Source: Sinohyriopsis cumingii
Taxonomy: Eukaryota > Mollusca > Bivalvia > Unionida > Unionidae
Reading direction: 5' to 3'
Length of the DNA: 64,000 nucleotides
Assembly (NCBI GenBank): GCA_028554795.2
Contig: CM068842.1
Span: forward strand, 27,977,577-28,041,576
A program made the position numbers and the translations under genes. The notes under the pieces were generated by a model. It was not told the origin of the DNA and made no database searches. It saw nothing but the letters and a program-made list of their open reading frames with translations. Positions 1-64,000 of this stretch are shown here, in pieces (the stretch's first letter is position 1; each line of letters starts with the position of its first letter).

Positions 1-328
1 GACTATTTCTTTTATGTCCACCCTTCCAGCTGTCTGCATCTAACCTGACTATGTTTTATGTCCACCCTTCCAGCTGTCCGCATCTAATCCGAGTATATGC
101 CTTATGTTCACCCTTCCATCTGTCCGCATCGAATCCGACTATATGTCTTATGTGTACACTTCCATCTGCCCACATCGAATCCGACTATGTTTTATTTCCA
201 CCCTTCCAGCTGTCCGCATCGAATCCGATTATATTTTTATTTCCACCCTTCCAGCTGTCCGCATCGAATCCGACTATATGTTTTATTTCCACCCTTGCAG
301 CTATCCTCATCTAATCCGACTATATGCC
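1..328. repeat. Tandem array, about 47-bp unit, 7 copies
   Basis: A unit built around CCACCCTTCCAGCTGTCCGC followed by ATC(G/T)AATCCGACTATATG recurs seven times with modest divergence and starts before the window edge. All three forward frames stay open through it, which makes spurious overlapping ORFs; none looks like a protein. Confidence 0.9.
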
Positions 329-389
329 TGTCCATAAACAATATGGCTTCTGGAGCATAACTCTCACTCTGATGAATCTATTTTCGAAA

Positions 390-502
390 CTTGGTACACA
401 TATTTGACTTGTGGTCCAAACTTGGTACACGTATTTGACTAGTGGTCCAATCTTGGAAAACATATTTGGTCCAAACTTGGTACATATGTTTGACTGGTCC
501 AT
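390..502. repeat. Short imperfect tandem repeat, about 32-bp unit
   Basis: The phrase AACTTGGTACAC(A/G)TATTTGACT followed by a GGTCCA segment recurs about four times with small indels. No gene is visible. Confidence 0.7.
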
Positions 503-2080
503 TATCTACACTTTCTTCTTCAGGGTAAAACCCCTTTGACTTTGGAGTCAAGGTAACTGTCACGTGATATTTGCATTAAGCGTTTGGTTACAGTTTTTTC
601 ACTTGCTAATACATCTATTTCCTGCATCTTTGATGGAGTTTCTTCCTACCTGGCATGAATCACTACGACTCAAAGACGGTTCATTCTACAACATGCTCTA
701 TCGTCCTTGCGAACTTAGGGTCAAAGTCAGTCATAAAAACATTGTGTTATATTTTGGCTGAATTTTTTTCTTCATTTATTTCCCAAACGTCTAGATAGAT
801 TTTATCCATACTTGTGATGACTTAATATGAAGCTTTACAATTTATTTGGAGACATGTATCTTTTCCCTTTAGGCCTTAGGGTCACGGTCAAAGCCATGGA
901 AACTTTGTATTCAGGTTCTGGATCATTTTGAAGAATTCACTTTCCTTTCATTTCTAACCTCTTGATCGAGTCCTCGTACTTGGGATGAATCAGGGGAAGC
1001 AAAAGACAATTCATTATGAGACATGTGATATCGAATCTTTCATCTTGGGGTCACAATCACTGAACGTTTTCGTTCAGACTTTTGTTATAATTGTTCAATT
1101 TCCTTATAGTTCCTAAACCCCTTGATGATTTTGCTAATATTTTGGGTAAATCAGTATGAAAATAAAAGGTAGCCTTTATAACATTCTGTCTCTACACGTT
1201 GACCTTGTCCTCAAGGTCACATGTATTACAACAGCGTGTTCATAGTGGGTTTGACACGCAGGCCTTGGGCTTCTTGTTAACATTTTCATCCAGTTTTGAG
1301 TTTATTCATCCATCATTCACAGTTACTTTTACAAAGCATAAATCCTAAACCATTCAAGCTATATCTATGGATGTTAGTACACATCTTAGACGACTGGTCG
1401 ATAACATCATGTAGTTATGTACAATTCTTTAGATTGTAATGTTTCCATCCGTTTGTCCATCCATGCATCCATTCATCCTTTATCCACACCTTACTTTCTG
1501 GGTCAAAACATCAAAACTTTCATTGAATTAGAGACATATTTCACCGGGAAAGTAGATATTCCTTTTCCTATTCACAATTCTTCAGCTGCAATATTTAAAA
1601 AACTACAAATAAGAAGTGTGAAAAGTCATTGTATGATCTTGTTCAAGAAAAAATCAAATCGTTGACGTAGACTGAGTCACCCGATATGACTTGCAAAGAT
1701 AGTGCAGATAATGAACTATACATACCCAGGGAAGATAGTGATGACAGTAAAGATAACAGATAGCATTGATAGTGACGACAACAAAGATCCTCAAGGGCAA
1801 ATCAGTTAGATAATGCCTTTGACCTATCATATCTCAATGACATCCACACCCACCAAGGTATATGAACAAATATACAGTAATGGAGAGGCAGAGCAGCGCA
1901 GATGATAGGAAAATGTTTCCGAAGCCAAGTCCAGTGAAGCAAAAACCAGAGTAGAGAAAACAAGCACTCCAGGGCGTTTGATGTTGCTGGATATAAACGT
2001 TCAAAATCAAGTCATGTTCGAGTTCATACTAGTAATTGGTAAATCGTGCTCATTTTGGCCGAGACCGACTTAATCTAGAT
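503..2080. other. Unassigned host DNA without a recognisable gene
   Basis: AT-rich sequence with only short stop-bounded frames. Variants of a phrase like 'ggtcac(g)gtcaaagtca' recur near 715, 885, 1030 and 1205, which suggests an old dispersed repeat. I see no coding signal. Confidence 0.5.
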
Positions 2081-2087
2081 TGTATCC

Positions 2088-2335
2088 AGGGTTGCAAGCA
2101 GGGACGTCATTTCAATTTTTTTCGGGGGGGGGGGGGGCAAAACTTGATTCGGGGTGTGGGTGGAGTGAGGTTAAACTTGGGGGGGGGGGCAAAACTTGAC
2201 GGGCTTGTTAATTTTCGTATATAGGCAACAGAATTTTACATTTTACAGCACACATGCAAATTCTTGGTGGTAGGGGTGGGCACATGCCCCCTGCCCCCTC
2301 CCCCCATGACGTCCCTGGTTGCAAGCTGATTTAAT
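2088..2335. repeat. Small inverted-repeat element with internal poly-G tracts
   Basis: The left end carries GCAAGCAGGGACGTCAT and the right end carries ATGACGTCCCTGGTTGCAAGC, so the AGGGACGTCAT core is inverted. The interior holds two copies of a poly-G run followed by GCAAAACTTGA and a C-rich run near the right end. The form fits a short non-autonomous (MITE-like) repeat; the family is not identified. Confidence 0.55.
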
Positions 2336-3290
2336 AAGTATTCTGGAAAGAACAGAGTTGTCTATTTGCGAAATCCTTAATTTACAAGTTTGAATTTCCA
2401 TAAGACAAAAATATTGTACGCTGCTAACTTATCATCTGGATTATCCCGCATGACGTCATTACGCACGTGAGGATATAAAAGAACAGCGAATGGAAAACAA
2501 AAGGAAGAAGCATTTGAATAACGTTGTCTTTATGTAGAAAGTTCAATGGCACAGGGACGTAGCAAATGCAAACTTTGAGGCAGAACAGTATGAATGTTGT
2601 ACATCACGCTTGCATTAGGTGTTGTCAACGGTGGTGCAGGACCATGCCTGCGATGCGGCATCAGCTTTAAATTGTGTAATCAACTATGCTGACCGTGCAG
2701 ATCTATATGCGAATATTACGGACAGCGCTGGCGGCACGAACTTGCCAACCCGAATGTGGAAAATGTCGACGAAGAAAACGTCGTCGGTGCAGTCGAGAAA
2801 TATTAGAAGAAGAGACACATAAGTCAATGAAATTATATCCAGGATTAAAGCGATCGCGGTTTTGGATCCTGGTAGCTTAAAACGATATTTAAAAAATTAA
2901 TTTGCGGAAGAAACAATCAGACATACTGTTTCATTCTAAACATTATTCCTCGTATAAATGAACTCAAGTAATTCGCTCGAGACCGTGTAATAAGATTAAC
3001 GAGACATGCAGCGAAAGTAGACATACTTGCAATGTTAGGATTTGCACTCTATGAGTCTTATCAAACTGTAAAGCAGCTCCGTGCATAGCACAGCTATTAC
3101 AATTTCTTTAGGGGTCACCAGGGGCGAAATTGCACGTGTGGTCGCTGATGAATTAAATCACCGTAGTATCGCAGTTACTATTGCCGCTTAGGCTGTCGCT
3201 TATGCTTTTAAACCATTCCAAGTCTCCGAATGTAAACCACACAAGTGCATACAAGATTTTGAGGCATACCGGGCAACGTAGATGCGTCGA
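2336..3290. other. Unassigned sequence upstream of a polymerase relic
   Basis: Contains short frames (for example 2619-2822) and a possible TATA context near 2475 but nothing I can assign. It may be the upstream part of the decayed element whose polymerase remnant follows. Confidence 0.3.
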
Positions 3291-3299
3291 GGCGACTGA

Positions 3300-4130
3300 G
3301 TAGCCAATATTATATCGTGACAAGGTCTCAGCTGAGATATTTATGAAATGGTTTGAGATTACATAGGAATAGATTCAGCTAGAAATTTAATCTCCTGAGG
3401 ATATGAGCATGACCACTTATGATATTCGAGAGTATTTCACGGGGACTCATTGCTGGATCCGTGAATGAACATTCAGCTCTACCGATGAAAATGTTGGCTT
3501 TGACTATCATATCATCGGCTTGTCCAGAGGATCCGCACACAGCGCATACAATTTACAGTTGGAAATTCAACCATCACAAATAAAAGTTTCAGTTGTGGTT
3601 CATAACTTGTGCGGGTATGATGGTCATTTGATCATGCACTGAATCGCAACGGCATCAAACTCGACAATAAGTGCCATTTCTAGAAACATAGAAAAATACG
3701 TAACGTTCCGGCTGGGTCAGTTGCATATCACTGTCCCCCCAGCAGGTTCTGAATTCCAGCCCTGGGCAAACTTGACAACAACCTTGCGACGGTCGGCAAT
3801 GGTCGTTTTTAATCACTCGTAAATACGGCAGTGCTGACGGTGGAAGGTTTACGTTGCTCATCCGTAAGGGAAACTGTTCCTACGAGTACACGGGAGAATA
3901 GAAGACATTTACCGAAGCTTAATTGCCACAGAAGAAAGCTTTCTCTTCATCGTTGTTTCGCGGACAATTTTTGGTCCGCGTTTGTTTGTCGAAACCGAGG
4001 TTGTTACAAAGATTTGTAATTGCGAATCGATTCGCTGCTGCTCGCGGATGTCTTTGAGCCGCTTGAGGATAATATAATGCACGTGTATAAGCTCGACCCT
4101 GTATATTAGACACATAATATGGACATGCAT
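3300..4130 (+). pseudogene. Degenerate type-B (organellar/viral family) DNA polymerase relic
   Basis: Translating across stops and frame changes gives blocks in the order expected for the N-terminal half of a type-B, protein-primed-type polymerase of mobile elements and viruses. First comes a decayed zinc-binding CHIIG..RGSAHSAYNL block near 3515-3560 (normally HCH-x-TG-x-x-RGAAH-x-x-CNL). Then the exonuclease II block HNLCGYDGHLIM near 3600-3640 and an EKYVTFRLGQL block near 3690-3720. Next is an LPQKKAFSSSL block near 3910-3950, and last the LLLADVFE exonuclease III region followed by a YKLDPVY block near 4040-4110. Several in-frame stops are present. It is not derived from the polymerase of the neighbouring Polinton, whose motif wording differs (HNFSGYDGQFLLRYY). 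It ends about 370 bp before copy A begins. The assignment rests on motif recognition only. Confidence 0.68.
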
Positions 4131-4495
4131 AACACGTGACAGCCATCAGATCAGATTTCTTGTCGGGTCTATCTTAATTGTAACTGGTTACGCAAGCGGC
4201 GATGGCAAAATAATTTCTTTGAGATTACATCGAGTAATTGTCTATTGGAACATTCTCGCACAAAGCAGACTCAATGCAATTAGTAAACTATGTTCGGTGG
4301 CCATCGAAGATAAAACCATTAGGCCTACCACGACGGAGACAGAAATGGAAAAATTCCAACGACTCCGTGCACAGATACAGAACCTGTGCGCTAGGGATTT
4401 AATTTGCATGAGGTAAATCGAGTAAACGGCTAAAACCTTTGGTGATCGCAAACTTTTCTCTTTAAACAATGTAAAGATTGTAAATGCCAGGAAGA
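4131..4495. other. Host DNA between polymerase relic and Polinton copy A
   Basis: No recognisable gene. The open frame at 4219-4416 has no features I can assign. It may be more decayed sequence of the same relic. Confidence 0.3.
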
Positions 4496-4501
4496 CAAGT
4501 A
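4496..4501. other. Target-site duplication (left) of Polinton A: CAAGTA
   Basis: CAAGTA directly precedes the left TIR and reappears at 21656-21661 directly after the right TIR. Six base pairs is the target duplication length known for Polinton/Maverick integration. Confidence 0.93.
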
Positions 4502-4831
4502 AGTAGTAAGGTGGGGCACCCTAGGGACAATGGGACTTAGCATTAAAAAGACCCCTGGGCAACTCTAGGGACAATGGAAATTTAACATGGAGAAAAATCG
4601 TGGGTTACTCTAGGGACAATGGGAATTTAACATAGAGTTTGGGTCTGTCTAGGGACAAGGGAAATTAACATGGGGAATAGAGTTTGGGCTTTTGGGGTTT
4701 TTTTTGTTTTTTTTAAAAAAAATTTTAAATTTAAATTTAAATTTAAATTTAAATTTAAAAAAAAGGAGTAGGCAATGGAAAGGCTATCTCTTTTCGAGAA
4801 ATATGGCTGGCCCTGAAAAGGGCCTTTGGGT
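4502..4831 (+). repeat. Left TIR of copy A
   Basis: Inverted match to 21331-21655. Starts AGTAGTAAGGTGGGGCACCC. It holds four to five direct repeats of a CTAGGGACAATGG..TTAACATGG unit, then an (AAATTT)n tract at about 4725-4760, then a conserved inner segment containing the stem-loop at 4809-4824 (read on the minus strand). It ends where GGCCTTTGGGT stops matching. Confidence 0.93.
4809..4824 (-). terminator. Histone-type 3' stem-loop after SL1 (copy A)
   Basis: Minus-strand sequence GGCCCTTTTCAGGGCC: 6-bp stem and TTTC loop, as in metazoan replication-dependent histone mRNAs. It is preceded by CCAAA and followed by AGCCA, then CTCGAAAAGAGA about 14 nt later, which resembles a U7-binding histone downstream element. 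It starts 28 nt after the SL1 stop codon and lies inside the TIR. Confidence 0.8.
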
Positions 4832-4852
4832 TTTCTTCTTCTTCTTCTGCTT

Positions 4853-5239
4853 CTAATTTCTTCTTTTTCTCCACCAAGTTCTTATTTTATCTCCAACACT
4901 CTTTCTCTTCTTCTCTTTCTTTTTCTCCTGCTCTTCTTTCTTCTTCTCTTCCTCCTCTTCTTTCTTCCTCTTCTCATTTTCTTCTTCTTTTTCAATCTTT
5001 TCGTTCCATTTGCTTATTCTTATTCTTTCCTCTTCATCCTCCTTCTCCTCCTTTATCTCTTTCATGACACCACTAATCTTGTCCTTTACCTTTTTTAAGT
5101 TATTAATTTCCATCTTTACACGATGGGGACTATAGGAATAATGGTCTTCAACCAGTCTTATCAACATCTGCTCCATCATTCCTAAGTTGTCTAAAACGTC
5201 TTGTAATGTTTGTATTTTGTCCATTTGGTTAGAAGCCAT
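4853..5239 (-). CDS. SL1: small charged coiled-coil protein (128 aa)
   Basis: Unrecognised accessory protein. The N-terminal 60 residues are predicted helical with a heptad-like pattern (LQDVLDNLGMMEQMLIRLVEDH). The remainder is a long Glu/Lys-rich coiled coil, and the C-terminus is basic (TWWRKRRN). The ATG at 5237-5239 has a TATA-like TATAAGAA at 5289-5296, about 50 bp upstream, with the conserved 30-bp promoter module directly beyond it. The gene reads outward into the left TIR, and its mRNA 3' end is probably set by the histone-type stem-loop 28 nt past the stop. It resembles SL2 and SL3 in length, layout and regulation, so the three may be paralogues; that is inference. Copy B carries an early stop in this gene. 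Confidence 0.72.
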   Translation of the reverse strand: MASNQMDKIQTLQDVLDNLGMMEQMLIRLVEDHYSYSPHRVKMEINNLKKVKDKISGVMKEIKEEKEDEEERIRISKWNEKIEKEEENEKRKKEEEEEKKKEEQEKKKEKKRKSVGDKIRTWWRKRRN

Positions 5240-5288
5240 CTTCTTTTTTTATTCTTTGCAGAATGGTTTGAACGACGAATACTGTGGG

Positions 5289-5396
5289 TTCTTATACTTA
5301 AAGCGCGTACGTGAAGGAAAACATCCCCCTAAAACGTAAAATTGATCTTACCTAGATCATGACCAAACAACGCGCGGACGTGAAGGAAAACATCCG
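5289..5396 (-). promoter_or_regulatory. SL1 promoter: TATA-like box plus two copies of a conserved module
   Basis: TATAAGAA (5289-5296, minus) is followed upstream by two direct copies of a GCGCG(G/T)ACGTGAAGGAAAACATCC module at 5301-5330 and 5371-5396. They are separated by an ATTGATCTTACCTAGATCAT segment that itself recurs upstream of SL2. Confidence 0.65.
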
Positions 5397-5419
5397 CTAC
5401 TTTTTCATTTCATATAATA

Positions 5420-5990
5420 AAACCCAAACTATACTCTCCACATACGCTAAGAAACAATAAACAAATCCATAATCTACTATCCACACAATCCTACGTGAGC
5501 GGGTACAAACACAAACACACAAACACAAACACACAAACACATACGCTAAGAAACAATAAACAAAATCCATAATCTACTATCCTCACAATCGTACGTGAGC
5601 GCTTACAAAACCCAAACTATACTCTCCACATACGCTAAGAAACAATAAACAAATCCATAATCTACTATCCACACAATCGTACGTGAGCGGGTACAAACAC
5701 AAACACACAAACACAAACACACAAACACATACGCTAAGAAACAATAAACAAAATCCATAATCTACTATCCACACAATCGTACGTGAGCGCTTACAAAACC
5801 CTAACTATACTCTCCACATACGCTAAGAAACAATAAACAAATCCATAATCTACTATCCACACAATCGTACGTGAGCGCTTACAGAACCCTAACTATACTC
5901 TTCACCTACGCTAAGAAACAATAAAGAAACCCATAATCTACTATTCCCACAAACATACCTTAGCTCTTACAAGCACCAACACACAAACAC
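5420..5990. repeat. Tandem array in the SL1-SL2 intergenic region
   Basis: Repeats containing CATACGCTAAGAAACAATAAACAAA, TCCATAATCTACTATCC and CGTACGTGAGCG recur about six times, some with an inserted (CAAACACA)n stretch. Copy B has the same array with fewer units (about 36530-36935). No gene is visible. Confidence 0.85.
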
Positions 5991-6091
5991 ATACCCTCAC
6001 ACTATCTTAAAAAAGAGTTAGTGTTTATATTCACACTACTCTACCTACACATTGGCAAATTGATGGTTATTTCTTTTCTAGAGTATTGGGT

Positions 6092-6107
6092 AGCCCTGAA
6101 AAGGGCT
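6092..6107 (-). terminator. Histone-type 3' stem-loop after SL2 (copy A)
   Basis: Minus strand AGCCCTTTTCAGGGCT: same 6-bp stem and TTTC loop with the closing pair changed from G-C to A-T. It is followed directly by ACCCA and then TCTAGAAAAGAAATAA. It starts 32 nt after the SL2 stop. Confidence 0.8.
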
Positions 6108-6139
6108 GTTTTTTTGTTTGGAACTTCATGGACACCTGG

Positions 6140-6517
6140 TTAATGGTGGCACCTTCCAGGCCTGGCGCCGCATACACATCTTGTCCCCCAGTTACTTTTT
6201 ACCTTTTTGGGGGAGAGAGCAGAGGCAGGATATGTCGCTTCAGAATCCCAATTTTCGCTCTCTGGGATTCTGAAATTTCTTCTTCTTCTCTCCTTTTCCT
6301 CCTCCTCCTCTTCTTTGTATCTTCTCTCCTCCTCTTTGTATCTTCTTTCCTCTTCTTCTTTATATCTTCTCTCCTCCTCTTCTTTGTTTCTTCTTTCCTC
6401 CTCCTCTCTTATCCTTCCCTCCTCCACAATGGCTTCCGCGGCCAGTTCATTTAATATGCGCCTGGCATATTCCAGATGCACATGAAGTTCCAACAGTTTC
6501 TCCAGTCTCGTGTTCAT
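6140..6517 (-). CDS. SL2: small Glu/Arg-rich coiled-coil protein (125 aa)
   Basis: Unrecognised accessory protein. The N-terminal helix (LEKLLELHVHLEYARRIL) resembles the start of SL3. It is followed by four to five imperfect RRYKEEEE repeats forming a charged coiled coil, then a non-repetitive tail ending in CVCGARPGRCHH. The ATG is at 6515-6517 and a TATAAAT box lies at 6569-6575. The promoter module follows, and a histone-type stem-loop lies downstream. Copy B has the same frame, but its ATG has become TTG. Confidence 0.7.
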   Translation of the reverse strand: MNTRLEKLLELHVHLEYARRILNELAAEAIVEEGRIREEEERRNKEEEERRYKEEEERRYKEEERRYKEEEEEEKERRRRNFRIPESENWDSEATYPASALSPKKVKSNWGTRCVCGARPGRCHH

Positions 6518-6568
6518 TTTTGGTGTTGATCAATCAACAAGGGTAGCTGGACTGCCGAACGAGTTTCA

Positions 6569-6609
6569 ATTTATAGTGAAAGCGCGGACGTGATGGAAAA
6601 CATCCCCCT
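6569..6609 (-). promoter_or_regulatory. SL2 promoter: TATA box and conserved module
   Basis: TATAAAT on the minus strand at 6569-6575, 52 bp before the ATG, and directly upstream the AGCGCGGACGTGATGGAAAA module continuing to 6609. Confidence 0.65.
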
Positions 6610-6890
6610 AAAAACATAAAATTGATCTTACCTAGATCATAACCAAAAAAAAAACAACAACGCGCGGACCTAAAAGAAACACTCACTCACTTTTTTATGC
6701 TACCCATCACTATTTTAAAATTTTTTATAAATCACTTCAATAGACTATCCACATACGCAAAGCAATCCAATCTAACCCCAAATTTACACCTCAAACACCA
6801 AAAAAAAAAAAAAAAAAAGACATCATTTTAATCTACTATCCATACCAACTTACTTAACCACTTACAAACACAAACACACAAACACATACC
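6610..6890. other. SL2-SL3 spacer, low complexity
   Basis: AT-rich spacer with a decayed GCGCGGACCTAAAAG module near 6661, a poly-A tract near 6800 and (CAAACACA) stretches. No gene. Its right part (from about 6885) duplicates 5985-6118. Confidence 0.6.
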
Positions 6891-6989
6891 CTCACATTTT
6901 TTTAAAAAAAGAGTTAGTGTTTATTTTCACACTACTCTACCTACACACATTGGCAAATCGATTGTTATTTCTTTTCTAGAGTATTGGAT

Positions 6990-7005
6990 AGCCCTGAAAA
7001 GGGCT
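6990..7005 (-). terminator. Histone-type 3' stem-loop after SL3 (copy A)
   Basis: Minus strand AGCCCTTTTCAGGGCT followed by ATCCA (ACCCA in copy B), then TCTAGAAAAGAAATAA. It starts 28 nt after the SL3 stop. The surrounding 130 bp are a near-copy of the SL2 terminator region. Confidence 0.78.
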
Positions 7006-7033
7006 GTTTTTTTTGTTTGCTATGGCATTCTTT

Positions 7034-7390
7034 TTAGTTTCTAAGAATGCGATGTCCTCTGAGGATAGACTTTCTGGCGATAGGTCTGCTTCTTCGGAAA
7101 GAGAAGAAGAACTCTTTGGTGTCGATACGACAATCGACAAAGCCTCTGTCAGCTTCAGGTTGCTGCTGCTGCTCTTGTTGTTGTTGTTGCTGCTGTCTCT
7201 GAAGTCTGTACTTCTCTGTCCATTCTTCTTTTTCCCTGTTCATTTCTTCTCTGAAGAGCTCTTCTATCAGGTCTTCAGTGATTTTTAACATTCTCACATT
7301 CTCTATTTCTTCTGGCTTCGGTATCAGACTGTGTCTGACCCTATGCAAATTCACGTAGGCTTCGTTGAGTTTAGCTAGTTTGGAGCACAT
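7034..7390 (-). CDS. SL3: small coiled-coil, polyQ protein (118 aa)
   Basis: Unrecognised accessory protein. The start is the ATG at 7388-7390; the longer open frame has only a TTG upstream. The N-terminus MCSKLAKLNEAYVNLHRVRH resembles the SL2 N-terminus in pattern. A Glu-rich helix follows (EELFREEMNREKEEW), then a polyQ tract at about residues 70-85 and a basic tail. Promoter (TTTAAGAA at about 7442-7449 plus the conserved module at 7454-7482) and terminator match SL1 and SL2. Confidence 0.7.
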   Translation of the reverse strand: MCSKLAKLNEAYVNLHRVRHSLIPKPEEIENVRMLKITEDLIEELFREEMNREKEEWTEKYRLQRQQQQQQQEQQQQPEADRGFVDCRIDTKEFFFSFRRSRPIARKSILRGHRILRN

Positions 7391-7441
7391 CTTCTTAGGA
7401 GGATGAGTCGACAATGGATGGTTAGACTGGAAACAACCCGG

Positions 7442-7482
7442 TTCTTAAAGTCAAAGCGCGGACGTGAAGGAAAACATCCCCC
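7442..7482 (-). promoter_or_regulatory. SL3 promoter: TATA-like box and conserved module
   Basis: TTTAAGAA, 52 bp before the SL3 ATG, followed upstream by the GCGCGGACGTGAAGGAAAAC module shared with SL1 and SL2. Confidence 0.6.
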
Positions 7483-7584
7483 ACACGGTTTTTGAGTCGC
7501 AACGTTTAGTGAGTGTCATGAGAGGGATAGTAAGAAATGAAAGAGCATCAATCCAACATTCTTATAGCTAAACAAAAGACAAAG

Positions 7585-7775
7585 GCATTTTTTTCAAAAC
7601 ACAACAATTTTTATTCAAAAATCATTTAACACTAAACAACAACTCTAACATTTTTTAACAATAATCCAACAATATAACATCAAACAATTTTTTCAAAACA
7701 CAACATTTTTTATTCAAAAATCACTTAACACTAAACAACAACTCTAACATTTTTTAACAACAATGCAACACTAAA
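7585..7775. repeat. About 100-bp direct duplication containing poly-A signals for the capsid block
   Basis: Two tandem copies of a TTTTTTCAAAACACAACA..TTTTATTCAAAAATCA segment. On the minus strand each carries AATAAA (7610-7615 and 7709-7714). They lie 105-210 nt beyond the major capsid stop, so they are the likely polyadenylation signals of the minus-strand capsid block. Confidence 0.65.
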
Positions 7776-7819
7776 AGTTTCTCCACTAGGTAAAGAGGGA
7801 TAACAGTCTTCCATGGTTT

Positions 7820-9133
7820 CTAGTAATCTAGGATGACTTCTCTCAAACTGTTGATTTCTATGGTATTATCGAATTCTGCATACAGGATGACGTTCATCGT
7901 TTCATCAGGGTCTCGGTCTTTAAACTGAATTTCCACACGAATCTGGCCGGATTTTATAGGGTGGAAATGTCCCTCGTCGCTGCCTTGGTCTGGAGTGAAA
8001 TCGAAAGCCCACAAAGCGTAGCCTCCTGCATAATCCTCGTACGTAATACCGTGACTGGTATTGGTTCCTAACTGTCCAGTGGCTTCGTACAGGGACAAGT
8101 ACGATCTCAAGTAATTCTTCTTGGTAAAGTCAGGTTCGAAAGGTCGGGTACACAAGGTCTTGCCATCGCGACTGACTTCGATTTTGGACACGCCAAAGTG
8201 TTGAAAGTAGAAAGGATTTTTTTCGGCAGCTCCGTTGAAGGCTGTATTCTCGACGATATCAACGATCAAACGTTTGGGTAACTGTCCTCGGAACAGATGA
8301 TCTTCGATCATGGATCGCTGTCCCTTGGGAATGGTGAAGGTTTTCACTTCCACGCGTCGTATGGGATACTTGGCAGTCGTTCTGCTCAACGTCTGACTGA
8401 TGTCGTTTCCCACTTTAGGTAACACTTCCACACGGCGTACGTAGAGTCTGGCTTCTAGGATTTTGGTTTTGTAACCGTCACTATCAGCCATCAAATGGAA
8501 AGCGGCACTGCTACGATTCAGTCTCAGGCGGACATCCACCCCGTTCAGCAAATACTTTTCTTGCAACCACATGTCCAAATGCAAACGATCCATCAGTTCT
8601 AAACTTGTGTCGACTCCCGTGATTCACTTTCTTCGTTCTACAAATCCATCATTGTTGTCTTTCTTTTCATCAGTTTCCAATATTTCAAACTTGGTAGGTT
8701 CGTCAGCTTCCCATACCACACAGGCATTGAGATGAGTGTTCTTGGCATCTATTCCGTACGTCAAGAGATTTTCCAGGTAGGCACGATAAGGGTAAGTATC
8801 CATGCTGCTACTGACCAGTTTGTTATTCAAGTACAAGTCCACTCCACTGAACAAGGAATGCATGAAATTGTTGACGGGAGCTACTGCTTCATCGTCTATA
8901 GCACCTCCAGTCTTATCTAGAATTTTGACTTTCAGGTACAAGTAACTGCTATTCAGATCGATGTAATCTTCGGGCTGTCCTTTGATTTCGAACTCGATGG
9001 GAGCGGAATCGGTCAGTGAGGAGACGGGGTGAAATTCCACCCACTGGGATTCTTGCATCGTCATCATCGTGGGGGGCATGGCAAACAGATCCAGTTCCGT
9101 CTTGGAACAAGCGCAAGATTCTCGGTGCATCAT
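7820..9133 (-). pseudogene. MCP: Major capsid protein (double jelly-roll, hexon-like), nonsense-interrupted in copy A
   Basis: Homologue of the Polinton/adintovirus major capsid protein, which forms the pseudo-hexagonal capsomers. The N-terminal family pattern is visible: LDLFAMPP, then WVEFHPVSSLTDSAPIEFEI, then a YIDLNSSYLYLKVKI strand block. The total frame would be 437 codons. An in-frame TGA at 8624-8626 after residue 169 splits it; copy B has an arginine codon there (AGA to TGA, a single base change). The second part, from the ATG at 8593, stays open to 7820. The start is a double ATG (9128-9133), 18 nt after the stop of the preceding basic-protein gene. A TATA-like box (TATAAATG) lies near 9290 inside that upstream gene. 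The intact version is in copy B at 38777-40096. Confidence 0.9.
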
Positions 9134-9151
9134 TTTTTTGTCTCTTTTTTC

Positions 9152-9568
9152 TCAATAATCGAAAACGTCTAAGTCTCGAACGGTTCTTCTTTTCTTGGCC
9201 TTTCTCGCTTGAAGTCTGGTGAAAGGGTGTTTTCTTCGTCGTCTCTTTCTGCCTTGTCCTTGCTGAATGCCTGACTCGGTAGCGTGCAGGGCATTTATAG
9301 GTGTTTCTCGTTGGCCTAAAATGTCTTTGCCCATTTGCAGCAAGACATTTTTGCCTGCCCTCATGAAGGCTTCTTTAGGGTTTTGTTTGTCGATGATGAC
9401 ATTTTGGAGAAATTCTTTGCCTTGCGTCAGTGCCGCATCTTTCAAGGCGTGCAATCCGCGTGTCACCATCGGTTTCAACACCGGGGCCACCGAACGAAAG
9501 GCCGATTTTAACATATCTCCTAAGCCGTGTCCTCGCTGTCGAGCAACCCCTCGGTACACTGGATACAT
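9152..9568 (-). CDS. Small basic, amphipathic virion-type protein (138 aa; pVI/pX-like)
   Basis: The N-terminus carries a Gly/Arg segment (GVARQRGHGLGDMLKSAFRS) like the RGHGLG-type starts of small Polinton/adintovirus proteins thought to correspond to adenoviral membrane-lytic pVI or core pX. The middle is an amphipathic helix region. The C-terminus is strongly basic (GRKRRRRKHPFTRLQARKAKK), suggesting nucleic-acid binding or nuclear targeting. It sits between the penton and major capsid genes: 3 nt after the penton stop and 18 nt before the capsid ATG. That position supports a structural role. The functional label is inference. Copy B encodes an almost identical intact protein. Confidence 0.75.
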   Translation of the reverse strand: MYPVYRGVARQRGHGLGDMLKSAFRSVAPVLKPMVTRGLHALKDAALTQGKEFLQNVIIDKQNPKEAFMRAGKNVLLQMGKDILGQRETPINALHATESGIQQGQGRKRRRRKHPFTRLQARKAKKRRTVRDLDVFDY

Positions 9569-9571
9569 GAC

Positions 9572-10495
9572 TTAAGAGTCGTGAGAGAACCGTTTTCGAA
9601 AATGGAGTTTCACGGTGACTTTTCCTTTGGTGAATGGAATATTTTGTCCCAGATCTCCTTTTATAGCAATGTTGATCGTGTCCAAATACGACTTACTGAC
9701 AGGCAAATAGTGAAGATGGACAAATTCGCGGTGGACGTGGTAAGTGTTTCCACCTTCCTCGTCAGTGTTCGTGGCAGAATCCACTTTGAAAGGAATGACA
9801 CGCAGTAACGGTACGGAGGTGTGTCCCACCACGTTGTACTCCACCACATCGGAATACACGAACATCAAATTCAGTCCTTGGTTCAGTTCTACCGGGGCAC
9901 GAAATAACTTGCTAAAAGACTCGTTGTCGTAAACGATGGGGAATTCGTTTTTCTTGATCATGGTCTTTCTCATGTCCATGTCTCCGCCCAACATGTCAAA
10001 CAATTCAGGACAAAATAAAATGGACAGGATTTTACTCCGTTCAAATTTCATCAAGAAGCGACGAGCTGCTTTGTGGTACTCCATGGTGACATTTTTGTTG
10101 ACATGCTGCAAAGCTTTCAGAAACACGACATTAAACCTGGAGGTTATGGTGCTGACCAAATGTTGACCACTAAAATAATAGCCTGGGGGAATGAACAAGT
10201 GATAGGTGGTGTACTTTTGTGTACGGGTTTTCTTGTCATATTTGACATTGCTATCCATCCACTGTTGCATTTGCTCGTCATGAACTTCCACATCAAAAAA
10301 ATTTTGATTGGGAAGGACATTGAGGACTTGGGTCGGGTGAATCATTTCTACTAAAGCCACTTCCCAATGGGCTTCGTGATCTAACTGGATGGCTTGAGGT
10401 AATTTGGCCGTGTAACAGCACAACGTGTTCTTGGGAAACACCTCCATGGAACTGTCACTGGGTAAGGTTAAGTAAAATTGGTTTTGGTGACTCAT
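9572..10495 (-). CDS. mCP: Minor capsid protein, penton-like (307 aa)
   Basis: Matches the Polinton minor capsid family (single jelly-roll, vertex capsomer). The N-terminal pattern FYLTLPSDSSMEVFPKNTL continues into a tract with WEVALVEMIHP, the recognisable start of this family. An LNQGLNLMFVYSDVVEYNVVG block follows, which is the conserved C-terminal strand region. The start codon overlaps the TGA of the upstream membrane-protein gene (ATGA at 10492-10495). It lies within the packed capsid block. Intact here; copy B has an 11-bp deletion near its N-terminus. Confidence 0.88.
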   Translation of the reverse strand: MSHQNQFYLTLPSDSSMEVFPKNTLCCYTAKLPQAIQLDHEAHWEVALVEMIHPTQVLNVLPNQNFFDVEVHDEQMQQWMDSNVKYDKKTRTQKYTTYHLFIPPGYYFSGQHLVSTITSRFNVVFLKALQHVNKNVTMEYHKAARRFLMKFERSKILSILFCPELFDMLGGDMDMRKTMIKKNEFPIVYDNESFSKLFRAPVELNQGLNLMFVYSDVVEYNVVGHTSVPLLRVIPFKVDSATNTDEEGGNTYHVHREFVHLHYLPVSKSYLDTINIAIKGDLGQNIPFTKGKVTVKLHFRKRFSHDS

Positions 10496-10908
10496 AATTC
10501 CAGAGTTCTGTGGCTGTCCGAGGGGTTACTGGACGTCAGAGGCGTGTCTCCGCCCAAAATGGGGTTCTGGTTGTGATTGAAGTGGTGACTGGCACTGGCA
10601 CTGGACACAAGGTTCCCGGGGTTCCCGTTCGAGGTGAATTTCAGGGAGGGATTAGGAAGCAGGTAACCGATGCAACTGCTCAATAAAATGGTCCACAATT
10701 GTTTGTCTCCTTGTTGCAAACTCAAATTGGCGATGGCTGCCCCGATGACACAATACACCACGAAGATTTGGCAGAAAAAGACGATTTGCGTTTTAGGCAC
10801 ACGTTCTCCACACCACACCCACAAGGGTTGTTTTTGTAAATCTTGCACAGAAGAACTAGGTGAAGGAGGAGTGGTCGACGTAGCTGCGTCTGCTGTGTGA
10901 AAGGGCAT
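10492..10908 (-). CDS. Two-helix membrane protein with YLLPNP motif (138 aa)
   Basis: The start chosen is the ATG at 10906-10908; the frame opens further only from a GTG. After a Ser/Thr/Pro-rich N-terminus there is a hydrophobic helix (IVFFCQIFVVYCVIGAAIANL), then an ISL-type second segment (LWTILLSSCIGYLLPNPSLK), then a polar tail. The VPKTQIVFF..NLSL..LLSS..GYLLPNP pattern is one I recognise as recurrent in metazoan Polinton-like elements; its function is unknown. It begins 5 nt after the integrase stop and ends in the penton ATG. In copy B a 7-bp deletion changes the last third. Confidence 0.78.
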   Translation of the reverse strand: MPFHTADAATSTTPPSPSSSVQDLQKQPLWVWCGERVPKTQIVFFCQIFVVYCVIGAAIANLSLQQGDKQLWTILLSSCIGYLLPNPSLKFTSNGNPGNLVSSASASHHFNHNQNPILGGDTPLTSSNPSDSHRTLEL

Positions 10909-10913
10909 GATGG

Positions 10914-12023
10914 TCACTCCTTTTTATAGTCGATGACTTGCGAAGCGTCGATCCAAGAATCAAAACTGGGTGGATATCCTTTCCAACGTACTTTGACTTC
11001 TTTGACACGTCGTTTGCCCACTTTACGGGTTCTGCGATCGAGAATGCTTTCGATATCGTACACGTCGTCTTCTTTTTTGGTGACACGTTGTAACTCGGGC
11101 AAATAAAACGTTCCTTTGAGCACTTCTCCGTTCATGTCTTCCAATTTATAGACGGCAGGATGACGGCCATGCACTCGTCCAGTGACGCGAAACAATTCGG
11201 TCGTCCAGTTAGGTAAGTAACCTTTGTCGAAAGTGCGTTTGGTTTTGCCAATGCGCACCCAATCTCCTACGGCCAACACTCCACTTTTCTTGGGGACAGC
11301 CCTCGCCGGGGACGTACCAAACAGACGCTCAAACACCAGCACTTCGTTGTCGGGAGTCACGTCTTGCGGGGCACGTCCGATGCTTCGATGGTAAGACTGG
11401 TTGTACGCTTGCACCAGGTGCGGTAAGATGTCGATGTACTTCAGAGTGTGGTGATGCGTAAAATATTTCCACATGCGTTCTTTCAAAGTGCGTTGAAAAC
11501 GTTCCACGATGCTGGCTTTGGTTTCGGGATTCTCGGTGGTAAAAAAATGAATGTCACGTTTCTTTAATTCTTTTTGGAAAGCTTGGTTCAGAAATTCGGT
11601 GCCTTTGTCCGTTTGCCATCGAAGAGGGTGACGACCGCTTTGTTTCAACACCCGTTGCAGGGCTCGCACTAACTCGCTGCTCGATTTGGAAGTCAAGGGT
11701 ACGACCCAAGCAAATTTGGAAAAGACGTCGATGACACAAAACAAATATTTGTAGCCACGATTGTAGCTGGCCAAATGAGAGACATCGGCTAAATCGGCTT
11801 GCCATTGATGATCGATGCCTTCCACTTGGGTGCGACTTCTGGCAAACTTGCGTCGAATGGGTTTGTGTAAAGTGTAGGTAGCTTGTTCTTGTAACCATCG
11901 TTGCACTTGAGGTAAACGGAGACTTTTCAGTCGAGTTTTGGCATCACGATACAATTTTTGAACTCCTGCGTAACCTGCAGGATGGGAGGGATCGTAGTAA
12001 ATGCTGGCTAAGACTTTTTCCAT
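10914..12023 (-). CDS. INT: Retroviral-type integrase with C-terminal chromodomain (369 aa)
   Basis: Catalyses element integration. The rve core shows the catalytic triad as D77 (WQAD), D139 (WQTDKGTEF) and E174 (SIVERFQRTLKERM). The N-terminus MEKVLASIYYDPSHPAGYAG is the Polinton-type start (YYDP..G..GVQKLY). Residues about 321-369 form a chromodomain (VYDIESIL..VKVRWKGYPPSFDSWI), which could target methylated-histone chromatin. I chose the ATG at 12023 because the longer frame begins with GTG. It lies between the LVPY gene (14-nt gap) and the membrane-protein gene (5-nt gap), so it is embedded in the capsid block. Intact in A; copy B has a CGA-to-TGA stop before the chromodomain. Confidence 0.95.
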   Translation of the reverse strand: MEKVLASIYYDPSHPAGYAGVQKLYRDAKTRLKSLRLPQVQRWLQEQATYTLHKPIRRKFARSRTQVEGIDHQWQADLADVSHLASYNRGYKYLFCVIDVFSKFAWVVPLTSKSSSELVRALQRVLKQSGRHPLRWQTDKGTEFLNQAFQKELKKRDIHFFTTENPETKASIVERFQRTLKERMWKYFTHHHTLKYIDILPHLVQAYNQSYHRSIGRAPQDVTPDNEVLVFERLFGTSPARAVPKKSGVLAVGDWVRIGKTKRTFDKGYLPNWTTELFRVTGRVHGRHPAVYKLEDMNGEVLKGTFYLPELQRVTKKEDDVYDIESILDRRTRKVGKRRVKEVKVRWKGYPPSFDSWIDASQVIDYKKE

Positions 12024-12037
12024 TTTTATTTTTTGTG

Positions 12038-12682
12038 TTAATAAGACACCCACTCTTGGAGGATGCTACTCTTTTTCTCTTGGGGTATTTTCCTGGATTG
12101 CAATGCTTTGCGTGTGCGGCCAGCAATAGGTGTCGAAGAGGAGAAGGATGTCTGAGCGGGGGATATGGGTTCTTGTTCCACTTCTGTCTTCACTTCTGTC
12201 TTCACTTTCTTTTTCTCTTGTGAGGAAGAAGGGGTGGCCATCATCTTTTTAATCCATCCAATTCTGGAGGTAGGTGGTGTTGTTAACTTGCGTACTTTTT
12301 CTGGTGGAGTTTGAAACCCTTCCTCTTCTTCTCCTTTTTCTGTCTTGGTCACGGGTACTGGTGGTACTGGTACTGGTACTGGTACTGGTGATGGTGCTGG
12401 ACTTTTCATCAAGGTCTTAAAATCTTTCAGAGTGGGTAGAGTTGTTTCGTCTAAAGCTTTCTGGTGAAAGAGTTGCAGTCGTTGCAAGAGTTGACCGTAC
12501 TTTTGCGATTTTTCTGTTTCGGACAAATCTTGGCGATCCATCAAGGACTGCAATTCGTGTTGTAACTGGGACATCTCGCTCAAATGGGGATTGGGAGGTA
12601 AATGCGGGGTGTGTTGTTCTTGCCACCGATGGTATTCCATCCATCGTTTGTAAGGCACTAAAGCTAGTTTTCGTCCTTCCAT
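12038..12682 (-). CDS. Conserved Polinton protein with LVPY N-terminus (214 aa), function unknown
   Basis: Begins MEGRKLALVPYKRWMEYHRW; the LVPYxxW start is one I have seen recurrently in Polinton proteins. A helical segment follows (DLSETEKSQKYGQLLQRLQLF), then a Pro-Val dipeptide tract (PVPVPVPVPP) of variable length. The C-terminal half is Lys/Glu/Thr-rich with a conserved-looking SRIGWIKKMM motif. A TATA-like GATAAAAAGG lies at about 12728-12736, overlapping the end of the preceding 128-aa gene. The function may be structural or scaffolding given the neighbours, but that is a guess. Confidence 0.7.
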   Translation of the reverse strand: MEGRKLALVPYKRWMEYHRWQEQHTPHLPPNPHLSEMSQLQHELQSLMDRQDLSETEKSQKYGQLLQRLQLFHQKALDETTLPTLKDFKTLMKSPAPSPVPVPVPVPPVPVTKTEKGEEEEGFQTPPEKVRKLTTPPTSRIGWIKKMMATPSSSQEKKKVKTEVKTEVEQEPISPAQTSFSSSTPIAGRTRKALQSRKIPQEKKSSILQEWVSY

Positions 12683-12730
12683 GGGGTTGTCAGGGGTTGA
12701 TTCTGAGATCTTGGAACTTCCGAGGCCTTT

Positions 12731-13117
12731 TTATCTTGCTCCCACCAGTCCTCCCAACATGGTTCCCAAGACTCCTTTCAGTATGGGGCCTAACAAGAGA
12801 GGTAAAATACCTCCACGTTGCACTAACATCTTCTTTTTTTGACGAATGGGAATTTTCTTTTGAACCATTTGGCGAAGAACGTGACGATGTTTGCCTAAGC
12901 ATTGTTTCTGGTGTTTGGACAAAGGGATCGTGCCTTTCAAAACGTTCAAACAACATTCGCACACGGTATCGATGACCTCTTTGGAGGCTGTTTGAATGAG
13001 TTTTTTTCGTAGGGGTGGAGAAGCTTTGGACAGGACAGATAACATATCCCCATGTTTGGCTAAACGTGGTGGCAGTCCTTTCCTTTTCTTTCCTTGGGGT
13101 TTTCTGGAGGGTGACAT
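12731..13117 (-). CDS. Conserved Polinton small protein with ECCLNVLKG motif (128 aa)
   Basis: The start chosen is the ATG at 13117; ten more codons are open only from a GTG. A conserved domain covers residues about 20-115 with the pattern LPPRLAKHGDMLSVLSKA..R..LI..A...I....ECCLNVLKG.IPLS..QK..L......LR. It ends GGILPLLLGPILKGVLG. I recognise this pattern as a recurrent, functionally unassigned Polinton protein. It is strongly basic with a hydrophobic C-terminal helix. TATAAAAAAG lies at 13171-13180. The next gene upstream (13176-14024) starts with what looks like a diverged copy of this domain. Confidence 0.75.
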   Translation of the reverse strand: MSPSRKPQGKKRKGLPPRLAKHGDMLSVLSKASPPLRKKLIQTASKEVIDTVCECCLNVLKGTIPLSKHQKQCLGKHRHVLRQMVQKKIPIRQKKKMLVQRGGILPLLLGPILKGVLGTMLGGLVGAR

Positions 13118-13175
13118 CTTTGAGTCTTCAGGAGCACCAAAAAACACTGATACCCGACTTGGTCACAGGCCTTTT

Positions 13176-14024
13176 TTATACTGGAACGCGTCGCCACTGA
13201 TTGTCTTTACGTCGTATTAGTTTGAGGACAGGCATGACACGTCGTGCAGGGGTACGTAACGGACTAAATCGAGCCAGTTCTTGCTTGGACAAATCCAGTA
13301 AACTTTGTAACATGCCCGATCTTTCTTGAACTTTGATTTTGGGAGAAGGTACTTTGTGAGCAGCAGCCACTGCCACTAAATTGGAAGGTCCTGCCACTGG
13401 GGAAGTTCTTTTGGGGGTCATCAACGGAGAAGTTCTTGGTGTGATCAACGTCTCCAAGTACTCTTCAGTTCTGGGTGTCATTAACGGAGAAGTGGACAAA
13501 CGTGAAGCTGCCGGAGACGCAGTCACCGCCGTGGCAGGTCGTGGTTTGCGAGTGTAAGGTTGCGTCCTGGCCGAAGTGCCTCTCTTGCGACTAGTTTTCT
13601 GTGGACTTTTCTTTTTCTGGGGGCTTCTTTTCTTTTTCCGGGGTGGTGGTGGTGTCTGGTCAGAGGAGGGTCCTGCCACTGGAGAAGTTCTCCTTGGGGA
13701 CCTGGTCTTTTTCTTCTTGGGGCTTCGTTGGACTTTTGTCTTGAGGATAACTTTTGGGGTATTAGGATCCCATCTTAAGAGTGAGCGAATGATGACCCCT
13801 CCTAGAGTACCGCTCCCTCCAGGTTTCAAAATGATTTGTTTTTTGGTTTGAGTGTCGATGCGGGAATCAGCCAGTTGGACCAAAGCGACTTTGTTTCGAT
13901 CAAAAAAGCGTTTGGTTTGACTAGCTTCTAAGATACGAGCTCGTGTTTGTGGATTTTTTTCTCGACTGATGCCATACAAGGCACGAATCAATTTGACGGG
14001 AAGATGCGACTGAAGGGACGTCAT
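13176..14024 (-). CDS. Larger paralogue of the 128-aa protein with basic Ser/Pro tail; carries a 72-bp deletion in A
   Basis: The start chosen is the ATG at 14022-14024 (MTSLQSHLPVKLIRALYGIS), with TATAAAAA at 14063-14070, 46 bp upstream. Residues about 10-110 align by eye with the neighbouring 128-aa protein: L..L...S....R...L..S.KEV..........LL.G.I.I....K........L.QL...I....KK..IL..GG...L. The remaining part is low-complexity Lys/Arg/Ser/Pro with repeated RTSPVAGPS and TSPLMTP phrases, as in nucleic-acid-binding tails. Copy A lacks 24 residues (KEVLRW through IPH region) that copy B has, so it has lost the domain core. The frame is retained, but function is doubtful. Confidence 0.7.
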   Translation of the reverse strand: MTSLQSHLPVKLIRALYGISREKNPQTRARILEASQTKRFFDRNKVALVQLADSRIDTQTKKQIILKPGGSGTLGGVIIRSLLRWDPNTPKVILKTKVQRSPKKKKTRSPRRTSPVAGPSSDQTPPPPRKKKRSPQKKKSPQKTSRKRGTSARTQPYTRKPRPATAVTASPAASRLSTSPLMTPRTEEYLETLITPRTSPLMTPKRTSPVAGPSNLVAVAAAHKVPSPKIKVQERSGMLQSLLDLSKQELARFSPLRTPARRVMPVLKLIRRKDNQWRRVPV

Positions 14025-14062
14025 GTTCGCACTGTGTGAGGCAGACGAAAAAGGGTCTGAGG

Positions 14063-14070
14063 TTTTTATA
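14063..14070 (-). promoter_or_regulatory. TATA box of the large paralogue gene (copy A)
   Basis: TATAAAAA on the minus strand, 46 bp before the ATG. In copy B the same site reads TTTAAAAA. Confidence 0.55.
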
Positions 14071-14077
14071 GATTTTT

Positions 14078-14821
14078 TTATGGGGAGTGAAATGAAGTCG
14101 AGGACGGAGACGTGTACAGGACAGGCCCTCCGTCTTGGCACCAGTGGTGAAACAAGTGGGTACGAAATCGCAAATTCTCGGGAGTCGTAGGTTTCAAATC
14201 GACGAGTAAATAAGCGTGTGGCGTTTGAGTGGCATCGTCGTACGCCTGAGTCAGCCAAGGCGTTCCTAACTGTTTGGCTAAGACTTGCACTTGCGATTTA
14301 TCTCGAGGGCTTTTAAACAAGACCACGTAATGCGCATTGAGACTGATGGTGCGATGGGCTTTACTTTGTTGAAACAAATTTTGGGTGATGTAAACGACAC
14401 TGGCATTACGGTGATGCCCTTTGCGCGTGAACCACAGTTTAATTTCTTCTTCGTCTTCTCCTAACATGTCGTCGAAAATGACCAAATGGGTTAGACGGAA
14501 GTCAGAGACGATGCCGTCGTCTTCTTTAGGAATGCCTTCCACAAACACGATGGAATCGCCTTGACTTTCTCGCAAGAGGCTGTACGCCGATTGCCACTCT
14601 TTGTAACACCACACGATTCGTTGAGGGGGTCGATCGATCAAATGATGTTTATGTTCGATCAAACGTTTGACGAATTCGGTTTTGCCTGAACCGCTAGGTC
14701 CAGCAATGAGCATGTTAAAGGGATGGCGAAGATACAAAGCCTCCCAACTGGCACGATCTAAGTGTTCGTCGATGACTTTGACAGTAGAGGAAGAGGGAGC
14801 AGAGACAGCAGAGGTAGCCAT
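14078..14821 (-). CDS. ATP: FtsK/HerA-type genome-packaging ATPase (247 aa)
   Basis: Polinton packaging ATPase of the A32-like group, expected to pump DNA into capsids. Walker A GPSGSGKT at residues 41-48; Walker B HLVIFDDML at 112-120 with acidic pair D117/D118; sensor-type SVVYITQNLF at 141-150 with N147. The sequence FNMLIAGPSGSGKT after a short N-terminal tail is typical. TATATAAA is at 14868-14875 (minus), about 50 bp before the ATG. Intact in both copies with only a few substitutions. Confidence 0.93.
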   Translation of the reverse strand: MATSAVSAPSSSTVKVIDEHLDRASWEALYLRHPFNMLIAGPSGSGKTEFVKRLIEHKHHLIDRPPQRIVWCYKEWQSAYSLLRESQGDSIVFVEGIPKEDDGIVSDFRLTHLVIFDDMLGEDEEEIKLWFTRKGHHRNASVVYITQNLFQQSKAHRTISLNAHYVVLFKSPRDKSQVQVLAKQLGTPWLTQAYDDATQTPHAYLLVDLKPTTPENLRFRTHLFHHWCQDGGPVLYTSPSSTSFHSP

Positions 14822-14867
14822 GGTGTGAGAAATGTCACTTGTGACACGAAAACAAACAAGACAAGAG

Positions 14868-14897
14868 TTTATATACTTTTTTCAGAACACGTTTATT
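14868..14897 (-). promoter_or_regulatory. ATPase TATA box and adjacent poly-A signal for PolB
   Basis: TATATAAA (14868-14875) serves the ATPase gene. Seventeen bases upstream on the same strand is AATAAA (14892-14897), the likely polyadenylation signal of the PolB transcript that ends here. Confidence 0.6.
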
Positions 14898-15041
14898 GAA
14901 TGTTTCAAACATGAATACGAAAGACAAAAATGCATAAAAGCCAAAGGCTTAAGTACAAGAATAAAAGGCACATGATAACCATGAACGTGGAATAAACACA
15001 AGTGTCTGTACAACATGTTTTGGGTAAAGTTCTAACCAGTT

Positions 15042-15311
15042 CTATAGTAGGGGAAAGGTCACACAAGTGTCCTCCCGAAAGGGTTTTTCAGGCCTGTCCA
15101 CGACAGTCCTGTCCTGGGTGACGGGTTCTTCTGGCACCGTCACTAACACAGGTTGAAAAGTAACTTTTTTCCTTGAATAACTCTCGTGCATACTGGGCCA
15201 CCTCTTGTGTCCAAGCCTCAAAACCCTGGTCTCGGTGATGTCCAACATTTGACTCCTAACCAATCTGGTTTCTTCTTCGTCAACGACATGGTAAGTTACT
15301 TCAATGAACAA
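15042..15311 (-). CDS. Small open frame downstream of PolB, uncertain
   Basis: An open frame begins within the last codons of PolB and runs about 89 codons, but the first ATG is internal (15246-15248, giving 68 aa). The residue sequence is well kept between copies (for example RSQMLDITETRVLRLGHKRW). The copies diverge in frame at the end because of a one-base difference near 15050. It could be a small downstream cistron, a spliced exon of PolB, or chance. No domain recognised. Confidence 0.35.
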   Translation of the reverse strand: MFIEVTYHVVDEEETRLVRSQMLDITETRVLRLGHKRWPSMHESYSRKKVTFQPVLVTVPEEPVTQDRTVVDRPEKPFREDTCVTFPLL

Positions 15312-15315
15312 TGAA

Positions 15316-18300
15316 CTATCGATCTTGCCTAGGGTTCCTTTTCATATACAGACCAATACCGACATGACCGTACGGTAAGGTGAAGTGATTGGGAAGTCGC
15401 ACTCGCTTCTGGTATACAATTTGATAGACTTTTTCCAAGGGTCGACTGACGATGTGGTGAGTGGGTAAACGTACAATCTTGTTCGGTTGATAGGTGGTCA
15501 CTTTAAAGTTTCCATCCTCTCCCGATTGCAAGGCTTCTTTCAATACCCCAAAGTTGACCACTCGACTGGTACGATGATTCAGAGTCAGTCCTTTCACTTT
15601 GCACGTCGTGTGCACTTCTCCTTGTTTGTCCCGGTATTCGTAGCCGTAATTTTTGGGACCACCACTGACGAAACTTAGAATCTTGTCGTCGGGATGCTCG
15701 TCTGTCCAGGCTCCTAAACGGTCTCCTTCGATGTCAGGGTGCTGTTGAATCGGGTGATGGATGTAAATGCAACTGTCCGTGTCAAAGTACAGGACGCGTT
15801 CTTCTAACAGTTCTAAAGCTTCGTACAATTTTAAGCGAGCATGAGCTGTCACGTAAGCCGCAATGATGACATTTCCAAAAGGGTCGTCTTGTACAAAGTC
15901 CAGATCTTCTTCGTAATTGACCAAGATCAAATCCTCTCGAACGACGTCCACGTGTTTCATGTATTTGGTTTTGTCGTGAATCATCTGGAAGTAGCGGGAA
16001 GGTTCTGTCAAATATTCCGTCTTGGGTAAACACGGTCGTTGTGCCATTTTACCCCACAAGCAATTTAACATCACTTTGGCAAACGATCGCCTGCCTTCGT
16101 TTTTTTCGATGTGGTCTAAAGAGATGCCTTCTTGTGCGTAGTATTTCTCTTTGAATTGTATTTGGTCTTCGGGAGTGTGACACCAGGAAGGATAGCCGCT
16201 GGCTTCTTGTTTCAGTTTCAAAAAGGCATCCACGTAGTCGGCGAAAATGCCTTTCTGAGTAGGGTCACCCTTGTGGTACTGTTGTGTGTTGGGAAAGTGG
16301 CAAATTTCGTACACTTCTAACAGTCGGTATCCCATGTCCAGAGCTTTGAACAATTCCACGCTGACCCAGGTTCCCGTCAAGGCACGTTCTTCCTGGCTGT
16401 GATGACAAGGTTGGTCCTGGTTGCACGTTTCGGCACATGTACGGCACAAGGGACACATCAGTTTGCCTTGACAATGGTGAGGTAAGACGGGATGGTATAG
16501 GTTCGTGGGAGGCAAAACTTTACACTTGATCAAGCCTTCGTATTGTCGAATGTTTTTCAGGTCGATGTGTTCCGTGAACAATTGCGGGTGCCCTACAGGA
16601 AAGCGACAATATTTGCACACGTAGGGATACAGCGAACACACGTCCAAGTATTTGATTTCTTCTCCTTTCTCTTAGTCGGCTTGGTACAGCAAACAGGTGG
16701 CATTGGTCCTTCCTCCGTACAAACTATCCCTCGGGTTCAGCGGGTCCATGAACTGGTAACTTTCCACGAGGCGTTTAAACTCGGGATCGGTTTTCAAACG
16801 GTGATCGTACTCGTGTTCCCACATTTCCACCACTTGGTATCCTTGCTGTTCTAACTTTAGGCGTCGCTGACAAGTGTCCTGGTACAAGTCTTCCATGGTT
16901 CGTTGCAAAAACTGATTTTTAGTGTCACGGTCAGGGTAACAGATGGGACATCCGTGAAATAAGCAACCGTTAAACTCGTACACGATCTTGGGGTTTTCTA
17001 AGTCGCAGCCATCTACCGAATACGTTCCGATGGTCTTTTCGCCTCCTCCGTTGCGGGCATGCTGAATCCATTTGTCTTCCTTGTCGCACAAGTAATGTAA
17101 CCAACGTAGGGCTTTGACCGAGTATTGACGCTTGACATAGTGGGTCGTTTGAGGACTGATGACAGCCACGGTGTTTTCAGGCATGAATCGTTGGCGGTAC
17201 ACTAAGGAACACGCTTTGGCAATGGTGCAAGCTTCTTTCAAAGGATCGACCCCTCCGTGTTCCATGAACAGTTCTCGAAATTTTCCACAGCAACGTCGTA
17301 AAATGTCCACGTCGGAACGACAATACTTTAACATTTCTTCCTGAAAGTCGAAGGGGTCAGAGGCATGAGCCTGGTACCAAGCGTAGAAATCTTCTCGTTG
17401 TTCGGTACGCATGTTGTCGGGGTCGTAATAGTGAGCCTCAGGTAAATGGGGTAGAACGGCATGTTGATTGGCTTCCGTATTGAAAAAGTGTGAAAAGTAC
17501 CCTTTAGCCATTTCTGTCATTCCAAACGTTTTAGGCATTCGACTCAAAGGCATGGCCAAGTAACTCATCGAATCTTTAAACTGCACTTGTCCCACTTGCA
17601 TGAAAATGATTTTGGCTCCGTTCAAAGTCACTTTAGGACGCTCGGTGCCTTGTTCCGCATAGTACCTCAAAAGAAACTGTCCATCGTATCCGGAGAAATT
17701 GTGAGCCATCACCGTGGCATGACGATGACAATCTCCGTAACGTTCGATGTCCTCTTGGCTCCACGTCTTGTCGATGGGGTCTAAGACCCATTGGGCAAAA
17801 TCGGCTAACGTGTTTGGTCCCCGAAAGATTTTTGCATGTCCTCCAGGAATCTTGCTGCAGTGAGGGCAATGACTGAAGATAGGTTCTTGAATGCACTTCT
17901 CGCACGCTCGATGAGCCACGCAGAAATTAGTGATGTGAATGCCAGTCTCTTGCATGCATTCGAAATCGAAAAAGATGAAATTGCCTTTCTTCTTGTGACC
18001 GTCCTCTTTCTCTGGTGGGGGTTGGTATTTTTGCACGTAACATTCGTGTTCCAAGTCGACGATGTGGTGACAAATGTGACATTTTTTCTTTCCTCGACAT
18101 ACGTGTGCCTTGGCATTGTTGGTAAGTATGCCTTGTCCACACGTAGGGCACAATCTCAGGAGTTGACAAGCACATTTCTTCTGTGAACCTTGTGTTTTCA
18201 AATGTTGCTGGTAACAGGCAGGGCTGACAAACGTGCGCAGACAAGTCGAACAAGGCACTGGTTCTTCGCTCAGACAGGGTGGAGAGGCCAAACATCCTGG

Positions 18301-19380
18301 GCATTTCAATCCACAATGCTTGTGTTGCTCTCGATTGTTATAACCATAATCACATTTCTCACAATAATAACTGTATCCCAGGAATCCGGTGATACTGGTA
18401 ATGGTATCGAAATGGTCATCGTGATAATAAAGGTGAATGTATTTTCCGTCCTTAAAATCCTGGCCTGGAAACAACAGAGACCCGCGCATTTCTTGAGGGT
18501 GCACTTTCAAGGTGTAGCGTGGAGCTAGGGCATCTTGCAAGTTTTGCATCTCAGGAATGCCACAGGGTGTGTCTTTGGACAGGCCAGCTTGTTGCAACAG
18601 GAGTTCTGCTTCGTTTCGTTGTTTGGTTCGGTTCGATTTTCGAATGTTCTCCCAGGTTCTTTTCCATTCTACCGTGTCGTTCTTGTTGGCATAGGTTCGT
18701 CCCACCACGATGGCACGGGCTAAGGACATCTGGTCTTGAGGGTTATTAATTCGGACGAGACTTGTTTTGGTGTTGCGAAGGTCGTCCACCAATAACATCT
18801 TTTTGCGTCCTGTCCCTTGAGGAAGAGAGACGTGAGCCATTTTCAGTGTGGCTTTACCATCGGTGATGTCAAACTGGTCATTAGATTGTTGTACGTGTTG
18901 AATCTTGTCCATGACTTTGGAAGGGGTTAGTTCTGCGGGTCTGCTAAACTCGATCCAAACAGGGGATTTCAAACCGTCGTGATCTATGGATAGTGTCAAG
19001 CGATCGTCTTCTTTGGGTTGACATTGTCGCTTGAGTGCGGTGAGCAAAGAATCCCACATCTCGGTGATAAACCCTTCTGCTTTCTCCAAGGGTACGTCGG
19101 CCTTGAAATCTTTAAACTTCACCGTGTAGGTGTAAGCCGTGGTTCTAAATTTTCTAGAGGAGCGCTTTTCCGTCTCTCGAATGGAATAGTACTTTTCAGG
19201 GTTGACTAAGGGTGGTGAACTTGGTTTAGAGGGTTCGGATTCTGGTTCACTCATGTCCTCTTCAAAATCACTGGCATGAATTTGTGCCAAGATTTCGTCC
19301 CTGGTACGAGGCGATAGATCACGTTTCTGCCTCTTGCTTTCTTCTTCTTCTTTCTTCTCGAATGAATATGATCGTTTCAT
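15316..19380 (-). pseudogene. POLB: Protein-primed DNA polymerase B, interrupted by one nonsense codon in copy A
   Basis: Replicates the element. The frame would be 1354 codons; a TAA at 16672-16674 (codon 903) interrupts it where copy B has GAA. Layout: acidic/basic N-terminal region, a Cys/His-rich zinc-binding region at about 340-448, exonuclease I D472/E474 (FFDFEC), exonuclease II at 560-574 (HNFSGYDGQFLLRYY), exonuclease III at about 686-694 (YCRSDVDIL). Then a Vsr/restriction-endonuclease-like insert at about 796-860 (YEFNGCLFHGCPICYPDR..VVEMWEHEY), motif A LDVCSLYP (912-919), motif B KVMLNCLWGK (from about 1102), and motif C YFDTDS (about 1198-1203). The interval between motifs A and B is long, as expected for TPR-containing protein-primed polymerases. 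The interruption falls just before motif A, so exonuclease and polymerase parts are separated. TATAAATT lies at 19427-19434. Confidence 0.95.
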
Positions 19381-19426
19381 CTTGAGTGCAAAACGTCAAA
19401 TGACTCAAGTTCAAACACCATAGACT

Positions 19427-19460
19427 AATTTATAGTCATGGCAAACCAGCGTATATAAAA
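19427..19460. promoter_or_regulatory. Divergent promoter between PolB and the CCHC gene (copy A)
   Basis: TATAAATT on the minus strand (19427-19434) points to PolB (ATG 19380). TATATAAAA on the plus strand (19452-19460) points to the zinc-knuckle gene (ATG 19514). The two are about 18 bp apart, and each is about 50 bp from its ATG. Confidence 0.75.
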
Positions 19461-19513
19461 AGGGTGTGTCTTGTCCTTTCACTATTCATTTCACTCTCAA
19501 ACCGAGGAGAACG

Positions 19514-20007
19514 ATGGAAGAGACTACCCAGATGGAACGTTTCGTCAGAGCTTTGCGAGGGGTCATTAGAAAATTCTCTTCAGACCAGCCTACGGACTAC
19601 TCTCCTTCCTTTCGAGATAAGAGTCAGGATGCTTGCTATATCTGTCAGAAGAAAGGGCATTGGTCTTCAGAGTGTCCAGACCGTCAAAAAAGAAAAAAAA
19701 AACAGGGGCTAAAAAAGACAAAAGTCAAGATACCTGTTATTATTGTAAAGAAAAAGGACATTGGTCTCCAGATTGCCCAAAAAAGAAACAAGAGGAGTCA
19801 GAAGAAAAGAAGGATTCTTCAGAAGAAGAGAGGGATTCTTCGGAAGAAGAGAGGGATTCTTCGAAAGAAGAGAGGGATTCTTCAGAGGAAGAAGAGGAAG
19901 AAAGAAGAGAATTCTATTTAAAAGAAGCAAAGAAACAGGAGAAGAAAAGAAGAAGGGAAGAAAATGAGGAAAAAACGGTGAAGAAATTCAAAAAACAGAG
20001 AGACTAA
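19514..20007 (+). pseudogene. Two-knuckle CCHC zinc-finger protein, frame broken at a poly-A run (copy A)
   Basis: The ATG at 19514 opens a frame with one CCHC zinc knuckle (CYICQKKGHWSSEC, about residues 43-56). The second knuckle (CYYCKEKGHWSPDC) and the acidic Ser/Glu repeat tail (DSSEEER repeated four times, then Lys-rich) are in the minus-one frame, ending at 20007. The switch point is AAAAAAG followed by ten A at 19686-19702; copy B has nine A. The first-frame product would otherwise run to 19921 with a non-zinc tail. Retroviral Gag-like knuckles suggest RNA or ssDNA binding. Either an indel or slippage explains the break. Not a standard Polinton core gene. Confidence 0.65.
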
Positions 20008-20257
20008 ACAAGGAGAAAGAAGAAGTCAATGAACTTTTAATTAAAGTGTTCTGTGGTGAATTGTGAATTGGATTGTAAAAAATGGATAAAAGAATACATG
20101 AATGATATAAGGTAAGTGTCTTTGAGTTTTGATTTTAAAATAAGAAGCTACACTCACGCACTCATACACAGACACGTACTATAAGGGTAAAATGGGTGGG
20201 GTTTATTTTTGAGTTATTGGCAAATTGAAATTGTATTTCTTTTCGAGAAATGTGGGT
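20008..20257. other. Spacer between convergent CCHC and SL4 genes
   Basis: AT-rich spacer of about 250 bp with a good splice-donor-like AAGGTAAGTG near 20109-20118 on the plus strand, also kept in copy B. Whether it is used is unknown. Confidence 0.35.
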
Positions 20258-20273
20258 GGCCCTGAAAAGGGCC
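20258..20273 (-). terminator. Histone-type 3' stem-loop after SL4 (copy A)
   Basis: Minus strand GGCCCTTTTCAGGGCC followed directly by ACCCA, then TTTCTCGAAAAGAAATACAA. This is the closest match to the metazoan histone signal, including the ACCCA cleavage context. It starts 26 nt past the SL4 stop. Confidence 0.85.
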
Positions 20274-20299
20274 TTTTTATTTTGGTGTAGGGGGTGAGT

Positions 20300-20860
20300 T
20301 TAACCAATCAACTTTAACTGCCTTAAGCCTTTGCCACGGCCAAGGCCTACTTCTGATGATTGGGTTGAAATCACTAAGGGTGGTACGACAGGCTTAGTCA
20401 CAGGGTTGGCGTGTTTAGCTCGGGAAGGTCGTATTCTCTTCGGTCGTGATAAAGAAGTCTGATACATTTGTTTCAGACTTCTTAACTCCGCTAAAATGTC
20501 CAACAGTACCGTAGCCGTTTGATTTTCACCCTCTTGTTTCTTTGCTGCTACTTCTTCTTGCTGTTGCTGCTGTTGTTTTTTTCTTACCTTTTCTTGTTGC
20601 TGTTGCTGTTGCTGTAGGAGAAAAGCTTGTTCCGCTTCCTTTTGTCGTTGCATAAATTTCTCCAATTCTTCTTTCTGTCTCTGTCTAAAATTCTCCACTT
20701 GCGGTAATGAAGAAGGTAACGAAGGTTCCGGAACAAATTCTTGCGAGGTAAGAAAATCCACAAAATCCCAATGTACCTCTTCTGAAAGTAAGTCCGGGTT
20801 CCCTTGGGCAGTCTCCCCTGCTGGTGCACCCCAATGGATCGTTTTCTGAGTTTCCGTCAT
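20300..20860 (-). CDS. SL4: polyQ coiled-coil protein (186 aa)
   Basis: Unrecognised accessory protein. N-terminal acidic region with WDFVDFLTSQEF, a central coiled coil (FRQRQKEELEKFMQRQKEAEQAF), two seven-glutamine tracts at about residues 84-100, a second helical segment (TATVLLDILAELRSLKQMYQ) and a basic Pro-rich C-terminus. ATG at 20858-20860. TATATAGA lies about 50 bp upstream with a CRE palindrome beyond it. It ends with a histone-type stem-loop. The C-terminal 43 residues are lost by a stop in copy B. Confidence 0.72.
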   Translation of the reverse strand: MTETQKTIHWGAPAGETAQGNPDLLSEEVHWDFVDFLTSQEFVPEPSLPSSLPQVENFRQRQKEELEKFMQRQKEAEQAFLLQQQQQQQEKVRKKQQQQQQEEVAAKKQEGENQTATVLLDILAELRSLKQMYQTSLSRPKRIRPSRAKHANPVTKPVVPPLVISTQSSEVGLGRGKGLRQLKLIG

Positions 20861-20906
20861 GTTGAATCACTGTCGCATAGATTGACTGCACACAAGCGCT
20901 AGCGAA

Positions 20907-20929
20907 TCTATATAGACCAACTGACGTCA
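20907..20929 (-). promoter_or_regulatory. SL4 promoter with TATA-like box and CRE (TGACGTCA)
   Basis: TATATAGA on the minus strand near 20907-20914 and the perfect palindrome TGACGTCA at 20922-20929, the CREB/ATF binding consensus. Both are kept in copy B (TGACGTCA at 51885-51892), and the site lies between the divergent SL4 and SL5 genes. Confidence 0.65.
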
Positions 20930-21027
20930 CAGACTACTCTCTTCGGATTGGATGCGGACTGACTGAATTTTGTAACGCGTGTTTGGATTGGTGAATGAAC
21001 TCAATCCGTTTCAATCCTGCCTCTACC

Positions 21028-21036
21028 TATAAATAA
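21028..21036 (+). promoter_or_regulatory. SL5 TATA box
   Basis: TATAAATAA, 44 bp before the SL5 ATG at 21080, conserved in copy B. Confidence 0.7.
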
Positions 21037-21079
21037 GCGCAGTTCAGTGCATTGATTCACTTGTTCTCGTCGCTTCAAG

Positions 21080-21313
21080 ATGTGGACCGATGTGCAATCT
21101 TCTACGCTTGTGTCTTCCATGATGTTCCGGACGGACATACCCATGTATGTCCGATCCAAGTGGACCGTTGTCCACAGGACAAACACCAGCCTGTGGATAC
21201 GTAGGGTCTACGTAGAAAGACAAAGATGCCTGAAAAGAGTGCTGATTTACGGACCAACAGTGAGACGTAGCCTAAGGACAAGAAGAAGACCAATGCGTTA
21301 CCATTTATGTTAA
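21080..21313 (+). CDS. SL5: small basic protein (77 aa), highly divergent between copies
   Basis: Unrecognised. Conserved core MYVRSKWTVV and RVY.ERQ.CLKRVL.YGP.VRRSLR, with an Arg-rich C-terminus ending in HLC. The reading frame is kept in both copies (77 and 78 aa), with the stop at the same place, despite only about 76% nucleotide identity by hand count. Many of the changes are synonymous. It runs outward into the right TIR; a histone-type stem-loop begins 24 nt after the stop. Retention of the frame under such divergence argues it is a real gene. Confidence 0.72.
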   Translation: MWTDVQSSTLVSSMMFRTDIPMYVRSKWTVVHRTNTSLWIRRVYVERQRCLKRVLIYGPTVRRSLRTRRRPMRYHLC

Positions 21314-21330
21314 TGAATACATTAACATAA

Positions 21331-21655
21331 ACCCAAAGGCCCTTTTCAGGGCCAGCCATATTTCTCGAAAAGAGATAGCCTTTCCATTGCCTACCCCTTT
21401 TTTTAAATTTAAATTTAAATTTAAATTTAAAAAAATTTAAAAAAAAAAAAAAAAAAAAATCCCAAAAGCCCAAACTCTATTCCCCATGTTAATTTCCCTT
21501 GTCCCTAGACAGACCCAAACTCTATGTTAAATTCCCATTGTCCCTAGTATTACCCACGATTTTTCTCCATGTTAAATTTCCATTGTCCCTAGAGTTGCCC
21601 AGGGGTCTTTTTAATGCTAAGTCCCATTGTCCCTAGGGTGCCCCACCTTACTACT
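21331..21655 (-). repeat. Right TIR of copy A
   Basis: Inverted match of 4502-4831 with a few substitutions and homopolymer length changes. It contains an (AAATTT)n tract at about 21403-21430 and ends in CCTTACTACT. Confidence 0.93.
21338..21353 (+). terminator. Histone-type 3' stem-loop after SL5 (copy A)
   Basis: GGCCCTTTTCAGGGCC on the plus strand, preceded by CCAAA and followed by AGCCATATTTCTCGAAAAGAGA. It is inside the right TIR, 24 nt after the SL5 stop. Confidence 0.82.
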
Positions 21656-21661
21656 CAAGTA
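21656..21661. other. Target-site duplication (right) of Polinton A: CAAGTA
   Basis: Identical to 4496-4501. Confidence 0.93.
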
Positions 21662-22245
21662 GGTCTTCCATCAAAAAATAATTGTGGAAATACAAAGTCA
21701 ACATGGTTCTGTTTCTGCAATGAAAGTTCAAGAACGATATGGAATAACTTTTAACCAGATTATATCACGTATGGGATATTCTCAAATATTGCTCAGGTTT
21801 ATATACAATCTGATATCGACTAAAAGGTTCCACTACCCAAAATTGATAGTTTTGAATCAGTGGTGCTTGGATTAGACATTGAAGAAACAAAAGCATCACT
21901 GGATAACAAAATATTAGAAACTGAAGAAAATATTTGGATTCTCTTAACGCTTGTAACGGTTTCAACAGTATCTCGACATTTTATTGTAAAAATTCGAAGA
22001 ACAATTTATGAGCAAACCATGTTCCAAAGAAGGCAAACAGTTTACAAAAGAGTTGATCGATAAAATCCAGGCCAGAAGTAAAGGCCAAATATGACTTTAT
22101 ATGTACGCATACGGTAAAGCATATTGTTTCAGTAAAATATATTTTTCAGATATCCGATCATATTACATTAGCAAACAGAATTCGAGTTATGTAAAAGTTA
22201 GAGTCTCATGACAAGATAAAGGCAAGGAACAATAAAATGGAGACA

Positions 22246-22320
22246 ACGGGATTCTAACTGCCACTCTTTTGCACTAAAAGCGAACGTGCTACTCATTAGG
22301 CTATAGCGGTGGGAAGAACA
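22246..22320 (-). mobile_element. Decayed tRNA-derived SINE head
   Basis: On the minus strand, GCTATAGCCTAATGAGTAGC resembles a tRNA D-arm/box A region, and about 45 nt later GCAGTTAGAATCCCG resembles box B. The clover-leaf is not preserved. Confidence 0.4.
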
Positions 22321-23639
22321 GCTTTGTGTTTGTAAAGTTTGTAATGAAGTTTTTAGAAACGTTTGGAGCTAATATTGAAGTTTCTAGACAGCCTAATATC
22401 AATTGACCCAAAGATAAGGAGTGGACAGTCGCGCTAGACCATAGGATGACGAACATATAGTAATGACACAGTTCTGTATCACTCCGCATGTTTCTGATCT
22501 CTATATCAGCAAAACAAAACACGAATGGTGTTGTTTATTTTTTTAAAAACCGAAACACACGACTGAAAATTTGGACAAATATCTAGTGATTGGTCAGTTT
22601 GTTGCAGTGACAATTCTGCACTTCTTCTTTTCGCGCATGGATACCATTTACTGCTTTTGTGTTCTATTTTAATATTATTCTTTTCAATAATATGCGTAGA
22701 CAGAGTACGTAAAAATAATTGAACGCTGGACCCTATGACATTTTCAGCAGGAGTTTTTGCATAAACCGTTGGTCTGGAGGGGACGGTATGCTGTCTCTTG
22801 ACGATTTGTATCATTTGATGAGTTTTGTTTAAATAAGCATATCTACCAATGTCGTCAAGCACATTTGATACTTTGTTAGTAACAAGGTTAAACGGAACAA
22901 TAAACATTCACGTGGAGTCTACTGCATCTTAATGCCCGTATCAAAATCTCTTCCTAATCATTCTTCGATTGCCCATATATATATATCTGCTAAAGTTATA
23001 TTTGCAGCTACAGTATTTCATTTATAGCTGGTCTGTGTAGCCTATTTAAGAATCTTTTTATAGCAAACGAATTACGTAGGTACCGATTAATACATGAAAA
23101 TCTGATAATAACTGCCTTCAATAATTTCTATTGCAAAATTAATATTTCACATTACTTAATGTTGTAGTTAAACTCAATCTGTCAAATGTGTATTATCCCA
23201 TTAGCAGGAGGGGATGTTAATTTTATGATTCCTCGAATAGGCCAATGTTGAGGAAAATTTAAATGATAGCTGAAGCAAAGTTACCTGTTACAAAACTAGA
23301 TTTTGTATTGCATTTAACCATGTAAGGGAGATGACTCGTGCACGTAGAATTCCTAAGATCATACAAATTATTGTACGTATTAGACAGCTATCCCTGTCTC
23401 CTCCTGCCTCGGTTGCCTTGCACAAAATTACACGCGCTTAATAACAAACGAACTATATATAGGTCTAATACTTAGTGTAATTTAACTATTATAATTATTC
23501 ACATGTAACGGACAGTTAAGGGTCTGCCTTCAGGGTGTATTTGTAGATATAAACGGCCCCACAATACTAAGTGTCATGTCCCTCCTCCTCCCCCGAGTAA
23601 ATATATCTTAATCCGGCCCTGGGCTATATCATGCTGAGG

Positions 23640-23770
23640 AAATGACAGCTAACCACTCTCCCAGGGACACACTGAAACTGCGAACCCGCTCTGGTCAAGG
23701 TTTAGTTTGAACCCGCGACCCTTGAATAACGAATCGGACGCTACCACCTTGACTGCAACAGCTCCCTTGT
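23640..23770 (-). mobile_element. tRNA-derived SINE head
   Basis: On the minus strand, GTCAAGGTGGTAGCGTCCG (box A-like) is followed about 30 nt later by TCGCGGGTTCAAACT (box B-like), the spacing of a tRNA promoter. A CAGGGCCGGATTAAG segment follows. Confidence 0.5.
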
Positions 23771-24249
23771 TTATTACGGATTATTAATTTATAACAAAGA
23801 CACATTATGCGTGTATAAAATTTAACGACATATCAGCATTGTATTGTCTATATGGTGCCAAGTATGTTTCGGTATCCCGAAAAAAGGCACGCGAAATAAA
23901 GTTAAAGGCAACACAGGGTACAATCTTTAAAATATAATGTATAATTTACTTAAAAACTACATCTTTTAAAAAATACGACATTCTCAGCTGAAACATCATT
24001 ACAAGACGCACACGAAAACTTGATTTACACCAAAATGTTTAGGCACGTTTTTTTTTTTCATTATGAAATGGACATTCTTCATGAAAATCGTACTTTTCTT
24101 CGTGCGGAAAAAAGTAACTTTATCATGAAAGGAAAAACCCTTTTTCCTGTTAGGTTATAATCATCATGTAAAGTTCTGTATTGACATTCTTCATGATCAT
24201 TATACGTGATCACGTAAATATTGTTCGTGATGATTTTGCCCACCAATAG

Positions 24250-25135
24250 CATAGGTATGTTAAGAGACCCCATCTCCATATGTTGCACCCACCAATGCCA
24301 TGACGAAGTTATCAGACCCCATCTCCATATGTTGTACCCACCAATGCCATAACGAAGTTATCAGACCCCATCTGTATATGCTGTACACACCAATGCCATG
24401 GCTATGTTAGCAGACCCCATCTGTATATGCTGTATATGCTGTACACACCAATGCCATGGCTATGTTAGCAGATCCCAACTGTATATGTTGTACACACCAA
24501 TGTCATGGCTATGTTAGCAGACCCCATCTGTATATGTTGTACACACCAATGTCATGGCTATGTTAGCAGACCCCATCTGTATATGTTGTACACACCAATG
24601 CCATGGCTATGTTAGCAGACCCCAACTGTATATGTTGTACACACCAATGCCATGGCTGTTATCAGATACCATCTGTATATGTTGTACACACCAATGCCAT
24701 GACTATGTTATCAGATACCATCTGTATATGTTGTACACACCAATGCCATGGCTATGTTATCAGATACCATCTGATTATATTGTACACAACAATGCCATGG
24801 CTATGTTATCAGATACCACCTGTATATGTTGTACACACCAATGCCATGGCTATGTTATCAGACCTCATCTGTATATGTTGTACACACAAATGCCATGGCT
24901 ATGTTAGCAGGCCCCATCTGTATATGTTGTACAGACCAATTCCATGGCTATGTTATCCGATGCCATCTGTATATGTTGTACACACCAATGCGATGGTATA
25001 TTATCAGATACCATCTGTATATGTTGTACACACCAATGCCATGGCTATGTTATCAGATACCATCTGCATATGATGTGCTTACCAAGGCGATGACTTATGT
25101 TAAAAGACCCTATCGGCATATATTGTACTTGACTG
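24250..25135. repeat. 49-bp minisatellite, about 18 copies
   Basis: Unit CCAATGCCATGGCTATGTTA followed by (T/G)CAGA(C/T)(C/A)CCATCTGTATATGTTGTACACA. The unit length is not a multiple of three and it lacks stops, so long frames rotate through all phases; these are not genes. Confidence 0.95.
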
Positions 25136-26480
25136 AATAATCCAGTTTGCTGATCTTAGTGGCTTAATAGTGTGTTCATGTCTACTTCATGAACCCAGTC
25201 AGTAAATGAGCACCAGTAAGTACATTTTAGCTCTCATTACATAAACTGTAAAAGCTTCAATAAAAGGTTTCTTCCGATGTCACTCTCTTACAGACAAAAA
25301 ATTGTCAGTACAAGTTGAAGCATCTTTTTCTTGATAAATTATTTTGTTTAGTGAAATAAAGTCATCTTCTGGAAATATAACATTTGTTCACAAATGTGCC
25401 TTTACATATGCCGACATAAATTAAATTTTCGTGTAAAATGTCACCTTTTTCCTACAAAACCAATGCTTTCTACGTGATGACACCAACAATTATTCTTCAT
25501 TAAAGATGTGTCTTTATGAAAAAATCGTATTTTCCAAGGAACAAAGTAAAACTTTTAATGAAGATTAGTGACTTCTACTTAAAGATGGTGGATTGATCAG
25601 AACTATTTTGTTCATTAAAAAGTGTTTATTTTTTTTCACATCTTTTATCAGTGTACACGCTTTTTACGTGAGTAATGTATTGGATTGACATATCTTCACA
25701 AAAAGACGGTTCTTTCAAGAAAAATGTGATTGTTTTCGTGAAAATTTTGTCATGAGATTTTTTTTCCACATTTATTCACGAAGATTGATTTATTAACTCC
25801 CAGGCATCCAGAATGATTTACCGCAAGAGAGCGAAGTTTGCAAAGAATGGTGTAACTTGTAATAATTACTCCTCTGTAGAAATGTCTAATTTAGCAAGCA
25901 AATTGTTGTGTTTCTTTATTAAGAAGCCAACGTACAATTTAAAGCATTCCAAAGGTCGTAAAGCGTGTGCAGATGGTGATTATCGATTATCGAGACTGTT
26001 TTCAAAAAAGGACGAGAAGTGAATTTAGTATTCTCGTATCTACACAGTACTTGTGAAGATTATCAAGACTCAATGATAATCCGCAGCAACTCAACCACTG
26101 AAGATTACGATCAATAAAGAATCCTGTTCAGTGGACCTAATTACCTAATTAGAAACCATGTACCCAAAGTATAAGCTATTCATGTATACTAATTGCGAAG
26201 ATTATGAATATAATGGTTATGTATTTCAAAATATTTCCAACAAAGATACTAAGTAACATACAGACTGCGTGTATTGCACCGCGCGTATCAGGAGAAACTC
26301 GTTTTTGGAGTAGTTTGTTTAAACATGTTATATTTATACAGGCCACTAATTTGGAACGGGCTATAAGTTATCACAACTGCGAATAAGTTATTCCCTTACA
26401 ATCGATAATAAATTTACACGAATAGCGGCACAAAATTAATATGATTCCATACAATTATACGCAACAATTAAGGGAAAATT
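25136..26480. other. Host DNA, no gene recognised
   Basis: AT-rich, with many short TTCATGAAAA / CGTGAAAA-like phrases (25280-25790). Similar phrases occur just left of the minisatellite (24000-24240), so the array may have expanded inside an older repeat. A frame at 25813-26022 is unassigned. Confidence 0.4.
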
Positions 26481-26481
26481 C

Positions 26482-26484
<3 letters not shown>

Positions 26485-26529
<45 letters not shown>
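26485..26529. repeat. (GA)n microsatellite
   Basis: About 22 GA units. Confidence 0.97.
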
Positions 26530-26533
<4 letters not shown>

Positions 26534-26762
26534 TCGTTGCAGAAATTGGACAAGAGTACAAATTCCAAAATCAATAAACTTCAACAAATTAAGAGCGTTG
26601 TGTCGTTATTAAAATTACGATAACTGAACAGAGAAATCAAATTGTGAATACTGCGCAATTACGTAAAGCGTTTCGTGTCTTGAATATACTTGGAACAAGT
26701 CAAATAAGGAAATATTTCCATTCACTGTAAAAACAGATGATCCGTATAACAACTTTAGTCGT

Positions 26763-26765
<3 letters not shown>

Positions 26766-26834
<69 letters not shown>
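26766..26834. repeat. (AT)n microsatellite
   Basis: About 34 uninterrupted TA units. Confidence 0.97.
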
Positions 26835-26915
26835 GATTTAAATTGTAATTATATTCCCTACCTTGTTCAATTTAGTATATATTATATGTAATTATATGCA
26901 TATCATATAGTATAT

Positions 26916-27240
26916 GTGTGCGAGCGTGATTTAGATTTTTAACGTAGCTTTTAACTATTTTTCAGTCATATCGCTACGGTGTCTTCAGTGTGGCAGTTTA
27001 TAGTGATGTCTAGCACTGGGGCATCATGCCGCAGACATGTAGCATGATTTCCCACCCAGTCACTTTATCCTGACACCAGGCAGACCAGTCCTAACACTAA
27101 CTCTTAATGCTGAGCGCCAAGCGAGGCAGTTGTTAGTACCATTTTTGTAAGTCTTTGGTATGACTCGGCCGGGGTTCCAACCCGCGACCTCCCGCATCCG
27201 AGGCGGACGCTCTAACCACTAGGCCATAGGAGCGGACTTT
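26916..27240 (-). mobile_element. tRNA-derived SINE with 13-bp target duplication
   Basis: On the minus strand the 5' end gives ATGGCCTAGTGGTTAGAGCG (box A region) and GAGGTCGCGGGTTGGAACCC (box B region) at tRNA spacing. A body containing CTGCCTGGTGTCAGGATAAAG follows, then an AT-rich tail. TCATATAGTATAT occurs at 26903-26915 and 27241-27253 as a candidate target duplication. The context is AT-rich, so the duplication is somewhat less certain than the tRNA head. It sits at the 3' end of the LINE relic. Confidence 0.75.
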
Positions 27241-27344
27241 TCATATAGTATATAGTATATGTAATGATATTCATTATCTATATGGTCATCACAAGCACAC
27301 AGTGGATTATCACTCCAATGAATAAACCATATGTAAATCACTAC

Positions 27345-28515
27345 AGTTAATTATAATTCGGGGTATACAGGATGGTTAATATCCTTTACCAATTAAACAA
27401 TGTTCAAGTACTTTTGATGTCATAGCCTCTGCTTTTTTTAAAGATGGAATAATGCATCTTTTATTGAAGTTGGGAGTGAATTACAAACATGAATAGAAGA
27501 ATGTGGAAATGAATTTGTAATTGTGTCGAGTCTGCATTAATTCGAATAAAAATATTCAAATTTCTAACATTATATTCGTTTATCTCACCAACAAGCGGTA
27601 GTAGGATGTCAGCAAGATAAAAAAGAGAGATACCGTATGCAATTTAATTAAAACAATATCGTCATTTAACTTGTATGTCTGCCATAGTCCGCTAAACAGT
27701 TACTTCATAACCCTTACGACATGCCATGCTTCTAGTAAGACCAGTCACAATTCACAATTCTTGCTATTTCTAATTGTAGTTTTTCTGACTTATCAGTGTA
27801 TTCAGGCTACCAGTCACCCAATAAACATCATCGCATTCTAGTAAGGGACAGATATGTACAGGTAAAAATACTTTTCTCGGCTAAATTTGTATTTACGTAC
27901 TTTATAAGCAGTTATCGTCATTGAGGTCGACATAACTATTTTATCAATATGTTTGGTCCAACTGCCTGACTATAAAGTGCCGCTAATATGTTTATGGAAG
28001 TCAACAAAAGAGAATTTCTTTTGTGAATTTTAATTTAAAAAAAATGATTCTAGCTTGCACGAGAATAACATAACCTCTTCCTTGGTCAGTCAACCTCTGC
28101 CTTGACCTGTTGTCAATCGTTTGCAAATCTGTGTTCATTACTTATTCGATTTCCTAAGTATAATTTGATAAATACGCCAGTGAGCTATCATCATTAATGA
28201 CTCTCGTTTCACTCAAGACGTTATCGCCTGTATCGTTAATACAAACAATAAATATAAACGGACCTTAACTAGAGCCATGTGCTACGCTGGGCGCAATATA
28301 CCCACTGTCAAATTGATTCGGCAGTATTTACAAAAATTGTTTGGAGTCTGTTGGATAGGTAGTCAGAAAACCAATCAATAAGAGTGTTATCAATGTCACA
28401 TTACTTTAATTTATATAATAGACCTTTATGCCAATCTTAATCAAATGTTTTACACACGTCACAAAAGACCACAAACGTCAATTTTATTATCAAGCCAATT
28501 ATATGAGCTGAAATA

Positions 28516-28603
<88 letters not shown>

Positions 28604-29925
28604 TTTTTTTTGGGGGGGGGGCGGGCCTGATTGATATTTGAGTGTAAGTAGTTTTTGGGATGTTTAAAAATAAGTCTTTCCATGAAATTTTCCCAACAAA
28701 ACGCGGTAGTGAAAAAGGCCCGTGATTTGAAGGATCGCGGGCACATTTAATTTTATACACCGGCATTACTTGCAGGATGTTCTATCAAAATTGAAACACG
28801 TTTTTGACAAGGAACACGTTGAACAAAATTCAGATTGATTTAACTATAATACTTTGAGCATATGGTAACTTGTTTGAATCACACCACATGCTTTGTGGGT
28901 GGGGTACGGTGCTGATTACATTAAAAATGAAAAATGTCTTCTTCTGTTATTAAAATATTAGCAAGTTTGCAAGTAGTTTCCAAGGGTAAATTTGGTGTAT
29001 TGACATTGTCAACATAAACTTTGGCTTTAGTAGAGAAAGGAATTAAGAGATTCTGTCATTACAACATCGGCAAATGCTGCATATAACGAACAATTCGCAT
29101 TTATACTCCTTAATGGAGATGTCGAAGATTAAAAGTTGTCTTTCACAAATGAAACAATTTTCCAAAAATCTCTTGATTTTACAACAATCGTGTCTCCATT
29201 CTCCAAGTTACTAATCAATCTTGCTCTTTTTTCTGGTTGTTCACATTTCTACGTACTTTTTGAGCGTTTTTTGACAGTGACTCCGATTATTACTATTAAT
29301 GGTTTTCTTTCCTCGTGCGGTTGCATTTGCTGTTTTTTTTTTCAATTTTTTCTTCAGCCGAACGGATACTGTGCCAAATGGTACACACTTTTTTATATAG
29401 GAAACTGATTTGTTTTTGACAAAGTAGAAGTTACAACGGCATCATTGACATGACCACTTGGCTCTAACTTCGCTTGTCTGGTTTATACATGTTATAAGAA
29501 TAATGTTTTTTCTTTAAAATCTGCTTTACTATGAAGCCAAACTTCTCTTTTATAACATGTCTAAGATTTATAATGGAGCCTAGTAATCAAATATGAGATC
29601 TTATGATCACCTACTTTTGACTCAACTGAGATTTTTCCGAAATAAGGAACATCTATGGCTGCAGATATAATAATGGAATCAAACAGAGTTGTCATGGTAG
29701 CTGTTACTCTTATTATATTGTACATGTCGTTAAGCACAGCCACCTCTCTGATGCTTTTGAAATCAGCACCGTCTATCTTATGACCATCGTCAGGAATGGT
29801 ATTAACTAGACAAGTTTCTATAAGCACAACAATGTAAAAATCACCAAAATTTGTAGTGTAAAGATCTAACTCATAGCAAACAGATCTAAAATTAAAATGT
29901 ACAGAAGATAACATAGTATCCATTG
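27345..29925 (-). mobile_element. CR1/Jockey-like LINE relic (endonuclease, linker, reverse transcriptase)
   Basis: Read on the minus strand, three parts appear in the correct order. An endonuclease C-terminal segment is at about 29923-29565 (VTATMTTLFDSIIIS, then VGDHKISYL in place of SDH). Linker blocks lie at about 29250-29030 (DFWKIVSFVKDN). Reverse transcriptase blocks lie at about 28480-27350: FCDVCKTFD, WHKGLLYKLK, LIDWFSDYLSNRLQ, GPFIFIVCINDTGDNV, a decayed FADD site read as INDDSSL, and the C-terminal thumb/HICPLLE..IVTGL blocks. Multiple stops and frame changes make it dead. An (AT)n array interrupts the RT region upstream of FCDVCKTFD. Confidence 0.75.
28519..28601. repeat. (AT)n microsatellite inside the LINE reverse transcriptase
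   Basis: About 41 TA units, followed by a poly-T/poly-G run at 28603-28621. Confidence 0.97.
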
Positions 29926-30224
29926 ATGATGTAAGTTTATATACATTCGAGAAGTAATTTAATCCTCCAAGTTATACAACGAACATTTAAGAAGAACGTA
30001 CAGCATTGAGAAGCAAATTCGAAATAATCCTACATGCTATATCACAAGCCAAAAATATAGTGTTCTGAGTGAATTCCAGTGATGTTCCGAATGAATTCCA
30101 ATCTTCAATGTGCTGACGTACCAACAGTAATGATGTATCACAGTCATATTATCCAGAATGTTTTTGAATTAATTCACAATAATCCTATAGTAATATTTAA
30201 GTCCAAAGTCAATGACCAACTGTA
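29926..30224. other. Host DNA, no gene recognised
   Basis: AT-rich, stop-rich in all frames; it may be the upstream part of the LINE relic. Confidence 0.35.
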
Positions 30225-30227
30225 AAA

Positions 30228-30266
<39 letters not shown>
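30225..30266. repeat. (AAAT)n microsatellite
   Basis: About ten AAAT units. Confidence 0.95.
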
Positions 30267-30267
<1 letters not shown>

Positions 30268-30800
30268 CTAAATTACACATGAACACAAATAAAAGACTGA
30301 TATTAAAATTTAAAAAAAACAACAAGAATAGTAATATAAATGGTAATATATGTGTACTTCTTCCTCTTTTTTGTACATCTCCACGGCTCTATGTCTTAAT
30401 ACATCTAGACTATACATGTCATACGTCACATTACATCTCCATCTTACTTATGTTGCAATAAGTCAACCATCCAATCGGAAAATTACTTAAAACTGTAAAC
30501 CGGTTCATTTTCTAAGACCATCAAATGTCATAATTAAGGCTCGGTATAAAATCCAAATAAACAACCTCTTTACTGCTCATGGTCTTAAAATAGAATCTAT
30601 ATTCGTGCAAAAAAATTCGCAATGTAATATCTTATTTATAAACGATCATTACAATCTACAATCATGGACAAACTTACACACACAGTAGAGATATGCATAA
30701 CAGTATGACTGTTATTTGTGATGAGGATTCACTTATGAAATGTACTGCAAAAATAACATTGAATTCAATATAAGTGACTAAATTCAATATAGCTCAAAAC

Positions 30801-30839
<39 letters not shown>

Positions 30840-32780
30840 TTCCTCTACCAGACATACTGACCGCCACGTGTTACCTATTATGTGCTGAAAATGGCGTTAA
30901 ACCCGCAAAAAGCCAAATCATGAACAAGGCTGTCCATCTTTACCATAAGAATAAAGCTGCATGCATTTGCTACTCTTAACAAGCTTCAGTTATAAATAGC
31001 ACATGCCTAATCTGACTAGTTGTGGTCACTCTAAAACATATTACAATAAAGCGACTTAGCCTTTTTTTTTTCTTCACACAGGTACATCATGTAAACCTGA
31101 TACTAAAATTAGCAAAAATTAGGATTATACTATGTTGCAATTTGACACCTCGCTCTCGATTTCTTAGTGGGTGTTTGCTTTTACAATGACACTTTTCGGT
31201 AATTTAGGTGTCATTTTGATGTGGATAAAGAATCCATTTCACCAAGCCATCAATCTTCTTTATCAGATCTGATAAAGGCCAAAAGACAGCGAATGTAAAA
31301 CTTTCTGTGATTTTTCATTTGATCAGAAAGCGTCAGGTTGTCGCAGGACACCGATATTTTCAAGACTAATCTGTATTGATACATTGTCATGCCAAAGGAA
31401 AACTGATAGCAGATATTTGTTTAAACGTGTAATTACTTTTCACAAGAACGATGTCGTAGTTCAGAGACAAAATGAGGATTTTAAGTGTCTTAGTCGATTC
31501 CCACCAACTTTCACACAATGCATGCTGTGCAATCTATTTATAAAGCAGATGATATCGCGACAAAAGACGATTGGTGGAAATCTAGTTGATGTGATGACCG
31601 AGAAATGTTGCACTTTTTGGACACTCGGCAATTTTCCTTTTTATGGCGCCGTGTGTTTTTCGTTCGAACTAACGTTTGACAAAAACGGATTTAGTACCAA
31701 AGTTCTTAGAAATTGAGGCAGTTGAAATTCTTCTTTCAAATGCAAGTTTTTGTGTTGTTCTTTTTGTGAAAATTAATTGCATGCTTATATAAATTACATG
31801 CTGACGTCTTTTCTTTGGCGTGACGGTGTATAATAATGCTATACAGTCTTGAACATGCAGGTGATCTGATGTAGGCGTAACAATGTCGGAGACTATAATA
31901 CAACCAAACAATTTTGATATTGGCTGATAATATCTCGTACGTCTGACTCATAATGATCTGTTATGGCTCATTGAAAAGGAAACTGATGACACACAGAATG
32001 CTGCAAGGTTTCACTGTCAACGCGAATACCGCTAGCAAATCAAGGTCTATATATGGAACTGAAATTTCTCGAGTTACAAACGTTATATTGTAAATTTTCT
32101 TTTTCTTATTTGGATTAAGTGCAATCATGGACTGAACTTACAAAACCCGGTTGAAGGGAAAACGCGAAACTTAAAATTATAACCTGAATCAATCATTTAA
32201 TTTCTGTATTAAGACTTATTTCTACAATATTAATGAACAACTGATATTGAGAATGAAATAGCATGATGACCTTCCCTTAACTCAACCAGTTATATTGTTA
32301 TGTATATTTAATTTGTATTATGTGTTGGCTTTTCTTAATGATTATATGTTATATACATATGTATTTAGTACTTGGCTTCGTCCAAAATCACTGTGTACCT
32401 GACCATGGAGATTTATTTTGTAAACTACATAATACATATCTGACATTTCTCTGTGGATTAAATATTCAGATCATTACTAATGTAAACATGTTTACCTGAA
32501 TTTGAGTTAAAAGATACAGTCTTGATTCTGACCCTAGAACTTCTAGAATTGAAGTTTCCATCAAGTGACAGAGTATTTTTTTAAAAAAGGGTAATTACGA
32601 CCCAGGCTAAGTAGATGGATATATAAACTTTTTTATCTAAAAATTACTCGTTCTTGCCTAAACACTTTGAAGCAGAATCAGTCTTATTGTTGTGTTCAGA
32701 ATTTTTCATTTGGGTTGATTTGTTTATTTAATTTATTATTCATTGGAAATAAAAAAAGGTGCTTATCAATAACATTCTTG
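30267..32780. other. Host DNA, no gene recognised
   Basis: AT-rich. A (GA)n tract lies at 30804-30835. The longest frame (31384-31716, plus) has no features I recognise. Confidence 0.4.
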
Positions 32781-32789
32781 GACAGAAAT

Positions 32790-33170
32790 ATAAATTTGGA
32801 ATTATAGTGAATTCAGACAAGGACATGTTTTGGATTAATTTATTGTGATATATCAAAAAGACTGTTAGCACAACATCAAAATCCAGGTCACTGGCACATT
32901 AACAAATTCGAAACTACAGTCACATCAACACATTCCATATTAGAACTCGTTTGGAATAACACTGGAATTTAGTTGGAACTTTATACATTTGGAATATTCA
33001 TAGAACTTTTAGGACTATTTTGGATTCAATTCACAATACCGGAAGTTGTTTTTAAATTTTCACTTTGCATTCTAGGGAAATAAATTATTTGTTGAATTTT
33101 ACAAAACTTGTTGGTTGTAGCTCTTTTCTCTTAATTAGTCTAAGACAATAGAATCACAACAATATAAGCT
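32790..33170 (+). repeat. Dispersed repeat, copy 1 (retroelement-end-like)
   Basis: Shares with 60020-60410 and 62930-63290 an order of phrases: TGAATTCA, 'ttgga/tttggga', TTCA(A)TTC(G/A)CAATACCG, AAATAAATT(A/G)TTTGTT, TTTTACAAAACT, CTCTTTTCT. The common AATAAA-like right end suggests a solo LTR or retroelement 3' end; the family is unknown. Confidence 0.5.
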
Positions 33171-34165
33171 GGAAAGGGTGGGAAGTATGCATGACTTAAA
33201 GACGATTTAATGCATAAAAATGATATGCCTAAAAAGTAATCATTTCAACAAAGAAGATAAATTAGTGTAAATAAATCCATTATCAAAAAAAAATGTTTAC
33301 GGTTGAAGTGATAAAACAGGAAAGAACTTAAATACAAAATGTGTATCGAAAGTAAAGGGTTTAACAAAGTCTGACCGAAACTAGAATTACAATTTTAGGA
33401 CAAACATCAAATCATATTAACGAAAAACCAGACATACACATGGTGGGGCTGTCAGCCATTATACATGGTGTCTGCACCCAAACCTATAATTGACAACTTT
33501 CGGCAGATAATAACACGAAGTAGTACGATTACTGTAGGAACAAGGTGTTCACCGCCACTAATTGTATTATCTGACATTATTGACCGCACATACATTCTAT
33601 CCTGCGGATTTTAAAAATAATCGAATAAGCATACAAAGAAACATTTGTCTCGTTACAGCTATAATGTACTTTAATTTGGGGTGTGCTATTTCTTCATAAA
33701 GTACACCACAGTGTTATTATATCGTATTTTATCACATTGCATCGAGGCATTCTTACTGAAAGCACGTGATCGATTGGGTCAAGGCAGGGTTGAAAAAACC
33801 CATTTTCGCCATAGGCTGTAGGAAAATAACGGAAGGATGACAGTGATACAGAGTATCAAAGAAATAAACCCATACAAAAACAGTATCAAAGCTTCCTAAC
33901 TGAACGCATGTAACCCTTTGGGTCAGTGTAGCACGACAGGCTTGGATAAACATTTTCATCTCTCTCTATCTCACTGTCCAAATTGGAAGAATCTGAACTT
34001 AGGCTTTCCGGAGACTGTTGGAACAATATTAGCTTCGACTTTCACCTACTGGTTATATACATATATAATTATTGCTAAAGTTCGGTACTTCGATGTAATA
34101 AGGTTGTAGCTTGATGGGGCAATTGTATGAAACGCCAGAGCTGTCTTAAGATGACAATTGTTATT
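33171..34165. other. Host DNA, no gene recognised
   Basis: AT-rich with short frames only. Confidence 0.4.
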
Positions 34166-34315
34166 GTATGAAGTGCAGACTTCTAATATGCTGTGCATTT
34201 GTACTCATATGACGTGCAAACTTCTTTATATGCTGTGCTTTTGTACTTATGTGATGTGCAAACTTTTTTATATGCGGTGCTTTTGTACTTATATGATGTG
34301 CAAACTTCTTTATAT
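34166..34315. repeat. 42-bp tandem repeat, 3-4 copies
   Basis: Unit TATATGCTGTGCTTTTGTACTTATATGATGTGCAAACTTCTT with point changes. Confidence 0.85.
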
Positions 34316-34639
34316 TTTTCTATTAAATGACTAATCTGACCAACTGACCTCTCAGCATTGTTCCAGATCATTTCAGACTTGTTTCATCATTACTTTAGTT
34401 GATGTGTTGTATGAGTACCTCCGTGTGCATATTATTAGCTGAGCACATAATATTTGCTTTACAAGTATACACACTACTTCAGGTAATAATTATTATTGAT
34501 CTGATAAAATTAGGTTTAATATCATCATTCCATCTATTGGTTTAATTATTTTCATTTCATATTACGCCATTTCATTCATGTGATTTTAGAGGAGACAGCT
34601 GCCCATACTAAGTCTGGCATGAATAATTAGAAATTTCCA

Positions 34640-34960
34640 TTAACCTTTATTAAGGAGTCTGGGAACATGAGCACCATTATCTAATGCGGTTTTGAAGTTG
34701 TTAGTTGATCACTTTGACGAGTCTCGATGGATAATGTGTTCCACTCTCGAACGGCAGAAGGAAGAAACGAGTTAACATAGAGACTTGTTCTGGCTTGTAT
34801 TTCTTGGAATTTGTTAGAGAGATAAATATGTCTTGCAGCCGGTGGAACTTGAATCCGCATACCATTTTGTATAAAAGTGTAAGATGTATTTCTCTCGTCT
34901 GGATTTAAGATTTGCGAACCTACTTTTTGATATAAACGTCAATATATACTAATTTTGCTT
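34640..34960 (-). mobile_element. LINE 3'-end fragment
   Basis: The minus-strand translation includes SLYVNSFLPSAVREWNTLS, the SF-P-S-x-x-x-WN-x-L block found at the C-terminus of CR1-like reverse transcriptases. Only this end is visible. Confidence 0.55.
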
Positions 34961-35564
34961 ATCACTCAAAATTCTGGCTACCTCATTTTATTTGTTTTTC
35001 TTTTTGCAGGAGTTCTCTTTACTCGAGTAACGTATATGTGTCCCAAAATACATCACATTTTTCAGACTTATCATATGCTTTGTAACGATTTCCCGTCAAG
35101 CTGAAATTTGAGTTTGCGCACAACATGAATTCTTCACCATACTTTTATTTTATATATTCCATTTATTCGTCACATAAGCAATTGATAGAAAGAAAAGCTC
35201 AAAGAGGTCTGTGCGTGTCATCTTCCTCAAGTTTGTGCCTGAGAATATTTTAATCGAGGATCGAAGTTTTTGTTAATTTTTTTATATATAGAAAGTATGA
35301 TGGATTCAGTTTTAAATGCAGTTAAGAGACACAACCCAGTTATTTGTCCATTTAGAGATCTGTATGATTAATAGTCGACGTTTATGATAATAGTATCTTC
35401 TAGGTGTATAGAAACCGAGAAATTATCTCTCGCTACTTTGCCCAGTCTTAAGGCGCTAAATACTAGCAATGCACGATTGCCCGCGTGCTTGAGATATTAA
35501 CCGCGTGCGTGATGCCACGCAAGCTTTCATATACTTCTAATTATAGAAATTGATAAGCCTAATT
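34961..35564. other. Host DNA, no gene recognised
   Basis: AT-rich sequence leading to the copy B insertion site. Confidence 0.4.
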
Positions 35565-35570
35565 AGCAGG
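35565..35570. other. Target-site duplication (left) of Polinton B: AGCAGG
   Basis: AGCAGG before the left TIR and again at 52674-52679. Confidence 0.93.
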
Positions 35571-35949
35571 AGTAGTAAATGGGGGCACCCTAGCATCAAG
35601 GGGAATTAGCATTACAAGACCCCTTGGGCAACTCTAGCGTCAAAGGAAAATTAACATGGAGAAAAATCGTGGGTCAGATTAGCGTCAAGGGAAATTAACA
35701 TGGAGAAAAATCGTGGGTCACTCTAGCGACAAGGGGAATTTAACATGGAACTATAGTGTGGGTCTGTCTAGCGACAAGGGGAAATTAACATGGGAATAGA
35801 GTTTGGGTTTGTCTAGGGACAAGGGGAATTGAATATGGGATTTTTTTTTTTAAATTTAAATTTAAATTTAAATTTAAAAAAAGGGGTAGGCAATGGAAAG
35901 GCTATCTCTTTTCGAGAAATATGGCTGGCCCTGAAAAGGGCCTTTGGGT
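35571..35949 (+). repeat. Left TIR of copy B
   Basis: Inverted match to 52297-52673. Its outer part holds six direct repeats of a CTAGCG(T/A)CAAGGGGAA(A)TTAACATGG unit. Outer TIR sequence differs from copy A (for example GCGTCAAGG against GGGACAATGG), while the inner 70 bp are almost identical to A. Confidence 0.93.
35927..35942 (-). terminator. Histone-type 3' stem-loop after SL1 (copy B)
   Basis: Same 16-base stem-loop, flanks and downstream AAAAGAGA as in copy A, 25 nt beyond the SL1 frame end. Confidence 0.8.
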
Positions 35950-35967
35950 TTTCTTCTCCTTCTGCTT

Positions 35968-36354
35968 CTAATTTCTTCTTTTTCTCCACCAAGTTCTTAT
36001 TTTATCTCCAACACTCTTTCTCTTCTTCTCTTTCTTTTTCTCCTGCTCTTCTTTCTTCTTCTCTTCCTCCTCTTCTTTCTTTCTCTTCTCATTTTCTTCT
36101 TCTTTTTCAATCTTTTCGTTCCATTTGCTTATTCTTATTCTTTCCTCTTCATCCTCCTTCTCCTCCTTTATCTCTTTCATGACACCACTAATCTTGTCCT
36201 TTACCTTTTTTAAGTTATTAATTTCCATCTTTACACGATGGGGACTATAGGAATAATGGTCTTCAACCAGTCTTATTAACATCTGCTCCATCATTCCTAA
36301 GTTGTCTAAAACGTCTTGTAATGTTTATATTTTGTCCATTTGGTTAGAAGCCAT
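35968..36354 (-). pseudogene. SL1 in copy B, stopped at codon 10
   Basis: Same 387-nt frame as copy A from the ATG at 36352-36354, but codon 10 is TAA (CAA in A). An internal ATG at 36294 could still give a 108-residue product lacking the first 20 residues; whether it is used is unknown. Confidence 0.75.
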
Positions 36355-36409
36355 CTTCTTTTTTTATTCTTTGCAGAATGGTTTGAACGACGAATACTAT
36401 GGGTTCTTA

Positions 36410-36510
36410 TACTTAAAGCGCGTACGTGAAGGAAAACATCCCCCTAAAACGTAAAATTGATCTTACCTAGATCATGACCAAACAACGCGCGAACGTGAAG
36501 GAAAACATCC
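36410..36510 (-). promoter_or_regulatory. SL1 promoter module pair (copy B)
   Basis: Two copies of the GCGCG.ACGTGAAGGAAAAC module, as in copy A, next to a TATAAGAA box. Confidence 0.6.
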
Positions 36511-36529
36511 CCCTACTTTTTCATTCATA

Positions 36530-36935
36530 TAATAAAACCCAAACTATACTTTCTCATTTCATATAATAAAAACCCAAACTATACTCTCCACATACGCTAA
36601 GAAACAATAAACAAAATCCATAATCTACTATCCACACAATCTTACGTGAGCGCTTACAAAACCCAAACTATACTCTTCACATACGCTAAGAACAATAAAC
36701 AAATCCATAATCTACTATTCACACAATCGTACGTGAGCGGGTACAAACACAAACACAAACACACAAACACAAACACACAAACACACAAACACATACGCTA
36801 AGAACAATAAACTAATCCATAATCTACTATCCACACAATCGTACGTGAGCGCTTACAGAACCCTAACTATACTCTTCACCTACGCTAAGAAACAATAAAG
36901 AAACCCATAATCTACTATTCCCACAAACATACCTG
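36530..36935. repeat. Intergenic tandem array (copy B)
   Basis: Shorter version of the 5420-5990 array, with fewer ACGCTAAGAA..ACGTGAGCG units and different (CAAACACA)n length. Confidence 0.85.
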
Positions 36936-37067
36936 AGCTCTTACAAGCACCAACACACAAACACATACCCTCACACTATCTTAAAAAAGAGTTAGTGTTT
37001 ATAATCACACTACTCTACCTACACACACTGGCAAATCGATCGTTATTTCTTTTCTAGAGTATTGGGT

Positions 37068-37083
37068 AGCCCTGAAAAGGGCT
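37068..37083 (-). terminator. Histone-type 3' stem-loop after SL2 (copy B)
   Basis: AGCCCTTTTCAGGGCT followed by ACCCA, 30 nt beyond the SL2 stop. Confidence 0.8.
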
Positions 37084-37113
37084 GTTTTTTTTTTGAACTT
37101 CATGGACACCTGG

Positions 37114-37491
37114 TTAATGGTGGCACCTTCCAGGCCTAGCGCCACATACACATCTTGTCCCCCAGTTACTTTTTACCTTTTTGGGGGAGAGAGCAGAGGC
37201 AGGATATGTCGCTTCAGAATCCCAATTTTCGCTCTCTGGGATTTTGAAATTTCTTCTTCTTCTCTCCTTTTCCTCCTCCTCCTCTTCTTTGTATCTTCTC
37301 TCCTCCTCTTTGTATCTTCTTTCCTCTTCTTCTTTATATCTTCTCTCCTCCTCTTCTTTGTTTCTTCTTTCCTCCTCCTCTCTTATCCTTCCCTCCTCCA
37401 CAATGGCTTCCGCGGCCAGTTCATTTAATATGCGCCTGGCATATTCCAGATGCACATGAAGTTCCAACAGTTTCTCCAGTCTCGTGTTCAA
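37114..37491 (-). pseudogene. SL2 in copy B, start codon lost (ATG to TTG)
   Basis: The 125-codon frame is kept, with one or two substitutions relative to A, but the initiator at 37489-37491 reads TTG. The next in-frame ATG is not visible before the coiled coil. It may be untranslated or use a near-cognate start. Confidence 0.7.
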
Positions 37492-37945
37492 TTTTGGTGT
37501 TGATCAATCAACAAGGGTAGCTGGACTGCCGAACGAGTTTCAATTTATAGTGAAAGCGCGGACGTGAACGAAAACATCCCCTAAAAACATAAAATTGATC
37601 TTACCTAGATCATGACCATAAAACAACGCGCCGACCTAAAAGAAACACTCACTCACTTTTTATGCTACCCATCACTATTTTAAAATTTTTTATAAATCAC
37701 TTCAATAGACTATCCACATACGCAAAGCAATCCAATCTAACCCCAAATTTACACCTCAAACACCAAAAAAAAAAAGACATTATTTTAATCTACTATCCAT
37801 ACCAACTTACTTAACCACTTACAAACACAAACACACAAACACACACCCTCACACTATCTTAAAAAAGAGTTAGTGTTTATAATCACACTACTCTACCTAC
37901 ACACATTGGCAAATCGATCGTTATTTCTTTTCTAGAGTATTGGGT

Positions 37946-37961
37946 AGCCCTGAAAAGGGCT
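37946..37961 (-). terminator. Histone-type 3' stem-loop after SL3 (copy B)
   Basis: AGCCCTTTTCAGGGCT followed by ACCCA and TCTAGAAAAGAAATAA, 29 nt after the SL3 stop. Confidence 0.82.
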
Positions 37962-37990
37962 GTTTTTTTTGTTTGCTATGGCATTCTTTT

Positions 37991-38347
37991 TTAGTTTCTA
38001 AGAATGCGATGTCCTCTGAGGATAGACTTTCTGGCGATAGGTCTGCTTCTTCGGAAAGAGAAGAAGAACTCTTTGGTGTCGATACGACAATCGACAAAGC
38101 CTCTGTCAGCTTCAGGCTGCTGCTGCTGCTCTTGATGTTGTTGTTGCTGCTGTCTCTGAAGTCTGTACTTCTCTGTCCATTCTTCTTTTTCCCTGTTCAT
38201 TTCTTCTCTGAAGAGCTTTTCTATCAGGTCTTCAGTGATTTTTAACATTCTCACATTCTCTATTTCTTCTGGCTTCGGTATCAGACTGTGTCTGACCCTA
38301 TGCAAATTCACGTAGGCTTCGTTGAGTTTAGCTAGTTTGGAGCACAT
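37991..38347 (-). CDS. SL3 in copy B (118 aa), intact
   Basis: Same as the copy A gene apart from a few substitutions, including a histidine inside the glutamine tract and a Glu-to-Lys change. ATG at 38345-38347. Promoter module and stem-loop are present. Confidence 0.7.
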   Translation of the reverse strand: MCSKLAKLNEAYVNLHRVRHSLIPKPEEIENVRMLKITEDLIEKLFREEMNREKEEWTEKYRLQRQQQQQHQEQQQQPEADRGFVDCRIDTKEFFFSFRRSRPIARKSILRGHRILRN

Positions 38348-38539
38348 CTTCTTAGGAGGATGAGTCGACAATGGATAGTTAGACTGGAAACAACCCGGTT
38401 CTTAAAGTCAAAGCGCGGACGTGAAGGAAAACATCCCCCACACGGTTTTTGAGTCGCAACGTTTAGTGAGTGTCATGAGAGGGATAGTAAGAAATTAAAG
38501 AGCATCAATCCAACATTCTTATAGCTAAACAAAAGACAA

Positions 38540-38735
38540 AGGCATTTTTTTTCAAAACACAACATTTTTTATTCAAAAATCACTTAACACTAAACAACAA
38601 CTCTAACATTTTTAACAATAATCCAACAATATAACATCAAACAATTTTTTCAAAACACAACATTTTTTATTCAAAAATAACTTAACACTAAACAACAACT
38701 TTAACATTTTTTAACAACAATGCAACACTAAAAGT
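38540..38735. repeat. About 100-bp duplication with poly-A signals (copy B)
   Basis: Same duplicated TTTTATTCAAAAAT segments as at 7585-7775, on the minus strand beyond the capsid stop. Confidence 0.6.
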
Positions 38736-38776
38736 TTCTCCACTAGGTAAAGAGGGATAACAGTCTTCCATGGTTT

Positions 38777-40096
38777 CTAGTAATCTAGGATGACTTCTCT
38801 CAAACTGTTGATTTCTATGGTATTATCGAATTCTGCATACAGGATGAGGTTCACCGTTTCATCAGGGTCTCGGTCTTTAAACTGAATTTCCACACGAATC
38901 TGGCCGGATTTTATAGGGTGGAAATGTCCCTCGTCGCTGCCTTGGTCTGGAGTGAAATCAAAAGCCCACAAAGCGTAGCCTCCTGCATAATCCTCGTACG
39001 TAATACCGTGACTGGTATTGGTTCCTAACTGTCCGGTGGCTTCGTACAGGGACAAGTACGATCTCAAGTAATTCTTCTTGGTAAAGTCAGGTTCGAAAGG
39101 TCGGGTACACAAGGTCTTGCCATCGCGACTGACTTCGATTTTGGACACGCCAAAGTGTTGAAAGTAGAAAGGATTTTTTTCGGCAGCTCCGTTGAAGGCT
39201 GTATTCTCGACGATACCAACGATCAAACGTTTGGGTAACTGTCCTTGGAACAGATGATCTTCGATCATGGATCGCTGTCCCTTGGGAATGGTGAAGGTTT
39301 TCACTTCCACGCGTCGTATGGGATACTTGGCAGTCGTTCTGCTCAACGTCTGACTGATGTCGTTTCCCACTTTAGGTAACACTTCCACACGGCGTACGTA
39401 GAGTCTGGCTTCTAGGATTTTGGTTTTGTAACCGTCACTATCAGCCATCAAATGGAAAGCGGCACTGCTACGATTCAGTCTCAGGCGGACATCCACCCCG
39501 TTCAGCAAATACTTTTCTTGCAACCACATGTCCAAATGCAAACGATCCATCAGTTCTAAACTTGTGTCGGCTCCCGTGATTCTCTTTCTTCGTTCTACAA
39601 ATCCATCATTGTTGTCTTTCTTTTCATCAGTTTCCAATATTTCAAACTTGGTAGGTTCGTCAGCTTCCCATACCACACAGGCATTGAGATGAGTGTTCTT
39701 GGCATCTATTCCGTACGTCAAGAGATTTTCCAGGTAGGCACGATAAGGGTAAGTATCCATGCTGCTACTGACCAGTTTGTTATTCAAGTACAAGTCCACT
39801 CCACTGAACAAGGAATGCATGAAATTGTTGACGGGAGCTACTGCTTCATCGTCTATAGGACCTCCAGTCTTATCTAGAATTTTGACTTTCAGGTACAAGT
39901 AACTGCTATTCAGATCGATGTAATCTTCGGGCTGTCCTTTGATTTCAAACTCGATGGGAGCGGAATCGGTCAGTGAGGAGACGGGGTGAAATTCCACCCA
40001 CTGGGATTCTTGCATTGTCATCATCGTGGGTGGGGGGGGCATGGCAAACAGATCCAGTTTCGTCTTGGAACAAGCGCAAGATTCTCGGTGCATCAT
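38777..40096 (-). CDS. MCP: Major capsid protein, intact (439 aa)
   Basis: Uninterrupted version of the hexon-like double jelly-roll protein. It has the LDLFAMPP N-terminus, the WVEFHPVSSL block at about residues 32-41, strand blocks through YIDLNSSYLYLKVKI, a conserved NSLREVILDY C-terminus and an arginine codon where copy A has a stop. Two extra prolines occur in the MPPPP segment compared with A. Starts at the double ATG 40091-40096, 16 nt after the preceding gene's stop. Confidence 0.93.
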   Translation of the reverse strand: MMHRESCACSKTKLDLFAMPPPPTMMTMQESQWVEFHPVSSLTDSAPIEFEIKGQPEDYIDLNSSYLYLKVKILDKTGGPIDDEAVAPVNNFMHSLFSGVDLYLNNKLVSSSMDTYPYRAYLENLLTYGIDAKNTHLNACVVWEADEPTKFEILETDEKKDNNDGFVERRKRITGADTSLELMDRLHLDMWLQEKYLLNGVDVRLRLNRSSAAFHLMADSDGYKTKILEARLYVRRVEVLPKVGNDISQTLSRTTAKYPIRRVEVKTFTIPKGQRSMIEDHLFQGQLPKRLIVGIVENTAFNGAAEKNPFYFQHFGVSKIEVSRDGKTLCTRPFEPDFTKKNYLRSYLSLYEATGQLGTNTSHGITYEDYAGGYALWAFDFTPDQGSDEGHFHPIKSGQIRVEIQFKDRDPDETVNLILYAEFDNTIEINSLREVILDY

Positions 40097-40112
40097 TTTT
40101 TGGTCTCTTTTC

Positions 40113-40529
40113 TCAATAATCGAAAACGTCTAAGTCTCGAACGGTTCTTCTTTTCTTGGCCTTTCTAGCTTGAAGTCTGGTGAAAGGGTGTTTTCTTCGT
40201 CGTCTCTTTCTGCCTTGTCCTTGCTGAATGCCTGACTCGGTAGCGTGCAGGGCATTTATAGGTGTTTCTCGGTGACCCAAAATGTCTTTGCCCGTTTGCA
40301 GCAAGACATTTTTGCCTGCCCTCATGAAGGCTTCTTTAGGGTTTTGTTTGTCGATGATGACATTTTGGAGAAATTCTTTGCCTTGCGTCAGTGCCGCATC
40401 TTTCAAGGCGTGCAATCCGCGTGTCACCATCGGTTTCAACACCGGGGCCACCGAACGAAAGGCCGATTTTAACATATCTCCTAAACCGTGTCCTCGCTGT
40501 CGAGCAACCCCTCGGTACACTGGATACAT
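40113..40529 (-). CDS. Small basic pVI/pX-like protein (138 aa), copy B
   Basis: Nearly identical to the copy A protein: RGHGLG N-terminus, amphipathic middle and RKRRRRKHPF basic tail. It starts 3 nt after the penton stop. Confidence 0.75.
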   Translation of the reverse strand: MYPVYRGVARQRGHGLGDMLKSAFRSVAPVLKPMVTRGLHALKDAALTQGKEFLQNVIIDKQNPKEAFMRAGKNVLLQTGKDILGHRETPINALHATESGIQQGQGRKRRRRKHPFTRLQARKAKKRRTVRDLDVFDY

Positions 40530-40532
40530 GAC

Positions 40533-41445
40533 TTACGAATCGTGAGAAAACCGTTTTCGAAAATGGAGTTTCACCGTGACTTTTCCTTTGGTGAATGGAA
40601 TATTTTGTCCCAAATCTCCTTTTATAGTAATGTTGACCGTGTCCAAATATGACTTACTGACAGGCAAATAGTGAGGATGTACAAATTCGCGGTGGATGTG
40701 GTAAGTGTTTCCACCTTCCTCGTCAGTGTTCGTGGCAGAATCCACTTTGAAAGGAATGACACGCAGTAACGGTACGGAGGTGTGTCCCACCACGTTATAC
40801 TCCACCACATCGGAGTACACAAACATCAAATTCAGTCCTTGGTTCAGTTCTACCGGGGCACGAAATAACTTGCTAAAAGACTCGTTGTCGTAAACGATGG
40901 GTAATTCGCTTTTCTTCATCATGCTCATTCTCAGGTTCATGTCTCCGCCCAACATGTCATACAATTCAGGACAAAATAAAATGGTCAGGATTTTACTCCG
41001 TTCAAATTTCATCAAGAAGCGACGAGCTGGTTTGTGGTACTTCATGGTGACATTTTTGTTGACATGCTCCAAAGCTTTCAGAAACACGGCATTAAACCTG
41101 GAGGCTATGGTGCTGACCAAATGTTGACCACTAAAATAATAGGCTTGGAGAATGAACAAGTGATAGGTGGTGTACTTTTGTGTAAGGGTTTTCTTGTCAT
41201 ATTTGACATTGCTATCCATCCACTGTTGCATTTGCTCGTCATGAACTTCCACATCAAAAAAATTTTGATTGGGAAGGACATTGAGGACTTGGGTCGGGTG
41301 AATCATTTCTACTAAAGCCACTTCCCAATGGGCTTCGTGATCTAAGGGGATGGCCTGAGGTAATTTGGCACAACGTGTTCTTGGGAAACACCTCCATGGA
41401 ACTGTCACTGGGTAAAGTTAAGTAAAATTGGTTTTGGTGACTCAT
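40533..41445 (-). pseudogene. mCP: Penton-like minor capsid protein, frameshifted near N-terminus (copy B)
   Basis: The start (41443-41445) and first 26 codons match copy A. An 11-bp deletion near 41368 then shifts the frame. The remaining length stays open in the original frame to 40533. It also carries more amino-acid changes against A than its neighbours, in the FERSKIL..MLGGDM region. Confidence 0.88.
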
Positions 41446-41851
41446 AATTCCAGAGTTCTGTGGCTGTCCGAGGGGTTACTGGACGTCAGAGGCGTGTCTC
41501 CGTCTAAAATGGGGTTCTGGTTGTGATTGAAGTGGTGACTGGCACTGGCACTGGACACAAGGGGTTCCCGTTCGAGGTGAATTTCAGGGAGGGATTAGGA
41601 AGCAGGTAACCGATGCAACTGCTCAATAAAATGGTCCACAATTGTTTGTCTCCTTGTTGCAAACTCAAATTGGCGATGGCTGCCCCGATGACACAATACA
41701 CCACGAAGATTTGGCAGAAAAAGACGATTTGCGTTTTAGGCACACGTTCTCCACACCACACCCACAACGGTTGTTTTTGTAAATCTTGCACAGAAGAACT
41801 AGGTGAAGGAGGAGTGGTCGACGTAGCTGCGTCTGCTGTGTGAAAGGGCAT
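41442..41851 (-). pseudogene. YLLPNP membrane protein, frameshifted C-terminus (copy B)
   Basis: Both hydrophobic helices and the YLLPNP motif are intact. A 7-bp deletion near 41560 changes the last third and ends the frame at 41504, about 20 codons early. The part lost is a polar tail, so the membrane core may still be made. Confidence 0.72.
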
Positions 41852-41856
41852 GATGG

Positions 41857-42966
41857 TCACTTCTTTTTATAGTCGATGACTTGCGAAGCGTCGATCCAAG
41901 AATCAAAACTGGGTGGATATCCTTTCCAACGTACTTTGACTTCTTTGACACGTCCTTTGCCCACTTTACGGGTTCTGCGTTCGAGAATGCTTTCCATGTC
42001 ATACACGTTGTCTTCTTTTTTGGTGACACGTTGTAACTCGGGCAAATAAAACGTTCCTTTGAGCACTTCTCCGTTCATGTCTTCCAATTTATAGACGGCA
42101 GGATGACGGCCATGCACTCATCCAGTGACGCGAAACAATTCGGTCGTCCAGTTAGGTAAGTAACCTTTGTCGAAAGTGCGTTTGGTTTTGCCAATGCGCA
42201 CCCAATCTCCTACGGCCAACTCTCCACTTTTCTTGGGGACAGCCCTCGTCGGGGACGTACCAAACAGGCGCTCAAACACCAACACTTCGTTGTCGGGAGT
42301 CACGTCTTGCGGGGCACGTCCGATGCTTCGATGGTAAGATTGGTTGTACGGTTGCACCAGGTGCGGTAAGATGTCGATGTACTTCAGAGTGTGGTGATGC
42401 GTAAAATATTTCCACATGCGTTCTTTCAAAGTGCGTTGAAAACGTTCCACGATGCTGGTTTTGGTTTCGGGATTCTCGGTGGTAAAAAAATGAATGTCAC
42501 GTTTCTTTAATTCGTTTTGGAAAGCTTGGTTCAGAAATTCGGTGCCTTTGTCCGTTTGCCATCGAAGAGGGTGACGACCGCTTTGTTTCAACACCCGTTG
42601 CAGGGCTCGCACTAACTCGCTGCTCGATTTGGAAGTCAAGGGCACGACCCAGGCAAATTTGGAAAAGACGTCGATGACACAAAACAAATATTTGTAGCCA
42701 CGATTGTAGCTGGCCAAATGAGAGACATCGGCTAAATCGGCTTGCCATTGATGATCGATGCCTTCCACTCGGGTGCGACTTCTGGCAAACTTGCGTCGAA
42801 TGGGTTTGTGTAAAGTGTAGGTAGCTTGTTCTTGTAACCATCGTTGCACTTGAGGTAAACGGAGACTTTTCAGTCGCGTTTTGGCAGCACGATACAATTT
42901 TTGAACTCCTGCGTAACCTGCAGGATGGGAGGGATCGTAGTAAATGCTGGCTAAGACTTTTTCCAT
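41857..42966 (-). pseudogene. INT: Chromodomain integrase, nonsense before chromodomain (copy B)
   Basis: Same 369-codon layout as A. The TGA at 42118-42120 (CGA in A) lies after the rve core and catalytic D,D,E residues but before the chromodomain. A truncated product would keep catalysis motifs and lose the chromatin reader. The downstream part stays open to 41857. Confidence 0.92.
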
Positions 42967-42988
42967 TTTTTTTGTGTTGGTTGGTGTG

Positions 42989-43627
42989 TTAATAAGACAC
43001 CCACTCTTGGAGGATGCTACTCTTTTTCTCTTGGGGTATTTTCTTGGATTGCAATGCTTTGCGTGTGCGGCCAGCAATAGGTGTCGAAGAGGAAAAGGAT
43101 GTCTGAGCGGGGGATATCGGTTCTTGTTTCACTTCTGTCTTCACTTCTGTCTTCACTTTCTTTTTCTCTTGTGAGAAAGAAGGGGTGGCCATCATCTTTT
43201 TAATCCATCCAATTCTGGAGGTAGGTGGTGTTGTTAACTTGCGTACTTTTTCTGGTGGAGTTTGAATCCCTTCCTCTTCTTCTCCTTTTTCTGTCTTGGT
43301 CACGGGTACTGGTGGTACTGGTACTGGTACTGGTGATGGTGCTGGACTTTTCATCAAGGTCTTAAAATCTTTCAGAGTGGGTAGAGCTGTTTCGTCTAAA
43401 GCTTTCTGGTGAAAGAGTTGCAGTCGTTGCAAGAGTTGACCGTACTTTTGCGATTTTTCTGTTTCGGACAAATCTTGGCGATCCATCAAGGACTGCAATT
43501 CGTGTTGTAACTGGGACATCTCGCTCAAATGGGGATTGGGAGGTAAATGCGGGGTGTGTTGTTCTTGCCACCGATGGTATTCCATCCATCGTTTGTAAGG
43601 CACTAAAGCTAGTTTTCGTCCTTCCAT
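42989..43627 (-). CDS. LVPY-motif protein (212 aa), copy B
   Basis: As in copy A but with one Val-Pro dipeptide fewer in the PVPV tract (a GGTACT repeat contraction on the plus strand). ATG at 43625-43627. Confidence 0.7.
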   Translation of the reverse strand: MEGRKLALVPYKRWMEYHRWQEQHTPHLPPNPHLSEMSQLQHELQSLMDRQDLSETEKSQKYGQLLQRLQLFHQKALDETALPTLKDFKTLMKSPAPSPVPVPVPPVPVTKTEKGEEEEGIQTPPEKVRKLTTPPTSRIGWIKKMMATPSFSQEKKKVKTEVKTEVKQEPISPAQTSFSSSTPIAGRTRKALQSKKIPQEKKSSILQEWVSY

Positions 43628-43675
43628 GGGGTTGTCAGGGGTCGATTCTGAGATCTTGGAACTTCCGAGGCCTTT

Positions 43676-44062
43676 TTATCTTGCTCCCACCAGTCCTCCC
43701 AACATGGTTCCCAAGACTCCTTTCAGTATGGGGCCTAACAAGAGAGGTAAAATACCTCCACGTTGCACTAACATCTTCATTTTTTGACGAATGGGAATTT
43801 TCTTTTGAACCATTTGGCGAAGAACGTGACGATGTTTGCCTAAGCATTGTTTCTGGTGTTTGGACAAAGGGATCGTGCCTTTCAAAACGTTCAAACAACA
43901 TTCGCACACGGTATCGATGACCACTTTGGAGGCTGTTTGAATGAGTTTTTTTCGTAGGGGTGGAGAAGCTTTGGACAGGACAGATAACATGTCCCCATGT
44001 TTGGCTAAACGTGGTGGCAGTCCTTTCCTTTTCTTTCCTTGGGGTTTTCTGTAGGGTGACAT
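43676..44062 (-). CDS. ECCLNVLKG-motif protein (128 aa), copy B
   Basis: Near-identical to 12731-13117. ATG at 44060-44062. Confidence 0.75.
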   Translation of the reverse strand: MSPYRKPQGKKRKGLPPRLAKHGDMLSVLSKASPPLRKKLIQTASKVVIDTVCECCLNVLKGTIPLSKHQKQCLGKHRHVLRQMVQKKIPIRQKMKMLVQRGGILPLLLGPILKGVLGTMLGGLVGAR

Positions 44063-44120
44063 CTTTGAGTCTTCAGGAGCACCAAAAAACACTGATACCC
44101 GACTTGGTCACAGGCCTTTT

Positions 44121-45041
44121 TTATACTGGAACGCGTCGCCACTGATTGTCTTTACGTCGTATTAGTTTGAGGACAGGCATGACACGTCGTGCAGGGGTAC
44201 GTAACGGACTAAATCGAGCCAGTTCTTGCTTGGACAAATCCAGTAAACTTTGTAACATGCCATATCTTTCTTGAACTTTGATTTTGGGAGAAGGTACTTT
44301 GTGAGCAGCAGCTACTGCCACTAAATTGGAAGGTCCTGCCACTGGGGAAGTTCTTTTGGGGGTCATCAACGGAGAAGTTCTTGGTGTGATCAACGTCTCC
44401 AAGTACTCTTCAGTTCTGGGTGTCATTAACGGAGAAGTGGACAAACGTGAGGCTGCCGAAGACGCAGTCACCGCCGTGGCAGGTCGTGGTTTGCGAGTGT
44501 AAGGTTGCGTCCTGTCCGAAGTGCCTCTCTTGCGACTAGTTTTCTGTGGACTTTTCTTTTTCTGGGGGCTTCTTTTCTTTTTCCGGGGTGGTGGTGGTGT
44601 CTGGTCAGAGGAGGGTCCTGCCACTGGAGAAGTTCTCCTTGGGGACCTGGTCTTTTTCTTCTTGGGGCTTCGTTGGAGTTTTGTCTTGGGTATAACTTTG
44701 GGGGCATTAGGATCCCATCTTAAGAGTGAGCGAATGATGACCTCTCCTAGAGTACCGCTCCCTCCAGGTTTCAAAATGATTTGTTTTTTGGTTTGAGTGT
44801 CGATGCGGGGATCGGCCAGTTGGACCAAAGCGACTTTGTTTCGATCAAAAAAGCGTTTGGTTTGATGAGGAATCTGAATGATTCCTTGGAGTAATCGACG
44901 TGCCGTCACCGTGAACCATCGTAAGACTTCTTTGAGACTAGCTTCTAAGACACGAGCTCGTGTTTGTGGATTTTTTTCTCGACTGATGCCATACAAGGCA
45001 CGAATCAATTTGACGGGAAGATGCGACTGAAGGGACGTCAT
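44121..45041 (-). CDS. Large paralogue of the 128-aa protein, full length (306 aa)
   Basis: Retains the 24 residues missing in A, including SLKEVLRWFTVTARRLLQGI. These align with the KEVIDTVCECCLNVLKG.I core of the 128-aa neighbour. Basic Ser/Pro-rich tail as in A. Its TATA position reads TTTAAAAA. Confidence 0.72.
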   Translation of the reverse strand: MTSLQSHLPVKLIRALYGISREKNPQTRARVLEASLKEVLRWFTVTARRLLQGIIQIPHQTKRFFDRNKVALVQLADPRIDTQTKKQIILKPGGSGTLGEVIIRSLLRWDPNAPKVIPKTKLQRSPKKKKTRSPRRTSPVAGPSSDQTPPPPRKKKRSPQKKKSPQKTSRKRGTSDRTQPYTRKPRPATAVTASSAASRLSTSPLMTPRTEEYLETLITPRTSPLMTPKRTSPVAGPSNLVAVAAAHKVPSPKIKVQERYGMLQSLLDLSKQELARFSPLRTPARRVMPVLKLIRRKDNQWRRVPV

Positions 45042-45094
45042 GTTCGCACTGTGTGAGACAGACGAAAAAGGGTCTGAGGTTTTTAAAGATTTTT

Positions 45095-45838
45095 TTATGG
45101 GGAGTGAAATGAAGTCGAGGACGGAGACGTGTACAGGACAGGCCCTCCGTCTTGGCACCAGTGGTGAAACAAGTGGGTACGAAATCGCAAATCCTCGGGA
45201 GTCGTAGGTTTCAAATCGACGAGTAAATAGGCGTGTGGCGTTTGAGTGGCATCGTCGTACGCCTGAGTCAGCCAAGGCGTTCCTAACTGTTTGGCTAAGA
45301 CTTGCACTTGGGATTTATCTCGAGGGCTTTTAAACAAGACCACGTAATGCGCATTGAGACTGATGGTGCGATGGGCTTTAGTTTGTTGAAACAAATTTTG
45401 GGTGATGTAAACGACACTGGCATTACGGTGATGCCCTTTGCGCGTGAACCACAGTTTAATTTCTTCTTCGTCTTCTCCTAACATGTCGTCGAAAATGACC
45501 AAATGGGTTTGACGGGAGTCAGAGACGATGCCGTCGTCTTCTTTCGGAATGCCTTCCACAAACACGATGGAATCGCCTTGACTTTCTCGCAAGAGGCTGT
45601 ACGCCGATTGCCACTCTTTGTAACACCACACGATCCGTTGAGGGGGTCGATCGATCGAATGATGTTTATGTTCGATCAAACGTTTGACGAATTCAGTTTT
45701 GCCAGAACCGCTAGGTCCAGCAATGAGCATGTTAAAGGGATGGCGAAGATACAAAGCCTCCCAACTGGCACGATCTAAGTGTTCGTCAATGACTTTGACA
45801 GTAGAGGAAGAGGGAGCAGAGACAGTAGAGGTAGCCAT
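45095..45838 (-). CDS. ATP: Packaging ATPase (247 aa), copy B
   Basis: Walker A GPSGSGKT and Walker B HLVIFDDML present. A handful of substitutions against A. ATG at 45836-45838. Confidence 0.93.
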   Translation of the reverse strand: MATSTVSAPSSSTVKVIDEHLDRASWEALYLRHPFNMLIAGPSGSGKTEFVKRLIEHKHHSIDRPPQRIVWCYKEWQSAYSLLRESQGDSIVFVEGIPKEDDGIVSDSRQTHLVIFDDMLGEDEEEIKLWFTRKGHHRNASVVYITQNLFQQTKAHRTISLNAHYVVLFKSPRDKSQVQVLAKQLGTPWLTQAYDDATQTPHAYLLVDLKPTTPEDLRFRTHLFHHWCQDGGPVLYTSPSSTSFHSP

Positions 45839-46030
45839 GGTGTGAGGAATGTCACTTGTGACACGAAAAAACAAACAAGACAAGAGTTTATATACTTTTT
45901 CAGAACACGTTTATTGAATGTTTTTTTTCAAACATGAATACGAAAGACAAAAATACATAAAAGCCAAAGGCTTAAGTACAAGAATAAAAGGCACATGAAC
46001 GTGGAATAAAAAACAAGTGTCTGTACAACA

Positions 46031-46333
46031 ACCACATGTTTTGGGTAAAGTTCTAACCAGTTCTATAGTAGGGGGTAAGGTCACACAAGTGTCCTCCCGA
46101 AAGGGTCTTTCAGGCCTGTCCACGACAGTCCTGTCCTGGGTGACGGGTTCTTCTGGCACCGTCACTAACACAGGTCGAAAAGTAACTTTTTTCCTTGAAT
46201 AACTCTCGTGCATACTGGGCCACCTCTTGTGTCCAAGCCTCAAAACCCTGGTCTCGGTGATGTCCAACATTTGACTCCTAAGCAATCTGGTTTCTTCTTC
46301 GTCAAGGACATGGTAAGTTCCTTCAATGAACAA
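46031..46333 (-). CDS. Small open frame downstream of PolB (copy B), uncertain
   Basis: Counterpart of 15042-15311. The conserved part ends near 46070, and a one-base difference lets this frame continue to 45911 in B. The first ATG is at 46268-46270. Low confidence as a gene. Confidence 0.3.
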
Positions 46334-46337
46334 TGAA

Positions 46338-49300
46338 CTATTGGTCTTGGACGTTGTCCCTTTTTATATGCTGACCAATATCGATGTGACCGTACGGCAA
46401 CGTAAAGTGATTGGGAAGTCTCACTCGCTTCTGGTACACGATTTGATAGATTCTTTCCAGGGGCCGACTGACGATGTGGTGAGTGGGTAAACGTACAATC
46501 TTGTTCGGTTGATAAGTGGTCACTTTAAAGTTTCCATCCTCTCCCGATTGCAAGGCTTCTTTCAATACCTCAAAGTTGACCACTCGACTGGTACGATGAT
46601 TCAGAGTCAGTCCTTTCACTTTGCACGTCGTGTGTACTTCTCCTTTTTTGTCCCGGTATTCGTAGCCGTAATTTTTGGGACCACCACTGACGAAACTTAG
46701 AATCTTGTCGTCGGGATGCTCGTCTGTCCAGGCTCCTAAACGGTCTCCTTCGATGTCAGGGTGCTGTTGAATCGGGTGATGGATGTAAAGGCAACTGTCC
46801 GTGTCAAAGTACAGGACGCGTTTTTCTAACAGTTCTAAAGCTTCGTACAATTTTAAGCGAGCATGAGCTGTCACGTAAGCCGCAATGATGACATTTCCAA
46901 AAGGGTCGTCTTGTACAAAGTCCAGATCTTCTTCGTAATTGACCAAGATCAAATCCTCTCGAACGACGTCCACGTGTTTCATGTATTTGGTTTTGTCGTG
47001 AATCATCTGGAAGTAGCGGGAAGGTTCTGTCAAATATTCCGTCTTGGGTAAACACGGTCGTTGTGCCATTTTACCCCACAAGCAATTTAACATCACTTTG
47101 GCAAACGATCGCCTGCCTTCGTTTTTTCGATGTGGTCTAAAGAGATGCCTTCTTGTGCGTAGTATTTCTCTTTGAATTGTATTTGGTCTTCGGGAGTGTG
47201 ACACCAGGAAGGATAGCCGCTGGCTTCTTGTTTCAGTTTCAAAAAGGCATCCACGTAGTCGGCGAAAATGCCTTTCTGAGTAGGGTCACCCTTGTGGTAC
47301 TGTTGTGTCTTGGGAAAGTGGCAAATTTCGTACACTTCTAACAGTTGGTATCCCATGTCCAGAGCTTTGAACAATTCCACGCTGACCCAGGTTCCCGTCA
47401 AGGCACGTTCTTCCTGGCTGTGATGGCAAGGTTGGTCCTGGTTGCACGTTTCGGCACAAGTATGGCACAAAGGAAACATCAGTTTGCCTTGACAATGGTG
47501 AGGTAAGACGGGATGGTATAGGTTCGTGGGAGGCAAAACTTTACACTTGATCAAGCCTTCGTATTGTCGAATGTTTTTCAGGTCGATGTGTTCCGTCAGC
47601 AATTGCGGGTGCCCTACAGGAAAGCGACAATATTTGCACACGTAGGGATACAGCGAACACACGTCCAAGTATTTGATTTCTTCTCCTTTCTCTTCGTCGG
47701 CTTGGTACAGCAAACAGGTGGCATTGGTCCTTCCTCCGTACAAACTATCCCTCGGGTTCAGCGGGTCCATGAACTGGTAACTTTCCACGAGGCGTTTAAA
47801 CTCGGGATCGGTTTTCAAACGGTGATCGTACTCGTGTTCCCACATTTCCACCACTTGGTATCCTTGCTGTTCTAACTTTAGGCGTCGCTGACAAGTGTCC
47901 TGGTACAAGTCTTCCATGGTTCGTTGCAAAAACTGATTTTTAGTGTCACGGTCAGGGTAACAGATGGGACATCCGTGAAATAAGCAACCGTTAAACTCGT
48001 ACACGATCTTGGGGTTTTCTAAGTCCCAGCCATCTACCGAATACGTTCCGATGGTCTTTTCGCCTCCTCCGTTGCGGGCATGCTGAATCCATTTGTCTTC
48101 CTTGTCGCACAAGTAATGTAACCAACGTAGGGCTTTGACCGAGTATTGACGCTTGACATAGTGGGTCGTTTGAGGGCTGATGACAGCCACGGTGTTTTCA
48201 GGCATGAATCGTTGGCGGTACACTAAGGAACACGCTTTGGCAATGGTGCAAGCTTCTTTCAAAGGATCGACCCCTCCGTGTTCCATGAACAGTTCTCGAA
48301 ATTTTCCACAGCAACGTCGTAAAATGTCCACGTCGGAACGACAATACTTTAACATTTCTTCCTGAAAGTCGAAGGGGTCAGAGGCATGAGCCTGGTACCA
48401 AGAGTAGAAAGCCTCTCGTTGTTCGGTACGCATGTTGTCGGGATCGTAATAGTGAGCCTCAGGTAAATGGGGTAGAACGGCATGTTGATTGGCTTCCGTA
48501 TTGAAAAAGTGTGGAAAGTAGCCTTTAGCCATTTCTGTCATTCCAAACGTTTTAGGCATTCGACTCAAAGGCATGGCCAAGTAACTCATCGAATCTTTAA
48601 ACTGTACTTGTCCCACTTGGATGAAAATGATTTTGGCTCCGTTCAAAGTGACTTTAGGACGTTCGGTGCCATGTTCCGTATAGTATCTGAGAAGAAACTG
48701 TCCATCGTATCCGGAGAAATTGTGAGCCATCACCGTGGCATGACGATGACAATCTCCGTAACGTTCGATGTCCTCTTTGCTCCATGTCTTGTCGATGGAG
48801 TCTGAGACCCATTGGGCAAAATCGGCTAACGTGTTTGGTCCTCGAAAGATTTTTTCACGTCCTCCAGGAATCTTGCTGCAGTGAGGGCAATGACTGAGGA
48901 TAGGTTCTTGAATGCACTTCTCGCACGCTCGATGAGCCACGCAGAAATTAGGAATGTGAATGCCGGTCTCTTGCATGCATTCGAAATCGAAAAAGATGAA
49001 ATTGCCTTTCTTCTTGTGACCGTCCTCTTTCTCTGGTGGGGGTTGGTATTTTTGCACGTAACATTCGTGTTCCAAGTCCACGATGTGGTGACAAATGTGA
49101 CATTTTTTCTTTCCTCGACATACGTGTGCCTTGGTACTATTGGTACGTATGCCTTGTCCACACGTAGGGCACAATCTCAGGAGTTGACAAGCACATTTCT
49201 TCTGTGAACCTTGCGTTTTCAAATGTTGCTGGTAACAGGTAGGGCTGACAAACGTGCGCAGACAAGTTGAACAAGGCACTGGTTCTTCGCTCAGACAGGG

Positions 49301-50400
49301 TGGAGAGGCCAAACATCCTGGGCATTTCCATCCACAAGACTTGTGTTGCTCTCGATTGTTATAACATAATCACATTTCTCACAATAATAACTGTATCCCA
49401 GGAATCCAGTGATACTGGTAATGGTATCGAAATGTTCATCGTGATAATAGACATGAATGTATTTTCCGTCCTTAAAATCTTGGCCTCGAAACAACAGAGT
49501 TCCACGCATTTCTTGAGGGTGCACTTTCAAGGTGTAGCGTGGAGCTAGGGCATCTTGCAATTTTTGCATCTCAGGAATGCCACAGGGTGTGTCTTTGGAC
49601 AGTCCGGCTTGTTGTAACAGGAGTTCTGCTTGATTTCGTTGTTTGGCTCGATCGGATTGTTGAATAGTTTTCCAGGTTCTTTTCCATTCTACCGTGTCGT
49701 TCTTGTTGGCATAGGTTCGTCCCAACACGATGGCACGGGCTAAACACATCTGGTCTTGAGGGTTGTGAATTCGGACGAGACTTGTTTTGGTGTTGCGAAG
49801 GTTGTCCACCAATAACATCTTTTTGCGTCCTGTCCCTTGAGGAAGAGAGACGTGGGCCATTTTCAGTGTGGCTTTACCATCGGTGATGTCAAACTGGTCA
49901 TTAGATTGTTGTACGTGTTGAATCTTGTCCATGATTTTGGAAGGGGTTAGTTCTGCGGGTCTGCTAAACTCGATCCAAACAAGGGATTTCAAATCGTCGT
50001 GATCTATGGATAGTGTCAAGCGATCGTCTTCTTTGGGTTGACATTGTCGCTTGAGTGCGGTGAGCAAAGAATCCCACATCTCGGTGATAAACCCTTCTGC
50101 TTTCTCCAAGGGTACGTCGGCCTTGAAATCTTTAAACTTCACCGTGTAGGTGTAAGCCGTGGTTCTAAATTTTCTAGAGGAGCGCTTTTCCGTCTCTCGA
50201 ATGGAATAGTACTTTTCAGGGTTGACTAAGGGTGGTGAACCTGGTTTAGAGGGTTCGGATTCTGGTTCACTCATGTCCTCTTCAAAATCACTGGCATGAA
50301 TTTGTGTCAAGATTTCAGCCCTGGTACGAGGCGATAGATCACGTTTCTGCCTCTTACTTTCTTCTTCTTCTTTCTTCTCGAATGAATAGGATCGTTTCAT
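46338..50400 (-). pseudogene. POLB: Protein-primed DNA polymerase B with two single-base frameshifts (copy B)
   Basis: Same architecture as copy A, and residue 903 is intact here (GAA). One base is lost in a TAACC run near 49361-49367, in the zinc-binding region. One base is lost from a seven-T run near 47121-47127, just before motif B. Exonuclease motifs and motif A lie in the middle frame, motifs B and C in the last. The final residues also differ from A after a common FTLPYGH block. Confidence 0.94.
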
Positions 50401-50446
50401 CTTGAGTGCAAAACGTCAAATGACTCAAGTTCAAACACCATAGACT

Positions 50447-50480
50447 AATTTATAGTCATGGCAAACCAGCGTATATAAAA
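50447..50480. promoter_or_regulatory. Divergent PolB/CCHC promoter (copy B)
   Basis: Both TATA boxes (50447-50454 minus, 50472-50480 plus) are identical to copy A. Confidence 0.75.
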
Positions 50481-50533
50481 AGGGTGTGTCTTGTCCTTTC
50501 ACTATTCATTTCACTCTCAAACCGAGGAGAACG

Positions 50534-50978
50534 ATGGAAGAGACTAGCCAAATCGAACGTTTCGTCAGAGCTTTGGGAGGGGTCATTAGAAAATTCTCTT
50601 CAGACCAGCCAACAGACTACTCTCCTTCCTTTCGAGATAAGAGTCAGGATACTTGCTATATCTGTCAGAAGAAAGGGCATTGGTCTTCAGAGTGTCCAGA
50701 CCGTCAAAAAAGAAAAAAAAACAGGGGCTAAAAAAGACAAAAGTCAAGATACCTGCTATTATTGTAAAGAAAAAGGACACTGGTCTCCAGATTGCCCAAA
50801 AAAGAAACAAGAGGAGTCAGAAGAAAAGAAGGATTCTTCAGAAGAAGAGAGGGATTCTTCGGAAGAAGAGAGGGATTCTTCGAAAGAAGAGAGGGATTCT
50901 TCAGAGGAAGAAAGAAGACAATTCTATTTAAAAGAAGCAAAGAAACAGGAGAAGAAATTCAAAAAACAGAGAGACTAA
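50534..50978 (+). pseudogene. Two-knuckle CCHC protein, frame broken at poly-A run (copy B)
   Basis: The first knuckle is in the frame opened by the ATG at 50534, which ends at 50731 after the poly-A run. The second knuckle and acidic repeats lie in another frame ending at 50978. The run has nine A after the G (ten in copy A), and neither length joins the two parts. The acidic tail is about ten codons shorter than in A. Confidence 0.65.
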
Positions 50979-51221
50979 ACAAGGAGAAAGAAGAAGTCAA
51001 TGAACTTTTAATTAAAGTGTTGTGCTGTGAATTGGATTGTAAAAAATGGATAAAAGAATACATGAATGATATAAGGTAAGTGTCTTTGAGTTTTGATTTT
51101 AAAATAAGAAGCTACACTCACGCACTCATACACAGACACGTACTATAAGGGTAAAATGGGTGGGGTTTATTTTTGAGTTACTGGCAAATTGAAATTGTAT
51201 TTCTTTTCGAGAAATGTGGGT

Positions 51222-51237
51222 GGCCCTGAAAAGGGCC
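51222..51237 (-). terminator. Histone-type 3' stem-loop after SL4 (copy B)
   Basis: GGCCCTTTTCAGGGCC then ACCCA then CTCGAAAAGAAATAC, 25 nt past the ancestral SL4 stop position. Confidence 0.85.
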
Positions 51238-51262
51238 TTTTTATTTTGGTGTAGGGGTGAGT

Positions 51263-51823
51263 TTAACCAATCAACTTTAACTGCCTTAAGCCTTTGCCAC
51301 GGCCAAGGCCTACTTCTGATGATTGGGTTGAAATCACTAAGGGTGGTACGATAGGCTTAGTCACAGGGTTGGCGTGTTTAGCTCGGGAAGGTCATATTCT
51401 CTTCGGTCGTGATAAAGAAGTCTGATACATTTGTTTCAGACTTCTTAACTCCGCTAAAATGTCCAACAGTACCGTAGCCGTTTGATTTTCACCCTCTTGT
51501 TTCTTTGCTGCTACTTCTTCTTGCTGTTGTTGCTGTTGTTTTTTTCTTACCTCTTCTTGTTGCTGTTGCTGTTGCTGTAGGAGAAAAGCTTGTTCCGCTT
51601 CCTTTTGTCGTTGCATAAATTTCTCCAATTCTTCTTTCTGTCTCTGTCTAAAATTCTCCACTTGCGGTAATGAAGAAGGTAACGAAGGTTCCGGAACAAA
51701 TTCTTGCGAGGTAAGAAAATCCACAAAATCCCAATTCACCTCTTCTGAAAGTAAGTCCGGGTTCCCTTGGGCAGTCTCCCCTGCTGGTGCACCCCAATGG
51801 ATCGTTTTCTGAGTTTCCGTCAT
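51263..51823 (-). pseudogene. SL4 polyQ coiled-coil protein, truncated by stop (copy B)
   Basis: CGA to TGA at 51392-51394 removes the last 43 residues of the 186-codon frame. The coiled coil, glutamine tracts and second helix are kept. The stop also places the stem-loop about 155 nt away instead of 25. Confidence 0.72.
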
Positions 51824-51884
51824 GTTGAATCACTGTCGCATAGATTGACTGCACACAAGCGCTAACGAATCTATATAGACCACG

Positions 51885-51892
51885 TGACGTCA
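51885..51892. promoter_or_regulatory. CRE palindrome TGACGTCA between SL4 and SL5 (copy B)
   Basis: Conserved with 20922-20929. Here it is extended to CACGTGACGTCA, adding an E-box-like CACGTG. Confidence 0.6.
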
Positions 51893-52042
51893 CAGACTTC
51901 TCTCTTCGGATTGGATGCGAGCTGACTGAATTTTGTAACGCGTGTTCGGATTGGTGAATGAATTCAATCCGTTTCAATCCTTCCTGTACCTATAAATAAG
52001 CGCAGTTCACTGCATTGATTCACCTATTCTCGTCGCTTCAAG

Positions 52043-52279
52043 ATGTGGACCACAGTTGCGTCATCCACCCTTGTGTCTTCCATGCTGTTTAAGACGGACA
52101 TGCTCATGTATGTCAGGTCCAAGTGGACTGTTGTTGATAGGACAGGTACTAGTCAATGGATTTGGAGAGTTTACATAGAAAGACAAGGATGTCTCAAGAG
52201 GGTACTTGTGTATGGACCGGCAGTTAGAAGGAGTTTAAGAAGAAGAAGAAGAAGATGTGACAGATGCCATCTATGTTAA
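52043..52279 (+). CDS. SL5 small basic protein (78 aa), divergent allele in copy B
   Basis: Aligns end to end with copy A SL5 but differs at about one residue in four. The shared core is MYVRSKWTVV and RVY.ERQ.CLKRVL.YGP.VRRSLR; the tail is RRRRRRCDRCHLC. TATAAATAA and ATG spacing are conserved. The stem-loop begins 24 nt after the stop. Confidence 0.72.
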   Translation: MWTTVASSTLVSSMLFKTDMLMYVRSKWTVVDRTGTSQWIWRVYIERQGCLKRVLVYGPAVRRSLRRRRRRCDRCHLC

Positions 52280-52296
52280 TATTAATATTAACATAA

Positions 52297-52673
52297 ACCC
52301 AAAGGCCCTTTTCAGGGCCAGCCATATTTCTCGAAAAGCGATAGCCTTTCCATTGCCTACCCCTTTTTTAAATTTAAATTTAAATTTAAATTTAAAAAAA
52401 AAATCCCATATTCAATTCCCCTTGTCCCTAGACAAACCCAAACTCTATTCCCATGTTAATTTCCCCTTGTCGCTAGACAGACCCACACTATAGTTCCATG
52501 TTAAATTCCCCTTGTCGCTAGAGTGACCCACGATTTTTCTCCATGTTAATTTCCCTTGACGCTAATCTGACCCGCGATATTTCTCCATGTTAATTTTCCC
52601 TTGACGCTAGAGTTGCCCAAGGGGTCTTGTAATGCTAATTCCCCTTGACGCTAGGGTGACCCCATTTACTACT
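52297..52673 (-). repeat. Right TIR of copy B
   Basis: Inverted match to 35571-35949. Confidence 0.93.
52304..52319 (+). terminator. Histone-type 3' stem-loop after SL5 (copy B)
   Basis: GGCCCTTTTCAGGGCC preceded by CCAAA and followed by AGCCATATTTCTCGAAAAGCGA; inside the TIR. Confidence 0.82.
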
Positions 52674-52679
52674 AGCAGG
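52674..52679. other. Target-site duplication (right) of Polinton B: AGCAGG
   Basis: Identical to 35565-35570. Confidence 0.93.
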
Positions 52680-53145
52680 AAACATATTTTATTTCTCATT
52701 AGGATGACTGATAACTTCGGAGATTACAAAAAAACAAATTGTCTTGAGTACGTAATAGTTTTTCATTCAATATTAATGTCCTCCATGGTATTGATTAAAA
52801 ACTAAATCAGGAGAAACTAAAAATCAACACAACTTTAAAATAATCGCCCTACCGTTGGCCATTTTATGAAATCTTTGTCGAGATATAACCAGACAGCAAT
52901 AAGGTTAAAAATATTTTGAAGTAGATTAATGTTCTGACAATTAGCAAACAAGGACGGTTTGCTGTAGACAAATAATTACAAAATCACAAATGTGACATCA
53001 GGAGACTCTCAAAGCATCTTCCTTTACTCCCGCAGTGATTTTGCTTTGCATAAATGCCATTCATTATGATGTAAACCTAAGATGAATTTTTTTATATGGC
53101 GACAATCTACTTCATCAAGCTGTCTCTGACCCAAATTGCAAGACA
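52680..53145. other. Host DNA, no gene recognised
   Basis: AT-rich, stop-rich in all frames. Confidence 0.4.
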
Positions 53146-53456
53146 AGACAAGAAAATTAAGACAAGACAAGACAAGACAAGACTAGACAAGACAAGACAT
53201 GACATGACATGACATGACATGACATGACATGACATGACATGACAGGACAGGACAGGACAGGACAAAACAGGACAGGACAATACAAGACAAGACAGGACAA
53301 TACAAGACAAGTCAGGACAATACAATACAAGACAAGACATGACATGACATGACATGACATGGCATGACAGGACAAGACAAGACAAGACAAGATATGACAA
53401 GACATGACAGGACAAGACAGGACAATACAAGACAAGACAGGACAATACAAGACAGG
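53146..53456. repeat. Pentanucleotide-type array (GACAA/GACAT/GACAG)n
   Basis: About 60 five-base units, arranged in blocks of GACAA, then GACAT, then GACAG, with higher-order repetition. It yields long spurious Cys/Leu/Ser-rich minus frames. Confidence 0.96.
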
Positions 53457-54250
53457 ATCAATATGTACAAGGTATGAAGTATATAAGAAAATTAACATGA
53501 ATATAGCGTGTGGGGACATAACAAAATGATAACAGGGATTACACAATTCGAAAAACAGTCTAAGAACACTGCAAATATTTTTTTTTCAAGAGTCATATGT
53601 TACTTGTATTCATTATTTAATTATATTTATAAACGTTGGTCCCGTAAACAGTGAAATGAGGTAAACATTGTTGTCTTTTACGAAAATAAGAACATGATAG
53701 AAGATAATGAAATTCATTACCAATTTCTTGCGAATGACAGAGTGTACATTATATTTCATTACAGAAAACATTATCCCATCTACCAGAGTCAACAGACATA
53801 CGATTTGCAGTTCTGAACTTAATTAAGATTTTTAGAGGTAGTTTTGATAGTGAGAAATAGATCTTTTCTAGATATAAACTAGTCTGAAATAACAAGTAAT
53901 CAAGACCTTTAAATGACCTATTAATATTAGTTGCCAAAGCTTATCTTTATTGATCTTTTAGTCGCAGTTCTACAGATTTTGTTAAGCATTTAACCGACTC
54001 AATAACTGATCTCTCCATACGTAGCTAAACTCAATAATTGACCTATCCATACGTAGCTAAACTCAATAACTGATCTCTCCACACGTAGCTAAACTCAATA
54101 ATTGATCTCTCTATACGTAGTAAACTCAATAATTTATCCCTCCATACGTAGCTAAACTCAATATCACCTAATATATATTTGACTTCTACTGTTATAGTAA
54201 TTATTTAAAAAAATGTTTGTGTAAGAGAGATCACACATGATAAGATATTT
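53457..54250. repeat. Left copy of a diverged duplication
   Basis: Collinear with 55720-56300. Shared phrases include GTATATAAGAAAAT, ATATAGCGTGTG, AGGATTACA(C)AATTCG, TATTTATAAACGTT, CTTAATTAAG and AAGACCTTTAAATGAC. Both copies start next to a GACAA array. Confidence 0.7.
54000..54165. repeat. 32-bp tandem repeat, 5 copies
   Basis: Unit CTCAATAA(C/T)TGATCTCTCCATACGTAGCTAAA, present only in the left copy of the surrounding duplication. Confidence 0.9.
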
Positions 54251-55665
54251 TTGAAAGCATATATATAATTAATTTTCCTACATGTTTCATAAAAAGTCTT
54301 GTGCAATACTTGCATATTTATATGCACCAAGAATATTGCATTATGCGACCAAATTAAAAAGAAAATCTGCATAGGTTATTTCGTAGCTTCAGGAAGTAAT
54401 AGCATATAAAAGAAATAAGATGTTTTGACTTTTCCAGAACCTGTCGGATCAGATTTGTTTGCCTTATCACCGTACGCAGAAACTCACACTCAATAAGCAT
54501 TTTATTTTCTGTTTTTAACGCTGCTTTCTATCGAATGCAAGTAACATTATTCATTGGTTAACAGATCTCCAGAAAAAAATAAAATGAAATATAATAATGA
54601 TTTACTTATGGACTAGAATAGGATACAACAAGAGCGGATTGGCAGCGATGCATGGAAGAGATGACAAAAGTTTCACATGCCTATTAAAGTGTGAATTTTC
54701 TGCTTCTCTAACAAGACTGAAGTATAACTATGAAATTTGTTTGCATTTTTTTGATCGTTATTTGCTTCGCAGTTCAGTTTATCTTACAATACAACGGTCT
54801 AAGTGGAATGTCTTGTACGGTCATAAATGGCAATGACACCTATTGTGTTTGTAAGGTCCAAACACAACGACTTGCTATGCTCATTAAATATCAAGCTTTA
54901 GTAAATGTTTGAGGCAATTAGAACATATTTTTTACAAGCAAATCATTTTAATTGTAAATACCAATTGTATTGAAATCTGACACATTTTTAAAAATTAAAA
55001 TTTTAAGAATTAAAATTAATATTAAAACGTTTGGCAAAAATCTACCCATGTTTAGCTTTGAAAGGGATGCCCCTCATTAAAAATATTCAATCCTCTTCCT
55101 CCCAGTTGATGATGATGGTGTTCTGCGTCCCGAATTGTGGCTTGTACATTAAGATGGTATTTCCTGCATTTCCAAGAGTTTTAAAAATTCCGTTACCTGC
55201 AATGTTGAGTAATTAGTATAAAAAAATAGCTAAAAAGTACTATGTGATTGCAGATTAATTTACACCAGAGACTAAAAGAAGATATCTTCTCATTTGTCAT
55301 TTGATTGAAATAGCAACATTGGTGACGTGCATTCTTGGACACTGAACGTTTGACCGATACTCAAGGCGAACGTTCTAGTGCACATCCTCTAATAAATAAA
55401 TTCTGGAGTTCCGTTTTCTTTTGTTCTTTTAATTGAGCAGTTTTCTTTTATCTTTACATGATATCCGCTGGAACGTGCGGAAGTTAATCAAGCACGCCCT
55501 TACAAATTGTCTCCCTACGTGAAATTTTATTGGTTGAGAGGTACAGCAAACAAAAAATTGCAACAATCTTTTGTGTTTTAATCTTAGGTCTTTTAAAAAC
55601 AAAAATGCGTTCGTTTATTAATAATTTGTTATTGTTATTTACACTAACAGTACTTCATTACACTT
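54251..55665. other. Host DNA, no gene recognised
   Basis: The frame at 54730-54912 starts with a signal-peptide-like stretch (KFVCIFLIVICFAVQFIL) followed by a Cys-containing 40-residue segment. It is too short and isolated to call a gene. Confidence 0.35.
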
Positions 55666-55712
55666 CAAAAAGACAAGACAAGACGACAAGACAAGACAAG
55701 ACAAGACATAAG
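55666..55712. repeat. Short GACAA array
   Basis: About nine AAGAC/GACAA units at the left edge of the second duplication copy. Confidence 0.85.
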
Positions 55713-56300
55713 AGATAAGAGATATATAAGAAAATGAATATCAATATAGCGTGTGATATGGCGTATTGTTGAACAAGGATTACAAAATTCGGAAATATTC
55801 AATCAAAGAACTTGCAAATAATTTTTTAAGAGTGATTTATTACCTGCATTTATTAATTGGTTCTATTTATAAACGTTAGTCACGGAAACATAATACTGAC
55901 GCATAATTTTGTTGTCTTTCATCATGACAATAAAACGGCGATAGGGAACATTATGCCATCTAATACATTCAACAGGAAACTTAAGATTAGCGGTTCTAAT
56001 CTTAATTAAGTTTTCAAGCGTACTTTTATGATGAAAAATCGATTTTCTTATAAATCAGAACAAGTTGTAAACAATCTGTCATTAAGACCTTTAAATGACG
56101 TCAATGTAAATATTGTCGGTGTTGATTTTTTACCAATAGTCCTGCTGCCTTTGTTAATCATTTAACTGACACAACACGCTGGTTTCTATATACGTATCTA
56201 AATCCAGAATAATGTAACATATATCTTACTTGCAATATCCATTACTTGTCGTAAGAGGTGTCATAAAAATGTTTGTATAAGAGAGAATACATATGATAAG
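55713..56300. repeat. Right copy of the diverged duplication
   Basis: Matches 53457-54250 in order. It lacks the 32-bp tandem array, having a single decayed ACGTATCTAAA unit instead. Confidence 0.7.
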
Positions 56301-56884
56301 ATGGCATGTTTTCATAATCTCTAATCTAGCCTAATAGAACAGTATATTATGCTATGTTTGAAGGCAACATTTAAAGGTAATCGACCAAGTTCACCATGTA
56401 CCATATATAGAGGTGTACAGTTTTGACATTCAAAATACGTATTCAATATACGTATTCAGGTCGAAGGAAATTAATGACGAATTTCTTTTACTTTTTCAAC
56501 TATAGCACACGTTACAAATACACAAATTTCACATGCACATGATAGAATCGGTAGAACTGTTTGGTCGAAAAGTTTTAGCTGAAAATTAATATTCAGTGTA
56601 AATTAAGCATACGTTTTTGAAATAAATAATAGCTATAAATGCTAGATTTTCCAGGCAAGTTGAGAATTTTCCGTCCTTGTGAAATATAATACATAAGTAC
56701 TAAGATTTATCTACAATGTTAATAACGGCATTTCTTATCTTAAATTTGCAGGTGTGATCTGTGCTGAAACAAGTACAATATTGTTTGCTTTATCTGTACT
56801 GATTGTATGTTTTAAAATTTCGCAATATATATTAAATATATCAAAGATAAAATGCATATATATTGACAGATTTTGTTGCAGATT
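56301..56884. other. Host DNA, no gene recognised
   Basis: AT-rich without coding signal. Confidence 0.4.
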
Positions 56885-57525
56885 GTTGTGAGGGGCATTT
56901 GTCATGGAGGTTAGTCTTGTTTTAGCAAGTTCTGCTGGTATCCTAGCTGACCTATCTTTCTTTAGTGCATTTACTGCGGCCTCTACTTCTTCCTCGAGGA
57001 TCTGTTATTGTCAGTGGGAAGTTTAGTATAGTTAGGTCTCCAGAAGTCTCCTGGTTGTAAAGCGATGTTTCAAGATCATCTTCTAAGAATCTCTTTATCT
57101 TCTGTGAGACTCTTCCCAGCCTTATCCTGGTTTGTGGTGTTCTCCCCTGTTTCTCTATTGTCATGTTTTTGACCAACCGGTATGACTCTTACTGTTATTC
57201 TGGTTACTCTTTTCTCGACGTCCTTATATTGGTTCTCTATCCAGTTAATTGTTTCTTAATTCTGTTGGTAATCTTCCTGTATGTTATGCACTTTCATGGT
57301 CTTCTCTCTTCCTCGTCAGTTTTCTCATTACACCAGAGGTCGAGGGTATCCGTGATTCAGGTCTCTATCCTAAGATGCTTGCTAATTACCTTGTTGGTTG
57401 TGCCTATTACTGCGGTTCTGGTGGTGATGAAGGAGTCTAGGTTTATTTCTTCAGCAACCAGAATTGTGAGTGGTGCACATCTTCCGCCAATTGACACTTC
57501 AAATGCTTGTTCCACGCTATGATCC
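56885..57525 (-). mobile_element. LINE relic, inverted 5' part
   Basis: Minus-strand blocks match the linker and RT N-terminus of a common invertebrate LINE: LRIET/TLDLWCNEK-like text near 57350, a SLYNQETSGDLTILN block near 57030-57080, and EEEVEAAVNALKKDRSA near 56930-57000. Frameshifts and stops are present. Confidence 0.65.
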
Positions 57526-57529
57526 TTAA

Positions 57530-58745
57530 GACCTGTGTCTGATCATCATGAATCCATAAATGCTAAGAAAGGGAATCTGGAGCTGTGCCAGAACTAACGA
57601 ACGATCAGCCTCATCATTCACCCAAGCAAGGTCATCCTCAACAAAACGAAACCCCAAACAGAGCACGTCATCTGCTCTGCTGGAGGACAGGCATGTTTCA
57701 GAGCAGGACGTAGCACTATAGAACATATCTTCAATATTAGAATCCTCTGTGACAAGTATCATGTCTTCACTGTCTTATGGGCTACCATGCGGATATAAAA
57801 CATAACTAATTAGCTCCACTTAAAACCTGTTTGACAAGGCAAATATCTTAGTTCGTGTCAATGGAAACATAGGAATTTGGTTCAGAACACTATTTGGAGT
57901 CAGAAACGGGTGCTTTCTTTCGCCCACTCTCTTCAACATCTACCTGGAAAGGACCATGTCTGATACCTTGGAAGACCACAAGGGCAGTGTCATTGTTAGA
58001 GGCAGAACAATCACCAACCTGCGCTTCGCTGAGATATTGTTGGTCTAGCATGGGATGAAGAAGAACTGGAATCCTTAGTGAACCATCTCAACTAAGCATT
58101 AAAAAGAGTGAATGGACATAAACTGGGTACAAAGGCACGCATTAAATGTCTATGTACTATTGCCTATGACGAATGTTCAGAACATGAGGTTATCTCCTGG
58201 ATTGTGCAGACAACAACTGCATTAGCTAGGCTGAATCATGTTTGCTAGGACAGCAACATTACTCTTGAGTCCAAGATCAAGTTTATGCGCTCTCTCGTTA
58301 CGTCCATATTCCTGTATGCATGTGAGACATGGACACTGCCAGTAGAACTAGAGAGAGGAATCCATGCATTATAGATGAGATGTTATCGCAGGATCCTGAA
58401 AATCTCATACTTAGACCACGTCTCTAATGAGGAGGTGCGCAATAGAATCCAAGTTGCAGTTTGACCTTATGAAGATCTGCTCACCATCGTAAAAAACACA
58501 AGACAAGATGGCATTGTCACATATTAAGCTCATCAGGCCTGTCTAACATAATCCTATAGAGCACAGTGAGAGAAAAAGAAAACGAGGCAATCAGAAGAAG
58601 AGATAGGAAGATAACATCAATGAGTAGACAGTCATGGACTTTGCAAAGTGCAAAAGATCTGAGAAAAATGTCGAAAGATTGATGCAAAGTAATTTGTGGC
58701 ACTGGGGAGTCATTGTTTGTCTGTCTCCATGGATGGTGCTTTTTT
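57530..58745 (+). mobile_element. LINE relic, 3' part with reverse transcriptase
   Basis: Plus-strand blocks in order: AKKGNLELCQN..RTISLI (57555-57615), CFRAGRSTIEHIFNIRI (about 57690-57740), FRTLFGVRNGCF.SPT.FN.YLER (57880-57950), TITNLRFAE (58010-58035, FADD site degenerate), SIFLYACETWTLPVELERG (58305-58360), MRCYRRILKISYLDHVSNEEVR (58375-58440). Many stops; dead. Confidence 0.75.
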
Positions 58746-59500
58746 CATGCTGCTCTAGGGTTTACATTTACGCTATGTCCTGACAAACTAAAGATCTCAT
58801 TTCACGATGGTAAAAATGATTCGAAGAATTTTTGACCGCCTTAAAAATCCTGAAACAATTATAGTGAATATTTGTTGTGTGCATCTGATAATGAATGTAA
58901 TCCCTATTTGAGCCTTTAGCATAACTCCGATCTCAGGGTCTAAACCGTTTATAAACGACATATTTAAACGGTAATGATATAACTCGTTTCATATGAGGAG
59001 AAAATCATAAAAGGGCTTTAGTGTATACTAGCACGTAATATCTGTTATCGTGCTAGAAAGAAGGGGAAACATGAAAATCAGAAAGAGAAACAAAATATGG
59101 AGTACGGAAACTGCATAAGTCAAATGAGCATCTAAAAAAGTTATCTTTCATATAGTCCATGTGGTGTCAGTAGAAGGTGTCTTGTATATCTATATTTTTA
59201 TAACTCCTGTTGTTATATGTTCATTTTTTCTCCGTTAACTTTTACATTGTCAGACTCGTTCAGTATTTTGCTATATTGAACTCGGGCGCACGTCATATTG
59301 CACTCATAAAGGAACTACTTTCTATCGCAAACAAACAATGGACGCAGACGCCAGCACTTTTGATAATAATATTGTTGTGTAATGATGAATCTGCGCTTGT
59401 GTATTTAATTTGGAATAGGACATACATTCAGTTACTGTTTCTTGTAGTGTATGTTTTGGTTACATAATTAAGCCTTAGGTAGAATAAGAAAATGGGCATA
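58746..59500. other. Host DNA, no gene recognised
   Basis: AT-rich. The frame 59210-59467 has no recognisable domain. Confidence 0.4.
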
Positions 59501-59508
59501 TAATAAGA

Positions 59509-59619
59509 AGGTTACTGCATTTGTATGGGAAAATATTAAATCATTTTGTCCCGAAGTCGTGCAGCATTTCCATTCGAAAAGTTTATTCATAGTTTTTTTA
59601 TATACAAATGCAGTAACCT
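59509..59619. repeat. 111-bp hairpin element with 18-bp perfect inverted ends
   Basis: AGGTTACTGCATTTGTAT at 59509-59526 and its exact inverse at 59602-59619. Possibly a small MITE. Confidence 0.75.
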
Positions 59620-60019
59620 ATGAGTACATGATTTTATATAATTTTTATAATTTATCTTCATGGCTGTAACGTGCATAGGATATCTTTTATTTATAAATTG
59701 TGTACGTGATCTGGCTCTGTTTTAAGAACACAAATTGCATAGGATTGATAAATAGATGTTTACGTATGTGTTCACAATTAATAATAATAATCTTAATACT
59801 AAGACTTAAAATGGCGCCAATGGCAGTTTTTCTTAGTGACTGATGGGATATCGAAATTTCCAGAATAAGTTTATAGCTTCCAATTAGATGTGAATATTTT
59901 TTATTGACGCAAAATCAATAGTGTATGATGTCACGTTGGGTTAATTGCGAAATATAGTCGCAATATACGGTGTATATGAGGAGAAAGTTAAGCTAAGCTA
60001 TAAGATTCATTCCGATTTC

Positions 60020-60410
60020 TGGAGTCATTCACACTTTTCGTGTTCCTGCTGTAAGTCTTCAGATGTGTTTTAAGTTTGTTTGGACTGTTCAGTGGTGATA
60101 GAAATTGCTCAATATTGGACAATACTATTATTCTGGAATTGTTTTAAATTATTCGAAGGAATTCAGGACAACGCCATCTCGATAACGTCACGATTCTTGG
60201 AGAACCATTATTGAAATTGATAAGGACCTTTTCATTCATTTGGGACTTTCATAGACCTTCATGATGATTAGCTTAGATTCATTTCATCACTAAGTTCCTC
60301 TATCACGTTTCAAATCTAACTTTGATAAATAAATTGTTTCTTAACTTTTACAAAACTGGTTTGTTTTCCTTCTGTTATGTTACTTACGTTTGTGACCACA
60401 GAGTCGTAAC
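60020..60410 (+). repeat. Dispersed repeat, copy 2
   Basis: Right end GATAAATAAATTGTTTCTTAAC / TTTTACAAAACTGG / CACAGAGTCGTAACAC parallels the right ends of the repeats at 33.1 and 63.2 kb. Confidence 0.45.
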
Positions 60411-62860
60411 ACAAGGCAAATATCAATATTTTAAATGAAAAATCTGTTGTTATATTTCAGCTGATATCTATTAAGACTTATACAAAGTTTGATAATTTTG
60501 TAGACATGTATGTATATTTGTTTAACTACTATTTTATTTGTAATTGTCATTAAATATTGATATTTCTAAATATTGGGTCATATGCAATATTTTTTTTATT
60601 CAAACGTATTGTATCTCCCATCCACAAAAATGACGTAATAGCACTCGTCATCCAAAGCGCGATTCTGACATTTGGTATATGAATAATTTTTAAAGGAGGC
60701 GTATATGATCCTGGATAAGTCAAGTTCGATTGCAAACAGCGCAGACTAAGATTTGCCTCTGGATAATGCACATGCAGGTCAGGGGCTATGTTGGCTTCTC
60801 TATTAATTATTCTTAACAAATTGCAGAGATCCAGATCTGTCCGCACATTATATGATGGTAGATCTGGTTTCGTGCAGTTTGCAGTTCGACTCGATTTATA
60901 AAGCAGTGTAATCGATAATTTTTTGGTTTGTTTGATCTTACCCCTCCAGCTCGGCCGCAGTAACCATCGATAAGAATTATCGTTCTTGACATGTCTTCCT
61001 CAGACTACCCCGATCCCCCTTTATTTTGCAGTATCGTGAAAGACAAGTTACAGGCTTTTTGAGGTTTATTTTACTGTTAGACAATATGACAGTATCATCT
61101 ACTTTCAACACAATTAAAATATTGAGTAACAACGTGACTTCTTCATATTGAAGATGCAATTCGATACAAAAGTAATTCTAAATCGTTAAATAACTTAAGC
61201 AAGTACGTGTAAGAGATCTTCCCCCCATTCGACGACCATTATTATACGAGAGAAAGTCATATATTGACCATTAAAATTAATTACCATATATGTATGCCCT
61301 AATATATAAAACGGATGCTTGTAATAGTTTTATTTGTATTAAATATTAATTCTGCCTACTATTATCAAGTATTCTTCTATATAATCCAGGGATAGCACTT
61401 TCGGTTCTGTCTGGTGTATATTTATAATTCTCTATAAACAATTCTATATACCTTGATTTATTTCATAGGAATCCGGAATGACTATGTAGATAGATGAGAA
61501 TTAATAATTGGGTCGTCATGCGAGTGTGTCTGTTACGCACGAGTGCATATAACACCGATAGAGTAGCATCATTTATTGGTCATGTGTGCTTAGTTGTGAC
61601 GAAATGTGGGCTGGTGTGTGAAGGCAAGGCGACGGGTGCCGTTTACCCGCGGTCCTGAGTTTTGAATCTCCGTATAGTATGAATTAAAAATTCTCTAACC
61701 TTTAGGGTTTTCTTTAATATTTCATTAAATAGCTTATACCAAAAATAACTCCCCAGACTGAACAAAACGATTTTTTAAAAAGTTAACAAAGCAATTTCCT
61801 TGCTTTCAGATCATCAATGAGACAATTCAGATTAAGCTGTTGACTACTCTTCACGAAGGCCAATCTGGTTTTCAATTAGATACTTCAGCCAGAGATAAAA
61901 TTTATTAATGGGTTCTTCCTAGATTGATGTGAACAATTTTGTTTATCGACCTTCTATCGCTGGAGGATGGTACTGTTCTGAAGTATTTTGACTTTCAGTG
62001 TCCTTGTAGACATGTCTTATTAAACTCTCCGACTCAGCTATATAGTACACTTCCTGATTCAAGTATTTAAATTAAAAAGATATATTAACTTAGATGATGC
62101 ATTGTATTTAAGGTAGTTTTTATATACTCATTTAAAAATCCATCATTAGCAAACGCTATACCATCAAAATATTGTTAACGCATGAGATAATTTCATCACT
62201 AGTAATGTAGGCATTGCTGATTTCGTCATCACCATCACCATTGTATAATGTACTTCATAAGGTGTGTGTTCTCAAACCACCCATACACTTCATGTTTGAA
62301 TTAATAATGTTGTGTTCGTAATTTTTCAAAAAATATTTAGGTCGCCTGAAGTGAGGTTTTCTTAGCGTTATGTATATTTAATTTAATTGTTTGTCTGTTA
62401 ATTTTAATTTTTTTATATTTCATACATGTATAATAATGTAACATTGTTTGCTGGACTTGACCTTGTCAAAAATTGAGTTCATTTCTGCTCGGCTTGATTG
62501 ACTTTTTATTTTTTTAAAAATTTAATTTATTTAAACAACTATAAATAGCTTCATTATTCTCTACGTGTCTGAGCTTATTAACTGAATTATTATTCAGGTA
62601 AACATATTGAATTTGGTCAGGGTTTGGGACATTCCAAAGTGAGTTTTATAGCCATTGTGTTTTAAGTAAACAAGGCTCATTAGATCATTCTAGAAGGTTA
62701 TTTGCCATTAGGCAATGGTTGTTTTTAAAAAAATGCTAATTTGGGACCTGGGGCCAAGCAGTATATTATCTTGTGACTGTGAGAATTTTACCAGCTGTGC
62801 TTTAACATCTAGCTATTTAAGTTGTATTATGTTGTGACCAGTTTGGACTGAATTTTATTT
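60411..62860. other. Host DNA, no gene recognised
   Basis: AT-rich. The frame 60550-60846 (minus, 98 codons) is unassigned. A possible box-B-like GTCCTGAGTTTTGAATCTCC near 61650 is too weak to call a SINE. Confidence 0.4.
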
Positions 62861-62929
62861 TCTTCAAATTATTGTATTCAAGTGATTATTGTCTCTGGAA
62901 ATACAAAAGTACTCTGACAAAACTATTGA

Positions 62930-63290
62930 ACAAAGAAATGCATTGGAGTTTATACTGAATTCAAACCTGGAATAACATTTCTATTTAACAAAAGACTGTT
63001 GACACGTCAGCACTTTGCTGACCATAATAGACAGGTCATCGCCATTAATTTTGGATCTCATCGGGACTTGAAATCAGTTTCACTCAGGACTTTTTATTAC
63101 TAGGACTTGTGTCTTTAATTCTTGGATTATAATTTGAATTTAATTCGCAATACCGTAAGTTCTTTTTTTATTTTTAACTTTGTATTCTAGGGCAAGAAAT
63201 TATTTGTTAAATTTTGCAGAGATTATTGTCTTCACTCTTTTCTGTTACTTATTTTAAGAGCACAGACTCATAACACTAAGCTTATTTTTG
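62930..63290 (+). repeat. Dispersed repeat, copy 3, left arm of an inverted pair
   Basis: The part 62950-63160 matches the reverse complement of 63500-63740 (shared TATACTGAATTCAAACCTGG, AACAAAAGACTGTT, AGGACT(T/C)GTGTCT, TTTAATTCGCAATACCG). Confidence 0.65.
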
Positions 63291-63489
63291 TTCACGGTAT
63301 TGATATATCCTCTACTTATATTTCAATTTCATCTTTATTCATCTGTGTTCTGTGTGTTTTAAATCTTGTATTCTGCTCTTGAATTGCAAGAGAAGAATAG
63401 ATTTCGTAATGTCCTTTGTAGACTCAACATGGATCGGGTTCCTCTGGAGTAAATCGATTTATATCTGCTATGCTTACTGGCCCTCAAAC

Positions 63490-63760
63490 TCCGTCTTGTC
63501 ACTGGCTGACAAATATGACGGTATTGCGAATTAAATCCCAAAATAATCAAAGAATTACAGACACGAGTCCTAATAATTTAAAGTCCTGATTCAAATTCAG
63601 TAGGAGTCCAGAATAAAAAAAACTGAAGGCGATGATGTGTCTTTGGTAGCTGACAGAGTGTTGATGTGTAACAGTCTTTTGTTGAATCACAGTAATATCA
63701 TTCCAGGTTTGAATTCAGTATAAATTCCAGGTAACTTGAAGAAATAAAAACTCCAGCCCA
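63490..63760 (-). repeat. Dispersed repeat, copy 4, right arm of the inverted pair
   Basis: Inverted relative to 62930-63290, with about 330 bp between the arms. Confidence 0.65.
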
Positions 63761-64000
63761 AAAATGAATACTGGACACATCATATAATACAATTTCAAAG
63801 TGCTAGATCTTGAAGCACCACTGAACAAAGTCCTCAAAGCTACAAGATTGTATAATTTTCAACTTTACATCAGGTCATAATAAGCATTTTTTAAAAAACA
63901 AACCCATTACGAAATGGAACAAAACTGTCTACAATGATTCTGATGTTTACAATTAAAACCCATAACCTGGATTATGTAAAATACACTAAGTAAATTCCAA

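Follow-up and report, generated by a model that had tools for sequence, protein, structure and literature searches.

Two Polinton elements and their genes

The DNA analysed here, a window of 64,000 nt from the bivalve Sinohyriopsis cumingii, holds two Polinton elements (Table 1). Both have terminal inverted repeats, which begin AGTAGTAA, and a 6-bp target duplication, and the further Polinton hallmarks PolB, rve integrase and packaging ATPase were identified by Pfam. The capsid frame was assigned via its relatives, and we take it to encode the major capsid protein; a protease-like frame occurs in other copies of the element. Five accessory genes, A to E, are found besides these. A histone match was sought by Pfam among the tested element proteins, those of A to E included, and none was found. 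In element 2, the frame preceding the stem-loop at 51222 is broken, with 42 open codons and without an ATG; that preceding 37068 shows no ATG across its 129 open codons.

Table 1. Features of the two elements, in window positions (TIR, terminal inverted repeats; DE, downstream element, with coordinates from its offset)
Feature	Position	Strand	Remark
Element 1, Polinton	4502..21655		TIR 332 nt (95%), target duplication CAAGTA
DE GAAAAGA, site A, element 1	4789..4795	-
Stem-loop A, element 1	4809..4824	-	GGCCCTTTTCAGGGCC; exact match, RF00032
Gene A, element 1	4853..5239	-	128 aa, highly charged; Pfam match sub-threshold only
DE GAAAAGA, site B, element 1	6072..6078	-
Stem-loop B, element 1	6092..6107	-	AGCCCTTTTCAGGGCT; exact match, RF00032
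Gene B, element 1	6140..6517	-	125 aa, highly charged; Pfam match sub-threshold only
DE GAAAAGA, site C, element 1	6970..6976	-
Stem-loop C, element 1	6990..7005	-	AGCCCTTTTCAGGGCT; exact match, RF00032
Gene C, element 1	7034..7390	-	118 aa; no Pfam match
Second AATAAA + GU-rich stretch after capsid block, element 1	7610..7615	-
AATAAA + GU-rich stretch after capsid block, element 1	7709..7714	-
Capsid frame, element 1	7820-8593, 8624-9133	-	split in two; counterpart of element 2 frame
Integrase (rve + chromodomain), element 1	10914..12023	-	Pfam
Packaging-type ATPase (Pox_A32), element 1	14078..14821	-	Pfam
Family B DNA polymerase, element 1	15316..19380	-	two frames (16672-19380; 15316-16458); Pfam
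DE GAAAAGA, site D, element 1	20238..20244	-
Stem-loop D, element 1	20258..20273	-	exact match, RF00032
Gene D, element 1	20300..20860	-	186 aa; 20 protein relatives; conserved basic stretch (here RPKRIRPSRAK)
Gene E, element 1	21080..21313	+	77 aa, basic; 75-78-aa frame open in 20/28 copies
Stem-loop E, element 1	21338..21353	+	exact match, RF00032
DE GAAAAGA, site E, element 1	21367..21373	+
Element 2, Polinton	35571..52673		TIR 381 nt (98%), target duplication AGCAGG
Stem-loop A, element 2	35927..35942	-	exact match, RF00032
Gene A, element 2	35968..36294	-	open frame
Stem-loop B, element 2	37068..37083	-	exact match, RF00032
Stem-loop C, element 2	37946..37961	-	exact match, RF00032
Gene C, element 2	37991..38347	-	open frame
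Second AATAAA + GU-rich stretch after capsid gene, element 2	38568..38573	-
AATAAA + GU-rich stretch after capsid gene, element 2	38666..38671	-
Major capsid protein frame, element 2	38777..40096	-	presumed name
Stem-loop D, element 2	51222..51237	-	preceding gene broken; exact match, RF00032
Gene E, element 2	52043..52279	+	78 aa; computed coordinates
Stem-loop E, element 2	52304..52319	+	then GAAAAGC; exact match, RF00032

A histone-type signal after the accessory genes

The preliminary description had placed ten stem-loops in this DNA, and each proved to be an exact match to RGCCCTTTTCAGGGCY, of which the window contains ten, compared with 0.04 expected from dinucleotide shuffles; no extra site appeared in the window even with up to two mismatches. 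The stem-loop consists of a 6-bp stem and a 4-nt TTTC loop and has an A-rich 5′ flank. That description also had each stem-loop on the coding strand of its gene, 24-32 nt past the stop codon, with ACCCA, ATCCA or AGCCA next and a purine run downstream, all of which holds at 10/10 sites. From A to E, the distances from the stop are 28, 32, 28, 26 and 24 nt in element 1 and 25, 30, 29, 25 and 24 nt in element 2. The purine run is GAAAAGA, starting 13 nt past the stem-loop, at 9/10 sites, and GAAAAGC at the remaining one (52304; element 2, E).

The Rfam family Histone3 (RF00032) matches all ten sites with 41.2 to 29.1 bits (E 9.6e-9 to 3.2e-4), and a scan of the window up to E = 1 returned nothing besides them. 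Six score above the curated 34-bit cut-off, whereas the other four, which are the AGCC...GGCT sites, fall short of it at 29.1-31 bits.

Sites A and E are located within the terminal repeats, so that 4809 and 21338 represent a single repeat end present twice, as do 35927 and 52304. Since B and C, moreover, have downstream flanks in common, the five-fold occurrence is partly due to duplication. The location of A and E would also suit a hairpin that acts at the DNA level, when the element is replicated, packaged or integrated. This is extremely unlikely, because the orientation of the motif tracks the gene, the other three sites (B, C and D) are not in the repeats, and the loop, the A-N-CCA and the downstream element (HDE) are strand-specific and match those of the host's histone genes. 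A bacterial-type terminator or a chance hairpin was rejected as well: in IMG/VR, GGCYCTTTTCAGRGCC occurs at 101 sites in 101 loci, with AAA at most 6 nt before it in 20, A-N-CCA after it in one (L100) and both in none, unlike the element.

Comparison with the histone genes of the host

Our reference for the host was one histone repeat unit (L160) with genes for H3, H4, H2B, H2A and H1. All five have an RF00032 stem-loop 27-38 nt past the stop codon, followed by GAAAAG at offsets of 13, 13, 13, 14 and 14 nt, and it is at 13, the offset of the element, in H3, H4 and H2B. The likeness to a replication-dependent histone mRNA 3′ end comprises the 6-bp stem, the TTTC loop, the A-rich 5′ flank, A-N-CCA and GAAAAGA 13 nt on. 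In mouse H2a, AAAGAG is the purine core of the downstream element, according to PMC7026596. Two further boxes were spotted post hoc by eye, namely TTGCC at 33-34 in the element signal and TTG at 33-35 in 4/5 host histone genes. A protein with 62% identity to D (P0133) runs into WPISGPPTSLEKRYYVNCQF, which is near an in-frame reading of the element's stem-loop, HDE and box (RPFSGPPTFLEKKYNFNLP).

When the host histone 3′ flanks were compared with the window by blastn, matches below E = 0.005 occurred only at the signal sites and spanned at most 69 nt, among them H2B with site E (53 nt, 85%, E 2e-9) and H2A with site B (62 nt, 81%, E 7e-9). Over the stems of five host and five element sites (nine of them distinct), two of the six pairs are changed on both sides and 100% of the cells are paired. 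Shuffles gave the same pairing in 0/500 cases and the two double changes in 21/500.

The reading as a histone-type 3′ end signal is backed by Rfam, by the five host histone genes and by conservation in copies selected blind to the motif (see below). Replication-dependent histone genes encode histones, whereas by Pfam the accessory genes of the element do not; also unlike those genes, the signal here belongs to a mobile, virus-like element that is present, by an estimate from the motif count, in thousands of copies.

Retention of the signal in diverged copies

A 21-nt version of the motif, GGCCCTTTTCAGGGCCANCCA, has 26,046 exact matches in the host genome, and its reversed control has none. Numbers of this kind could serve a decoy, in which the many signals divert SLBP and U7, or draw element transcripts to histone locus bodies, and thereby disturb the histone supply of the host. 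We regard this as very improbable, as the stem-loops of the window and its copies are placed about 18-32 nt after the stop codons of conserved genes, a position that suits mRNA processing and is needless for a decoy.

Copies were chosen by the capsid protein alone, blind to the motif, and 8 of 97 matches were read. Their capsid has 84% amino-acid identity and 78% identity at four-fold sites. The motif is present at 22/22 sites within reach, at 21 of them letter for letter. GAAAAGA is found at all 22, with an offset of 13 in 20 and of 12 and 14 once each; A-N-CCA is present in 19 and absent in 3, and two sites are weak in Rfam (E 0.023 and 0.22). The conservation comparison took fully paired stem-loops, and the sole unpaired site within reach (L172, B, one letter changed) came in via Rfam. 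Outside the count are sites A and B of L168, which would lie beyond the fetched stretch (757 nt left past site C). Site C adds little, because its flank is itself 90-94% conserved. The partial duplication described above would be in keeping with a histone 3′ flank that the element captured and carries along without function. Such a passenger is contradicted by the conservation, with 16/16 letters kept at 21/22 sites against a difference of 22% at the capsid four-fold sites of the same copies, and we give it hardly any credence.

A second set was chosen by gene D alone and comprises 30 loci of 40 matches, one of them the window's own (L130). The motif occurs in 30/30 loci, exact and fully paired in 25, with A-N-CCA in 29 and GAAAAGA at the exact offset in 29; in this set, however, the segment holding the stem-loop has a rank of only 53 among 585. 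Site E could be located in 28 of these loci: it is exact in 23, AAAGA is in place in all 28, and A-N-CCA is present in 20 and lacking in 8.

Copies chosen by RF00032 (28 of 75 matches) were left out of the final counts because of selection bias; all 28 fetched loci resemble the elements of the window, and a search for histone H4 in them gave no match. A set of 33 site rows was likewise not used as an independent sample, since two of its rows (L126 and L128, site E) are RF00032 hits; its sites B and C, which are free of this selection, are fully paired in 10/12 cases.

An enrichment of the signal behind stop codons in related elements had been proposed as a test, and this was found inside the present element family. 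Capsid relatives in GTDB contigs amount to four pieces of distant Polintons (26-45% capsid identity) in bacterial MAGs, presumably contamination. Scanning them with RF00032 up to E = 1 found nothing, a weak negative, as the pieces may not include the element ends. For integrase, capsid protein and gene D, no IMG/VR relatives were confirmed.

AATAAA signals

The capsid block has another kind of 3′ end signal, AATAAA with a GU-rich stretch. The sequence GAATAAAA(A)ATGTTGTGTTT stands behind the capsid-protease block in 6/8 capsid-chosen copies, and also in L127 and both window elements. In element 1, the stop codons of the 11 core frames are at least 814 nt away from the nearest downstream stem-loop.

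Some histone genes in differentiated cells are cleaved and polyadenylated downstream of the stem-loop. By analogy, host SLBP might bind the stem-loops of the element to aid translation, export or timed decay, while most transcripts are polyadenylated further on. In element 1, AATAAA stands about 50 nt past stem-loop D and 64 nt past C, and another one just before D, so polyadenylation is possible there. Shortly past sites A, B and E there is no AATAAA on the coding strand, and this speaks against such polyadenylation further on, as does the retention of GAAAAGA at every capsid-chosen site, nearly always at the same offset. We consider this explanation unlikely.

A putative two-class gene programme

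The motif sits shortly after stop codons and on the coding strand, it is like the host's own histone signals, and it is retained in diverged copies. The reading that we hold with good confidence is that the five accessory genes give rise to SLBP-bound, U7 snRNP-cleaved, non-polyadenylated and S-phase-linked mRNAs, and the capsid block to polyadenylated ones. The accessory genes, at the element's two ends, appear to carry complete histone-type 3′-end processing signals. Host SLBP would bind the stem-loops of their transcripts, and host U7 snRNP would cut 4-5 nt past the stem-loop; in the known histone pathway, a GAAAAGA-type element serves U7 cleavage. The mRNAs would stay without a poly-A tail, and the capsid block would be polyadenylated at its AATAAA signal. 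With histone-style processing, expression of the accessory genes would coincide with that of histone mRNAs in time and place, namely S phase and histone locus bodies. Transcription, SLBP/U7 use, the missing tail, S-phase coupling and capsid-block polyadenylation are inferred from the signals.

On the side of the host, neither SLBP (PF15247) nor U7 (RF00066) had a match in its genome at E up to 0.001, which is not proof of absence. Relaxing the U7 limit to E = 10 brought up three weak candidates, the best of which (L165, 29.3 bits) was rejected as host U7, being under the cut-off and having no complement of GAAAAG.

The elements resemble known Polintons/Mavericks in PolB, the integrase with chromodomain, the packaging-type ATPase, capsid relatives, terminal inverted repeats and the 6-bp duplication, and differ from them in having histone-type end signals at five accessory genes and AATAAA at the capsid block. 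Our literature searches found no report of the histone-type signal, which is known from animal histone mRNAs, on Polinton genes, nor of a Polinton that combines two types of 3′ end signal. In this context, bracovirus-encoded histone H4, as described in PMC12819152, is likewise a case of an animal virus bearing on histone mRNA supply. However, the bracovirus carries a histone protein, whereas in the Polinton here it is the histone mRNA end that is present, on genes for other proteins.

We also think it fairly probable that this family of virus-like elements divides its genes into two expression classes according to the type of mRNA 3′ end, with a polyadenylated capsid class and a class of five tail-less, SLBP/U7-processed accessory genes tied to S phase. 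If this is true, a mobile element would harbour a large set of animal non-histone protein-coding genes whose mRNAs end in true histone fashion. Polintons would then be tied to host DNA replication in a way that can be tested, and there would be an entry point to how such an element senses it. The copies also make thousands of natural signal variants available for studies of SLBP and U7 specificity, and attention is drawn to the TTG box, spotted post hoc, at its constant position in host histone genes.

Histone-type signals at the accessory genes

Each of the two Polintons in the window (element 1 and element 2) carries five histone-type stem-loops, sites A-E, which follow the accessory genes A-E. 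All ten that the preliminary description had listed are exact and in their stated places (0.04 expected), with no further one in the window when up to two mismatches are allowed, and each was confirmed to lie on the coding strand, 24-32 nt past a stop codon. Their histone character is upheld by RF00032 (Histone3), the Rfam covariance model of the histone 3′ UTR stem-loop, which matches ten of ten sites, six above the curated cut-off, and, with E values of up to 1 allowed, recognises nothing more in the window. The purine run described downstream is GAAAAGA, 13 nt after the stem-loop (offset 13), at nine sites and GAAAAGC at 52304. All ten sites also have TTGCC, at offset 33 or 34.

Features of the two Polintons and their surroundings (window coordinates)
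Feature	Position	Inverted repeats	Target duplication
Element 1, Polinton	4502-21655	332 nt	6 bp, CAAGTA, intact
Element 2, Polinton	35571-52673	381 nt	6 bp, AGCAGG, intact
Capsid gene, element 1 (two pieces)	8624-9133 + 7820-8593		
Capsid frame, element 2 (439 aa)	38777-40096		
Polymerase, element 1 (two frames)	16672-19380 + 15316-16458		
AT-rich inverted repeat at gene E, element 1	21306-21329		
AT-rich inverted repeat at gene E, element 2	52272-52295		
Tandem repeat between the elements	24176-25047		

Pfam matches comprise DNA_pol_B_2, an rve integrase with chromodomain and a Pox_A32-type ATPase; a single long polymerase frame is absent from the frames listed for element 2. The 439-aa frame, which we take to be the major capsid protein, has 1,444 relatives, several F54H12.2-like mollusc proteins being among the 120 listed. 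Among the matches listed in the integrase and capsid searches, named relatives come from Mercenaria, Crassostrea, Saccostrea, Ostrea and Branchiostoma, and from one symbiont MAG. Taken with the genome size of 2.9 Gb, this points to a bivalve as the probable host. The products of genes A, B and C are short and rich in charged residues. Gene D encodes 186 aa and has 20 relatives among proteins, with 56-89% identity across the aligned part; these sequences begin acidic and hydrophobic, are rich in glutamine and glutamate in the middle and carry a basic RPKR(K/I)RPSRAK stretch. Gene E, basic and 75-78 aa long, has a frame that is open from its ATG in 20 of the 28 copies examined. Pfam gives no histone match for any of the accessory proteins A-E. 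The gene E stop is overlapped by an AT-rich inverted repeat (TATGTTAAT...ATTAACATA), whose middle differs between the two elements and which ends 8 nt before stem-loop E. The tandem repeat between the elements has a unit of about 49 bp and 14 copies in register.

Comparison with host histone genes

The host genome contains tandem repeats of about 8.3 kb with histone genes (150 of 662 candidates scored), and we used one unit (H3, H4, H2B, H2A, H1) as reference. RF00032 recognises a stem-loop at the end of each of its five genes (35.0-39.4 bits), at a distance of 27-38 nt from the stop codon; its sequence is GGCCCTTTT(T/C/A)AGGGCC or, in H1, GGTCCTTTTCAGGACC. GAAAAG follows at offset 13 in H3, H4 and H2B and at 14 in H2A and H1, and TTG(T/C) at 33-35 in four genes, H3 having CTGCCA at 34. 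Each part of the host histone 3′ end is present in the element at the host's spacing. In blastn, matches of the host 3′ flanks to the window with E < 0.005 all lie at element signal sites and span at most 69 nt, so that the local signal is complete in the element and no trace of a surrounding histone gene can be recognised. The canonical units (~8.3 kb) lie on many separate contigs, among those listed 24 numbered C310 to C1131, and at one place on C14.

Conservation and distribution

Copies were selected without reference to the motif in two ways. Gene D gave 40 matches, of which 30 loci were read, one being the window's own. The stem-loop is in place in 30/30 (25 exact), the A-N-CCA cleavage context in 29 and GAAAAGA at the exact offset in 29. 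Mean pairwise identity is 0.98 for the stem-loop, 0.99 for ACCCA and 0.94 for the histone downstream element (HDE), as against 0.78-0.83 for the neighbouring 3′ flank and 0.87 for the gene end, though the stem-loop ranks only 53rd of 585 windows because other stretches are conserved too. Site E was found in 28 of these 30 loci, exact and fully paired in 23, with AAAGA in place in 28 and A-N-CCA in 20.

A Mercenaria capsid protein gave 97 matches, and eight loci were read with 5 kb downstream; among these, capsid identity is 84% for amino acids and 78% over four-fold third positions. For sites A, B and C the motif stands at all 22 places within reach, 21 exactly (one letter is changed at site B of L172), with GAAAAGA at 22 (offset 13 in 20) and A-N-CCA at 19. 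Rfam matches each of the 22 on the gene strand, though two of the matches are weak (E 0.023 and 0.22). As the flank at C is itself 0.90-0.94 identical, the conservation argument rests on A (0.58-0.60) and B (0.68-0.81).

Across the genome the 21-nt motif GGCCCTTTTCAGGGCCANCCA has 26,046 occurrences and its reversed pattern none; if each element holds three such sites, the count would correspond to several thousand elements. An RF00032 search of the genome (2.9 Gb) gave 75 matches, and all 28 that were fetched belong to this Polinton family. Protein P0133, recorded with jgi and ena as its source databases and 62% identical to D, continues into a peptide fitting the signal, which suggests the same cassette in another element. 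Searches of IMG/VR for relatives of the integrase, capsid protein and gene D confirmed none, and RF00032 has no match in four Polinton pieces from GTDB MAGs (capsid identity 26-45%). The trait is therefore shown for the present lineage and not for Polintons generally. Polinton-type capsid genes stand within bacterial MAG records (L161-L164, protein P0180); in several of these they presumably reflect contamination from a host animal. In a literature search on Polintons, Mavericks and adintoviruses and on viral use of histone stem-loops, which had thin coverage of subscription journals and included PMC8097293 and PMC11071296, we found no report of histone-type 3′ ends in such elements.

Two kinds of predicted 3′ end

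In both window elements the AATAAA/GU-rich sequence TTTTTGAATAAAAA(A/T)TGTTGTGTTTTG stands in two copies downstream of the capsid gene. All eight capsid-chosen copies have an open stretch with GQYC downstream of that gene, and beyond it six carry the same or nearly the same sequence, L168 another AATAAA and L175 none. The corresponding frame of L127 (2887-3477), likewise placed between capsid gene and AATAAA signal, matches the adenovirus endoprotease (Peptidase_C5) weakly, below the cut-off (E 0.0065); the window elements are without this protease-like frame (7610-7820, 38568-38777). No stem-loop lies within 800 nt of the 11 core frames of element 1. With AATAAA at the capsid block and stem-loops only at accessory genes, two kinds of 3′ end are predicted, and judged by these motifs the capsid block looks polyadenylated and the accessory genes histone-like. 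It is possible that the accessory genes use both signals, as AATAAA occurs 50-64 nt downstream of sites D and C in element 1 and once more just upstream of site D.

For the histone-like reading, PMC7026596 describes the pathway: SLBP binds the stem-loop, the U7 snRNP binds the HDE with its AAAGAG core, and CPSF73 cleaves 4-5 nt downstream of the stem-loop. Host SLBP and U7 would act on the element signal in the same manner, and accessory-gene mRNAs would then lack poly-A and so be tied to S phase. Neither SLBP nor U7 was located in our searches of the host genome, which do not show absence. The TTG(T/C) box (CTGCC in H3), at a near-fixed distance in the host genes and at all window sites, is possibly an extended region of U7 pairing.
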